Positions 1-64,000 of a DNA stretch of 64,000 nt are shown piece by piece. The notes under the pieces were generated by a model that ran no database searches, was not told the DNA's origin, and worked only from the letters and a program-made list of their open reading frames with translations. Source of the stretch: Buxus sempervirens (taxonomy: Eukaryota; Streptophyta; Magnoliopsida; Buxales; Buxaceae); contig OX387187.1 of the NCBI GenBank assembly GCA_947561395.2, positions 21,123,829 through 21,187,828 of the forward strand, written 5' to 3'. The stretch's first letter is position 1, and each line of letters begins with the position of its first letter. A program made the position numbers and the translations under genes.

Positions 1-2
1 AG

Positions 3-446
3 AATGTTTCTATTTCAGAAGTTATCATAGACTCTCATGAACCATTGGAGGTATTTGTTTCTAATAAGCTTGTAGCCCCTTCTAAATTTTCTAAAGATGC
101 GGAATACACAGTTCCTATTTTTGAGAAGGAACACTACAATGAAGATTTTGGTGGCAGATTAGTTCAAGCTCTTACTCTGGACGAAATTAATCAGAAGAGG
201 TTCTATTTATCTTTATTAGAAGCAAAAATATCTTTGAGGTCAGATCTGGATACTATTGAGAGAAGATTTCAGCATACTTTTGGGAAAATTCAAGAGCAAT
301 CTCCAAGAAATTCTCATATAAAAAAGATATCAAATAAATCAGTAGCAAGATCTAAGCAAAAAATGGAGAATGAAAAGGATCTCAGAGTTACGACTAGGTC
401 TAAAGGTAAGATCATTGTTGTTCCCTCTTCCAAATTTTTGATATGA
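3..446 (+). CDS. LINE ORF1, C-terminal end (partial)
   Basis: An open frame runs from the window edge to a TGA at 444-446. No zinc knuckle or RRM is visible in this part, which is probably the charged C-terminal tail of the ORF1 RNA-binding protein. It contains many Lys/Arg residues near the end. The stop codon overlaps the start of ORF2 as ATGA at 443-446. The assignment to ORF1 rests on position immediately before the endonuclease and not on a recognised domain. Confidence 0.6.
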   Translation, partial: NVSISEVIIDSHEPLEVFVSNKLVAPSKFSKDAEYTVPIFEKEHYNEDFGGRLVQALTLDEINQKRFYLSLLEAKISLRSDLDTIERRFQHTFGKIQEQSPRNSHIKKISNKSVARSKQKMENEKDLRVTTRSKGKIIVVPSSKFLI

Positions 447-1867
447 TACCTATATTAGCTTGGAACATTCGAGGAATTGCTAACAAGGAATCAATTGGAA
501 TGCTGAAAAAATATTTAGTCTCCAACAAAATTCAGTGTGTTGCTGTTTTCGAACCTATTGTGCAATTTAAGAATTGCTTCTAAATTAAATATGGCAAATT
601 ATGCAAGTAATGAACATGTTGAAGGAAAAGTTTGGATGTTATGGACGAATTTAATCAGCTTTGACATCATTTTGAATACTGATCAGTGTATTACTGTCAT
701 GATAAGTCCCTCTCAATCTCAAAATTTTCAGACTTTTGTTATTACATTTGTTTATGCGAGATGTGATAGATTAAAGAGAAGAAATCTCTGGTCTCACATT
801 CTTCATACAGCTAATTCCATCACATTGCCTTGGTTCATTGGTGGTGATTTTAATGCTATTGCCACTACTATGGAGAAAAAAGGGGGAAGAACTTCTGATA
901 ACAGATCTATGGTAGAGTTTCAAGACTTCATTCATCAGGCAGGGCTACATGACATTGGTTTTAATGGAAATAGTTTCACTTGGAGCAATGAACAGCAAGG
1001 TCAAAGATGCATTTGGGCTAGATTGGATAGGTTCCTTGCTAACTCTCAAGGGTTGGTTAGTTTCTCTTCCATCCAAGTTCTTCATTTACTAAGAATATGT
1101 TCCGATCACTATCCACTTCTTCTTACTCAAAGTTCAGGTATGACTTCTTCTACTTCTTCATTCAAGTTTCAAAAAATGTGGCTATCTCATCAAAGCTTCA
1201 AAGATGTGGTTTCCTCTTGCTGGAATAATACTATTCATGGCTCTCCTCTTACTATTCTTGGTAAGAAATTGAAATGTTTGAAAAGTCACCAAAGTCTTGG
1301 AATTGGGAGGTTTTTGGAAATGTTCATAAAAAAGTGGAAGAGTTGTCTATTCAGGTTCAGCAACTGGAAAATTCTTTATCTAATGTTTGGGATGATCAAG
1401 TGGCCTATAATCTGTAGCAAACAAAAATTTCTCTTGCAAATCAAGTCAAACAGCAAGAAATTTATTATCGGCAACAATCAAGGGTTAAATTGCTGGAGGA
1501 AGGTGACAGAAATACTAAATTCTTCCATGCATCTTTGAAAGCAAGGCAGCAAAATATTTTGAATATCCTAAATGGATCTAATGTTCTTTCAAATCCTGAT
1601 GAAGTGGTAGATTTTTTTCCAGCCCAATTGTCTCAAGATCGACAGTTGTCTTTTAATGATAGTCTTTCTTATATTCCTATTTTGGTGACTGAAGATGATA
1701 ATGATATGTTGAGGAAATGTCCTTCCATGGAAGAAGTCTCTGCTGCTGTGTTTGATCTATGTCCTAAAAGTGCCCCTGGTCCTGACAGTTATAGAGGTTG
1801 GTTCTTTCAAAGTTGCTGGGACATTATTAAAGATGATGTTTTTAATGTTGTAAAAGATTTTTTTTGA
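443..1867 (+). pseudogene. LINE ORF2 endonuclease and start of reverse transcriptase
   Basis: The first residues after the ATG at 443 include LAWNIRGIANKES, the typical beginning of plant L1 endonucleases, with the metal-binding Asn. Further on are GGDFNAI (about 840-860), FTWSN and RLDRFL (about 976-1035) and SDHYPLLL (about 1102-1125), the catalytic landmarks of the EEP nuclease fold. The segment then enters the linker and reaches the reverse transcriptase fingers at CPKSAPGPD (about 1760-1790). The reading frame shifts near 530 and again near 1490, so the protein cannot be made whole. As a LINE nuclease it would nick the target DNA to prime reverse transcription. Confidence 0.85.
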
Positions 1868-2299
1868 AGGTGCTACTCTTCCCTATTCTTGTACAACTTC
1901 CAACATCGCCCTTATTCCTAAAGTAGATCAGCCATCATCTATTTCTGATTTTAGGCCAATCAGTCTATGCAACTTCTCTTATAAAATTATCTCAAAGGTG
2001 TTGGCTTCAGATTAGCCTCTATCCTTCCAAGACTTATTTCTTTTGAGCAGAGTGCTTTCATTAAAGGAAGGGTAATTACTGATAATATATGCCTTGCTCA
2101 TGAGCTTTGTCAGCATCTGAACAGAAAGAATTTGGGAGGTAATATCATCATGAAGCTTGATATGGCAAAAGCTTTTGACCGTATTGATTGGAAGTTTATT
2201 CTTGAAGTTTGTAAGAAATTTGGTTTCTCAATTGCCTGGTGTAACATCATTTTCCGCTGTATTTCCAATTGCCGATTCAGCATTTTGATTCAAGGTAAA
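1868..2299 (+). pseudogene. LINE ORF2 reverse transcriptase, fingers and first palm part
   Basis: The sequence encodes the conserved motif ISDFRPISLCNFSYKIISK (about 1945-2000), then a gap with a frame change, then AFIKGRVITDNI (about 2057-2092). Motif A follows as KLDMAKAFDRIDW (about 2155-2193), carrying the first catalytic Asp. It breaks at 2299 where the family-1 insert begins. The protein resumes on the other side of the insert at 4830. Confidence 0.85.
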
Positions 2300-4824
2300 T
2301 GTAAAATCCCTGATTTTAATAAAAATTAAAATCATTAGTTTAGTAATTAATTTAATGTTAATTGGTAAATTTAAGCAGAGAAAGGAGATCGAGGAATCAA
2401 ATCAGAAACTTCTGTTGAACTAGGTGAGCTAAATATATTTAAATAGGTAGGAGCAATTGCTGGGATTTAAATTAGTAAATTTGTGGTGATTAGATGTTAT
2501 GGCAAATAGGAGATCGCAACCTTTAATCTGTGCTGGTGTAGGAGGCTGCGTGGAGTGTCAAGCAGAGAATCATGTTTTAATTCAGCTGATGCGGCAAGTA
2601 TATAAGTGGTATTTGGTTCATACGATGGTTTCATTTGGGTTTGGGCGAACAGTAGGGGAGATCGAAGAGAAGGAGAGGCTGAGTTAGGGTTGAGGAAATG
2701 ATCTGAAAATTTTGCAGTGATAAGAAAGGTATTGATTTGATCACTCTTGGTTGAGGTGGAGCTGAGATACTCTGGCGGCAGCAGCTCCTGATCGTTAGGA
2801 TCAGAAATTCCAGTAGATAACATCTATTCAGGTAAGTTCGGGATCCAAAAATTATGAGGTTTTGTTTAGGTTTTGATGCCATTACAAGTTAGGATTTAAA
2901 TCTGCAATATTTGAGCCAAATTAGAATTTCTGCAGTAGCTAGTTGGGCCACCAGATCTGGGAATTGGCATCGCAGACTTCATTGGAGGAATTAAGGATTC
3001 TCTTAGTGCGAAATTCATCTAAAGAGGTAAGTAGCACCGGATTTCAATCTTGTTTTTGCGACCGATTGCATGTTTTTGATTGGATCTATATGCTGCAAGT
3101 TAAGATTAGCAGTGGAAATTGTTTTTAAGAGCGAATGGTCGAATCAGAGCATGACCTTAGTTAGATTAATTTCAAATTGAATTGATAGAGTTGTTAGAGG
3201 TGTTAGGAGTTTGGAATTGCCATCGTAGAAGCTCCAATTTAGGTCAGTCATTTCGGAACCAAAGTTACAGAGGCTAGAAATTAGTTGACGGGAAAAATGG
3301 GGGTATTCTCTAAGTGCCACTCACTGGCATTACTCGGCGGCACTCAGCAGTAGTTCAAATAGGGGTATCCGGCACTTGCTGCCTGGTTCCACCCACTGAG
3401 TCGAAGTAGGCGGACCTGTTAAATTTTTCAGTTGGGTTTGACTGAGCCATTCTAACCCAATTTTGGCAATTCTAAGGGTTCTAAAACTTGTCTAGGAGCT
3501 GAATAGGGATGTTAGGAGTATTTATGCATGCTTGTAAACTACTGAGTATTATTCCATCATTTACTTGGAGGATTTATGAGGGTTAAAGTTAGGTTTTGAG
3601 GTGATTGTGAGGGAGTTGGTTGCTGGTTCAGTACTATGAGTTCTTGGTTTGGTTTGTTCCATGTTTTACTATTAATTTCTGTTCTGTGACACCTTCTAAG
3701 TGGAGTTTTATCAGATTTTAATATGCTGGGCAGAACTTGTAAAATGGTTTTCTTTAGTAAAGGTTTGTATTAAAGGTTTTCAATGGTTGTTCTTGGTTTT
3801 GGAAATTACGATTAAAGTTTTATGAGTTATTTTTTTGGTCATGAGTGACCGGATGAGTTGTTTTGTGATGGTAATACCAGAGGTTGGTATATTTTGTTGG
3901 TACCAGAGGTTGGTTGGTGTGTGAGTTGTCTTGTTTTGGTCTAGCTTGTCTCGGATCCTAGACCAAGCTTAGTAATGTAATGAGTTGCCTTTATTGTGGT
4001 AATTGCATGGCCATGAGTGTTGCCATGACTAGGGTAGAGCAGCTCGTGTTCCTTGGTAGGCCGGGTTGTCAATGCCAAAACCCGAAGTAGGCTGGCATTG
4101 GATGATGAAGTTCCTGGGTAGGCAGTCATTTCAGAGTTCCGTGTCTATGTTGACCGGACTATGTTCTAGGAGGCTTGGATGTCGCTCTGGTATGCTAAAT
4201 TACCCAATATAAGTGAACTACATGACATTGGCCTCGATGTTTTGGTTTTATCGGTATTTGTAATTCCAATTGGTTCTGAGTGGCCTATGATAAACACTCA
4301 ACTTTCCAAAGATTATTATTTCATCGAAGTATTGTTATCTGGTTATAAGTGACTTTAAGGTTATATTTGTGGTTTGATACTGACATTAATTGCTTGGCTT
4401 ACATGTTAAATTACACTAGTTGTATCATCTTTATCTGTTATATTATTGTGGGATTAGTCGGATTAATCGTGTGATCGTCATCGTTATCGGTGTATTATTC
4501 AATTCATGTTTTATAACTATGAAAAATATATTGGTGCATGCATGTGCTGCTTACTGGGATATTCGTATCTCATTCCGTATTGTTTTGTTTTGTTTTCAGC
4601 TGCTCCTGGATAGGACGATACCGTGGGTAATTGCTCAGTTATGTGAGTTTGGAGTTGGATTATTGTATTTCTTATTTTGGTTTGGGTTTTGTAGCGCACT
4701 CTGATTATATAGTTTTGTTGTATTCATGTTTTTCCTTCACTCTGATATTGCGATCCTGTGTTATATATTAACCTCTGGAGATGAGTTATGGTTTTTCTAC
4801 GTAACTTGGATCCGGGGCGTTACA
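2300..4824 (+). mobile_element. Family-1 LTR-like element (probable solo LTR) inside the LINE
   Basis: The element starts TGTAAAATCCC and ends CCGGGGCGTTACA, so it has TG...CA ends and short near-inverted termini. It is flanked by the 5-bp duplication GTAAA (2295-2299 and 4825-4829). It is 2525 bp long and has no coding capacity I can recognise. Internally it has a GAG/GTAAGT sequence at 3024-3032 and a TTTTGTTTTCAG tract ending at 4599, both shared with the other copies. The size, ends and 5-bp TSD fit a solo LTR of a Ty3/Gypsy element. A chromovirus (Tekay/Del-like) origin is my guess only. Confidence 0.85.
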
Positions 4825-4829
4825 GTAAA

Positions 4830-6006
4830 GCTCATGGTTTATTTAATTCTTCAAGAGGTTTGCGTCAAGGTGATCCCCTATCTCCTCTCCTCTTTATTTT
4901 GGTTGAGGAAGTTCTAAGTAGAGGAATTCAACATCTGGTTTCTTCAGGAAAAGTAGCAAGGTATCATTCTGGTAGAAATTCTCTTCAAGTTTCTCATCTT
5001 TTGTACGCAGATGATATCTTGATATTCACTAATGGTACAAAAGCTTCTCTTTCTCATTTGCTAAAATTCCTTGATTCTTATGGAAAGGCATATGGACAAA
5101 AGGTTAACAAGAATAAAAGTTGTTTTCTTTGTTTCTTCAAAACTTTCTCCTTCAAGAGTTGCATTGATTCAACAAGTCACTGGTTTTTCCAAAGGAAGTC
5201 TTCCGGCCAAGTATCTAGGGGTTCCACTATTTATTGGTAGAGCTTCTGCTTCTCTTTTTCAAGATATATTGGACAAAATTCAGAAGAAAATTAGTGGATG
5301 GAAAGCCAAGCTTTTATCTCATGGAGGTAAAGTTACGTTGATTCAAAGTGTTCTTTCAAGTATTCCTATTCACTTCTTATCTACTGTTCTTGTTCCAAAA
5401 TCTGTTATTAGAAGACTGGAATCAATTTTTAGTAATTTTTTTTGGGGAGAATCAGCTGACTATGGGTGGAAAAGGCATTGGGTTGCTTGGGACCAGATTT
5501 GTCTACCCAAAGAGGAAGGGGGATTGGGCATCAAGGCATTGAATGAGGTGATGAAAAGTCTTCATATTAAATTAGGATGGAGAGCTATGCATGACAATGG
5601 ACTCTGGGCCAAGTACATGAGAACTAAATATTGCCACACTAATTCTTTAAGACATGCAGATTTTAAGATGGGTATATCTAAAATTTGGAGAGCTATTTTA
5701 CATGTGAAAGACATTATTATCTCAAACACTGGTTGGAGTATAGAAGAAGGTAACATAAACTTCTGGTTTGATAAATGGTCTCCTCATGGTACTCTTGTAG
5801 ATTATGTGAATGAGGAGGAGATTAGTAATCCCAATATTAAAGTGGCCGAGGTTATTGAAAGTAATTCATGGAATTGCAGACCATTAATCCTCTTCTTCCA
5901 ATGGATATTTGCAGGTCTATTAAAGACATTTGTCCTCAGCTTAGCAATCTTCAGGATCGGCCAATCTGGCTTCCTTCTCCTAATGGCACTTTCATTGTTA
6001 AATTAG
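4830..6006 (+). pseudogene. LINE ORF2 reverse transcriptase, second palm part and thumb
   Basis: Coding sequence resumes right after the insert with RGLRQGDPLSPLLFIL (about 4850-4900), then LLYADDILIF (about 5000-5030), the catalytic Asp pair of reverse transcriptase. KYLGVPLFIG (about 5205-5240) and the thumb/connector region up to about 6006 follow. The frame changes near 5110 and the stretch contains stops. It is the continuation of the segment ending at 2299. Confidence 0.88.
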
Positions 6007-7079
6007 CTTGGCAGCAAGTTTGAAGGGCAGCTCCCATTTCCTATTTAAATAATTTCTGGAAACACTATATTCCATCGAAAATATGTATTCACACTTGGAA
6101 ATTGCTTAAGGGGGCGATTCCTACAGATGAAAGAATTAAAAGACTTGGTATTCAGCTATGTTCTAAGTGTAGCTGCTGCAAGAATGCTAAATAAGAAAAA
6201 ATTGATCACCTGTTTTCCTATGGGGAAGTTGCTCAAAAACTCTGGAGTCATTTTGCTCAAAAATTCAGAGTTCAACATCATCATCTTCATGATATTCGCA
6301 GAAGATTTTTATTTTGGTTTTACCAGATGGGTCTTCTCATGTTTGCTTTGCCTCAATTTGTCACATGGGAAATCTGGTTATCTAGATGCAATCACAGGTA
6401 CGAAAATGAAGATATGAATGTAGACAAATTAATATTCAGCATCACCCATCGATTGCAAGAGGCTGCATATTTCACTAAACCAAAGATTCCTTGCAATAAT
6501 TCCAAGGAAATAGTGCTTGAGTCTCTCCATATTTTCTACCCTCAAATCAACACTTCCAATTTCAAATTTGTCAAGTGGAAGAGACCTCAACTTAGTTCTA
6601 TCATTCTTAATATTGATGGTGCATCCAAAGGTAATCCGGGTTTAAGTGGAGGTGGAGGTGTTTTCAGAGATGATAAAGGGAATTTTATTATGGGTTTTTC
6701 GGCCAGTTATGGGCAGATGACAAACACTAGTGCTAAAGTTTTGGCGTTAAGAGATGGGCTCCGTTTTGCAGATAATGAAGGTTTACAGAATTTCACCATT
6801 GAAACTGATTCGAAAATCCTTGTTGATGCTATTAATAATGGCACTTCTATTTCTTGGAAGAGTTTGTTTTGGTGGAAAGAAATTCTTTCAAGAATAGATA
6901 AGCATCAAAGAAGAATTCAGCATGTATATAGAGAGGCAAATTCGGTGGCAGATGCTCTTGCTAATGTGGGTTGTAATGTTTTGGATTTCACCACTTACTT
7001 TCTTGAATCTCATCTTCTTGTAAATGTCAAAATTTGTCTTTTTCATGATAGAACAGGAATTTATAGCATTAGAAGTTAG
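6007..7079 (+). pseudogene. LINE ORF2 C-terminus: zinc-binding region and RNase H
   Basis: The first part, to about 6420, is a degraded zf-RVT-like region, frame-broken. From about 6600 the RNase H domain is clear: LNIDGASKGNPG (first Asp), then SAKVLALRDGL (Glu) and ETDSKILVDAINNG (second Asp), ending REANSVADALANVG. These are the conserved acidic residues of a plant non-LTR RNase H that removes RNA from the hybrid. The stop is at 7077-7079. Confidence 0.88.
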
Positions 7080-7244
7080 TTGTTGGTATTTCATTGTAAC
7101 TAGATTTTCTCTGAGGGGTAAGGTTGTCTATGTCCCCCCCTATCTAGGTGTATTTGGAAATTTTGGTTTTAATCTACAGGTCAGGGTCTGCCTCAACCCA
7201 CTAAGGTTATTCCTGCCTTAGTGGGTTTTCTAAAAAAAAAAAAA
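7080..7244 (+). other. LINE 3' UTR and poly(A) tail
   Basis: Non-coding sequence containing a short run of C at 7133-7140, ending with 13 A residues at 7232-7244. The following bases match the inside of family-1 elements, which fixes the 3' end. Confidence 0.8.
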
Positions 7245-7704
7245 TTGTTACCTACTGGGATATTCGTATCTCATTCCTATTTGTTTTGTTTTGTTTTTAG
7301 TTGATACGCGTGAGAAAGACGTGGGGTTTGCTTCTGGGGGCGAGTTTGCTGATTTTCTTCCAGAGGACTATTATTATCCAGAGTAGTTAGGATATTTGAG
7401 GTTGATATTATTATTGAGACATTGATTAATTTTTGTTATTTATGGTTTGATGTTTATAAGAGTGAGAGTAATAGAACTTGTTTTAGCAAACTTGAGTTAT
7501 ATTTTGATGAGAAGGTTTGGATGACTTTAATCCACGATTATTATTATTATTATTGGTTTTATTGATGATAAGACTTCCACATTCTGATTTTAATTGTTTA
7601 ATGAATGATATTATTGGTCTGGTAAGTTGATGTTTTGGGCCCATAACACTTCGGATTCGGGTTGAGTGCCAGTTTTTGCATTGACCCGGGTTTGGGGCAT
7701 TACA
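7245..7704 (+). mobile_element. Family-1 LTR-like element, 3' part
   Basis: It matches the last ~460 bp of the copies at 18620, 23453 and 38372: the block GGATATTCGTATCTCATTCC, the T/G-rich tract ending in TAG, and the terminal GGGGCATTACA. Its 5' part must lie left of the window, beyond the LINE. Confidence 0.75.
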
Positions 7705-8060
7705 TAGAGAACTTAGAATAGGATTTGGGTGGAAGCACAAATCAAAATGAGTGAAAATGGGTCGCGGTTTGGAGAAGTCATCGGTCGCTCAGCATGATCG
7801 CCCAAGCGACCCATGTATTTTACCTTCGCTTAGGATCGCTTGAGCGACTCGCCTGTGTTTTATTTTGTCCAAAACTAAAACCCGAGAGTGAAGTGTTTGG
7901 GAAGATTTGCATCGGGTTGAGCGTGGGTAGGTCGCTCAACCCTATCGCTTAAGCGATTGAGATTAGCGATGTGGGGGAAAAATAAGCCGGGCGCCCAACC
8001 TGATCACCCAGGCGACCTGCTGGTCGCCCAGACTCCCGTATTTTTCATATCTTTAGAATC
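7705..8060 (+). repeat. Internal fragment of a family-1 type element with palindromic modules
   Basis: This stretch holds four units of about 30 bases built as GGTCGCTC...GATCGC...AAGCGACC (7774-8034). They are the same kind as at 19268-19500, 24115-24352 and 39013-39255. The ends of the parent copy are not visible. Confidence 0.6.
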
Positions 8061-10379
8061 CTACTCATAACAAAATAACTTAAAAGATAAAACATTAAAA
8101 AAGAAAAGGTCGTAAATAAGGAAACTTGGTTTGACACTATGTTAAACAACTTTTCCAACATATCATGTGGTTGCTCTTTTTGCTAATATAGAAGAAATGT
8201 GTCACGAGTTATTGCTTTAGCTCATTACAAAACATAGGGGCTTAGAAGGCAACCTTTTATCGTCGGTAAGCATTTTCCGCCCCTAAAAGGACTTTACCGG
8301 CAGTAAAAGTGTTTTCCGCTAATAAAAGTTAACATAACTTTCTTTCGCGTGAGACACTAATGGCATGAGATTTTTGCACATCAATCAACAGATGCAGAAT
8401 ATTTTTTTAATATTTTGTGGAATTACAAAAACCAGTAAGAAGTTAACTTAGTATGTGCATGTATATATATATATATATATATTCAAAACTTGATTTTGCA
8501 ATGTACCTATTTTTACTTTTAATATCTATTAGTTTAAATTCTTTAGATTTTAAATTCATGTAGGTTAGAATCATCGCAGATGTTTTCATTCATGTGATCC
8601 AAACATACTCATCAAACATACCCTTATTTAAGTAGAAATTGATCAATCCTTACTCGATTTAAAAAGTAGCAAATTTGATGGTAATTAAGTCAAAATTGAT
8701 TACTAAATACTAATTTTCTTTTTGTGTTTGGATACTCTGAAGTCCCTTCCTAAAAAAACTTGTATTTGCTGGGATCTTCCATGCTGATAACGAATAAACA
8801 CAAAGTGAACAAAATTACTTAAAAACTCCCAAGGCTACATCCATATTAATATATTATAAGTGAATTTGTTCATGAAATAACTCGCTCTCAACAAAATCCG
8901 TCAATTCAACATCATTGTTTCAAGAGGCCACCCATTCATGAAGAAAAGAATGAACAGCCTAAAACAATCCAACTACTGATCACAATGACATCATATATAT
9001 ATAGTAAAGCATAGTCCTGACTCACCACATTCTCTCTCCTCCTCATGGACATCCCCTTCTTTCTCCAATGGTCCTTTTGGGCCCCACATTAAAGTAATTT
9101 ATTGAAAATCAATAATTTCTTAAAATATATTATATTTGATTTTTCATTAATTTTAACTTAATTAATATATATCTTCACATTATCTTTTGGGTCACACTTC
9201 TCCAATAGATGAATTTAGATAATTATTAACAAATACGAGAACCTTTTTCAAAAATAATTATTAAAATATCTATTATTAACAAACAGGAGAACATTTTTTA
9301 AAAATAAATATTAAAATAACAATTATTAAATGAAATGATGTTATTTATTTTATTAAAATAAATTTTTATTACGAAAAATAATTATTTAAATAGTTGATAT
9401 TGGTTTGATTACGATAATCTTATTTTGAATTTAATTACTACTACAAATAATTCAATTCAAATAAAAGAAATTTATAAAGTTGAAAAATAGATTTTTTAGT
9501 ACATTAGGATTCTTAAACCAAAAGGATAAGGTTAAAGATATATATTATTACTACTAATTATGGTTAAGATAACATTATAATGTGAGATATATATTATACA
9601 TAATTTGGGACCCAAAAGGGCTATGGGAGAAATTCTCTATATTATATACTATATACAATGTGAAGATATATATTACATATATTATGATTATATATATGAT
9701 ATATAATCATAATCATAATCATATATATGTTATTATATATATTATGATTAAAATAATTTATTAAATGTTTGTTTTTATTATTTTTAAGTAAAATTCTTTT
9801 AATTTAATATTATTTTAATATTTTAATTTAAAGATTTTGCATATTTTCATTTTATTTAACTGAAATTCCTTTAGATAAACATAATTAATTTTTTAAATTA
9901 TTTTAGATAAATATAATTAGGGTTTAGCTATTTAATAGGATTTTGTTAGGCTCACGGCAATAAGATTAAATGTTTCTATAGATATAGATAAAGATATAAG
10001 AAAAAGATATCTTTTTAAAAAAAATATTGGCAAAAAACGGTTCCATTATTTTATAGAAATAAGATAAAAAAAAATACAAGATAAAGATATGGTAACAAGA
10101 TATAGGAAAATGATATAGATATAGATAAAGATATAGGAACAAGATATATTTAATAGGAAAAAGTAGAAAAAAAATGTTCCCTCTAAACATATGAAAAAAA
10201 TTATGTTTAACAGATAAACATATATTATGAGACATAGGAAACATATATTAATAAACATACGAAATATATGTTAATATCCATGTTAAAAAAAATTATGTTA
10301 ATGAAGATAAGAAACGTAGGAAAAAGAGGTGTGAAAAAATAAAGAAAATATCATTTTAACAAATAAATATATAGGAATA
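8061..10379. other. AT-rich non-coding DNA
   Basis: No coding signal. It holds a TA microsatellite (8462-8482) and a stretch at 8212-8340 with repeated TTTTCCGC / TTTACCGGC words like the subterminal repeats of CACTA-type DNA transposons (weak). A block at about 9000-9110 recurs at 13060-13170. ATATAT/ATAATC runs occur at 9580-9760, and GATATAGATAAAGATATA-like repeats at 9970-10370. Confidence 0.6.
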
Positions 10380-13015
10380 TGTAACGACCCAGAAGTAGGT
10401 CTGCCCATCCAAGGCACTCACCTATCCCTGGTCCTTATAGGTAGGCCTTCGACCTACTAAAAACACAGGTAATTTGAAACATTTTCCTGAACAAGTGATA
10501 GTGGTAGAACAGTTGATACATGTCCATATCAAGTGTGTATATATACTAACAAATATCTAGTGATGGTTTACAAAGTTAAATACATGTACTACTGGTTATT
10601 ACAAAATGGTGGGTATCTAATCACTCATCTCAGTTACAAGGTCTACAAATCCAAAAATTTACAACTGATCTATATATAAGGAAATGAAACTCTAGGTAGG
10701 ACGATAATAGTCCTTCTCTCTGTACCCTGGTGCCTTCTCTTTTCCTTTATCCCCACTCCGATCTTTTGCACCGGAAATCGACGGCTCTGGAAACAAAACC
10801 GATAAAACAACTTATGAGACAAATGTCTCAATAAGCAACACATGCATGCTTGTGAAAACACAGTTCATGTTAATACTATTTAGAATAAACCATGACATGC
10901 GGGTAGTTAAAATAACAGTTAAATTGTCGACAATTCAATATCAATAAAGTAAGGTAAGCTCGTGCTTACATAAACAAGTCCAACAATCAAGATATAATAG
11001 CACATCAAGTCTCATCAACTAGTTATCTAGGTAGTTTAATATATTTTGCTCATGACCACATCTAACTCTATCGATTCCTCATGGTGGGCTAGGCATCCAA
11101 CACCGTTTCCCCTTGATGTTAAGCATCCATACGCTGATTCCCCTTGACTTTGGGCATCCATGCTGATTCCCCGTAGCTTTGGGCATCGGCCACCGATGTT
11201 GCTTGGTGTTGGGATGATACAAAATGATAATACAAAAACAATAGTAACTCGGTCATGGCATTATATACAAACTTACTTACTTAAGACTTATGGATCCATA
11301 ACTTAAGATTGTTCATTATGAAATTATCCTTTAATTCATTACATATAACATATCATGCCATTCAAGCATGAACAATTTCAAAGGGTAGCTTCATAGCCTT
11401 ACCCATATCAACTTGGGCCAATGCCCTTTCTCATTATCTCATGGAACCGGGCCACTGCCCTCCATACATATGTCAAATACTGGGCCAATGCTCTTCATAT
11501 CATGTTAAACAATTGGGCCAATGCCCTTCATAATATATCACATGCTATAATTGTAACCAATAGCAACAAGATATTCTCATGGTATTAAATCATGCATTTT
11601 TCACACATTAACTTGGGGAACCTAGGCCCTAACTCATTAAAGACATTCACAACATTGTTTTGGCTTTGGTTTTCCACTTCCAAGGATCATTTGGAAGGTG
11701 TTCCAAGTGGTAGAATTAAAATATATCATTCATACAGTAATTTGGAACCGAAACTCTTTACAAAACCTAGTTTAGTAGAACGTACCCAAACTCTTGGTTA
11801 ATTTGAATTTTGAGATAATTCTAGTGGGAACACTTCCTAGACACCTAAACCCTATTTGTACATAGGTTGGATTTAAATAAAAACACTCTATAGATGGATT
11901 TACCCTAAAATCCCAAAATACACAAAATTGCCCAGGGCGCCTGCAATTGCGCTTAAGCGCAGGGTCGGGCACTCAACTTAACAAAAAATCCAACTCTCGG
12001 GTTCTGAGTTAAAAAAAAAAACACAGGCGGGGCGCTCGCGATCGTGCTTGAGTGGCCTTGCCTACGAACAATAAATAAAATAGGCGCTCGGCACAGGGCT
12101 CGAGTGCTATGCCAGGCACCCTGGCGATTTCCAGGTCGTGAAAATCCCAAACGCGAGATTTTTGGGGTTTTTCTCAAATCTAATCCATTTGCTATGGTTT
12201 TTGTCTATTGAACTCCTCTAGGATGAGCTATTACTTAGCATTCATCTAACCATTAACACATGCACTTCCTATTCGTCAAAGAATCATGAATATACAAAAA
12301 GCCCTAAATCTCAAATCTTTTTCAAAACAAGAAAACAAGAAGGGTTTTGGGTTGGAAGGGTGTTGCTTACCTGAAGCAAGCACGACCTCTTCCTCCTAAA
12401 GCAACCCACGAACAGCTCTCCCTTGAGCTCCTTGAAGGTTTCTTCACAAATCCTCCAAGCTTCCTCCAACAATCAAATCACACCAAACTAAAATCCCAAA
12501 TCTCTAACTCTTCTTCACAATGGCACACTCCAAGAGAGAAAATGGGAGAGAAGATGTGGGTAGGGAGAAGAGAAGAGAGTGAGGAAGTGAAGAGAGTGGG
12601 AGGAGAATGAGAGGAGAAGAGGGCTTGCTCTTGGTTCATACGTATGGGCAAAACCCTCCCCTTTACACTTAAACAATTTCTCCCCCAAATTCCTCAAGCC
12701 ATTTCCAAGTTTTCCCTTCTCCCATAAAACACTCATATTTACCACCTTTCCACTTTCCTTCTACTACACACAAAAATTACAACTAAGCCATTCTTTCATA
12801 AAATGAAATTTATTTAATAACTTAGGAAATTGCTCTAATGAAAGAAATGCCTTACCTTTACACATTTTGACAAGCCCTAGACTTAGCCACTTAATTGGCT
12901 TTCAGGGCTTCTCCCACTTCACCTTCACAACACAATACAATATAAAATTTTAGAATTTCTAAATATCTCTTGCTTAAGCACTTAAGCAATCTATCTAAGA
13001 ATCTGGGCCCTCACA
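10380..13015 (-). mobile_element. Family-1-related LTR-like element (solo, minus orientation)
   Basis: On the plus strand it starts TGTAACGACCC and ends GGGCCCTCACA, and is flanked by GAATA (10375-10379 and 13016-13020). It is 2636 bp with no protein. Compared with the plus-oriented copies it carries the same kind of palindromic modules (11935-12135). It also has short tandem units: a GGGCATCC...GATTCCCC repeat at 11085-11200 and GGGCCAATGCCCTTCATA-like units at 11405-11545. Confidence 0.82.
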
Positions 13016-13020
13016 GAATA

Positions 13021-13932
13021 AGTTTATAACTAAGGCTTACAGCAATAACAATAAATCATATATATATAAGCAAAGTCTTCAAACTCCATCTTCTCTCTCA
13101 TCCACGTGGACGAGCCCCCTTTCTCCTATGGCGCAGCCCTTTTGGGCTCCATGTCAAAATAACTTATCTTACATACATGTCCACATGTTCCCTTTCTCCA
13201 ATATTAGCTTTAACTAAATTATCTAATTAATTGTTATCTTTTCAGAGTCCTAGAACCCCAAAACTATCTTTAACAAAATTAATAATCAAAGATATACCTC
13301 TCTAAGCAAACAAAAGGAAATAGCCTAAATTAAAGTGCAAAAGGGTCCAACAAATAATCCATTATCAATAAGGAGACCTAATTTTCACGCGATAAATTTC
13401 TTAATAAATAATCCATTATCGTCCTCACGTGATAAATTTTTGGGGAAATTGGCTTTTAGTGGGGAAAATTGGTTTTTGTCATTTTCTTAAAAAATAATCC
13501 ATATTCAGTCACCTAATTCTTGGCAATTTGAAAGCAGTAATACTTCCTTTAAATAATTGATAATGAGTGTCATGTTACTGTTTACAAAGGATGTTTTCTA
13601 AAAATGCCCTCATTATTATTTTAATCAGATTAATTATGAAAAGTATCATTAATTTAAACTGATAGAGATTACTCCATCATGAAACTAATGTTATTTTAAA
13701 AAGGTATCATTAATTTATAATTATCAAAAAAGTAACCCATTATTTAAGCTAAATATATGTATACCCATTCTCAATTATCAGCCAAATCAATATTTTGTCT
13801 AGCAATATATATCTACTTTCAAAATTTTTAAACCAAAAGTATTTTTTAATTTAAAAAGTTCATTTTTTCTGTAGCCCACAGAAACATAGACAAAGACAAT
13901 ATTAACTTGTCAAACAATGAAAAAGACAAATC
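13021..13932. other. Non-coding spacer
   Basis: AT-rich, with no ORF of note. The part 13060-13170 resembles 9000-9110 (TTCTCTCT...TTTTGGGC...CCA). They are probably two copies of a short repeat now separated by the 10380-13015 insertion. Confidence 0.5.
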
Positions 13933-14603
13933 TGTAGCCCCCTGGAACTGGGTCTGCCCATACGGGGCACCAGCTCGTCGCCAAGCCCTACTTATGAGCC
14001 TAAAAGAACCTAATTAATACAATCAACCTGGGCAATTACAAGGTAATCATCAAAGTGCATAAGCGAAAGAAGCATGGAATGAAAGTTTTCATCTAACAAA
14101 AGGTCACTTGTATAATAAACTCTAAAATATGATATCTGTGTGTATAAAAGGCAACTAAGTGCTCACCATCTCTATCTCTCATATGCACAGACATGTGCAA
14201 AGGTCATAGTCCAAAAGTAAGCTTCCAAATGTGTAACTCCAAAAAGAATATTTACCTATCCCATTTACAGTTCTCCAAAAACTAAATACAACATCACAAG
14301 GAGAACCCCTACTATGGGTGGTAGTAATCCTCGGGTTTGTACTCAAGCTCACCCTCAATCTCTGCCCCAATACGTTGCTTACCAAGAGGATCTAAAAGCA
14401 AAACCGGTAAAACAAAACATGCATGAGACGAAAGTCCCAGTAAGCAGCAAACATGCATGAATAGAAACAGTTCATGCAGTTTTATAACATCATAATAGCA
14501 TACTCAAATATAAAATACCACATCAAGTCAAAGTATCTCAATCAGATAACACATAAAATCTGTTTAATAAACACAATCATACATTACAAGCATGTCTTGG
14601 TAG

Positions 14604-17600
14604 TGTAAGCACCTTATTTTTGCACCCCTGGAAGTGCTGAAAATGAAAACCCTAGCAGAAAAGTCAAACCCTGAGGGGTCGAAATTTGACCTTTTGATTA
14701 AGTGATAATTGGCCACCTTGCTTTATCTCAATGGATAGAGAATCCCGACACGGTTCCAACTCAACTAAGTTTTCTGGAATCGGAGTTCGGATGAAGGTTC
14801 TGTGGGCCAGTCAAACTTAAGGGGGAGCCGAAAGTTGACTTTTTGTCGAACCCCGGGCCAGGTGTTTAGCCCTATGTCATTGGATAGAGAACTCTGATAT
14901 GATCCTAACGCAATTGAGTTTGCCCAAATCGGAGTACGGATAAAGGAGATATGAGCTGTCGAAGTTCCCGAGCAGCAAAACCAAAAACTGCACACGTGGC
15001 AAAAAGCCGCACACGTGGCGAGTGGCGCAAGAAAATATCTCGAGGGGCAATCCTTAAATATCCAAACATCTAAAAATCTCAGGGACTAAACCAAAATTCG
15101 CATGGGGCAATCCGTAGATATCCAAAAGTGTCAAATCGGTCAAATCGGTCGAATCGGTCAAGTCGAAGGGCAAATCCGTAATTTTTTTATTTGTATCCGG
15201 TCAAATATATTGGATACACATAGGTTTGTGTATAACCGACATCAAATGTCAAATACAAAGATTTGCTCAGCGAGATTCACGCCGATTCGTCGACAAATTC
15301 GCGGCAGCATTTAATTTTTGAAATTATTATGTCTTGTATCCGATATAATATGCCGGATACAAAGGGAGTGCAGTGTATCCGACATAATATGCCGGATACA
15401 AAGGAAGTGTAGTGTATCCGACATTAAATGCCGGATACAAAAATTTATCTATAAAAAGGCAACAGCAGCCCCATTTCCGGGGTTGGCTTGGTTTTGGCTG
15501 TTTTCCACTTCTTCTCCCCCACGAACCTTGCTCCAAGATCCCTCCTCCAAGCCCTTCCTTGCCCCCATAACCCCTCAAACACCCCACCTTGAGCTTCTCT
15601 TTCTCTCTTCACTTCTTCTTCTCCATTTTTTTACCCAAGACAAGGGTGGCCGGCTGCTGTTGGTGCAAGAAGAAAGGTGCTCCAGCTGCTTCCTTCACTC
15701 CAAGGAAGCTCCACACACCTCAAAAAGGGTCCTAAAACCCAAGGGTAAGGTTTCTTACCATGTTTCCTTGAACATATGTGAGAATGAAGTGTTTCTTAAG
15801 TATGTGTTTCTTCTTAGTATAAAGTTTGTCCCTATGCCTATTCTGCAAGTGTTTGATTCTTACTTTTGGAAACATGAAAATCTCCCAAGGTAGGGGAGTA
15901 CACGTATAATCTCAAGGGAGGATGAGAGCCTCCTCACATAGTTTTTTTGGTTGGTATTTGTGGCTTTTGTATGGTATGTTTGATTCCAATTTTGAAGGGA
16001 GCATGTTCCCTTTGTGTGCTTTTCCAATGTATCCCTCCAAGTAACCCCCTTTCTCTTCCCTTCTCTTAAATGCCCCTTTCCTTGGGTTGAATGAGTCATA
16101 TAAGTCAACCTTAGCATGCGGAGAATCCTATTTGACATGTGGTTAGTATCCCCTTCGTGCATGCCTATAGTCTTCATGTTATTCCACAACATGTAAAGCA
16201 TGTATGCTTAAGCTTTCTTATCACCTTGTGAACCTTTGTTATCATGTTTTGATCACTTTTGTTGGCTGTTCGGACCTCCTAAGGTCACCCTTGCTTGGCA
16301 TGAAAAGGGTCCCACTTGCATGCTAGTTTCTTTGTTTGCTAGAAACATGTCTAGGTAGTTGTATATATCATTATCCAGCATGAATTTACATGCATGAAAA
16401 TCAGATTTGATGTGCTAAGTTGTCCATCTTGTTCATATTAGCCCAATCTTAGATTTAAAGTGTGCTCGTGGCTCGTTACTATCTCATACATGTGAGGCTC
16501 TGTTTCTTTTGAGAGCATAGACTGAAGTAGGGATGCACAGATCCCTACCCATTTTTGTCTTGGTTGGGAAGGGGGAGATACACCCTTGGTCCCCTTGTTT
16601 CCCTTTGGGTTCGAAATCCCCTTTGAGAGAAGCCAAGTGGCTGTGGTTTGAACCACTGTGGGCCCACACAGGGGCCCACACCATTGCTAGAACACCCCAG
16701 AAGACCTAAGAACCCAAGCCCAATGCAAAAAACCTGAAAAACAGCTTCTGTATGTTGATCCGACAACTTAGGTCAGATCAACAGAGACCTATTTGTAGCC
16801 GGCAAAAGATGTCAGATACACTGAGACCTGTGTGTAACCGGCATCTTAGGCCGGCTACATTGCCAGACTGCATTTTTGCTAATTTTGTGATATTGTGCTA
16901 ATGTTTTGGTTTATTTGATCAATCTGGACGAACCAGAAGGGTTTCCGGGTCACCCGAAAAACCCAAGATGGGCCATTGACTGACCCGGTGCAAATTGACT
17001 CCCGATGGGCCTTCCAACGGGGCCCACCAAGCCCGACAGACTTTTTTTGATAAATCAAGATAAATTTAATTGAATGAGTGGGCCACACCATTGGAGGCCC
17101 ACCAAAGCCCAACTGGGGTAGCATGTATGTTTAGATCTAGGCTTGGTTTGGCCGAGACCACGGGTAGGGTCGATCGGGCCTGCTAAAGCCCATTAAATTG
17201 AACCAATTTTAGGGTTTCCAAACCCTAACTCATGAAGACTTGGGCTTTCAAGCCCAAGCCCAGGTAAAGGGCCCCAAGCCCAATGCTTGGCCCATTTTGG
17301 CACAGTTAACCCAGAAATCTGCAATCACTTGGCAACCCACTGTGTAGCCCACTCACGGGCCCACAAAGCAATCCAGACTCATTTTTTGCATGGAAATCCA
17401 ATTTAATCAAACTTGAACCATTAAATAAAATCAACTCATTTTGAACCAAGCCCAAAAGGCTTCCTAGGCCAGACTGAGGCCCACCAGGGGATACGTGGGC
17501 TTAACCAAGCCCACCAAGGGATCCGCAGGCCTTCCAACGGGGCCCGCCCAATCAAACTCATCTCATCTTTAACTAAAAAGATAAAATCAAGTAAAGGGAC

Positions 17601-17926
17601 CCACACCGCTTTGGCGGTCCCGCCAGACTTAACCGAATTGAATGCTGGAATAAGAATCGAGTGAGTGAGAGACCAAAATTGACTCAAACCAGGGAATCCT
17701 ATGGGACCCGTCTTTTGACAGGGCGGACCGGGGTGTTTACGGACTTTCCCAGACCACAACCGAGAACCTACTTAGAATCTCAAGCCGCAGACCAAGCCAT
17801 AATAGAAAAACTTAGGCACCCAGGTGTTTGCCTGCACCCCATCAGGCAGTGGCAACTCCAAACAAATCCCGAGGCACGCATCATTTTGCATGCACCTCGT
17901 CGTGCTACCGAAATCGGGTGCGCACA
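14604..17926 (+). mobile_element. Family-3 LTR (probable solo LTR, Tat-like Ty3/Gypsy)
   Basis: It begins TGTAAGCACCTTATTTTTGC and ends GGGTGCGCACA, with GGTAG on both sides (14599-14603, 17927-17931). It is 3323 bp. A TATA box lies at 15450-15457, preceded by an array of GTATCCG/CGGATAC half-sites (15192-15439). A second array is at 16756-16859. Near the end the segment AGGCAGTGGCAACTCC recalls the GGTGGCGACTCC signature of Tat-lineage LTR ends. No protein is seen. The inverted relative at 47240-61183 shares both ends. Confidence 0.85.
15450..15457 (+). promoter_or_regulatory. TATA box of the family-3 LTR
   Basis: TATAAAAA, placed directly after the palindromic array at 15192-15439. The inverted family-3 copy has its TATA box in a similar place (60494-60501). 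Confidence 0.6.
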
Positions 17927-18619
17927 GGTAGGACTTGTGGATTAGCGTGTCTCTAAATTAGATTAATGACCACTGTCCATTTGCCACCTACATGACTTAC
18001 AGAGAGAAGCCTAACTAGGGACAACTCAGCAAACGGAGCACCCATGTATGGGTTGGCATGTGACAACCAAACGAACAATCAAGGCCAAGTGGAATACCCC
18101 ATACACTACTGAATCAATAATATGAACCACAAGAACATCTCGTTGATACCCAACGGCGGGTGGTTGCCACAGAACTTCTATGCCTCAAGACAGCTTCACT
18201 GATATCCCATAGCGGAAAGCATTATGGAAAAGATCATTAAAGCTAACAAGCCAACACTAACACACTAACTAGACTCACTGTAGATCCACACTAAGTACAA
18301 TGCCTAATTATACATCTCACAAATCAAAACCAAACCATTCAAATCAATGAGTAAAATCCAGTACTCCAGTGCACAAACCAGGGCCAAGTGGAATTCCCCA
18401 TCCACTACCAAATCAACTAAGGCCAAGTGGAATTCCTTTTCCACCACCAATAAAACCAAAGGCTAAGAGCCTTGTCAAATCACATTAGAATTTTCAACCT
18501 CGCTTTTACAAATTCGAAACAAAGTAAAACGGATGCCAAATAATCCACAAAATACAAATTTTATGAGTGGGATAGTCTTAGGATTCAAAATAAAGTCACC
18601 ATACCAAAAATTAACGGAT

Positions 18620-21088
18620 TGTAAAACCCCGAAATTTCTAGAATTTTTAAATTAATTAAAATCTAAAATCTAATGTGATTTTTGTTAAATCTATGATTGG
18701 GTTAAAAAGATGATCACGTGTAAGAAGGAGATCCAGAATATGAAATCGATCTGACCGTTAGATCATGAGATAGTGAGGTAAGTACTAAGTTAAGAGTTAT
18801 TTCTAATTTGATTGGTTAGTAGTATGGAATTTGATGGAGGGGAGATACGTGGAATCATGGGATTAAAAATAGGGTTTTATTAGAAGGTATACGACTAATC
18901 GTATATTTAACCTATTGTATTTGTAGTCTCGCGGCTGAAAGAGGAAGAAGAGAATAATTGAGAGAGGAGAAGGAGGACTGTGGAGTTTGCCGTTCTTGAG
19001 GAGATCCCGTTCCAGAGGGTCTTGTGTTTCAGAAGAAGAGGGGAATAGAGCCTACACTAAGAGGAAAGAGGAGGAAGAAGACCTTGAGCAAAAAGAGGTA
19101 GGTAGCACACCGTTTAGTCGAGATTTTTGCTTTTCTTCATGTTTGATCATTGTGCTTGTTTTAATCGTATGTTATATGTATGTTTTGAAGTTATAATGTT
19201 GATTATACATGTAGTTGTTGTTTTGATGCTTAAAATCACAACTTTTAGAGTCGGATTAGCCGTAATGACACGAACGCTCAGCACAACCACCTAAGTGATC
19301 GTGGGCGAGTAATTTTTAGAAATAACCAAAATCAGGTCACCCAGCCGATCGCCTGAGCAATGGGCTAAGCGACCATGAAAACTAAAATTTTCAAGGCAGG
19401 TCGCCTATGGGGTTGCCTAGGCGCCCATTGTTTTAAAAATATCGTATTAAATTACTAGGCCACCCAGCTAGGTCGCCTGAATGACAGGGCTGAGCGACCC
19501 AAACAAAAATACTGATTTTTCCCAGATTCGAATGGTGTTTCAAAATAAAATGATTTTTAATAAATTTTAATATCTGAACCAATAGAATTTAGGTGTTTTC
19601 AACTATCCTAATAATTCTTTGCTTTTAAAATAAATTGAAGAATGATTTAGTTACGTTTGCAAAATTAGTTGCATGATTTGAAAATAAAATGAGATTTTGA
19701 ATTATTTGAAAAAGCGATTTAGTTGATTTCTACACCGGTAAATCATAGTTTTAGACATGATTCAAGTTCTGGAACCTATCAAAATGCTTTTATAACATAT
19801 TTGGGTACGTTGAGCCTATATTTTGGAAATATAAGGAGTATTGACAAGAGGTTTTGGATTTTTGATTGAAACCCAATATGTGAGATTTGTTTACCATCTG
19901 CGGATGAGATTTGATTACCTCCTGCGGGAGAGATGGATTACCTCCTATGGGGGAGATGTAATCACGATGTGAATGCATCCCACAGGGGAGATATGTGATG
20001 ACCACCTGCGGGTGAGATGTGACCTTTTGTTGGGGGAGATGTAATCCAGATTGGATTGCATCCCACAGGGGAGATATGTGACCTCCTACGGGTGAGATGT
20101 GACCTCCTGTTGAGGGAAATATAATCCAGATTGGATTGCATTCCACATGGGAGATATGTGATTTACCACCTGCGGGTGAGATGTGACCTCCTGTTGGGGG
20201 AGATGTGTGTGTTACCACCTGCGGGTTAGATGTGTTAACTTTTGCAGGAGAGACCTCATGTAAGGGAGATGTGATTATTATGTAATTGCATCCTACAAGG
20301 GAGAATGTTACTATCGGATGGTGAGATTGACCACTAATTATATATGATTGGTTTTCTTTTAAAAAGAAAGAGATTGGTTAATCAATTTAGCTATGTTTTT
20401 TAAAGGAATATTGGTTTACCATGATAAAATGATTTGGAAAAAGAAAAGAAAGGAAAGAGAGAGACTAATTGTATAGATTTGGAGAAATTGTGGATTTGAT
20501 TTATATCGTATTGTCATCTTGTTTATTTCTATGATGAACTGCCTTTATTTCGAGTACTGATTTATTGTTAGGTTTGTTCCATGATTACTCGTTTATCTTA
20601 TCGAGCATGAAAACATGATTATTTTCCTTATATAAATATAACTGTTTATTCATGCATAGGGTTATCTACCGGGATATTCGTATCTCATTCCTATTTTGTT
20701 TTGTTTTGTTTTCAGCTAATCCTCGTGAGAGCGTTATTGGGGTTGGCACAGGGGGAGTTGCTGATTACCGTGTTGAGCTTTATTTTTATTAGATTTCCAT
20801 GTAGAGGTTGATATAGATATTATTTTTATGGATACTATATGATTTAATTGATTATGAGAGAGTGTTAGAAAACCCATTTACCAGATTTATTAATTTATAT
20901 TGATGAGATAGTTTGATGTTTACACTTAGCAATGCTTGTTGGTGAATTTGATGTTTTATGTTCCGCACACTGATATTCAATGGAATTATGCAAATTTAAT
21001 TGTCTAGTAATTAGTTGCTTTGGGCCAGTAGCACTTCGGGTTCAAGTTTGGTGCTTGTTTTACATAGACCCGGGTTCGGGGCGTTACA
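18620..21088 (+). mobile_element. Family-1 LTR-like element (solo LTR)
   Basis: It starts TGTAAAACCCCGAAATTTC and ends GGTTCGGGGCGTTACA, flanked by CGGAT (18615-18619, 21089-21093). It is 2469 bp. A GAG/GTAGGT splice-donor-like site is at 19095-19103 and a T/G tract ending in CAG at 20713-20715. Palindromic modules lie at 19268-19500 and a minisatellite at 19895-20330. No protein. Confidence 0.9.
19895..20330 (+). repeat. Minisatellite inside the 18620-21088 element
   Basis: About 17 units of roughly 20-30 bases around the words ACCTCCTGCGGGTGAGATGTG and ATCCCACAGGGGAGATATGTG, grouped into higher-order repeats of about 100 bases. Other family-1 copies lack this expansion. Confidence 0.8.
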
Positions 21089-22329
21089 CGGATTCCGAGA
21101 CAAAAAGTTTTGACCTTGAAAAATATTCTAAGTCTGGTTAAAAACGTTAACTTTTTGGGTATATGATTTTTCTAGACAAATCTACTAGGACTTTCGGGCT
21201 CAAATTTTAATCATATTCTAATGAAGGATTGACAAATTTTTTGTAATTTTATAAGCTACCCAATCATCCATTTGGGTATCAAACTCAAGAAATGGTTTTT
21301 CAAGAAAATTGGGCAAAACTGGAATTTTAGGCATAAACTGGAAAGTTGATGTTTTATTGGTAAGGAATTAGGCTTTGGGAGTATTTTTAGTGGTTCCAAA
21401 TGCGAGGTAAAATCTTATTTACATGTAAAGACTTAAGTAAATGGAAACATAAATGCTCATGACATTTACTTAAATGTCTTTCAGGTGAATGAAGGTGCTA
21501 TGTAGAAAGTGTTGGTTATTTGGGAAGCTGTTGGGGAAGCAAAGGGTAAAAAACTGTCAAAAACTAGGCTCACGATTATGTCCACAATTAATTGCCCTTA
21601 GGTGATTGGCTCCACAATTAATCGCGAGACCTAATCCTATCTTGTGATTAGTCCTTACAGGGACTGATTTTAGAGTTCTGGCTCATGATTAATCGCCAAT
21701 TTTCAAGATTAATCGCTGGCTCGAGTTTTGCAATTGTTCAGGCTATTTTCAATACTAAATTTACCTATACCATTTCTAACTTTTCGAAATCAATTGGAGA
21801 TGATTATAAAACATTCCAACATGCTTAAAAACATCCTCCAAAATAGAAATCCATCTCAAATTCACATGAATACAGATCCAAACACATGAAACCTCATTCA
21901 ACATACCAAACTCAAACCCAAATCTGAAATGTAATCAATGTAGGTTGGAAATCCACAACAAATCAGTAGAGAACTAAACAAGATTGCTATACAACTAATA
22001 CCCTACGAAATTTAGAAGATAAAACCAATATACAAGATCATTTCCTCAAATCAATCAAACCCTAGAGAGAATATGAATTTTGGTAATACATTTTGGTTTG
22101 AAGGTTTTTCTACTTACTTATTTAATGGAGAAGCTCAACTTCCCTTCAATCTTTCTTCTTTTTCTCCTCCTTCTTCAAGCTTTCAAGCAATTTCACACTC
22201 TTCCTCTTGTTCTATACGTCCAACATAAGAAAAAGAGGGTTCAAAACACCTAGAAATTTAGCTAAGGCATCCTTTTATATGCCTTCCTTTTGCTTTTCAA
22301 ACTTGCTCATCAACAAGGCCTTTATTTCA

Positions 22330-22790
22330 ACTAAATCCTTAGGGTGTACCTAAGGCATACTATGGGGTACCTTAGTCTTATGTGTGGGGTACCTTAGTGT
22401 TATTTGAGGGGTACCTTGGTGTTTCAAGGGGTTTTACCTTAATTATTCAAGAGGGTATACTTTAGGTATGCTTAAGGGTGTACCTTAGTTATACAAGGGG
22501 GTACCTTGGTTATATAAGAAGGGTACTTTAGTTATATAAGGGGGTGCCTTTAGTTATACAAGGAGGGTATCTTAGATAATACAAGGGGTGTACCTTAAGT
22601 AATACAAAGGGGTACTTTAGGTAATACAAAGAGGTACCTTAGGTAATACAAGGGGGTACCTTAGGTATACAAGGGGGTAATTTAGTGTTATTTGGGAGGG
22701 TGTCTTGGGTATACTTGGGAGGTACTTTAGGTTTACATGGGAGGGTGTACTTTAGGTTTACTTGGGGGTATGCCCTAGGTATACTTGACC
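22330..22790. repeat. Minisatellite with GGTACC core
   Basis: About 20 imperfect units of 20-25 bases built on GGGGGTACCTTAGGTAATAC, inside the 13933-23299 element. The core GGTACC is palindromic. Confidence 0.8.
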
Positions 22791-23371
22791 CAAATTGGTG
22801 TTAATGATGGAAGGATCTAGGAGTGTTGCAATTAAAATCTGGGCACAAAACTATAAATCTAAAAATTTTATACTAGACGCATGAACGTTAAAGTTGGACG
22901 TTCGAGCGTTAAACTTTTATCAAATGAATTCTGTAGAGTTTAGCTCAACGTGTGCACGCAATCTACATGCGACAAGGGCTAGGTTCGAGCATTTGCTCAA
23001 AGCACGGTTCGAGGTCCACGCGTTAAGGCAAATTTTCAGACTTAACTCCAAATTTTCAGAATTTTTTTCCTACTTTACTAAAACTACTTGGAGGGTATCT
23101 TAGCCAATTGAAATTTAGACATAACCTTAATTAAGCTTACCTTAATAACCTTCAATAAAGTTCAATTTGCTTTCACAAATTCTTAGGCATGATCCACATC
23201 CACCTCACCTTCATAAAAGAAGTACTTAATTAATCTATTAATCTCACTTTAAATAATTAAACTTAATAATTAAGATATAATCAGGGTAGGGGTTTTACAA
23301 ATTAGTATGGCTAGTCCAATATGTTTGCTTTTTGCATTAATTTTCAAAATTATGAGGAATATCAAAGTTAC

Positions 23372-26070
23372 CTACTCTAGGGCACCTTTGTTGGCCTAAT
23401 GCCAGCTTCCATCAGAATCAATGTATGTGAGAGTAGTTATCTTGTCTATCAGTGTAAGACCTCGAAAATTTGTAGAAAATTTTAATTAATTAATAATCAG
23501 TATTTTATTAGGGATTTTACTGATGAATTGTAATTATACATATAGGTGATCACATTGATGGAGGAGATCCGAATTTTGAAGCAAATCCAACCGTTTGATC
23601 ATGAAATAATGAGGTAAGTGTTAAATTGGGGTGATTACTTGATCTGATTCATTAGTAGTGTAGGATTTGATGGAAGTGAGATACGTGGAATCAGGAGGAA
23701 TTAAAATAGGGTTTTATACTTAAGAGAATACTAATCGTATTGTCTTGAATTTTGACAGTTGAAGGAAATGAGACCGAGAGAGAGAGAAGAGAAGAAGAAG
23801 AAAAGGAGTTCGTTGATCAAGCTTTTTTGCATCTTAGGAGGAGTTTTGTGTTTCTGTGAAGAGAGGGAGATCTTCTTTGCACTATGAGGGAGAAGAGGAA
23901 GAGAGAACTGATCGAACAGAGGTTGGTATCACACCATTTAGTCGTTACTTAGTTTTCTGATGTTTGATTATTCCACATGATTGTATATATGATTCTACAT
24001 GATTTAGAAGTATGATCTATATGTTGTGAAGTTATTAAAGTTGATTTGAATACATACATCGTCGTTTTGATGTATAAAAATTAGTTTTTGGAAGTCGGAT
24101 TAGCCTCTGTTGGTCGAACGCTTGGCACGATCTGGACGAGCGTCTCGCTTGTGTATTTTTAGAATTAGGTTAGAAAGGTCGCCTAACTAGATCGCCTGAG
24201 CGATGGGTTGAGCGACTGTTGAAGTTGTATATTTGGGTAGGTCACCCAGGGGGATCGCCTAGGTGCCCACCCTGAGCGCCCATTGTTTGAAAAGTTTAGT
24301 TTTAAAATGCACGGCAGCCCAACCAGGTCGCCTGGGCGACAGGGTCGAGTGACCTCATCAGTAACCTGATTTTGCCTATTTTTAATTGCTATTCAATTCC
24401 AAAAATAAATTTAAAGGAATTTTAAATACCTGAACCTACAAATAGTGAGTGTTTACAACTGTTTTCAATGACTTTGTGTATTTAAACAAATTGATGAGTG
24501 ACTTAGAATGTTTGCAAAAAGAGTTGTCTTACTTTGAAAATAAAAGGATTTTTGGGTTATCTTACTTTCTGATTTGATTTGATTTAGAAAATTATTACTC
24601 AGCAAAAGTATATTTTAAAGTATCTTGATTTCAGAACTTTAGAAAAATCTTCACTTCAGAACTATTTTGAAAAATCATATTTGGGAAGAGTTTAAGCTTT
24701 GGAAAATCCCTATATGCCACTAGGTACTATTATTGAACCATGTTCGTTGAGAAAAGTGTTATTGTTGGTGTCTAGTAAGCATAGTTATATGTGGATGCAT
24801 AGGGTTAAGCTTGAGAGTGAAGAGGCTTTTCTTTGGTTGAGTACTCTTAATTTGTGCTCGCGCTTCCTTTTCAAGTTTGTTTGCATTGGGGGATTTGCAT
24901 GTCTGTAGAGTCATTTTGAGCCTTGCTGGTGAGTCCTATATATGTGGATAAGCGGTCATCTCCATGTATTGATTCAGGTGCTGCATACTGGTGGTACGTG
25001 CCGAACTTCGTAAGTTCGTGTGCAATAAGTCAATGACTACGCCTCTTGTCTCAGTGATATACGGGTTCGAGGGTCTTAGTAGCTTCACTCATAAGTCGCA
25101 TGGTAGCATAGTGAATGGAGAGTTTCTTTTCAAATACCTACTTGTCTTCATGAGTCCTACAATGTTGGATGATGGTTTGTGATGGATTCATTGTGATCTT
25201 GTTATTACACTATTGTGATGGGAAATTATGTTGATGGATATAATTATACTTGTGAACTATTTTGATTTGAGAACTATTTAATCTGTTGAGATTGTATCAT
25301 ATCTTGCTTATCTCGTTTATTTTACTGAGCATGAAAGTACAACTATCTTCTATATATATAAATTGTTTATTCATGCATATTGTTACCTACTAGGATATTC
25401 GTATCTCATTCCTATTTGTTTTGTTTTGTTTTCAGCTGATACGCGTAAGAGAGACGTGGGGTTTGCTTCTAGGGGCCAGTTTGTTGATTTCCTTCTAGAG
25501 AACTACTATTATCCAGAGTAATTAGGTTTTGATATTGTTTTGTTATTTGAGACATTGATTAGTTATTTGTTAATTTAAGAATTGATGTTGTGAGAATGAG
25601 AGTGATAGAACTTGTTTTACTAGACTTGAGTTATATTTTGATGAGATGGTTTGGATGACTTTAATCCACGATTATTGTTGGTTTTTATTAATGATAAGAC
25701 TTTCGCACTCTGATTTTAATTGTTTAATGAATGATATTATTGGTCTGGTAATTTGATGTTTTGGGCCCGTAGCACTTCGGATTCGGGTTGAGTGCCAATT
25801 TTTGCATTGACCTAGGTTCGGGGCATTACCACCAGACTCAATGGGAGAAAATATACTACCCTAAAACCGGCTCATGCCTGAAGAAAAGAACTAATATACA
25901 ACAACTTGTTGTTCCATGAATTCCCATACCCAAATTAATAAACCATGTGGAGGAATGAATTCCGAAAAAAGAAATTTATACCTCCTTTGGGTCTGCAAGC
26001 GTCCCAACGTTGGAGGCATTAATGTCATCTTTATTTTCAGTCCTCGAAGCCCTTGCAGCGAGTAGCATCA
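23372..26070 (-). pseudogene. Plasma-membrane H+-ATPase (AHA-type P3A ATPase) fragment, split by a family-1 element
   Basis: Three pieces read on the minus strand. Piece one (26070-25982) encodes [20 protein letters not shown] and ...GTLADPKE, matching the nucleotide-binding loop of plant proton pumps, and ends at a GT donor. After a short intron, piece two (25877-25831) starts behind a CAG and encodes AGFRVVYFLP-like sequence. The 23453-25830 element follows, then piece three (23452-23372), DKITTLTYIDSDGSWH and, after a stop, ANKGALE, ending at a GT donor. In a working pump this region binds ATP and is followed by the hinge. No other exon was found nearby. Stops and drifted residues show it is dead. 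The following intron was invaded by the 13933-23299 element. Confidence 0.82.
23453..25830 (+). mobile_element. Family-1 LTR-like element (solo LTR) in the ATPase fragment
   Basis: It starts TGTAAGACCTCG and ends about CGGGGCATTACC, with near-identical flanks ATCAG (23448-23452) and ACCAG (25831-25835). It is about 2.38 kb. It shares with the other copies the block GATATTCGTATCTCATTCC, the T/G tract ending in CAG and palindromic modules (24115-24352). The flanking DNA joins into one ATPase coding exon when it is removed. Confidence 0.85.
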
Positions 26071-26921
26071 CATAAATTTAAACAAAAAGGACTCAAGATT
26101 AGGATATTGAAGGAATCTAAATGGAAAGAGTATTTGTACTTGTCTTTAAATATTAGTATAGATATAGATACACTAAACAGAAACCTTAATTATGCAGATA
26201 ACAGATGAGGATAAAGGTGACCGTGGGGACAAAGATGTTCAACCTAGCATATAGGCAAAAATGTTGAGCATATGTTCCTACTAAAAGCTCAAGCTGATAG
26301 TAAGGGGTGAACTTTTATATATTTAATTATATTCTTAACAAATAAAATGGTAAGTGCATACTGTGAGGATAAAGATGTTGAATGTATGAGCATAGATGAT
26401 GAGAAAATTAAGTTGGCATATGAACATAGATGATGATGAGTTGAACCTAGGAACATAGATGATGATGAGGAAAATGCACGATAAGAGTGTAGATAAAGAT
26501 GTTGAACCCTTGGCAAGTGAAGGTGATTGTGAGGATAAAGATGTTGAATCTATGAACATAGATGATGATGAGTTTGGGTTGCTCTTATTGATGGTTTTTC
26601 GTTTGGATTATGAGGTTTCCGATGATTAAATGTTATATGGAATTTCTGAACTGATATGAACCTGAATACCTCTTATTATTTGAAGTTCTCATTCATTTTG
26701 ATGGTAAAACCTATGATCTTCGTGTTTAATTTGTTGGATTTAGATTTGTCTGACATGTTTTGGGGATGTTTATATATGAATTTGAATTAATTTTGAAGGT
26801 TTAAATTATGTTGAAGTGATTCGGAATTGAAAAACTCAGAATATGACAGAAACCTAAATTTTTCCGTAATTTGGCTTTTCCACTAGAGCCATGGGCGGAG
26901 CCAAGGGGGTACATGGCTGCG

Positions 26922-26972
<51 letters not shown>

Positions 26973-27214
26973 ACCAAATCTTTTTTTATAAAAAGTATTT
27001 TTATTATCATTTTTTTAATATTATTTAAAATCCCAAAACTTAAAAGCAATTTCCCCGAAAAGGTAATGAAAATGGTCACATTTTGGCCTATATTTATAAA
27101 AGCAATCCATCAAAAACCTCATTTGCAAAAAGAGATCACTTTTAAAAAATAATTGATCTGCAAGGTCACTTTTCAAAAAAAAATTAAATAGTAATGTCAC
27201 TTTATTTTAGCTAA
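26071..27214. other. Non-coding stretch with Asp-rich repeats and a long poly-C tract
   Basis: At 26205-26580 the plus strand repeats words such as GAGGATAAAGATGTTGAA and ATAGATGATGATGAG, interrupted by stops. This could be a decayed low-complexity exon or plain repeat. At 26922-26972 there are 51 C residues in a row, just after GGGCGGAGCCAAGGGGG. Nothing else is recognised. Confidence 0.5.
26922..26972. repeat. Homopolymer of 51 C
   Basis: Uninterrupted C run. Its true length is doubtful, because such tracts are prone to slippage and to assembly error. Confidence 0.9.
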
Positions 27215-27420
27215 GTGGGGGTGTCTAACACCTTCCTCCACTCATAACCTAATTCCCTCACCCAATCTCTGATGTAGACCACAATTTGAGTTACTTTGGC
27301 TCATTTTTTACCATTTTATCCACATTTTGGTGACCATCCATACCAAGATCCCTTGGATGGTGGCGACTCCTCTCTTTTTTTTCTAAGTCCCATGTAGGAC
27401 ATGAGGGATCCCACTGATTC
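27215..27420 (+). mobile_element. Fragment of a Tat-like LTR end
   Basis: GGTGTCTAACACCTTCC, then CTCATAACCTAATTCCC, then GGTGGCGACTCC follow in the same order and spacing as near the 3' end of the family-2 LTRs (41610-41765, 58770-58925). An old, diverged remnant with no visible second end. Confidence 0.6.
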
Positions 27421-27439
27421 CCATGGCTCTACAAGAATA

Positions 27440-28110
27440 AACTGAAGTCTTTTGAGCTTCTAAACTGAAACCTTTTGAGCTTCTTCTTACTAACTCATGT
27501 GGCCTTTATTCTATATTTAAAAATCATTGTAAATTACGTCATTATCCTTTATAGATTAATTGACCATTTCACCTCGCAAAAAAATTTATTCAACTTAAAA
27601 TCCATTTGCAAGTGATAAGTTATTCAATAACCTGTGGATAGCAATGTAATTTTAATCAAGAGGATGTAGAGTATGAACAATCCAAGAGACTATCCATAAA
27701 TATATCAGTTTTATGTTGAGCATTAATAGGATAAACTAAAGCCTTTTGAGCTTTCAAACTGAAACTTTTAAGCTTCTTCTTAGTAATTAATGTGGCCTTC
27801 ATTCTACATGGAAAAATCATTGTAAATTATACAATTATCCTTCATATGTTAATAAAGGAGTAGAATATGGACAACATAAGAGAGTACCGATAAATAAATT
27901 TGTTTTATATATGTTGAGCATTAATAGAATAAACTAAAGTCTTTTGGGCTTCTTCTTAGTAACTCATGTGGCTTTATTTGACATGGAATTATTAGTAGGA
28001 ATATATAGAGTTTAGTAGTTATGAACTCTAAATTATTGTAAATAATGTTAATTAAAGTAAGATAGGTTAAAACTTTATAAATTGCATCATTATCCTTTAT
28101 ATGTTAATTG
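27440..28110. repeat. Three decayed tandem copies of a ~200-290 bp unit
   Basis: Blocks starting near 27430, 27725 and 27915 share AATAAACTGAAGTCTTTTGAG, GCTTCTTCTTAGTAACTCAT, then GTGGCCTTTATTCTA and ATTGTAAATTA...ATTATCCTT. They are probably an old tandem duplication of an AT-rich element. Confidence 0.65.
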
Positions 28111-29588
28111 ATTATATAACCCTTCCAAAATAGTTTTGCTCAATATAAAATCTATTAGTAAGTGATAGATTATTTAATAAATTTAATTTGGATAGTATCA
28201 TAATTTTAGTCGAGAGAGTAGGGAAAAAGAAGTAACGACCAAAAAATAAGTTTTTTGCTTTTAGGACTAGTAGAATAGTAGAATGGTCGAGTCATCCTGA
28301 CCCATCTCATTACCAACCTGATAAGGCTAGGAGCGGGTTTGGTATGACCATGTTCAAGTTCATACATAATTAGATATGAACTTATAAATCTAAATTCGAC
28401 CCATGAAATATGATGAGAAAATCATGTTTGTCAGTTTTAGATATAATATGGCTTTGATTTTGAATCTAACCCATTGGCATCCTTGCTTGGAGCATTAACT
28501 GACCGAAGTATGTTTGTTTTGGCAGGTTAGGTTTTACCAAAACCTACTACCCCATTGCTTTCCCTAATTTTAATATACTAGCAAGGGTGCACGTGCAACA
28601 CTGCACGTAGTGAGAGGAAACAGTTGCAACTTGCAAAACTGATTGTTAGGTTTTAAAAGACTTGAGCGAGTTTTGACCATTTTATCATTTTATTAATGAA
28701 TCCTGGCATTGTTGTGTAAGGGCTTTTGTGGAAAGCTGCACATTTTGTTTGGTACGCTTCCCAAGAGAGTGCCTCGCTTTATATATATATATTATAGATT
28801 AAGGTTTGGTTGTGGTAGGTTAGTTATTAAGAAGATCTCAGAATACTCTTTAGCTTAATGATTCTTATTTAAGCACGTGGACAAAGTATCATTAATTATT
28901 ATTCCAATCAAATAAATATTGTTTAGCTAAATGATTCTTATTTGATTAATCTCATAAGCATTGGATTATTAATCATTAAGTATCATTGCTTAGTGATTAT
29001 ATAAATTCAAATCTCAGCCGTATATTAAAGCTAGAAAGAGTATAACATGCTCCTCACCAGATAACTCGGCCGGATAACTCGAAAAACTTGAATGAGTTTT
29101 TTTGATAAATTGGGCTGAGTTACTGAGTTACAAGAGGTCAGCTTCCGAGTTACCATTTTATCCGAGTTTGAGCACTGAACCCATGTTGTCGATCACAGTT
29201 AAGTGCAAATCTCAAAAATACAAGAATGCGACTAAGGTTAATTGTTGCAAGGTGAATTATTTATCAAAGCTTAATTTGAAGCTTTGCACAGTAACATAGT
29301 AATAACGCGTCATACCCCAAAAATAATTCCAATCCGATTTTTCATTGTGAAAAGCTATGTTACAAAGTGCGAACCTTGGTGTGTAAATGAGAACCAAATC
29401 TTCCTACCAATGATTATAAAAAAAACCCAGGCAGACTGAAAAAGGGCCAGAATCCCAAAAAAAAATAATAATAATAAGTAACAAAACAAAGAAATCATAC
29501 CCTTCGCTTGAAATATTGATGAACTCATCGTCGACAAAACAAATGTAACTCATGCAGCTAATAATGTAGCTATTTGAAATTGAACGTT
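28111..29588. other. Non-coding spacer downstream of BRX
   Basis: AT-rich. At 28569-28800 a short unit starts TAATATACTAGCAAGGG, carries the palindromic words GCACGTGC and GCACGT, and ends in a TATATA/TTATAGATTA run. It may be a small Helitron-like or TIR element, unclassified. The last few hundred bases before 29589 should include the BRX 3' UTR. I see no sure polyadenylation site. Confidence 0.5.
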
Positions 29589-32585
29589 TTAGAGGTATTG
29601 AGCTTGTATTCTTTCCCTGTTCTTTTCCCACCACAGCTTTGCATGAACCTCCCCAAACTTTTCACGGCTGCAAATTCAACAACAATCAGTCAATAAAATA
29701 ACAAATTACGAGATAACAGAAAAAGCTTGCTAAACAACCATTGCACCTAAGTTTAAATTTTTTAAGTATTGGCCAATACGACTCAGTATCGGTTAGAGGC
29801 GACATCGAGTATCAACCCAATAAAAATGATTTTTCCGGAAGCATCGGTCGACACCACTCAATATCGGGCTGGTTATCATCTTAAATACTCGGTATCGGGC
29901 TGAGCCGGTACCCAATCCAATATCGAGTTTTTAAATCTTGCCTAAAATCTTAAGATGATTAGTAAAGGTGCAACATATATGCAAGCCAAATATACCTCCT
30001 GCTTTGATATCATGTTATATAATGGTTACACCTAAAAGCTTAAGGTGGTAAGTGAAGGTGTAATTATGTATATCAGCAAGTCAAAATACAAAATTTCAAG
30101 AAAGCTAGACTTGTGTACCTGAATCTAACACGTCTGAGCTCCCTGGTGCCATCTGGCAATTGCCTGATAGTAATGTACACACCGGGCTCGTCTTGCTCGA
30201 CCCATTCTGCCTCCTGGTCACTGACATTGCTAATGGAAACTGAGGCTTCGTCCCTAGAGGAGGTTGTGGTCCGTGAAGCATCGAAAGATGTCTCGGCCTT
30301 GAAGCCTGTGTTGTAGCCACTTGTTCCGGCACCGTAGTGTTGGCCAACGTGATCACCTTGGTCAGAAGGAAAATAGCCTTTACTACCCGAGGGTTTATAG
30401 CAGTACCTCGGCGTCCGTTCCCTCATTGGAGTCACAGGGCTTTCCCTTGCAGACCCAATCCTTGAATAAGAAGAATCTCTCTGCAATCGAATGATGGACT
30501 CCATTAATGCTAATTCAGGGCATGAGTTTTCAAGATGTAATCTTGTAAGATGAACTTTAAAGTAAAACAGTTAAAGCAGTTTAATTACCTCATCCTCAGA
30601 CCTTGGGGGCGTATTAAGAGCTTGTCGATTGAACCTTTGTACGTTGTAGAGCTCCATGATTCTGTCATAGTTCTCCCCCCACCATCTCTGAGCTTGCCAT
30701 TTATTGAACATCTCTCGGCTGCCAAAGATAATTGCCAAATTTATATCAGTTTGTTCTGTTGAAAGCCAGTTTTTGTTCTCACATAATTATGGGAAAAGCT
30801 TCCTTCAGAGAGCCCTTCCCTTTATGCCTTTAAAGTATGAAAGACTTCAGGCCTCTCTTTTTTTTCAGTATTTTACAAATAAGGCCTCACTTTCAATCAC
30901 CGATGGATTAGTTTGTATCCCATCAATGATTACACTTGTTACCATGATTGCATTCGCTTGTAATCTAAGATCCCAAAGGATTTCTCCACTAAGACTGCCT
31001 GGCCATATCAATTGTTTCTGTTCTCAATTTCTCATCTCCAGAACCAGAACAGAACAGAGTTAATATTTTGGTCTATACAGCTATACTCACAGGCCCACTC
31101 TTCCACTCGGCTTTATAGAACTTTTGATTTAGATAGAATCGTGTACCTGAAACGAATCCGTTTAAGATCATTGCCTCCATTTGGAAGAGAGACGAAAGTG
31201 ATGTGAACACCAGGTTCCACCTGAGCCATCCACTCCTTAGGCTCATCGTCATCCACGAGGACCATTTCACCAGACTGAGCTGAGATGGAGTCTACTGCTC
31301 CGGTGAACCTTGAGTCAGATCCCAGAGCTATGTTACCTCGACCGGTGCCGGTGAAATCCCATGCAGGTGTAGAGCTGGAGCTTTCATACGGGTAATTAAC
31401 GCTTTCCGAAATTGTCTCAAATTCAGGATAAGACCGCTGCCCTTTCCTGTAGCTGCTAGAGCCTGTGCCAGGCTTGCTTTGTTTATGACCGCCAGAGAAT
31501 TTCAAAGCCAGATCCTTGATCTGCACAGCATTAAATCCCAAAAACCACTTCAATGAAATTATAAATTAAATCTGTTTTACTTAACGCTGAAAACATTCTT
31601 AATTAACTACTCCAACAAATACATTACTTTTTATTTATTTATTTTTTGAGGGGAAAACCTACAAACGTATTCTTTGGCGCATAGACCTATAGAGACACAG
31701 ACATTATCTCGCTATCTGTATAGTCTTGTCGAAAGATTCCGACCTCTTTGACATGCACCAAGAAGCTAGACGTGACCAATAAGACACTTTAAACTGAGGG
31801 GATCATTTAGCTTTGAGAAGATAAATCCGGCTAAGCATCGTACAGTAGAAAAGATCGATCAAGATATACATCTTAAATATTCAACAAAATATAATGCGTG
31901 GAAGTTTGTTAAAATTTTTTTATCTCAGTGGATCATAAACGTTAAGGGATGCAGGATTTCAGCTGCAAATGTTTTCCACCCATTGTACCAGGTCTAAGAC
32001 TTAAGACCCACTTAATAAAACCTGGCCCAGTTAGGCCTGATTCATGCCATTCCGGTACCTTGCGGGATGAAATCTGCTGTTACTTTTTGCTGCATTCTTA
32101 GTTGTTGCTGAGTCAGATGCTATTTTTAAGTGGGCCCCGCATCAAAAGATTTACTGTACAAGAAAAAAAAAGTCGCAGCATCCCACTCTAACGGCACTCG
32201 GCAGCAACCAATGAAGCAAAAAAACTAAGCAACTAATGCAGCAAAAAATAGCAGAAGATTACATCTCTTCGCTTCCATTCCTTCCCTGCGAGGAAAATGG
32301 TCCCAAGAACTCGCATGGCAGAAGGACTAGAAGAGTTTTCTTTTGTTCATATGAAAAGGAAAGAAGCTGGCTTAACCCCAGCGCCCAACCCAAAAAAAAG
32401 GGTAAATAAAAGAAAAACAGAAGGGAAGAAACTGAAAAGAGCAGAGATGGAAGAAACAAGAGCAGATGAGAGATCCGAACCTGCGTCGTCAGACTTTTGA
32501 CGGCTTCTTTCGTACTTGGAGTTCCACGCGCGCCTTCTTCCTCTGCATCCTCCAGTTGCTTTGAGCACGATATGCATGTTAACAT
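29589..32585 (-). CDS. BRX: BREVIS RADIX (BRX) family protein, five coding exons
   Basis: Coding exons on the minus strand are 32585-32481, 31520-31147, 30718-30589, 30480-30119 and 29667-29589. All introns are GT-AG and the total is 1050 bp, 349 residues, in frame throughout. Arabidopsis BRX has a similar length. Residues 1-10 (MLTCISCSKQ) carry Cys4 and Cys7, as in BRX proteins whose N-terminal cysteines are palmitoylated for plasma-membrane attachment. Two BRX domains lie at about 131-186 and 295-349, both with the family words EPGV, RIRFSRE or RVRFSRE, and WW. A Ser-rich linker separates them. BRX proteins are plant-specific and polar at the plasma membrane; they restrain auxin efflux through D6PK-type kinases in protophloem and root growth. 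Which paralogue (BRX or BRX-like) this is cannot be settled here. No break was found. Confidence 0.93.
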
Positions 32586-35165
32586 TCTCTCTCTGCTCCT
32601 TTTCCGGTTGCCTCAGTCCTGCACAAACCTAGACAATAATTCATCTGTAAAGGACTCTTACATAGCATCCAAATGGATCCCAGATTTTGTCTATATATCT
32701 TCAATATCTATGCATTAAGTGCATGCCAAACTAACTCATCTTTTCAGGGGCATTAATTTCTTCAGAGCAGAAGCGTGAATATATTTCCTCTTTCGCTGAA
32801 TTTTTCCCGCAAGCGCGTACCACAAGAACTTGGCCAAAAGTATTAAAAAAAAACTATTTTTGAAATAAAAGATTAAAATAAACCTTAATAGTTTTTTTTA
32901 ATTTATTTTTCAGAAAAAAAAACTAGTTTTAAATGAAACTCACCAATCACAAGCCTTTGTAGATATTGTTGCTCCAGATTCTCTGTGTAGAGAGGTACGA
33001 GAAGTATACTAAAGTCGGAAGCTCAATATAATATTAATATTAAATCGTGGCAATAGTTCCGCGAATTGTACCACTTAAACACCTCTCTGATTAGAATGTG
33101 TTTTTTTAATCATTACTCATTAGAAAGAAAAACAGAGAACCTGATACTTTATCATTATCAGAGTGACTAAATTATAGTTCAAGAAAGTCTTGTGCTTCAA
33201 AGCACTAGATTCCGCACTAATATGAAAATTTTAACGGTGAAGGTAGACAGTGGGCCTCCTTCCATTAAAGGGCCATTTTGGCTACCGGCAGAGATGAGAT
33301 CGAAAGGGAAGTAATCATTTAGAATGCCTTACAAAGGGGTGGTCCCTGACTTGGAACAAGTTGTTTAATGGAGCGGGTTTGGCCAGCCATAAAATGGGTT
33401 GTAGGTTCAAATTGTCTGTTGCAACCCTACGTTGTCTCCTATAATGTGACACACACATATAAGTCGAGTGAAAGCCGAACCAGAACTCAAGAACTTTTAA
33501 TGAGCCTGAGTTGAGCTTGAACCTAAAATTTTTTAAAGAGCAAGCCTGAGACTTGCTCAAGGTTTATGAGCTTGAGCCAAACTATGCAAAGCTTGTCTCA
33601 GCTCAGCTCGTTTACAGTCCTACGGACAAAAACGGATGGTACCGGTACAAACCGTCCAGTACAACTTAGGACTAGAAAGTACCATCCTTTTTAAACTCTG
33701 GCAGTACCGATCCAAATCGTCCAGTTTAAAACAAAACTGGATTCAAGATTCGTTTTGAACCAAATCGCTCCTAACCCACACATTATTATTCAAGTTGAAA
33801 TTAATCATATATCGTATTAATTTATGTCTTAAATCTAAATCTATGTTTTATACTATAATATTGACTAAATCAGTCAGATTTTCTTTTATATTTTATTATT
33901 CTACATATGGGATTGGATGGGTCGGTTTGGGAAAATACCCTCCCGGTCCGGTCGCCATTACTAGAGCAATTTTTTATTGTTAGTATTAATTTATAATTTT
34001 TAAAATTATCTAAACCAAGAAAATTCTTTTCTTGTGGGTCAAAATTCCGATCTCCAATGAACTAAAAGTGAGGGATTAGAATCTCACGTTGATCGATACG
34101 TGATCGGACCAATCGTTTTGAAATCAATGTCTGTGTTGGTGAAATGACAAAAAGAGAGAGGGAAGTAGATACTTTTGATCTTTTCCGCTTAAAAGCAAAT
34201 GGAAATACGACTCACCAAAGCGGGACTAGCTGGTCGTTCGTTCTCTCTTGGCACTCGGGACGAACCGCCCTGTACCGAGCTTCTCTTTAGTCAAGTCTTC
34301 TCACGGCCACGAGATCTGCACCAACAGGCATTCGTCACGAACTAAAACCGCAGAAATCACGATTTGATCTAATGTCTGAATAGCCTTACCTTTCGCTGAT
34401 CGAATAACTATAGAATTTTGGATCGATCTCAACACAATCTGGTAAAGCACAAAAGGAAGAAACTAAAGTGTCATTATCCATGGAAAAGAGTAAAATCGAC
34501 ATTTCTAATCGAGAAATCCTTAAAGCTGACATGACAAGAATAAAGTTCATCTCGTCAAACACATTGATCTTGTTAAGAAATCATAGCATTCAAATAACAA
34601 AATAAAGCCAATGCAGAGAAACGGAAAAACTGATTTCCGACATTCAACAAAACAAAATCCTTGCAGATGCAGAGAAACGTAAAAAACTGTTTCCGACTTG
34701 AAATTTTCTCTAATTTTGATCACTGAATTTTTAATAAACATCTTACCGTCGTAGATTGGCTCCACAAACAGATGAAACGATCTTCGATTACTGAAGCTGT
34801 TCAACGACACTTGCAAGATGAATAGACCTATTTCTGTTCCTTTCCACTTCAAAACACAGCACAAAACCCTAAAAAAAATCCTTCAGAAAGGAAGATTAAG
34901 CTCTCTGAATCAACATAACACGGATAAACGGGAAAACGATATCTCGGAATTAACTTCGACGAATCAATTTAGATATCAAGCTCTGCAAAACGGAGAAAGA
35001 AATCTTCGAGGACGAAGAGAATCTTCGCCGGAGAATTAATGCCGGCGAGATTCTTGCTATTCGATGGCTTTGGAAGATTTTGTTATCGAAGCTTTCGAAA
35101 ACGGAAACCCTTTACTGTGTTCGAATGCCTGCTGATTTCACGTTACGACCAAGATCGAGGGAAAA
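32586..35165 (-). other. BRX 5' UTR and its intron(s)
   Basis: Just upstream of the ATG the transcript sequence runs to 32618, where an acceptor (TTTGTGCAG read on the minus strand) marks an intron in the 5' UTR. Candidate donors are GTAAG at 34742-34746 and 34385-34389 (minus strand). The first exon probably starts near 35160, below the TATA box at 35183-35190. The 33.3-33.5 kb part contains AGGTTCAAATT, which looks like a tRNA-type B box and may be an old SINE. Exact exon limits need transcript data. Confidence 0.55.
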
Positions 35166-35182
35166 ATTCCCATTAAACACGC

Positions 35183-35190
35183 TTATATAG
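35183..35190 (-). promoter_or_regulatory. Probable TATA box of the BRX gene
   Basis: CTATATAA on the minus strand, about 2.6 kb upstream of the start codon and upstream of the putative first non-coding exon. It is the only clear TATA-like site in the promoter-proximal region. Confidence 0.55.
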
Positions 35191-35199
35191 TGAGAGGCA

Positions 35200-36540
35200 G
35201 AGAGCCAGAGACGGGATTGTTTGCGCTCTGTTAAAATAACGGAACGGAAGTAGCCAAAAACCGTTAGCTTTGCAACATTGTTAGGCCCAAGAAGGTAGAG
35301 GTTTTACCCAATTTAAAGTTTTTAAAGACGTTTGTCCTGGAGAAGGAGGGCATCTGGGTCCCTGTGTCTCGTAGACGCAAAGTACAGTATTATTTTGGCA
35401 CTCCAGTCCACATCTTAGACCATTCTCAGCACTTTTTTTTGGGGAGCATTTCTTCTGGAGCCAAAATTCAGTGGTTCAGTGAAACCACCGGCTAAAATGC
35501 ATTTTGGGATGTGGGCTCCACTATTGAAAAGTGACATCCATCCGCAAGTTTCATGATGGAACCACGTAGTGGCTCTAGATGAAACGGTCTCCTCTTTTTG
35601 AGAGCCAAACCAAGCCAAATTGTATTTTGTAGACCACACCAGGCAGGCTCTTCTCTAATCAGTCAACGCGAGTGTCTAGGGTTTTTTGTAGCACTCGCAT
35701 GCCATATGTGTGTTTGTGTTTATTGTGTGTAAAATAAAATTTTATATATGTATGGTCATGAGCTAGTCGTAGCCTTGATCAGGGATCTACTCTCGCATTC
35801 AACAAAATAAAGGGAGAACGCTCGGGATTCTACCTCCAGCTCAAAGAACCAGTTGTCTCACAGTGCAACTCATGTAAATCCAAGGACATTGCGCTCCCCT
35901 TTGGAGATAAGTGGTGGATGTGTGTGTACTCCTTCCCCAACAACCCCTAAATCCCGTAGCTGGCAATACCTGAGAATGATGTACAAAAAAATAAAAAAAT
36001 AAATAAAATTATATATTAGAATCATCCATTTTTTATTTATTTATTTTTGTTTATTTTGAGTATAAGGACTGTCATTAAAGTGTATGATTTAGGACGATGT
36101 ATTTAAGAGAAAAGAAAATTTTCAATCTAATTAAATAATCTAGCAATTTGATTGACATAATTATTTTCCAATTTGTCTCCTAAACCACTCAATAGGTGTT
36201 AGAGAACTGATGAAGGATTCAAATTCTATATAAAATAACCTCCAAAAGGAGTTTTGTCTGTAACCAACAATGTATTGCCACATTAACGACGAGGCCATAT
36301 CAGCTAGTCCCTCATGCTGGAAGATCTGCTGGTCCAACAATGGAAGGTGTGTACACATAGGCTTTATGCATCAATGTGGACACATACATCATCATTGGAC
36401 CAGCAGATCTTCCAGCCAAGGGCTCCAGCAGATTTCTAGTCATTAATGGCCACTATCATTTTTTTTTTCTCTTCCTTATAACGTAGAAACATTTTTTTTC
36501 TTTTTTCTTTTTTTTTTGTCTATTCATTGCAACCATTTGC
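35200..36540. other. Intergenic DNA
   Basis: No gene seen. It contains the foldback at 36317-36415 and T-rich runs near 36455-36520. The upstream part is presumably BRX promoter. Confidence 0.5.
36317..36415. repeat. Foldback with 20-bp perfect arms
   Basis: CTGGAAGATCTGCTGGTCCA at 36317-36336 is exactly complementary to 36396-36415. The pairing continues imperfectly inward for about 20 more bases (GTGTGTACAC against GTGTCCAC words), leaving a loop of about 20 bases. Confidence 0.85.
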
Positions 36541-36770
36541 TGATGTGGTGGCGGGTTGCCCAATTGGTAAAGGGGAGAGCCTAGGATGAACTATAAACTC
36601 GGTTGACATAGTTTCAAACCTTCTCCTATGTTGCATTTGCACCTTATATGATACATAAGCCTTGCAAGTGGTCACGTTTCTAGGGTTTACTCCCCTAAGA
36701 TGGGTTTAAAAGGCCCTGCTTAGGATACGTTCCATCCATGTTATGAAAACAAAAAATGAAAAAATAAAAA
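36541..36770 (+). mobile_element. tRNA-derived SINE
   Basis: GGTTGCCCAATTGGTAAAGG (36554-36573) fits a pol III A box and AGTTTCAAACC (36610-36620) a B box at the usual distance. A tRNA-unrelated body and an A-rich end (36748-36771) follow. No convincing flanking duplication was found. Confidence 0.65.
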
Positions 36771-36771
36771 A

Positions 36772-37999
36772 GACAATCGTTGTCATGTACCAAACAGTTT
36801 GGTCCAAACTGTTACTACCTGATGCCATTCCGACTGGAGCGGTCCCAATTCGGGACCAACCGAGATTATTCCTCCTTTAAAAAGAGGACATTGAACCGAC
36901 ATATTGGACCGCTACCCTCCAATCCTAAGTTGGACCACATGAAGACATGATCCGTACTAGTTCCATCCGATTCAGTAAACAATGGGCTGTTCTTTAACGA
37001 ATCCTAATATTCCTTCCTAAAAACAATATAAACGTTCAAAATCCAGTGCCAAGTCCCATTTATATTATTAAGTTTTACAAAAAAATTGGTTTAAAGGAGT
37101 TTCTTCTACAAATGGCACTTCTATATCCGCTAAGTCTGATAGACGGGATAATCCCTCTATCAATTAGGAGACAGTTATCGTGTATAAACGACTGGAAGTC
37201 TGGGACGTCTATTCGAATTTCGATGAACGGAAATCCATATGGGAATATATGAAGATTTTCAATCCCGTCAAGTATCTGAAGATTCTACAGAAATAAAAAA
37301 GCCTCGGTTCTTACGTGCATTTGTCCCAGCCAGCACGGTCAGAACCGCATCTGGTACGGTCAGGAGACATCGCTGACCGGACAACCGGATACACCAGTGA
37401 CAGATCGTACCATCCTGTCTTCCTGCAGTCGTCGACGCTGTAACCTTGCCAGAGAGAGGTAGAACTAATGGAAACCGGCTGTTGCTGGTTGTCAGTAATG
37501 TTTGGGTTACGTTGCTTTCGAAATGGGGAAGATGAGCTTTAACTTTAACTACTGTTATTGTCCTTGGCTTTATTCTCGGCGGGCGATGTGCGTCTTAAAG
37601 CAAAGGCTTTGCGTTGGGGGAACAAAACAGAGTCTGTCTTTCTCTTTCGACCGAGGTGCCACGTGTCGGAATCCCGGGTACTAGCCTTTCTCTAAAGGGG
37701 GTTCTACAAGATCTTCTTAAGGAAGAAAAGCATAGTCAAGGTCCAAAGCCATTCCAGCACCTAAATTAGATCTTTGGCAAAACTTATTCAAAATCTTACT
37801 TTTCTTCATCCTTTCCTAATACCAAGAGGTGTTTTTTATGACAAAAGTGCTATTCTGTTAATTGCTTTCGATGACATCAGCCTTTGGTTATATGATACTA
37901 GTAACTACTTTCAATGACATCAGTCATTGGATCTATGATTCCAATTCATAACATCAAACATTGGATCACATTGGGGACTTCAACCCGAGCGTCCATCTC
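36772..37999. other. Intergenic DNA
   Basis: No gene recognised. Short direct repeats of CTTTCAATGACATCAG-like sequence occur at 37868-37925. A CCACGTGTC G-box word lies near 37660, without an adjacent gene. Confidence 0.45.
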
Positions 38000-38151
38000 T
38001 GCACCCAAATTCTCATGCATTCTTGCACCCGCTCATTGTGATTGGTGCATTCATATTTCAAAGAATCATTTCATGACAAAGAAATGATTTTTTAAATGGA
38101 ATGCATCAATCACAATTGGCTTGTGCAAAGGTGCATGAGAAATTGGGTGCA
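38000..38151. mobile_element. Foldback MITE, 152 bp
   Basis: Arms 38000-38072 and 38081-38151 pair over about 70 bases with few mismatches: outer TGCACCCAA against TTGGGTGCA, then TCTCATGCA and ATTGTGATTG further in. The loop is about 8 bases. The flanking duplication is unclear, so the superfamily is open. Confidence 0.75.
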
Positions 38152-38371
38152 AATGATTTCTATTGAACTAGTGGCCCATTTTTTCCTATTTCTAGTTTTC
38201 CGCTTGCAAATATGATGGATATCTCGCTCGGAAGAAACGTGTCTTTAGTCTTGTAAAGTCTCGTATCAAACTAGGGAAAAGGCACGCGCTATGAGTGTAA
38301 CAAAACAATAGATAAGTGTGCAATTAATTGGGAGATCTATACTATTAATAAAAGGAAGAGGGGAGAATATT

Positions 38372-41300
38372 TGTAAAATCCCAAATTTTTCAGAATTTTT
38401 AATTAAATAAATATTTGAATAATTAAATGTGACCGTTACTAAAATTTGAGAATGAATTTATATATGTAATCACATGGATGGAGGAGATCTGGAGTATGAA
38501 GTAGATCCAACCGTTGGATCATGAGATATTGGAGGTGAGTATAGTCTCCAGAGTTATTTTAAGTCTTATTAGTTAGTTGTATGATAGCTAATAGAGATGA
38601 GATACATGGGATAACCCATAATAAAATAGGGTTTCTCTTAATGTAGCATACGCTTGGATCGTATATACTGTTTGTCTCTGGCAGCTGAAGAGGGAGAACA
38701 CTGTGCAAAGGAGAGTTGCTGGTCGGAGAGCTCCTGTAAGCTAGAAGGAGCTATGTTTTGCTAAAAGGGGAGAGATTAGATCTTAAGCTAAGGAGACAAA
38801 AGAGGAATAAGGAGAGACAGCATTCTCTTGAGCAAACAAGAGGTAAGTAGCACACTGATTTGTCGTTAAATGTTGTTTATTGAGGTTTTGATCGAATAGC
38901 ATGTTTTGGAGTGTTGTATATATGATTTTGAATGTTATTAGAGATGATTATAATGTACAGAATAGGTTTTATTGCCTATAACGCATGTTTTGAGTTTTCT
39001 GAATTAACCGATGTTTGACGAACGCTCAACATGATCGCTTGAGCGATCCTGTTAAGCTTATCGACTGTAATTTCTATTAAATCAGTCGCTCAACACATTG
39101 CTTAAGCGATGGAGGTTGAGCGTCAGTTCAAAACTTATAAAATAATTAGGTCGCCCAACATGATTGCTTGAGCACCCGTGTTGTTTTCTAATCTAGACTT
39201 TAATACAAGATCACCCAACCGTTTCACTCGAATGTGTGGGTCGAGCGATCAACACAGGATTCTGAGTTTCTGAATTTTGAGGAAAATTATTTATTAAAAT
39301 GATTTCTAAAGATATTAAACCTATGTACCAACAAATATTAGGTGTTTACAAGCTGTTCTCACTGACCGTTTGATTAAAAATTATCTAATAAAAATTTTGG
39401 ATACGTTCTACTGTGTGTCCTATTTTGGTTATAAATGGAAAACTTGATTTGAGATGAATAAGATAATTTTACTCTGTATAAGTATGTATTTAAAGTGTTT
39501 TCAGTACTTGAAATTGTTAAAAAGGCTTTACACTAGATTTGGGTATGTTAAGTTACTTGTTGTATAGAGAATAAACTTTGAAAACCCTATATGCCACTAG
39601 GCCTTATTTTTGTTTTGCATTGATATTGAATGAGTTATAACTACTGGTGTCTAGTGGGCATAGTTGCATATGGATTCATAGGGTTAAGCTAGAGAGTGAA
39701 GAGGCCTTTCTTTGGTTGGTTATTACGAGTTTGCGTTCGCGCTTCCTTTGCAAGTTAGTTTGCATTAGGGGGTCTTCATATACAATAGGATTTCATTTCA
39801 GATACCAGTTGTTGGTGAGGTGCCCTGTATGTGTTGATTAGCGGCTATCCCCATGTTTAGATTCAGTGTCAGCATGCTTGGGTTGTACATGCCGAACTCC
39901 GTATTTCAATTATTGTTGTTGATACATGAATTTCGTGTACAATAAGTAGATGTCTAGGCCCCATATTTCGAATTCCAGTTGCTAGTATGAGGGTTGTGAT
40001 TACTAGCTTCGCTCATAAGTCACATGGTGGTGTAGACACCCCAAATTGCACTGCCAAATGAGAAAATAATAAAAACATGTAATTAGAGCTTAAAACAGGT
40101 CAAAAATGCATAAAAATTGACAAAACAGGCTTTGCCCGTATTTCCTTCACGGGCCAGTCACGCCCGAAAATTATCTACGGACAGGCGCGCCCGTAGTAAC
40201 AATACGGTCTCCGTTAGACCGTAAATCATTTACGGGCATTAAAGACACGTGCGAGTTTTGTCCTTCTCTCGATTTCCGAGCTTTATTTGAAGTCCAATAT
40301 ATCTTTAAACGAGCGAATTAAGTATTTTATTCGCTGAAGCCACCTTGGTTGGCTATAGATGGACATTATCTCTGTATTTCACTCTATCTTAAAGACCAGG
40401 CTATATCCTTCTGGACCAACCATGCCCCTGGGTGTGTCTATAAATAGAGGCTCTTTCCTCTAGTTAGAGGCCACGAAATTTTGAAGAATCAAAAGCTCCA
40501 AGAGAAGGAAAGGAATCCCTGCTGCTCTGCCTGCTCAATCCAGGTAAGTCCCCTATCCCTTGTTATTTTTTGTCTTCAATTCTAGATGTAATAGGATCAT
40601 CTTTATTGCTGTAGAATAAGGCCATATCTGTTTTTGTATTCCTAAACTTGTCTCTAAGTACCTCAAGGGTCTCTCTAGCCGTAAAACGTGAAGAGAGAAC
40701 TAGGGGAAAGGGGAACAGGTGGATCCCTAGAATAGTACCCCATATCTGTTTTTTTCTTTTAGAATAAAGCCTCTGATTGTGTTTGTGTAACCAAACCTAT
40801 CTCCAAGTACCTCAAGAGTCTCTCTAACCGTAAAACGTGAAGAGAGAACTAGGGGAAAAGAGAACAGGTGGATCCGTAAGGTAGACCCCCATGTGCTCTA
40901 ATATGTGAGATGTGGCTGTTTTAAATATCTTGATCATGTTTTAATGCTTTTATGATGAATCTGAATGAATAACATGAATCCAGGATGTTTATAGCATGAG
41001 ATCCCCACTATTTTCCAAAATTTGGATTTTTGCCACTTTTGCACCTACAGCACTATTTTCGTGATTTTTGTGATTTTAGGCTAGGATCCGGGATTTATCA
41101 TGATCAATATGGTAGATCTGAATCCAAAAGCCTGAAAATAAAATCTAGGGTTTCATGAGATGATTTTTAAATCGTTTTTAATTATTGAGAGAAGACCCTA
41201 CGGTCTAAATTCTCCCCTTTTGGTGTTTTTCATCAACGTGGGTATTTTTGGTTTTGATTTTCAGATTTAATGTGAAATTTGGGCTTTATCTATGTCCTGG

Positions 41301-42612
41301 ACTATTCAATTTCAATTTTGAAATATTTTATAAAAATCATATTTTTCTAGATTTCTAGAATTTTGACTTGAATCCAGATTTTTGGATTTTTCACTTTAAA
41401 TTGATTTTATTTGATTTTATCTCAATTTTATGTTGATCATGAAACCCTAAGAATGATATGATCATATTTGATAGTTCTGGATCAATCAGACTATTCATAT
41501 GAAAAAAAAACCATATATTTTTGCCTTTTTTGTGATTTTTGTGATTTTTATAGCAAGCTTTTTCCTTTATTTTTAACATGAACAATGCCTGGCAACCACC
41601 TTGTGTGGATGAATAGGGGTGCCTAACACCTTCCCCTGTTCATAACTTAATCCCCTTACCCATCTCTGGTTGTTTTTTAAAGAAGGGATATTTGGCCCTA
41701 AAATTGCCTTTTGTGCTTATTTGATATTTTGGTGTCCATTCACACCTAGATTGAATGGTGGCGACTCTTTGTTTTATATAATCCCGTGTGATGATTGAGG
41801 AAACCATGGAAATTGATTTTTTCCCATGTCTCACAGGTGGCATTGTGAACGGTGAGTGTCTTTTCAAATGCCAACTTTTCTTCATAAGTTCTACAGTATT
41901 CTGTGATGGTTGAATTTTGGGTATGGTTTATGCACTTTAGGATATACGGTTGACATTTTATATACAATGGTAAATTCGACTTATGTATTAAGAATTACAA
42001 TAATAGGATAGTTGCCATGATTATGATGGCCGGCAATATCCTCAGATTAGAGGCAGTTCTTACTTGGTGAATTGCTTTTATTTGAGTACTAATTTATTGT
42101 CGTGATTGTATCGTGATTACTTGATTACTTTTATCGAGCATGTAAGCATGATTATTTTTATATATAATTATTTATTCATGCATAGTGTTACCTACTAGAA
42201 TATTCGTATATCATCTGTGTGTTGTTTTGTTTTGTTTTCCAGCTAATCTATGTGAGGGCGACTTGGGGGTTGGTTATACTTAGGAAGAGATTGCTGATTT
42301 TCACCCGGAGGATTATTATTACCTCAAGTAGACTTTTTTTGGAGGTTGTTACAGATGATACTTTTATTTGTTACTATATGTTTTGGATGAACCCATTTTT
42401 ACCAAACTTATGATTTATTTTTTATGTGATGATTTAGATGATACATTTATCCACACTTATTGGTTATATTGATGATTATCTTTTGCACTCTAATATTAAT
42501 TGGTATTTATTATGAATTTAATGTCTCGTATTTAGTTTGTTTTAGGCCTAGTAGCACTTTAGATACGAGTTTAGTGCTCGTTTTGCATAGACCCCGGGTT
42601 CGAGGCGTTACA
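38372..42612 (+). mobile_element. Family-1 LTR-like element carrying a nested solo LTR
   Basis: It starts TGTAAAATCCC and ends GTTCGAGGCGTTACA, flanked by ATATT (38367-38371, 42613-42617). Without the nested 40031-41835 element it is about 2.43 kb, the family size. It holds GAG/GTAAGT near 38840, palindromic modules at 39013-39255 and the T/G tract ending CAG near 42241. No protein. Confidence 0.9.
40031..41835 (+). mobile_element. Family-2 solo LTR (Tat-like Ty3/Gypsy)
   Basis: It starts TGTAGACACCCCAAATTGC and ends CCATGTCTCACA, flanked by GGTGG (40026-40030, 41836-41840). Its 1805 bp equal the length of the 3' LTR of the complete element at 47974-58995. A half-site array (40134-40237), a TATA box (40439-40447), a GTAAGT near 40543 and two tandem copies of a block with AGCCGTAAAACGTGAAGAG follow in order. 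GGTGGCGACTC lies near the end. Older than the 47974 element, judging by its divergence from it. Confidence 0.92.
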
Positions 42613-43034
42613 ATATTCCCCCTAGATTCTAACCTCCCTTTTTTTTTTCCCTAACTATTGCCCTGCCCAACTAAAACAATCCAAAACTATACACCCCTAC
42701 CCCTTTCCTTATTTGAATTTAAATCATCACTAAATTATATGCTACATTTAAGGTGAGACGTGTAGTATGCACGGCCCACCACTAGTAAAATAAAAAATAA
42801 AAAAGTAAAAATAAGGATATTTTGGACAATAGTAGGTAGTTATATATATGGAGATAAAAGTAAATAAAAGTTAAGGACATATGAGACAATAGTGGGTAGT
42901 TATAACCCTGTAAGTAATTACTTAGGAGATAAAAGTGATTAGAGTTTTGATTATAGTTTAAAGTATGAGGCAATTTGGTGATCAAATCTCAGTAGATCAA
43001 GAGTCTTAAGGGTTCTCTTTATAATAGTATAGAT

Positions 43035-43566
43035 GAGATATTGCACGCTAACATTGTATGATGTCACTAAAGAGATGTCTACAAATGGATTGACATTCTT
43101 TGAACTATTTAATTGCATTTAGGGCTGATCATTGGGTAGGCTTGGGTGGGTTTGGGCCAGGCCAGAGGTCACATATAAGTGATATGGTCTTTGTCTAAGC
43201 CCACCCAGCCTAATGATCAGGCTTGCGATTAATGACCAAACCCGTTCAATGAACACACTAAAATGCCCAAGCCCAACCAAGCCTACCAACAATAATCACT
43301 TGGACATCTAATTTTACACTTCGGAAGAAGGCAAAAATACTAATCTTTTTTTTTATGATAATTAAAAAAAAATGTTGAGGGGAAATTTTAGTTGCCAACT
43401 AAAAGTATTACCATTTTGAAGAAGAAATGGAAGAATAATGATTTATGGAATAGATATAAAGTCGTTTAAATGGTTAAACTTCAGGCCGTGTCTGGCTGGG
43501 CCGGCATTTTTATTTTTGACCAAACCCGTCCAAAAATTTTCAGGCTTTTAAAAAACAATCTCAGCT
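43035..43566. other. Non-coding spacer
   Basis: Low-complexity sequence rich in GGGTTTGGGC / GCCCAAGCCC words (43130-43310). No gene or element end is recognised. Confidence 0.4.
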
Positions 43567-43775
43567 CCCCCCCCCCCCCCCCCCCCCCCCCAGGATGTGG
43601 ATAGAATTCATACAAATCAGACGACATGAGGCCCTATCAATTTTCTCCGATATTCGATGGGCTCCTTGCTGACGATTACACCATGTAAACGGAGGCCCTT
43701 CATTGGCACCTCAATCAGGTTACACCTATCAAGAAAAGTTTGAAATGCTTCCACTTGGCGCTTTGAAAGTCTTAG

Positions 43776-43806
<31 letters not shown>
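43567..43806. repeat. Two poly-C tracts flanking a duplicated ~185-bp segment
   Basis: Runs of C at 43567-43591 (25) and 43776-43806 (31). The DNA after each (from 43592 and from 43811) is the same LINE endonuclease sequence with very few differences. Only the second copy continues into the rest of the LINE. Confidence 0.85.
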
Positions 43807-44810
43807 ACACCAGGATGTGGATAGAATTCATACAAATCAGACGACATGAGGCCCTATCAATTTTCGATATTCGATGGGCTCCTTGCTGACGATTACACCA
43901 TGTAAACGGGGGCCCTTCATTGGCACCTCAATCAGGTTACACCTATCAAGAAAAGTTTGAAATGCTTCCACTTGGCGCTTTGAAAGTCTTAGACCACCTC
44001 TTTTTTCAGACTGCTCTTTCATTGCGTTGAAATCCCCGCATAACATCCAAGGTGATGCAAAAGTGTAAGCTTGATGTTCCAAGTATCTCCATTGAGATGA
44101 CTGTATTTCAAATCTGCTGCTGGCATGTACGAATACAAGGATCCAGGAGAACCCTTGATGAGCAACTTGCAATATAACATACCAGTCATTTGAAGCCAAT
44201 ACCATAATATCCACCACCTGCATCCATAGAACGAGAATACCTTCTCTACGATTAGCAGTAGGAATGATAAAAAATTATTAAGACCGAGTTTTCTTGCTAC
44301 TTTTTCTGATAATTTTGTATTTGCTAAAGTTTCAGATAACAAAAGGATTTGCGGTTTATGCCGCCAAAACAGTTCCTGCAAATGGGCTTGGGTAATAGCC
44401 TGTCCCAGGCCATTGCAGTTCCAAAAAAGAACCTTCCGGGGGAGAATCCGATATATCACGAATTTGCAGGGAGGAGGTAGAAGTAGAGAGTTTCCGTTTC
44501 TTAATGAGGTCTCCATCTCCTCAACCTGTCCTGTTTCTCAGAAGTCTGCTCTCAGGTTTCTTAATAGAGAGTTTGAGACTTGTCCATTAACAGGTGGGCT
44601 TGATCGACATCTTTTTAGGATAATTGGTGAATTTTGCGATTAATTGATGGTGTTAATTGGTAAGCTGCGACTTGGACAGTGTTCCCGTCTACAAAATCAC
44701 CAAGCTTGAAACCCATGACTTCCATGGGAAACCCACCTCTTCCTGTTATCAAAAACCCCAATCCAATAAATTTCATATCTAGTAAACATCTGAAACCCCA
44801 AATCACAACA
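43592..44810 (-). mobile_element. L1-type LINE fragment (ORF1 end and endonuclease)
   Basis: On the minus strand, 44806-44615 encodes a stretch with GGFPMEVMGFKLGDFVDGNT, of the kind found in plant LINE ORF1. Next comes VLFWNCNGLGQAITQAHLQE (about 44430-44370), the endonuclease start. It continues as LLLSETLANTKL and WMLCGDFNAMKEQSEKRGG (about 44045-43990). No reverse transcriptase remains; the sequence stops at the poly-C tracts. Frames are broken. It is a different subfamily from the LINE at 1-7244. Confidence 0.8.
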
Positions 44811-45085
44811 ACAATTATATGAAGGATTTTAAATACTCTGCAACCTCTCCATTCCTTCTGTTCTCTGTAGTATTACTCAATTAAAAAACTATGATCTCTC
44901 ATCCAAATTTTCTTTATCTACCCTCCTCTTGTCTCATTTCCAAGTAATTACATACAGACAGGGGCAAAACCCACACCAATTCTCATCTGAATTTTATTTT
45001 AGAGATAATCTCAACTACACATGAAATAAAATTAAAAAAAAAACAAAGAACTAAGAGAGAGAAAGAGGGGATTGGGGTTTCTATT
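44811..45085. other. Spacer and probable 3' UTR of the PAM68-family gene
   Basis: AT-rich, no coding signal. Lies immediately downstream of the minus-strand gene. Confidence 0.4.
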
Positions 45086-45676
45086 CTACTTCTTTCCTGA
45101 TCTGCCCCGTAGAGATTGCCAGAACACAGGCCAATTCTTCTGAGCCTCAGTCCATCCCAAGAGCGAACCTTCTCTCATGGGATCCCAACTGGAAGAAACA
45201 ATCCCATAACTCACACCCAGTAAAGCAGACCCAAAGAAGAAGAAGGAGACTATGAAAGGAACCCAACTGGGAACATCAATCTTCAACCCCACCTTCAAAT
45301 AATAGAAGAAAGTAAAGAACAACAGCCCAATGAAGAGAGGGATCCCCACAGAGAATCCCATCCTGTTCATCATCCTGTTCGTCACTATCTCCGGTATTAC
45401 GCCTTCGTCCTCCTCCGCCACCCCATCATCATCATCGTCTTCGTTTCCATTCTTTCCACCATCCTTCTTTCTCTTTTTCGTTTCATTCTTCTTTGGCAAA
45501 GGTCCGAAGCCTCTTGGGCTCTTCAATGCGGCCGTCGCTCGAGCAGAATGAGAAAAGTAAGATTGGTTCAAAGGGACTTTCGATGTGATGACAAGAAAAT
45601 GAGAGATGAGCTTGGTTCGAATGGATAGAGAAGGAGATTTGAAGGGTGGGGTGTGTAGAAATGAGCAGGACTCCAT
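45086..45676 (-). CDS. PAM68: PAM68-family chloroplast thylakoid assembly factor
   Basis: A single uninterrupted exon of 196 residues. Residues 1 to about 47 are rich in Ser, Lys and Arg and poor in acids, as expected of a chloroplast transit peptide. A basic KKNETKKRKK stretch (62-71) and an acidic EDDDDD stretch (79-84) follow. The conserved core starts at about 94 (PEIVTNRMMNRMGFSVG). It has two membrane segments, about 108-130 and 138-160, joined by LKVGLKIDVPSWVP. After them comes the family signature SSSWDPMREGSLLGWTEAQK (162-181). PAM68 proteins work in thylakoid membranes in the assembly of photosystem II, and the PAM68-like branch in that of the NDH complex. Which branch this is cannot be decided here. 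The ATG at 45674-45676 gives a full transit peptide. No break seen. Confidence 0.9.
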   Translation of the reverse strand: MESCSFLHTPPFKSPSLSIRTKLISHFLVITSKVPLNQSYFSHSARATAALKSPRGFGPLPKKNETKKRKKDGGKNGNEDDDDDGVAEEDEGVIPEIVTNRMMNRMGFSVGIPLFIGLLFFTFFYYLKVGLKIDVPSWVPFIVSFFFFGSALLGVSYGIVSSSWDPMREGSLLGWTEAQKNWPVFWQSLRGRSGKK

Positions 45677-46664
45677 GATTTTACTTCAGTGTTTGGATTC
45701 TGAAGTGAAGATAGCCTGTGGACATCTCAACCTCGAAAGCTTATCCACCACAAAATGAGGTTTTTTTTTTTTGGTAAATACCACAAAATGAGTTCAGTCA
45801 AGTCAATTACAAACATAGCCTTCAATTCAGGAAGAGGACGAGGGAGGTTAAAGGGTAATAAAGTGATTCAGCTCATGGGCTCATAAGCCTTCAATTCAGG
45901 AAGAGGATGAGGGAGGTTAAATGGGAAAAAAGGGATTCGGCCCATGGGCTATACGTTGGGTTATATTTCTCAAAATTTTAATTTATAAATTAGCATCAAA
46001 TCTTGAAAATGAGAGAAAAAAAGTGAAAAAAAAAAAAAAAACTAGCCTAGTGCACAGCCTTATCCTCGGAAGCCCTTGGGCTATTTCTTGTGACTCAAAC
46101 TAGCAACGTTGAGGCTGCTATTGACTAACCTTGCCATTGCGCCAAGGCTCGCCTTCAGGGGAGAAAAGGAGTATGAGTTATTTTCTCATTTATTTCAGAT
46201 AAAAAAGTTGAGAAATAATAATAATAATAATCATCATCATCAAGATTTTGATTAGGTCCAATTATGAATTTATACAAAAGGATTCTTTTTTTTGTGGGAA
46301 TTCCCTATTAAGGAGGTGGAGTGGAGAAAATTTTTCGTCTTTCAATTGAACACTTTCCAAAACCGATCATATAAAATACAAGAAATTAACAAATAAAAGA
46401 TAAATAAGTATAAAAATGTCTGCAATTAAACAAATAGCTTAACAAAAGAATGGATCAGATAGAATTCTCCCTTCAATTCAAGATGGCAAACTTGGTTCCA
46501 AACAAGACCAAATGATTAGCAAGAAGCTTCAAAGGTAGAAAGGACGGCCCAAAGAAAAAATGAAGGTGATAATAAAGTTGCAAAAAGAGATGCATGTGAA
46601 GGAATTTGCAAATTGCAACGGAGTGCTAGGTACCTAAGATCAAATTTAAAGTTGAGGAAGTAAG
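45677..46664. other. Upstream region of the PAM68-family gene and spacer
   Basis: No TATA box is evident. A tandem duplication of about 70 bp occurs at 45815-45950 (AAGCCTTCAATTCAGGAAGA ... CATGGGCT twice). An ATAATA/ATCATC microsatellite is at 46217-46241. The rest is AT-rich and featureless to me. Confidence 0.5.
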
Positions 46665-47210
46665 TGTAGACACTCTAAATTGCATTATAAAAATCAGTGG
46701 ATGAATATACTTGAAGAAGTTTTTATGCAAGTGTGACCGGTTTTGAGTTTTGGTCATGAGAAGTTTTTATGTAACCGAGAAAAGTATAATCAGTCATTAA
46801 TGGATATGTTATAACCGAAATTAATTATCGGTTCAGAAGATGAGCTGGCATCATGAACCTTTGGCAATTATGCCACATCAATAATTGCACATGGTTCATA
46901 ACTGAATTTGAACCGATGGTAAATTTCGGTTATGAATATATCAATGTATAACCGAAATGTTAATTCGGTTATAGTGAGTTTTGTATGTAACCGACCTGTG
47001 TTTCAGTCATTAATGAAAACTCTCAATTTTGAAAATTGCTATGAGCTTGCTCTTATTTACCATCCAACCTTTCTTCGAAAGACTTGGATTGCCCAATTTG
47101 ACCTCCAAAATTGAATGAATACCTTCAATTCATGCTTTAGGCTTGAATTGGAACGATCTAGACACATTTTTGTGTCTACCCTTGGGACTTTTCTACCCTC
47201 AAGTTCGCTT

Positions 47211-47218
47211 ATAAATAG
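47211..47218 (+). promoter_or_regulatory. TATA box of the old family-2 LTR
   Basis: TATAAATA at the position equivalent to 40439 and 48379 in the other family-2 LTRs, followed by the same GGTCTCTCCTT-like word. Confidence 0.6.
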
Positions 47219-47973
47219 GAGGTCTCTCCTTAAGCAAAGTGTGCGCGCCTGACTTTGGTGTGTCGCACTGGGTAGAAATGGGAAATTGGAGTCGCCACCG
47301 CCTGATGGGGTGCAGGCGGACACCTGGGTACTTAGATTTTCTATTAGACTGGTCTGCGGCTTAGAGATTCTAAGTAAGTTCTCGGTTGCGGTCTGGGGAA
47401 GTCCGTAGACACCCCAGTCCACCCCGTCAAATGACGGGTCCCATAGGTTTCCCTGGTTTGAGTCAACTTTGGTCTCTCACTCACTCGATTCCTATTCCAG
47501 CATGCAATTTGATTTAAGTTTGGCGGGACCGCCAAAATGGTGTGGGTCCCTTTACTTGATTTTATCTTGTTTTAGCTTATAGTGAGATGAGTCTGATTGG
47601 GTGGACCCCGTTGGAGGGCCCACAGATCCCTTGGTGGGCCAAGTGTGGCCCACATATTCCTTGGTGGGCCAAGTGTGGCCTACATATTCCTTGGTAGGCC
47701 AAGTGTGGCCTTTTGGACTTTGGTTCAATTTGACTGGATTTTATTTCGAAGTTCAAGTTGGGTTATTAAGTGATTTCTATGCAGAGTGGGCCGGATTGCT
47801 TTGCGGGCCCCACAGTTGGTTGCAAAGATGATTTGAGATTATCTTGATTAGTTTCCAAAATGGGTCAGGCTTTGGGCTTGGGGCCCTTTACCTGGGCTTG
47901 GGCTTGAAAGCCCAAGACTTCCGGGGTTAGGGTTTGAAACCCTAACCTTGCTCGGTTTTGTGGGCTTAGTGGG

Positions 47974-49670
47974 TATAGACACCCCAAATTGCACTAAAAT
48001 GAGAAAATAATGAAAACATTAATTGGAAGTTAAAACAGGCAAAAAATGCATGAAAATGAATAATTTAAGCCTGGACCGTATTGTATCTACGGGCTAAGCG
48101 CGCCCGAATTTTATATACGGGCACGCAGCGCCCGTAATACAAATACGGACACCATTGGACCGTAACTCATTTACGGGCACATCAGACTCGTGCGAGTTCT
48201 GTTATTCTCTCGATTTCTGAGCCTTATCTTTAATCCAATATCCCTTTAAATGAGCGAATTATATATTTTATTCGTGCGAAATATCTTTGTGGATAAAGGA
48301 TGAGCATTATCTTGTGTTTAACTCAAACTGAAATTCTATCTTGCCAAACCTTGGACCAACCATGCCCCTGGGTTTGCCTATAAATAGAGGGCCTTTCCTC
48401 AAGCAAAAGGCCACAAAATTTTGAAGTCCAAGGAAGTCTAAGAAGCTCCAAGAGAAAAGAGGAATCCCTGCTGCCTTGCTTGCTCAATCCAGGTAAGTCC
48501 CTTTTCCCTTTTATTTTCTGTCTTCAATTCTAGAAGCAATAGGATCATCTCTATTGCTGTAGAATAAGGCCATCTTTTGTACTTGTATTCCTAAACTTGC
48601 CTCTAAGTACCTCAAGAGTCTCTCTAGCCGTAAAACGTGAAGAGAGAGCTAGGGGAAAAGAGAACAGGTGGATCCCTAGAATAGAACCCCATATCTGTTT
48701 TTCTCCTTTTTTTTAGAATAAAGCCTCTGATTGTGTTTGTGTACCCAAATCTATCTCTAAGTACCTCAAGAGTCTCTCTAGCCGTAAAACGTGAAGAGAG
48801 AGCTAGGGGAAAAGAGAACAGGTAGATCCGTAGGGTAGACTCCTATATGCTCTAATCTGTGAGATGTGGCTGCTTTAAATATCTTGATCATGTTTTAATG
48901 GTTTTTATGATGAATCTGAATGAATACATGAATCCATGATGTTTATAGCATGAGATCCCCACTTTTTTTTTTATAAAATTTGGATTTTTCACATATTTGC
49001 ACCTACAGCACTGTTTTCGTGATTTTTGGTGATTTTAGGCTAAGATCCTGGATTTATCATGATCAATATGGTAGATCTGAATCCAAAAGCCTGAAAATAA
49101 ATTCTAGGGTTTCATGATGTGTTTTTTAAATCGTTTTTCATTATTGAGAGAAGACCCTACGGTCTAAGCTCTTCCCTTTTTATGTTCTTCATCAACGTGG
49201 GTATTTTTGGTTTTGATTTTCAGATTTAATGTGAAATTTGGGCTATGTCTATGTCCTGGACTATTCAAGTTCAATTTTGAAATATTTTATAAAAATCATA
49301 TTTTTCTAGATTTCTAGAATTTAACTTGAAGCTAGATTTTTGGATTTGTCACTTTGAATTGATTTTATCTCAATTTTATTTTGATCATGAAACCCTAGGA
49401 ATGGTATGATCATATTTGAAAGTTCTGGATCAATCAGACTATTGGTATGAAAAACCATATATTTTGTCTTTTTTGTGATTTTTGTGATTTTTATAGCAAG
49501 CTTTTTTCTTTGTAAAACATGAACAATACCTGGCAACCACCTTGTGTGGATGAATAGGGGTGCCTAACACCTTCCCCTGTTCATAACCTAATCCCCTTAC
49601 CCATCTCTGGTTGTTTTTTTTAGAAGGGTTATTTTTACCCTAAAATTGCCTTTTGTGCTTATTTAATATT
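47974..49670 (+). repeat. 5' LTR of the gag-only element
   Basis: It matches the 3' LTR almost base for base. It has the half-site array at 48074-48178, a TATA box at 48379-48387 and a GTAAGT near 48493. The block with AGCCGTAAAACGTGAAGAG appears twice about 168 bp apart. The exact border with the leader is not clear to me. Confidence 0.85.
48379..48387 (+). promoter_or_regulatory. TATA box of the 5' LTR
   Basis: TATAAATAG, identical and at the same offset in the 3' LTR (57596) and in the solo LTR (40439). Confidence 0.65.
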
Positions 49671-51846
49671 TGCTTGCTATTTTGTGTTCTTAAGCATGTT
49701 GAGTATGTTTTAAATCTGAATTATTGCTTAAGAATTCATGAGGGTAGAAACATGCTTAATTTTGATTTATAGGATTGTTTCTACAAACATGCGTAGGGGA
49801 GGTTCGTTTTGCTGAACCATGTTTATTTCTTGCTATATTTTTATGATAGCATGTTTTAATTTTCAGCATGATCTCCATGATGATTTTTGGTGTATAACAT
49901 GATCATATGTTTGCATGATTAGATGATTTTTTTATGAGCATGTTTTAGGTGCTATAGGATTGTTTGCATATTTGTTTACTTTAAATATGCTTTCCTATTA
50001 TGCCTTGGTTTATTTATGCATGGCTGCGAAAAGAGTGGCAAGGGTTTGGGACGTTGTGAATGCACCCTATTTTTACAATGCACTGTGCACATTTTATTTT
50101 TTTACATAGCCTACCCTTAACCTATAGGAAGTTGAACCCGAATGTGTGTAGCTTGGCGCAACGAGGTCGATACTTCAGAAAGCGAAAGTGAAAACATTTA
50201 CCTTAGAACTTTGGGCCAATGATGCGATGATAACATGGATCTGGGATTCTGGTAATCACTAGGCTTGAGTGCTAAGTTGCCATTAAGCCAAAACCCCTAC
50301 GCTTGAAGGTGGAGATACACGTTTTTGGTTAAAACACATAATTACGTGGGAATATGGGTTTGTAATTGTGGGAAGGCCGTTTGCATGGCTTACAAACCGG
50401 GCATAATGCGGATGCCATATTGAAGGTAAACAAGGTAATCCTATTTTTCTACATTGTATTCATGTCATAGGGGTGTCAGGGTACCCATTGGTTTGGGGAC
50501 AAAATTGGTCCCAAATATGCATGTTATTAAGCATGGTGTAGCCCATTGGAAGAGTCTCTAACTCTGTTTAGAATCAATCCTACCCAATGTTTGTACAAGA
50601 GGCAACAAAAGGGTACCAAAGTATGAGTATGGTGTCAATTTGGAAGGTACATGTGCCCTCCTAAACATGTGTTTTGCCAAAAAGGTCAAAGTCCACTTTG
50701 GGACAGTTTAGAAGCCCTGCACTGGGTGAACCGTATGTTTGGATGAACAATTAAAGTGATCAAACCATGTAAAAACTGGAAAAATATAACAGAGTTCCGT
50801 AAAACCGCATTTAGTACACGGGCTGGGCTTGCCCGTATTAGTTATACGGGCTGGGTTCGTCCGTGTTTTCCATACGGTCACGGCTCGCTCGTAATTTGAA
50901 TACGGGCAGGGCTGGACCGTACTGTGTATACGGTTTTCTCGGAAAATTCAATTTTAATCAGTTTTTTCCACTAAAATCTTCCTTTAACCTTTAAATAATG
51001 ATAAAGGGAAATGAGTTTGAATCAAATGCTTCAAAAAAAAAAAAGAAATGTGAGAGAAAATCCTTTGGGTCTCTGAAAGCCTTTGAATTTCAGACTTTTT
51101 CTCAAAAACTCCTTGGGCCTCTGAAAGCCTTTGAATTTCAGACTTTTTCTCAAAAAAAATCCTTGGGCCTCTGAAAGCCTCTGAATTTCAGACTTTTTTT
51201 CAAAAAAAAAATTTCTGGGCCTCTGAAAGCCTTTGAATTTCAGACTTTTTCTCAAAAATCCTTTGGGCCTCTGAAAGCCTTTGAATTTCAGACATTTATC
51301 AAAAATCTCTGGGCCGTCTAAAAGCCTCTAAATTTTAGACAAATCATTTCTTTGGGCCGTTTATAAGCCTCTGAATTATAGACACATATCCTTTGGGCCT
51401 CTGAAAGCCTTTGAATTTCAGACTTTTTCCAAAAATTTCTTTGGGCCGTCTATAAGCCTATGAATTATAGTCACATATCCTTTGGGCCTTTGAAAGCCTT
51501 TGAATTTCAGACTTTTTCCAAAAATATCCCTGGGCCTCTGAAAGCCTTTGAATTTCAGACTTTTTACAAAAGTTTCTTTGGGCCTCTGAAAGCCTTTGAA
51601 TTTCAGATCCTTTTCTTTCTTTTTGTGGGACCTGTTGGAAGCCCTAGAATATTCCAACAATTCAATTCAAAAAAAAAGAAGCAAATAAAGAAAAAAATCC
51701 AAACTCGTGTTCACCTAGTTTGCACATAGGCATTCCTAGGCATGTGAATGAGATTAAATGGACACTGATATGTTTCTTTTATTTTCGTCAGGTACCAAGT
51801 ACGCTTGCAACCATAGCTCTTGTAACCAGATCAAGAGCTCGCACCA
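49671..51846 (+). other. Leader of the gag-only element
   Basis: Non-coding. Contains a second half-site array (50818-50933) and the minisatellite (51063-51610). Confidence 0.7.
51063..51610 (+). repeat. Twelve-unit minisatellite of hairpin units in the leader
   Basis: Units of about 42-51 bases: TTTGGGCC, an inverted repeat around GCCTTTGAA or GCCTCTGAA, then a T-rich/A-rich spacer. Most units have CTGAAA...TTTCAG. Units at 51316, 51359 and 51448 have different but still pairing arms. Confidence 0.9.
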
Positions 51847-51926
51847 TGAATCCCATTGAGAATGAAGCTGATGCTCCTCACCCAGATATTGTCTTGCTTC
51901 AGAAGCAGATGGCAGGGCTAGCCTGA

Positions 51927-53936
51927 ATGCTAGAGAATATACTATCAGTGCAGGCCCAACAAGTCGAAGCCCAGAACCAAGCCTCCACTTCCAACCAAGC
52001 ACATCCACCTCAAACCAACATTCCACCTCCAGTTCAACCTATTCCTAAACCCATTTTTGAACCTACCCCTGAACCTATACTGATCAGGGAAGAAATAGTT
52101 GAGTTTGAGAAAGAAAAGGAAAAAGAGAGAATGAGGGATGATATGGAAAAGAAGTTCATGCACAGACTGAAGATGATTCAAGATGAATTAAGGGAGGTAA
52201 AAGGGGTGAATAACTTTGGAGGCACCAATTTCGAAGATTTGTGTCTATACCCCAATGTATGCTTACCGGCCAAATTCAAGTGTTCGGACTTTGACAAGTA
52301 TGATGGCACGGGCTGCCCCATAAGCCATTTGAAGTTGTACTGTGGGGCCCTATGCCAATTCGGTCGAGATGACGGCATACTAATTCAGCTCTTCCAGAGG
52401 AGTTTAACTGGAGTTGCTTTGAGGTGGTTTGCCACTTTGGATCATGGGAAAATAAGAAGGTGGAAGGATTTAGCAGATTCATTTTTGGCACAATACAGGT
52501 TCAACTATGAGATTATACCAGATAGGTATGACATGATGAGGATGACGAAGAGAAATGATGAGACCATAAGGCAATATGCTAAAAGGTGGAGGGAGTTGGT
52601 TGCACAAATCAAGCCACCCGTGGGAGAACCAGAAATGATTTCAACTTTCATCATGACATTGGGGCAACCATTTTATAGTCACTTGGTGGGTCAAACTACC
52701 ACCAACTTTGTTGCCCTAGTGCAAGTGGCAGACAGAATTGAAGATGGGATCAAGTTTGGGAAAATAGCTGATTACTCTACAGTGTTGAACCAAGAAGCTT
52801 CCACCACTTTCTCTACACAGAAAAAGGAGAATGGTAATGGAAGAATAAAGAATGAAGAAGGGAGAGAAGCAGAAGTGAATATGGTGCAACTTCCTAGGGA
52901 ACCCTTTCAAAACAATGTCCATCCACCTCCTATCAAGCCAACCCATCAAGTTCCTTTGCTGCCTATCCAAATTAATGTCCCTTCTGCACAACCTGTGAAG
53001 GAGGAAACAGAAGTAAGGAAGAGAAGGGAATTTTCTAAACTGCCTATGAGACCATATGAACTTTTGCCTACCTTACTTCAAAAGGGTTATGTGACTTTGA
53101 GGTTGCCAAATCCTCATGCAAGCAAAGGGAAGAATTATGATTTATCTGCAATCTGTGATTATCATATGAGCACTCCAGGGCATACCACAGATCGTTGCTT
53201 GGCCCTAAAGCATGCAATTCAGGATTTGTTGGATAATAACTCCTTATCATTCAATTCAGTCACTCCCATCCCACCTACCGATAACAATGGGGCAGGTAGC
53301 TCAAATGCAATAGGGGCAATTTTTCCAGGGAAAAAAGGATTTGATCCTTCTCAACTTATTGCTCTAGTTGGTACCATAGTCCGGGTTTATTTTGAAAAAG
53401 AAGATGAATGGGGCCATATGGAAAAAGAGACTCACACAGGGGCAGATTTTAAGCTGAAGTTGAAAGAAAATGAAATAACAGGTGAAAAGGCAGAGGAGGT
53501 GCAAACAATTCCCTTTGAGCAGTCTGAGCAAACAAATGACCTAGCACTGGATGTTGAGCAGGAATTCAGTATGGACGATAATGATTTTCCGAAGGGTATG
53601 GAATCACTCTTCATACAAGAAGAAAATGAAGCAGGGGCAATTGAAAGGGGAGAATCCCAGGAAAAGAAAGAAGAAGAATCAAATGAAAAGATTGAGGCCA
53701 GGTTTAAGCTTCCATTGATTGACTGGGCTGCAATCCAGATTCCATATCAAGGAATGTCACTTCTTTCAGAGACTGAGCATAATGCCCCAGAGAAGGAGAT
53801 CATCCCAAATCATGAAGGTTTGCCTCACTCAGCAGGAGAAAGAAATTATCTGAAAAAGGGAGAAAAGTCAACTGTTGCCTTTGAGAACAGGGGCAGTTTT
53901 CGAACTCCCATGTTCTTTGAAAAAAAACTCCCATAA
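51927..53936 (+). CDS. Gag protein of the Tat-like element
   Basis: The long open frame is 669 codons. Gag-like coding appears to begin slightly upstream, near 51847. The N-terminal part is Pro/Gln-rich, followed by a charged helix-forming stretch (about residues 55-95). The retrotransposon capsid domain is about 110-280, with DKYDGTGCPISHLKLYCGAL, then RSLTGVALRWFATL and SFLAQYRFNYEIIPDR. A zinc-knuckle variant CDYHMSTPGHTTDRC follows (about 411-425). These are hallmarks of Tat/Ogre-lineage Gag. The C-terminal third is Glu-rich and has no recognised domain. Gag would package the RNA into particles. The part after it lacks all pol domains. Confidence 0.88.
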   Translation: MLENILSVQAQQVEAQNQASTSNQAHPPQTNIPPPVQPIPKPIFEPTPEPILIREEIVEFEKEKEKERMRDDMEKKFMHRLKMIQDELREVKGVNNFGGTNFEDLCLYPNVCLPAKFKCSDFDKYDGTGCPISHLKLYCGALCQFGRDDGILIQLFQRSLTGVALRWFATLDHGKIRRWKDLADSFLAQYRFNYEIIPDRYDMMRMTKRNDETIRQYAKRWRELVAQIKPPVGEPEMISTFIMTLGQPFYSHLVGQTTTNFVALVQVADRIEDGIKFGKIADYSTVLNQEASTTFSTQKKENGNGRIKNEEGREAEVNMVQLPREPFQNNVHPPPIKPTHQVPLLPIQINVPSAQPVKEETEVRKRREFSKLPMRPYELLPTLLQKGYVTLRLPNPHASKGKNYDLSAICDYHMSTPGHTTDRCLALKHAIQDLLDNNSLSFNSVTPIPPTDNNGAGSSNAIGAIFPGKKGFDPSQLIALVGTIVRVYFEKEDEWGHMEKETHTGADFKLKLKENEITGEKAEEVQTIPFEQSEQTNDLALDVEQEFSMDDNDFPKGMESLFIQEENEAGAIERGESQEKKEEESNEKIEARFKLPLIDWAAIQIPYQGMSLLSETEHNAPEKEIIPNHEGLPHSAGERNYLKKGEKSTVAFENRGSFRTPMFFEKKLP

Positions 53937-56900
53937 GAAGAATGCACATTTCCTGAGGATCCTAAGGAGCCTTGTTCTCAGGAAGTGATTTCAATAAAGG
54001 CTCTTCAAAAAAAAAAAGATTTTCCCTTTAACATTTTTCTAAAAAAGAAAAAAAAGTTTTTAGCAAAGTCCTTTTACTTATGAATCGTATCTCTTATTGA
54101 ATTTCATTGAGTTGAATATGACTTTGACATTGGGCTCAATTTTGAGACCAAAATCGAAGAAAAAGACATTTTATATGAAAATTCAAATCTTTTTAAGTGT
54201 CATGAGAAGAATATTCTGCAAAATTATGAAATGACCAATTTTATGGCCTTTGGAACTAAAGATGACCCACAGTCTTCAACGGAAAAGATAGAAGAAGATT
54301 TGAAGTTTCTTCATTAGAATATAGAAAGGATCGCACCACTCGCTGATTCGTTCAAAGGGAGGTCAATAATATTGTTTGAAGAAATTTGGGGCTTTGCACT
54401 TGAAAATATGGGAGAATCTGATCATTTCATTGGAAATAGAATTGGGCATCATTTGATGGAAAGAATCCAAATTCATAAGATTGATCAAAAGGTGAAGAAC
54501 TTGTTCATAACAGAAGTTCTATTTGAAGATGCTTTTATCTTGATAGAAGGTGATTAAGAAAAAAAAAGAAGAAAAAATCTTGAGCCAGTCATGTAGTGCA
54601 ACTCTACCAAGTCTGAAAATTCAAACTTTTCTTAAAATGATTAGAGGCTTTTCTTTCTTTTATCCCCAAAATTTTTGAAATCCCTAGTTAAACCCTTTGA
54701 GTTTGATACATTTTTCCAAGTAACCTAAACTGAGAATTGTAACCCCATACTGGGGCAAATTTATTAAGGCATAAAAAAAAGGAATGAAGGGACAATTATT
54801 GAAGTTCAAAAGGGATTTTGAATATGAAAAAAAAAAAAGAAAGAAAAAAAAAGGAAGAAAAAAAAAAGATAATCAAATGCTATTTGGAGAATGTCTTCAA
54901 AATTGTGAATAAAATAATGGAAAAAAGAAGTTCAATACTGGAGAATAAGTTTCAAATGAAGAAATCAAATTGAGGGAAGAACTTCATTTCTGGGGGCAAT
55001 TTGTATTCATTCCAAAGGAAAAAATGCTTTAAAAATTACAATTTCAGTTAACCCATTTGATCATAGGGTATTTGAGCCTTTTATTCCTTTTTTTTCTTCT
55101 AAAACTAACACCAAGCCTTCATTTCATCCCATTCATAAGTCCTCTTTGATTAAGAAATTTTGAATTAAGACAATTTTGACTACATGGTTTCTGGTGATGA
55201 AGGATAAAAAAAAAAAAAGAAGAAAAAAAAAAGAAAAAGGAAAAATGAAGGAAATGTAGTGAAAACCCGGAAGGGCACTACATGGCAAATAATCAGCTAT
55301 CTACAAGAAGGAAATTGTCAAAGAGGAAAGTCCAAAATTGGCATAGATCCAGATGAAGTCCTCATATTGGAGGTTATTTTGAGATACAGTCACTCTTCAA
55401 GTGATTGAGAAAATTCTCTTTTCAAGACTGAAGCAACATAATCAGAACTATGATATGAATCATCTGTGAACAAGTTGATGGCCATCAAAATTGCCATTAG
55501 GAAATTATTGCTGAAGTTGAAGTCATAAATTCTCATATCATTGATACAATGGAGAAACAATTGCTCTTCAATTGGATGAAGGAAAATGTCTTTCTAGACT
55601 GGGGCAAAATAGTCAGATTGAAAGAGTCGTCATATCTGGAGCATCAATTGACAAGTCAATGGTCATGGGAATGATTCTAAAGGTTCCGAAGGCTTATTTT
55701 GTTCTTTCTTCATTTCTTGAAATAATCTTCTCATTAGTCAACTTGATTTTAATTCTTTTGGACTATATGCTAATAAGTGATTGGATCATTTTTTTTTAAA
55801 AAAAATATATAAAAACACAAAAAAGCAAAAACTATATTTTTGGCCTATGATGAGAATCTATATCTTTTCATAAAACATTGGTTTTGCAAGCATTAGAGAA
55901 TTCTGAGGCCACTAGTATAAAACATATTCTTATGTTTGCATTTGCATTCTTCTATTACGGTTTCTTTTTGGCAAAGGTTAAGAAAAAAAAAAGAGAAAGA
56001 AAAAGAAAGAGAAAAAAAGAGAAAAAGAAAAAAAAGAAAAAAAAGAAAAAAAAAAGGATCATCTCTACTGAGGGGCAAATACTTCTTCAAACAATCAAAA
56101 CCGGGGCATGCTCAGTGTCTTTCCTTCTGGGTTTTCATTGGAATGAATTCCAACATGTGGAAGAAGCAATCAAGCTTTAGTCTTCGAATTTGAAAGAAAA
56201 AAAAGGCTTTGAAGCAATGGCATGTTTTCTTCGTTAAACAAAGGTTCCCAATTCTTCAATAATGAAGAAGGATTTTACTGGGGCAGCAAGAAGGCATGAA
56301 AGACAAATCATGGGTTGTAAAGGCATGAGGTTAGATCAACAGATCATGATCCATCAATCAAGATGAGGGCATTCACTTGGGCAATTAAAAAGCATGAAGA
56401 CAGGTTATGGGCAGTAAGGGCACATACATCGTTATTGAGAGAGCAAGAAGATAAAGAAGCAAAAGCAAGTTGCAAAATATTCAAGCACAGGTTTGGGCAT
56501 CAAATGGCACCCAGGTATATCAAATAAGAAAATCAATCAGGAAAATTCAAAAAGTGAAAAACGTCAAAATCAATTGAGTTTGTAGTGGTCAATTTTAAAT
56601 CCAAATTCTTTTCAAAATTTGCTTGTCTCAGATTTCTTTTAATAGCCACGAGAGCTCAAAGAAATCTGAAATGAGGAAGAGACGCCACCCCATCAGACTT
56701 CAAGCAGGGGTTTCATTGCCTATCTTCGAATCCATGTTTTTATCATTTCTTTGTTTGACCAAAGCAAGTTCAATTAATGAGATGTTTTTCAAATGTGTAA
56801 TTTTGAGTTGTCTTTACTGTTCATTGTGCTACAACTGCAGGCCACCCAGGAAAATTGTCTTTTTCATCATTTTCTCCACACTTTTCAGGAGATCAATGTT

Positions 56901-57176
56901 TATATTAGTTGTAAGTTGCAAGGATTGCCTTACCCACTTCTGTTTAAAAATTTTGTCTCAAATCTCACTTCATAGCCACGAGTGCTCAGTGAGCGGAGAG
57001 AGGAGGATTTGCCCCTTAAGCTGAGGGACTTTTAGCAAATCTTCCGCAATGAATTCTTTTACCCAACATCACCCTTTTAATCCTTGCAAAATGCAATTAG
57101 TAAGACAAAGATCTCAAAAAGTGCAATTGGCGGGTCTTTTTTTACTCTCTGCTGGTAATTGGTTCCAATCACCAGC
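53937..57176 (+). other. Non-coding 3' region of the gag-only element
   Basis: Rich in A/G runs (54825-54870, 55207-55240, 55980-56057) with short frames only. No enzyme motif is found. It holds two related stem-loops at 56628-56669 and 56964-56993. Confidence 0.7.
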
Positions 57177-57190
57177 AAAGAGGGGGCAGC
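57177..57190 (+). promoter_or_regulatory. Polypurine tract before the 3' LTR
   Basis: AAAGAGGGGGCAGC directly precedes the 3' LTR start TGTAGACACC, the usual primer site for plus-strand DNA synthesis. Confidence 0.8.
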
Positions 57191-58995
57191 TGTAGACACC
57201 CCAAATTGCACTAAAATGAGAAAATAATGAAAACATTAATTGGAAGTTAAAACAGGCAAAAAATGCATGAAAATGAATAATTTAAGCCTGGACCGTATTG
57301 TATCTACGGGCTAAGCGCGCCCGAATTTTATATATGGGCACGCAGCGCCCGTAATACAAATACGGACACCATTGGACCGTAACTCATTTACGGGCACATC
57401 AGACTCGTGCGAGTTCTGTTATTCTCTCGATTTCTGAGCCTTATCTTTAATCCAATATCCCTTTAAATGAGCGAATTATATATTTTATTCGTGCGAAATA
57501 TCTTTGTGGATAAAGGATGAGCATTATCTTGTGTTTAACTCAAACTGAAATTCTATCTTGCCAAACCTTGGACCAACCATGCCCCTGGGTTTGCCTATAA
57601 ATAGAGGGCCTTTCCTCAAGCAAAAGGCCACAAAATTTTGAAGTCCAAGGAAGTCTAAGAAGCTCCAAGAGAAAAGAGGAATCCCTGCTGCCTTGCTTGC
57701 TCAATCCAGGTAAGTCCCTTTTCCCTTTTATTTTCTGTCTTCAATTCTAGAAGCAATAGGATCATCTCTATTGCTGTAGAATAAGGCCATCTTTTGTACT
57801 TGTATTCCTAAACTTGCCTCTAAGTACCTCAAGAGTCTCTCTAGCCGTAAAACGTGAAGAGAGAGCTAGGGGAAAAGAGAACAGGTGGATCCCTAGAATA
57901 GAACCCCATATCTGTTTTTCTCCTTTTTTTTAGAATAAAGCCTCTGATTGTGTTTGTGTACCCAAATCTATCTCTAAGTACCTCAAGAGTCTCTCTAGCC
58001 GTAAAACGTGAAGAGAGAGCTAGGGGAAAAGAGAACAGGTAGATCCGTAGGGTAGACTCCTATATGCTCTAATCTGTGAGATGTGGCTGCTTTAAATATC
58101 TTGATCATGTTTTAATGGTTTTTATGATGAATCTGAATGAATACATGAATCCATGATGTTTATAGCATGAGATCCCCACTTTTTTTTTTATAAAATTTGG
58201 ATTTTTCACATATTTGCACCTACAGCACTGTTTTCGTGATTTTTGGTGATTTTAGGCTAAGATCCTGGATTTATCATGATCAATATGGTAGATCTGAATC
58301 CAAAAGCCTGAAAATAAATTCTAGGGTTTCATGATGTGTTTTTTAAATCGTTTTTCATTATTGAGAGAAGACCCTACGGTCTAAGCTCTTCCCTTTTATG
58401 TTCTTCATCAACGTGGGTATTTTTGGTTTTGATTTTCAGATTTAATGTGAAATTTGGGCTATGTCTATGTCCTGGACTATTCAAGTTCAATTTTGAAATA
58501 TTTTATAAAAATCATATTTTTCTAGATTTCTAGAATTTAACTTGAAGCTAGATTTTTGGATTTGTCACTTTAAATTGATTTTATCTCAATTTTATTTTGA
58601 TCATGAAACCCTAGGAATGGTATGATCATATTTGAAAGTTCTGGATCAATCAGACTATTGGTATGAAAAAACCATATATTTTGTCTTTTTTGTGATTTTT
58701 GTGATTTTTATAGCAAGCTTTTTTCTTTGTAAAACATGAACAATACCTGGCAACCACCTTGTGTGGATGAATAGGGTGCCTAACACCTTCCCCTGTTCAT
58801 AACCTAATCCCCTTACCCATCTCTGGTTGTTTTTTTTAGGAGGGTTATTTTTACCCTAAAATTGCCTTTTGTGCTTATTTAATATTTTGGTGTCCATTTA
58901 CACCTAAATTGAATGGTGGCGACTCTTTGTTAATTTAATCCCTCGTGATGATTGAGGAAGTCATTGGATTTTTCGATTTTTTCCCATGAATCACA
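57191..58995 (+). repeat. 3' LTR of the gag-only element
   Basis: 1805 bp, TGTAGACACC...ATCACA. Half-site array at 57291-57395, TATA box at 57596-57604, GGTGGCGACTC near 58914. Confidence 0.92.
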
Positions 58996-59340
58996 GTGGG
59001 CCCGATAGGCCCTACTCGTGGTCTTGGCCAAACCACAACTTTAACTACACATGCATGGCCCGCGTAGGGCTTGGGTGGGCCTCAAGTGGTCTGGCCCACT
59101 CAATCAAATTGGTTAACCTTATTTTGAGCAAAAAAGTAAGTTTCTCGGGCTGGGTGGGCCCCATTGGAAGGTCCACTGGAAATCAGGTTAGACCGGGTGG
59201 TCTGAGTCCCATGTTGGGTTTCCGGGTGACTCGGAAACCCTATTGGTTCATTTGGTTCGGTTTAAGAATTCCATCCACATCCCGCAAGAATTACAGAAAT
59301 CACAAGTCACAAAAATCATAGAATATACACAGATCACAAA

Positions 59341-59775
59341 ATACCTGGGTCCAAGGGGAGGGACTTGGGGCCCCTGTGGGCGGAGTGAAGCGGAGCCCAC
59401 GGGGCAAGGTCCCTCCCCGCACCAAGGAACGAGTTGGATGCGCGGCGAACAACGGGGTTGGGGGGGGGGGGGGCGGGGGGTGGTACGGTATAAGGGTATT
59501 TTCGGATTTAAGAAAAAATATAAGCAATTTGACCTTTTAAAGGGGGTGCGCTGACCTCCGGGCGCTGGGCGCAAGGTCAGCGCGAGCCCGGCGGACCGAA
59601 AACGGCCGAGAAAAGGCACCCGCGCGCGCACTAGGCGCGAGCGAGGCGCGCACTAAACACGAGCGAAACGCGCTAGCGCGAGCTAGGTGTGAGCCCCGAG
59701 CAAGCCTCGCGCGAGCTCGGCGAGCGCGAAAGTGCTCCTCGCGAGCTCAGCGTGGGCTCCGCGCGAGTTCGGCGC
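59341..59775. repeat. CG-rich island with GCGCGAGC-type inverted words and a poly-G run
   Basis: CG dinucleotides are dense in this otherwise AT-rich region. Words like GCGCGAGC and GCTCGCGC alternate. A run of 13 G interrupted once occurs near 59460-59480. It lies inside the inverted family-3 element at a place roughly matching the second array of 14604-17926. Confidence 0.6.
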
Positions 59776-60493
59776 ATGCCCTTGTCGAAACGTGGCTCTC
59801 TGTTTCTTGCTCGAACTCCATTACTGACTGGTTTTTGGAGCTCTATAACAGCTTTCTGACGTTTCTATCACTCCCAAAAGACACTTAAACATGCATTGAA
59901 ATTAATTTGAACTACTTTACCCCATGACCCAAGATCTCCTCGCACACATCCCAAATCCGAAAACAGAATACTAACAGCACTAACAAAGAAGGGAACAGGG
60001 GGCTTTACATCGGGGTACATGAGATTAGAGGAGGTGACCACGGGGAACAAGCTCCCATGCTCGAATCAAACAAGCCAGAACATCAAATAACATGCTAGAA
60101 AAGAGGAAGCCCGATTTATATATGTTAAACCAAAATAGGGAGAGCTTACCTTGGGCTTTTAAGCCTTCGTAGAGTCTGCGTGAGGCCTCTTTGGAGGGCA
60201 CGAGCAGCTGACGGAGGCTCCTTCTGCTTGCACCAACAGCAAGCCTCCTTCGGGCTTGTCGGGGAAGAAGAAGAAGAGAGCAACCCAGGGTGGAAAGGGT
60301 TTCAAGCGAATGCGGGATAGTTATTCGTGGAAGCAAAGGGAGGTATACGGAGGGTTCCAACCAAGGAGGAGTGGGGAAGACAAACTCTCTGTGGGAAGAG
60401 CTAACACCAGAGAAAGCCAAGCCCCAAAAAAACGAAACCAGGAAGAAGACTCCGAGAAAGACCGCCGAACCCTAAAGATGAATGAGGCTGCTG

Positions 60494-60501
60494 TATTTAT
60501 A
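60494..60501 (-). promoter_or_regulatory. TATA box of the inverted family-3 LTR
   Basis: TATAAATA on the minus strand, with the half-site pair GTCGCTCG / CGAGCGAC (60557-60575) just upstream in its own orientation. Confidence 0.55.
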
Positions 60502-62870
60502 GAGGTAATTTGGGGTATCCATTGGGTTTGGCGCCGAGCTCGCGCCGAGTAGCTGTCGCTCGACACGAGCGACAAAATGATTAAATCAATTAATGCAGCC
60601 GCGGGTTTGTTTAAAAAATCTGAAAATTAAGATATAGTCCCTGGGATATTTTGATTTAATATTATTTTATTTAGATATTTTCATATATTTTCAGATTGGT
60701 CCCTGGGATCTTTTGAATGTTTGGATATTTACGGATTTGATCCCTGAGATATTTTCCTGTGCAACTTGCCACGTGTGCAGCTCTCTGCCACGTGTGCAGT
60801 TTTCCAGTTTTGCTGCTCGGGAACTTTGACAGCTCATATTTTTCTTCATCCGGGCTCCGATCTGGGAAAACTCAGTTGCGTTAGAACCGTATCGGAGCCC
60901 TCTATCCAATGGCATGGGGGTAAGCACCTGGATCGGGGTTTAGCAGAAAGTCAACTTTCGGCTCCCCTTCAAGTTTGACCGCTCGCAGAACCTTCATCCG
61001 GACTCCGATTCCAGCAAACTCAGTTGCGTTGGAACCGTGTCGGGATTCTCTATCCATTGAGATAGAGCAAGGTGTTCAATTATTACTTGGTCAAAAAGTC
61101 AACATTTATCCCCTTAGGGTTTGACTTTCTGCCAGGGTTTTTATTTTCAGCACTTCCAGGGGTGCAAAAATAAGGTGCTTACACAAAGTGCTGAAATTTT
61201 GAAGAACAAGAGCTTTTGCTAGAGGAGGGGAGACTCTGTCCAAGTGTGCCCTCACTCACCAAAGGCTTCCAAAAGGCTTTTCCCAAGGTATAATTCCTTT
61301 TAATTCCAGTACTCTCTTTACAATTCAAGCTCTCTCATCTCCTACCTTTCTGTAGAATAAGGCTTGAGTGTGTTTGAATCCCCAAACTATTGATCAAAGT
61401 ACCTTAAGTCTCTCTATAGCCGTAAAATGTGAAGATAAGACTAGGAGAAGAGATCTATGGGATGGATCCTTTAGGAATAGAACTTATTTGCTTTAATCAT
61501 TTTTCATTCCTTATGGTTATGCTTTGATCAATTGATTTTGATAATTTTTTCTTTTTTTTTTTGAGAGGAATTTCATAGATCTAGGCCACCTCTTGATCTG
61601 AAATTTCTCCATATATATTGTGGAGTTTTTTTTAACACTACACACTCATGGATTCACTTTGGCTTTATTTCAAATTATAGGCATAAATTCTTGGATCTAC
61701 CATGATCAATATGGTAGATCTGAGAATTGAGCCTTAAAACAATATCTCAGGACCTCTTGACATGCTTTTAAGTTGATTTGATCTATTAGAGAAGGCCTCA
61801 TGGCTCGTTCTCTCTAGATCTAAAGAATTCCAAATAAATTTGGACAATATTTGGCTCTTACTCTCTAATTAATATGGGATTTGAGCCTAATCTATGTCCT
61901 AGATTTTTTTAGTCTTTTATGTTTCATTTTAGATTTTTTTTAGAATAGTTTTGGATAGCTTAATGCACAGATCCAAAGATTTGATGAAGTTTTTACTCAA
62001 TTTTTACAAGATCAGGACAGAACCTGTACTCTTACTTGTTTCACTCATAACTTCATCATATGGATGAATTTTTTGAGTGATTACAATGGCATATGAAAGG
62101 TACAGAGGTCCAATTTAATCCTTTAAATTTCGAGCAATTTATATAAAGCCGTTTGTTCACTCCATTTGATTGAAGTTGACAAGTTTGTTTCATATAGATT
62201 GCTATACTTATCATTTTGATCGAGCACCAAAGGCTCATTTCAACTCTGTTCTAATTGATTCTTGTTTTTAAGTCTTTCTTTATGATCTAATTTCAAATCC
62301 AAGTGGTTTTGTAATTTTTTGAGTCAAAATTGTGGTCTGTGTGAGTGATTGACCTTGTACCGCTCAATAGCATATTACAGGGTCAATCTGTGATTGAGTT
62401 AGCATATTTATGAGTACACATAGACTTCATATGGATGAACTCAGGGCTGAGGCCTATGCCATTCAAAAGATGGTGTTTAGTACTCCATTCATACTAATTT
62501 TCATGGATTTATATGGAGCCAAACTCCACGAATAAGCTTGTGAAGTGGAGTTGGTCATTACTTTATTTGTGATAGATCAACAACTTTGAACAGGCATATC
62601 TCTCTTTATTTTAATCGGATTTGGATGAAATTTTTACTGAGTTTTTAACTTCAAGTAAGATTTCAAATGGCTTTCGTTTTGTCCAATTTGAGTTTGAAAT
62701 GAATGAGTTATGGTCATTTTAAAGTGCATAGCTCAAATAGCTTATTCTTGCACTGATTTCTAGATTTGATTTTATCTTTGCTTATTTGATTTTCACCTTG
62801 ATTTTTGATTTGATCAAGATGTCCTAAGAGTGATGAATCCACAGGGAGAGTCCAAATTGGTTGGACAACT

Positions 62871-64000
62871 TGTGAGACATAGAAAATCAGCTAACTGACA
62901 TCCTCATCATCACGCAGGATTAATAAAATGAAGGAGTCGCCATCATTCCTTTTTAGGTGTGAATGGACTCCACAATGATTAAAAAAAATGAAAAATAGAG
63001 TTAAAAGTAACTCTAATTTAAGGTTAAATCCAGAGAATGGGTAAGGATATTAGGTTATGAATAGGGGAAGGTGTTAGGCACCCCTATTCATCCACACAAG
63101 GTGGTTGCCAAGTGTTGTTCATGCTTGAAATACTTTCTTGATAATAAAATACTCAAAAAGTGATTAAAAAAAGACAAACACATGTGACATTTTTCATATG
63201 GGTAGCCCAATTGAATTTAGGCTCTCATTATGAATGTGTCTCTTCTAGGATTTAATCATCAGGTAAAAAAAACGAAAAGAAAACTTGAATAAAATCTAAT
63301 CAAATCAAATTTGAAAAGTTTAACCCAAAGATAAGCCATTTTGAAAACCTAGCTTAAACTGTGAGTATGTGCACTTAATTCATAGAATCTGAATCAAAGT
63401 CATCTGAAAATAGTTAGAAAATACTCAAAAAGAATTTAGGGTAAGGATTCTGCTCATAAATCTCATTGATTGAAGAGAATGAACCGAATATACCTGTATT
63501 GAGACAAAAAGCCCCAACTAGAGAGAGTAGACCATGAAGGTCTTCTCTTGAAGATGAGATCACTTAAAATTGACTTAAGAAATTCTAAAAGATTGATCTA
63601 AGGCCACTGATCTCAAATCTATCGTAGTGAACATGATAGATCCCAAATCTAAGCCTATTTTACACCAAATCAAGTGATATGTGTGTTTGTGTAAGAAATC
63701 AGATTTTTTTAGGAGAGAATGAAAATCCAATGCTATAAAGAGCATGATCCTGGTATTCTCTCCAGAAAATGAAATCAAAACTCACAATATTAACAAGCAC
63801 ATAGAAATATGAATCTACAGGTATATAATTCAAAATAGGTTCTATACCTAGGGTTCTATTCTCATTCTTGTTTCCCCTAGCTCTCTCTCTTCACGTTTTA
63901 CGGCTAGAGAGGGTGCTTGAGGTACTCGGAGATAGGTTTAGGGTTTCAAATACAAGCAGGCCTTATTCTACAGAAATAGAGAAGATTAGCCTACCCTAGA
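62871..64000 (-). mobile_element. Family-2 LTR, inverse orientation, running past the window end
   Basis: It begins TGTGAGACATAG, the reverse complement of the family-2 right end. GGAGTCGCCATC, AGGTGTTAGGCACCCCTATTC and, near the window end, CTCTTCACGTTTTACGGCT follow, in the reversed family order. It interrupts the older family-2 LTR. CAACT (62866-62870) is the candidate left half of its target duplication. Confidence 0.82.

Follow-up and report, generated by a model that had tools for sequence, protein, structure and literature searches.

What reads the arrays of short inverted half-sites that lie ahead of TATA-like boxes in long terminal repeats (LTRs) of Buxus sempervirens, and why do related elements spell them differently? 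The window analyzed here is a stretch of 64,000 nt (GCA_947561395.2, contig OX387187.1, 21,123,829-21,187,828, forward strand), for which an earlier note had claimed such arrays in every long LTR family, with position kept and sequence replaced. Inverted pairs of 6-mers were counted in each stretch and compared with 500 dinucleotide shuffles. The claim held for the TGTAGACACCCC LTR family (family 2) and for the family that starts at 14.6 kb, but not for family 1 or for the 60.5 kb relative of the 14.6 kb family; the words proposed were all recovered at or beside the places named for them, except GAGCGACC. Features described below lie on the + strand unless stated otherwise.

The TGTAGACACCCC arrays at 40134 and 48074 were borne out, with 7 inverted 6-mer pairs at 40125-40245 (shuffle mean 1.05) and 6 at 48064-48185 (1.12), counts that none of the 500 shuffles reached. 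The first lies in an LTR of subfamily A (40031..41841, start TGTAGACACCCCAAATTGCA) that matches 47972-49671 (86.4%) and 57191-59001 (86.2%); its first 20 bases occur, letter for letter, 9,291 times across the genome (4,702 + 4,589). Its array, at 40134..40237, spells the A word GCCCGTA/TACGGGC in CCG-N11-CGG units at 40136, 40164, 40191, and 40219. Element E2 has a 5' LTR (47974..49671, first bases TATAGACAC, 3' end truncated) and a 3' LTR (57191..58995, end approximate), the pair being 99.65% identical (47976-49671 versus 57193-58887). Both carry the A word in CCG-N11-CGG units, at 48074..48178 (units 48076, 48104, 48132, and 48160) and, in a weaker array, at 57291..57395 (units 57293, 57349, and 57377; 4 pairs at 57281-57402 against 1.21, reached by 13 of 500 shuffles). 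The same word recurs inside E2 in a leader array between LTR and gag (50803..50935; units 50805, 50833, 50861, and 50917, with a mismatched one at 50889), which holds 6 inverted pairs against 1.4 (0/500 shuffles) and for which a promoter was not identified. Tandem repeats found by self-comparison (51046..51677) lie between this array and a gag ORF of 669 aa (51927..53936; PF03732, E 1.6e-11), which shares 64% identity across 443 aa with its counterpart in the full-length A element. A search of the window with pol and PMD queries gave no match at E up to 1e-3. An older, diverged copy with the same type of start as A (subfamily D; 46665..47250, end approximate, start TGTAGACACTCTAAATTGCA) has 41 scored matches in its own genome, itself included, and its long diverged copies are 71-79% identical. 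As had been proposed for 46734-47010, where 16 pairs were counted against 4.8 (0/500 shuffles), it bears an array with a word of its own, TAACCGAA/TTCGGTTA, at 46812..46971 (CCG-N11-CGG units 46815, 46913, and 46952). The arrays at 40, 46.7, and 48 kb all sit downstream of the LTR start and ahead of a TATA-like box.

The same placement was confirmed for family 3, which starts with TGTAAGCACC at 14604 and uses GTATCCG/CGGATAC in an array with a 39-bp period (15336..15438; units 15340, 15379, and 15418); 15130-15450 contains 16 inverted 6-mer pairs against 5.35, again beyond all 500 shuffles. A weaker array on the same skeleton occupies 16758..16856, with an exact unit at 16838 (GTAACCGGC) and a mismatched one at 16760 (4 pairs at 16740-16880 against 1.21; 13 of 500 shuffles). 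The array proposed at 60557 reduced to one palindrome, TGTCGCT-N7-AGCGACA (60554..60574, - strand), whose skeleton is not CCG-N11-CGG; 225 of 500 shuffles reach it at 6-mers and 3 of 500 at 5-mers. For family 1, GGTCGCTC is present at 7783 and 7930, but GAGCGACC occurs only at 19492, in another copy. One stretch of this family (7751-8050) holds 12 inverted pairs against 3.0 (0/500 shuffles), three others are not above shuffles (36, 91, and 63 of 500 reach), and the four family-1 regions searched contain no CCG-N11-CGG site.

A constant skeleton, CCG-N11-CGG, underlies every subfamily word examined (GCCCGTA, ATCCGG, AACCGCA, and AACCGAA), with the bases beside the triplets varying between words. 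A full site spans about 21 bp and is palindromic: its two 7-bp half-sites, NNCCGNN, point towards each other and are separated by 7 bases of almost any sequence. Every half-site contains a CpG in CCG context. In the window, CCG and CGG stand 11 bases apart at 23 sites, whereas the remaining spacings of 0 to 30 average 2.53 sites and never exceed 6; for spacings of 31 to 40, the two largest counts are 11 (N39) and 8 (N40). Seven array stretches (five LTR, one leader, and one at 16.8 kb) contain 22 of the 23, whereas shuffling these stretches yields 0.32 sites on average and never more than 3. Among 19 representative LTRs, 54 sites were found at N11, none at N10 and 4 at N12, and no other spacing from 0 to 40 exceeds 15 (15 at 39, then 10 at 37). 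Genome-wide, CCG-N11-CGG occurs 163,369 times, N10 43,280 times, and N12 40,613 times. The formula of position kept and sequence replaced is right for the flanking bases and not for CCG...CGG at 11 bp, which is retained.

In full-length elements of subfamilies A, B, and C, arrays occupy the LTR and stand ahead of two antisense genes encoding plant mobile domain (PMD) proteins, including antisense gene 2 of A; the A and B elements have leader arrays in addition. Over 1,500 bp, the two LTRs of an element agree at 99.5% of positions in A and at 100% in B. The C sequence compared lacks roughly 3 kb from the interval that separates its PMD genes, and in subfamily D the PMD gene and the LTR were not joined within one element. 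For 14 arrays from four elements of three subfamilies, word similarity between places within an element is 0.918 (18 pairs, lowest 0.779) and at the same place between subfamilies 0.082 (16 pairs, highest 0.335), a result reached in 4 of 1,152 permutations including the observed one. The period also belongs to the element, at 27-28 or 55-56 bp in four A arrays and 38-39 bp in four B arrays. A cis code that joins this array grammar to an element-wide word is well supported. Between places of one element, flanking bases agree more (0.73) than the 7-bp centres (0.50), so the arrays are not simply a copied block; between subfamilies the values are 0.29 and 0.42. The within-element centres do agree above chance (0.36 for random centres), as copying would also give. 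Arms of different words rarely combine, with 11,266 A/A and 3,706 C/C pairings and only 113 A/C hybrids, and even within a word class the two arms of one site resemble each other more than they do the arms of other sites (220 paired cells versus 202.7 expected; 0/500 shuffles). Selection seems to act on the palindrome as an architecture rather than on any one fixed word, as the earlier note had suggested.

Genes 1 and 2 of A and B all score above the curated cut-off of PF10536 (34.9 bits): gene 1 with 61.4 bits in A (E 1.1e-16) and 52.8 bits in B (E 4.6e-14), gene 2 with 41.4 bits in A (alongside PF24924, E 5.4e-21) and 39.6 bits in B (E 4.7e-10). Pfam scans of antisense ORF pieces (E up to 1) found PMD and DUF7745, and no DUF1985/DUF287. 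The antisense ORFs of A and B are located between pol and the 3' LTR, and gene 1 of C adjoins the 3' LTR. Between their LTRs, A and B encode gag, RT, RNase H, and integrase, with a second RNase H domain in pol (RT_RNaseH + RVT_3); TRP28 (PF04195) was not detected in the 18 protein pieces scanned (10 from A and 8 from B). Between A and B, dN rises from 0.044 in pol through 0.147 in gene 2 and 0.224 in gag to 0.448 in gene 1, with dS saturated in most comparisons; since gag is also fast, quick change does not single out the PMD genes. Across 19 loci, the distance between gene-2 proteins follows that between the words at their own promoters (r = 0.87; 0/5,000 permutations, ancestry uncorrected), a correlation obtainable from subfamily ancestry alone. 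A sequence search for solved relatives of the gene-1 PMD exon returned 0 at E up to 1, so structural support for DNA binding by PMD is absent here.

Could the arrays be something other than protein-binding sites? The genomic RNA might fold into hairpins in its leader and 3' untranslated region that help it to dimerise, to be packaged, or to pair end to end. The 7-bp stems and 7-base loops would suit this, as would the presence of arrays close to either end of the RNA and in the leader, where packaging signals are expected. RNA structure had been among the functions considered in the earlier note, but it now appears highly improbable. Among 64 thinned sites there are 20 G.U and 29 A.C combinations, a G.U count that 467 of 500 shuffles reach, and the G.U excess at offsets 12-15, outside the half-site (48 versus 21 A.C), is matched by shuffles (49.0 versus 21.9). 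The loop length is rigid, A half-sites are equally spaced either way, so that a preferred partner is absent, and arrays are found upstream of antisense genes too. With CpG columns set apart, half-site columns of A differ by 4.7%, spacers by 14.4%, and flanks by 6.2% (13 copies); for B the values are 9.3%, 15.8%, and 5.9% (36 copies), and since B half-sites vary more than flanks, the constraint holds relative to spacers only. The lack of G.U bias, the rigid spacing, and half-sites less variable than spacers fit recognition as duplex DNA rather than as RNA hairpins. Functionless multiplication of the palindromic units, through slippage and conversion, would explain the 28 and 39 bp periods, which resemble those of tandem repeats, the fast change of spacers, and unit centres that agree above chance within an array (0.53 against 0.36 for random centres). 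We give such neutral turnover very little credence, as flanking bases are shared more than centres within an array (0.72 against 0.53) as well as within an element, spacing and CCG are retained across subfamilies near synonymous saturation, and arms of different words are seldom mixed.

Host transcription factors are a less remote, though still unlikely, explanation, in which the subfamilies each captured sites for a distinct paralogue from a single family of host factors, and this paralogue drives transcription from the LTR and from the internal promoters. Site arrays for host factors in LTRs are a known principle, exemplified by the heat-shock elements of the ONSEN LTR, and the arrays here lie upstream of TATA-like boxes in LTRs and ahead of antisense gene 2 of A. 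Given one rigid geometry and an element-wide word, however, this would need several paralogues that differ only in flanking-base preference; moreover, the word tracks the element-encoded PMD clade, though ancestry alone could give that. It is also most improbable that the CG palindromes are silencing targets, recognised by the host or giving rise to small RNAs, with words changing by escape. The CpG in each half-site would agree with this, and RNA-directed DNA methylation (RdDM) is described as targeting noncoding regions of VANDAL elements (Sasaki 2023, PMC10398659), but escape would favour array loss, and arrays are retained ahead of the predicted genes examined. Within the same portions of the LTR, decayed CpGs are also rarer in half-sites than outside them (2.9% versus 12.2% and 5.6% versus 12.5%). 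This lower decay is the one observation here that bears on a possible escape from silencing, and selection on the sites would produce it as well.

The reading that we prefer, to which we assign a probability of roughly 0.6 as a whole, is that a dimeric factor private to each subfamily, most likely one of the PMD proteins of the element itself, activates or unsilences the promoters of its own subfamily. The arrays would be candidate double-stranded DNA sites for this sequence-specific, probably dimeric factor, whose family would retain the CCG contact and the dimer geometry; each subfamily would have its own word because contacts to the bases beside CCG change. Sites precede every predicted transcription unit examined, namely the LTR promoter and the two antisense genes, and occur in the leader as well. 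Private words on one fixed layout suggest a subfamily password, read by a protein that each subfamily may itself encode. The likeliest reader would be one of the two antisense-encoded PMD proteins, foremost that of the fastest-changing gene 1, and it would feed back positively on its own promoters as well as on those in the rest of the subfamily. Binding would probably lead to activation or to removal of silencing, and the arrays may have an anti-silencing effect. Supply in trans could serve copies such as E2, which has arrays in its LTRs and leader, nearly identical LTRs, and no PMD match in the window. Such a private switch would activate copies without the genes and leave relatives in the same nucleus untouched, and within each subfamily the reader would drift in step with its word, of which the genome has thousands of copies. 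The joint proposition, that Gypsy PMDs read CCG-N11-CGG, that reader and word co-drift, that self-activation is confined to the subfamily, and that MAIN/MAIL1, silencing proteins of the host, are relatives of the reading system, is more tentative, at somewhat under even odds in our judgment.

The PMD proteins of giant plant Gypsy elements gain a concrete candidate target from this proposal. If it is true, an A protein reads GCCCGTA-N7-TACGGGC but not ATCCGG-N9-CCGGAT, and vice versa, which supplies a built-in control, and the subfamilies together provide a natural collection of dimeric DNA-binding proteins whose specificity shifts. PMD is reported as the most frequent atypical domain in plant Gypsy elements, and its function is called unknown in that account (PMC9289625). 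The present elements are likewise Ty3/gypsy elements encoding PMD proteins; unlike that description, which comes without a cis target, they have two PMD genes each behind arrays of the element's own word. In Arabidopsis, loss of the PMD proteins MAIN/MAIL1 lowers the expression of genes that share the promoter motif 'DOWN' (Nicolau 2020, PMC7156037). PMD proteins are there also tied to a promoter motif, but MAIN/MAIL1 are host genes, and direct DNA binding is not among the effects described in that report.

In Retand and Grande, the interval from pol to the 3' LTR is described as carrying antisense ORFs, which are proposed to be regulatory and whose function is called unknown, and an antisense promoter of its own is reported for Grande gene23 (Vicient 2025, PMC11963269; PMC7264820). 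The elements studied here share this gene placement and family-specific tandem repeats, and the second RNase H domain of A and B is like that of the Tat group (Ogre/Retand type). They differ in the TRP28 domain, which is present in published Retand proteins and was not seen in the ORFs scanned here, in their LTRs of about 1.8 kb (315-1,194 bp in Retand/Grande), and in their palindromic target arrays, which do not figure in the descriptions of Retand/Grande in those two papers. The parallel drawn in the earlier note, with VANC and VANDAL, stands. VANC proteins have been shown to bind target motifs of VANDAL (Mutator-like) elements and to demethylate them (Hosaka 2017, PMC5735166); for the PMD proteins here, comparable effects are proposed. 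The carriers here are LTR retrotransposons and not Mutator-like DNA transposons, the candidate proteins have PMD/DUF7745 where VANC has DUF1985/DUF287, and the sites are palindromes of fixed geometry, unlike the 9-base VANC21 motif YAGTATTAY (PMC5735166). As described for VANDAL, subfamily-private motif arrays, often tandem repeats, lie in noncoding parts and diverge fast between related elements, and next to a conserved gene for an enzyme, pol in these elements and VANA in VANDAL, stands a fast-evolving, divergent accessory gene. If our reading is true, the VANC principle, described from DNA transposons, holds for LTR retrotransposons as well, where another protein domain carries it out.

The inverted half-sites of the LTR arrays share a constant core, CCG-N11-CGG, and the bases around this core, here called the word, are specific to each subfamily. 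In the LTR family that opens with TGTAGACACYCYAAATTGCA, the words of subfamilies A, B, C and D are GCCCGTA-N7-TACGGGC, ATCCGG-N9-CCGGAT, AACCGCA-N7-TGCGGTT and AACCGAA-N7-TTCGGTT, respectively, all of which contain the core; the word of a second LTR family, located at 14.6 kb in the window and opening with TGTAAGCACC, is GTATCCG...CGGATAC, likewise with CCG-N11-CGG. Across 19 representative LTRs (from 16 of the 17 clusters into which sampled LTR ends fall, plus three extra; an LTR interrupted by a nested one was excluded), spacing 11 accounts for 54 CCG/CGG pairs, spacing 12 for 4 and spacing 10 for none, and the runner-up spacings are 39 (15 pairs) and 37 (10 pairs). The window contains 23 pairs at spacing 11, versus an average of 2.53 over the remaining spacings up to 30, and 22 of these lie in seven array stretches, where shuffles give a mean of 0.32 and a maximum of 3. 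In the whole genome (676.5 Mb) we counted 163,369 matches to CCG-N11-CGG, 43,280 for N10 and 40,613 for N12, an N11 excess of ∼120,000 sites. The control pattern GGC-Nk-GCC has no N11 peak (N10, 143,005; N11, 126,325; N12, 105,655), but it is not CpG-matched, and the N10 and N12 forms of the pattern itself are therefore the main controls.

Pairing was analyzed in 64 thinned sites retained from 161 distinct 31-mers. Counting outward from the centre, 43 to 56 of these sites show pairing at positions 4, 5, 9 and 10, and 16 to 23 at positions 1 to 3, which defines the half-site as NNCCGNN. The earlier note had proposed that array position is kept while sequence is replaced; the place is indeed kept and the words differ, but the core is constant across A to D and the 14.6 kb family. 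Many A-word centres in C1:2232660-8122423 of the same genome (G000; e.g. at 2232688 and 8110204) are fully or nearly palindromic (CTTCAAG, TTTGAAA), and similar ones (CTTTAAG, CTTGAAG) occur in C-word sites, so that some subfamilies may fix the middle of the site too. Gal4-type sites are CGG-N11-CCG; the spacing is equal and the triplets here are reversed in direction, a likeness with no bearing on kinship.

Within the window, inverted 6-mer counts at 40.1, 46.7, 48.1 and 15.2 kb were each matched by 0 of 500 dinucleotide shuffles; at 57.3 and 16.7 kb the signal was weaker, 13 of 500 shuffles equalling the count in each case. The LTR at 60.5 kb, a relative of the 14.6 kb family, holds a single palindrome, reached by 225 of 500 shuffles at 6-mers and by 3 of 500 at 5-mers, and in a further LTR group, family 1, inverted pairs were significant against shuffles in one of four stretches tested. 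Arrays had been claimed for three LTR families; since the 60.5 kb LTR, which has no 6-mer excess, and family 1 fall short, this is only partly confirmed and stands for the other places at the strengths given. The paired inverted words ascribed to family 1 did not survive, the two never occurring together in one copy in the window. Neither family 1 nor the LTR at 60.5 kb yielded CCG-N11-CGG sites, and extension of the grammar to them was rejected. One family 1 stretch, window 7751-8050, has 12 inverted 6-mers versus 3.0 in shuffles (0 of 500), lacks CCG-N11-CGG and regular spacing, and is possibly a separate, unrelated array type. Window 59501-59800 is GC-rich with repeated GCGAGC/GCTCGC words; its 17 CG-bearing inverted 6-mers are the highest count of the window scan, and its total was matched by 11 of 500 shuffles.

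The 20-base LTR start TGTAGACACYCYAAATTGCA has 9,291 exact matches in the genome (control, 0). Seventy places were fetched of 100 listed; together with eight further loci and the window these gave 83 LTR starts, or 74 distinct 5′ LTR ends once identical ones were dropped, which form 17 clusters at the cut-offs used. Between clusters the words vary at a near-constant place, ∼90 to 380 bases from the LTR start, and TATAAA occurs at LTR bases 301 to 500 in 63 of the 74 ends. Words between A and C (GACCGTA, AACCGTA) are present, and on the basis of these intermediates specificity seems to drift stepwise. On the minus strand of C1:8464678-8571951, eight TGTAGACACCCC-family LTR starts follow one another at near-constant steps of ∼15.3 kb, which looks like a tandem array.

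Within an element, the same word recurs. The full-length A element at C9:21.593 Mb and B element at C1:3.441 Mb (own LTRs 99.5% and 100% identical, respectively, over 1,500 bp) carry arrays at four places: the LTR, the leader that precedes gag, and the upstream side of each of two antisense Plant Mobile Domain (PMD) genes, gene 1 and gene 2, which lie between pol and the 3′ LTR. In two C elements (C1:20.07 Mb and C9:39.24 Mb) the LTR and the upstream sides of gene 1 and gene 2 likewise contain arrays, the sequence covered being that outside the leaders and the ∼3 kb between these genes. With the count restricted to units whose CCG-N11-CGG core is exact, 14 arrays gave a mean word similarity between places of one element of 0.918 (18 pairs, lowest 0.779), and of 0.082 for the same place in different subfamilies (16 pairs, highest 0.335); 4 of 1,152 permutations, among them the actual arrangement, reached the observed value. 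On the same counting, the array period at all four places is 27 to 28 or 55 to 56 bp in A and 38 to 39 bp in B, and is irregular in C. Some copying among the arrays of one element is possible; however, flanking bases agree between places at 0.73 and the 7-bp centres at 0.50 (random, 0.36), and the arrays are thus not simply one copied block. Genome palindromes number 11,266 with A/A arms, 3,706 with C/C arms and 113 with A/C arms, counts to which family structure contributes much. Agreement between the arms of a site goes beyond their shared word class (220 paired cells versus 202.7 when right arms were redealt within word class, 0 of 500 shuffles). We consider that the cis code is real, abundant and rule-bound, with one word per element, at a probability of roughly 0.85. 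A D LTR and a D PMD gene were not linked in one element: the 3′ stretch of the D locus L105 contained other arrays and repeats and no LTR start, and comparison by eye found none of 41 D-LTR places near the listed places with a DUF7745 match. In a C stretch (L107) the expected gene and LTR were both absent.

Constraint on the half-sites was assessed among related, non-independent copies with CpG columns set apart. Cells off the majority amount to 4.7% in half-sites, 14.4% in spacers and 6.2% in flanks for 13 A copies, and to 9.3%, 15.8% and 5.9% for 36 B copies; because B half-sites differ more than flanks, the claim of constraint holds relative to spacers. CpG decay was 3/104 (2.9%) in A half-sites versus 19/156 (12.2%) at the remaining CpGs in the same stretches of the LTR, and 16/287 (5.6%) versus 18/144 (12.5%) in B (eight array columns each; 12 other columns in A, four in B), which is compatible with lower methylation as well as with selection. 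As to the form in which the palindromes are recognized, a need for the sense RNA to fold should show as a preference for G.U pairs over mismatched A.C. In the 64 thinned sites, offsets 4, 5, 9, 10 and 11 gave 220 paired, 20 G.U, 29 A.C and 51 other cells, and shuffles within word class gave 23.4 G.U and 31.8 A.C. At offsets 12 to 15 G.U exceeds A.C (48 versus 21), but shuffles yield equal numbers (49.0 and 21.9), so this surplus reflects base composition. The A half-sites lie equally far from their neighbours on either side and show no preferred partner. RNA hairpins were rejected on the G.U/A.C balance and the rigid spacing, and the pattern fits putative recognition of the palindromes as duplex DNA.

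The antisense genes are candidates for the reader. Gene 1 matches PF10536 (E 1.1e-16 in A, 4.6e-14 in B) and gene 2 matches PF24924 (5.4e-21 and 1.7e-8) and PF10536 (1.3e-10 and 4.7e-10); homologs of the gene 1 exon were found in both C elements. Between A and B, the proteins are 91.7% identical in pol, 64.5% in gag (second part, 68.4%), 72.8% in gene 2 (second exon, 76.2%) and 51.2% in gene 1, with dN of 0.044, 0.224, 0.147 and 0.448, respectively. Where dS was computable dN/dS was 0.03 to 0.20, rough ratios since dS is saturated in most comparisons; the element genes look constrained, with gene 1 the fastest-changing. Among 20 DUF7745 loci fetched of 118 scored places, 17 are of the element type, each with at least one CCG-N11-CGG ∼300 to 420 bp upstream of the match; the other three (L102-L104, another PMD type) lack the upstream site, L103 having one site at another point of its 620 bp. 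Across the 17 loci plus A and B, the three without arrays being omitted, gene 2 distance correlates with word distance (r = 0.87, 0 of 5,000 permutations), which shows that word and protein go together but does not single out the reading protein, as common ancestry alone suffices. A B ORF piece downstream of the gene 1 PMD exon has a coiled-coil match (E 0.0013, below the family cut-off) that would suit a dimer, a hint only, and a search for a solved structure for the gene 1 exon found none. In the full explanation, which we regard as moderately probable, a PMD protein would read the words, with activation or unsilencing as the effect.

Such a reader may act in trans on copies without its genes, in which case an element with sites and no reader genes would be expected. 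E2, an A-type element at window 47974 to ∼58995, has LTRs 99.65% identical, a gag ORF and A-word arrays in both LTRs and the leader; the pol and PMD pieces of A, B, C and D found no match in E2 or the window at E up to 1e-3. E2 appears to be a recent non-autonomous copy in which the sites persist and the reader's genes are missing. Outside the ends, the stated LTR identity applies to a 5′ LTR (window 47974-49671) that is ∼110 bases shorter at its 3′ end than the 3′ LTR and opens TATAGACAC in place of TGTAGACAC. Tandem repeats lie between leader array and gag in E2 (window 51046-51677) and in B (L080 2785-4072); they differ between the two, always follow the array, and have some frames open throughout. 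Elsewhere, the window holds degenerate tandem repeats of the GAGATGTGACCTCCTG type (19883-20332), a direct duplication of ∼215 bp at 96% identity (43567-43998), and ORFs at 537-1538 and 6327-7079 carrying PF03372 (endonuclease/exonuclease) and PF13456 (RNase H-like) domains, which perhaps belong to non-LTR elements.

Antisense ORFs of the Retand type and PMD genes in Gypsy elements are known and are described as being of unknown function (PMC11963269, PMC7264820, PMC9289625, PMC5418596). Among the papers listed in our survey of the literature, none describes palindromic LTR target arrays tied to PMD proteins or to these antisense ORFs, which is no proof of absence. VANC21 binds YAGTATTAY, often in tandem repeats, in noncoding regions of VANDAL21; VANA is conserved to a greater degree than the VANC proteins and their targets, which diverge from family to family (PMC5735166). 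The parallel drawn with VANC/VANDAL holds on the cis side, where both systems have fast-diverging target arrays; as carrier and protein domains differ, the present system is not a member of that group but resembles it in its target arrays.
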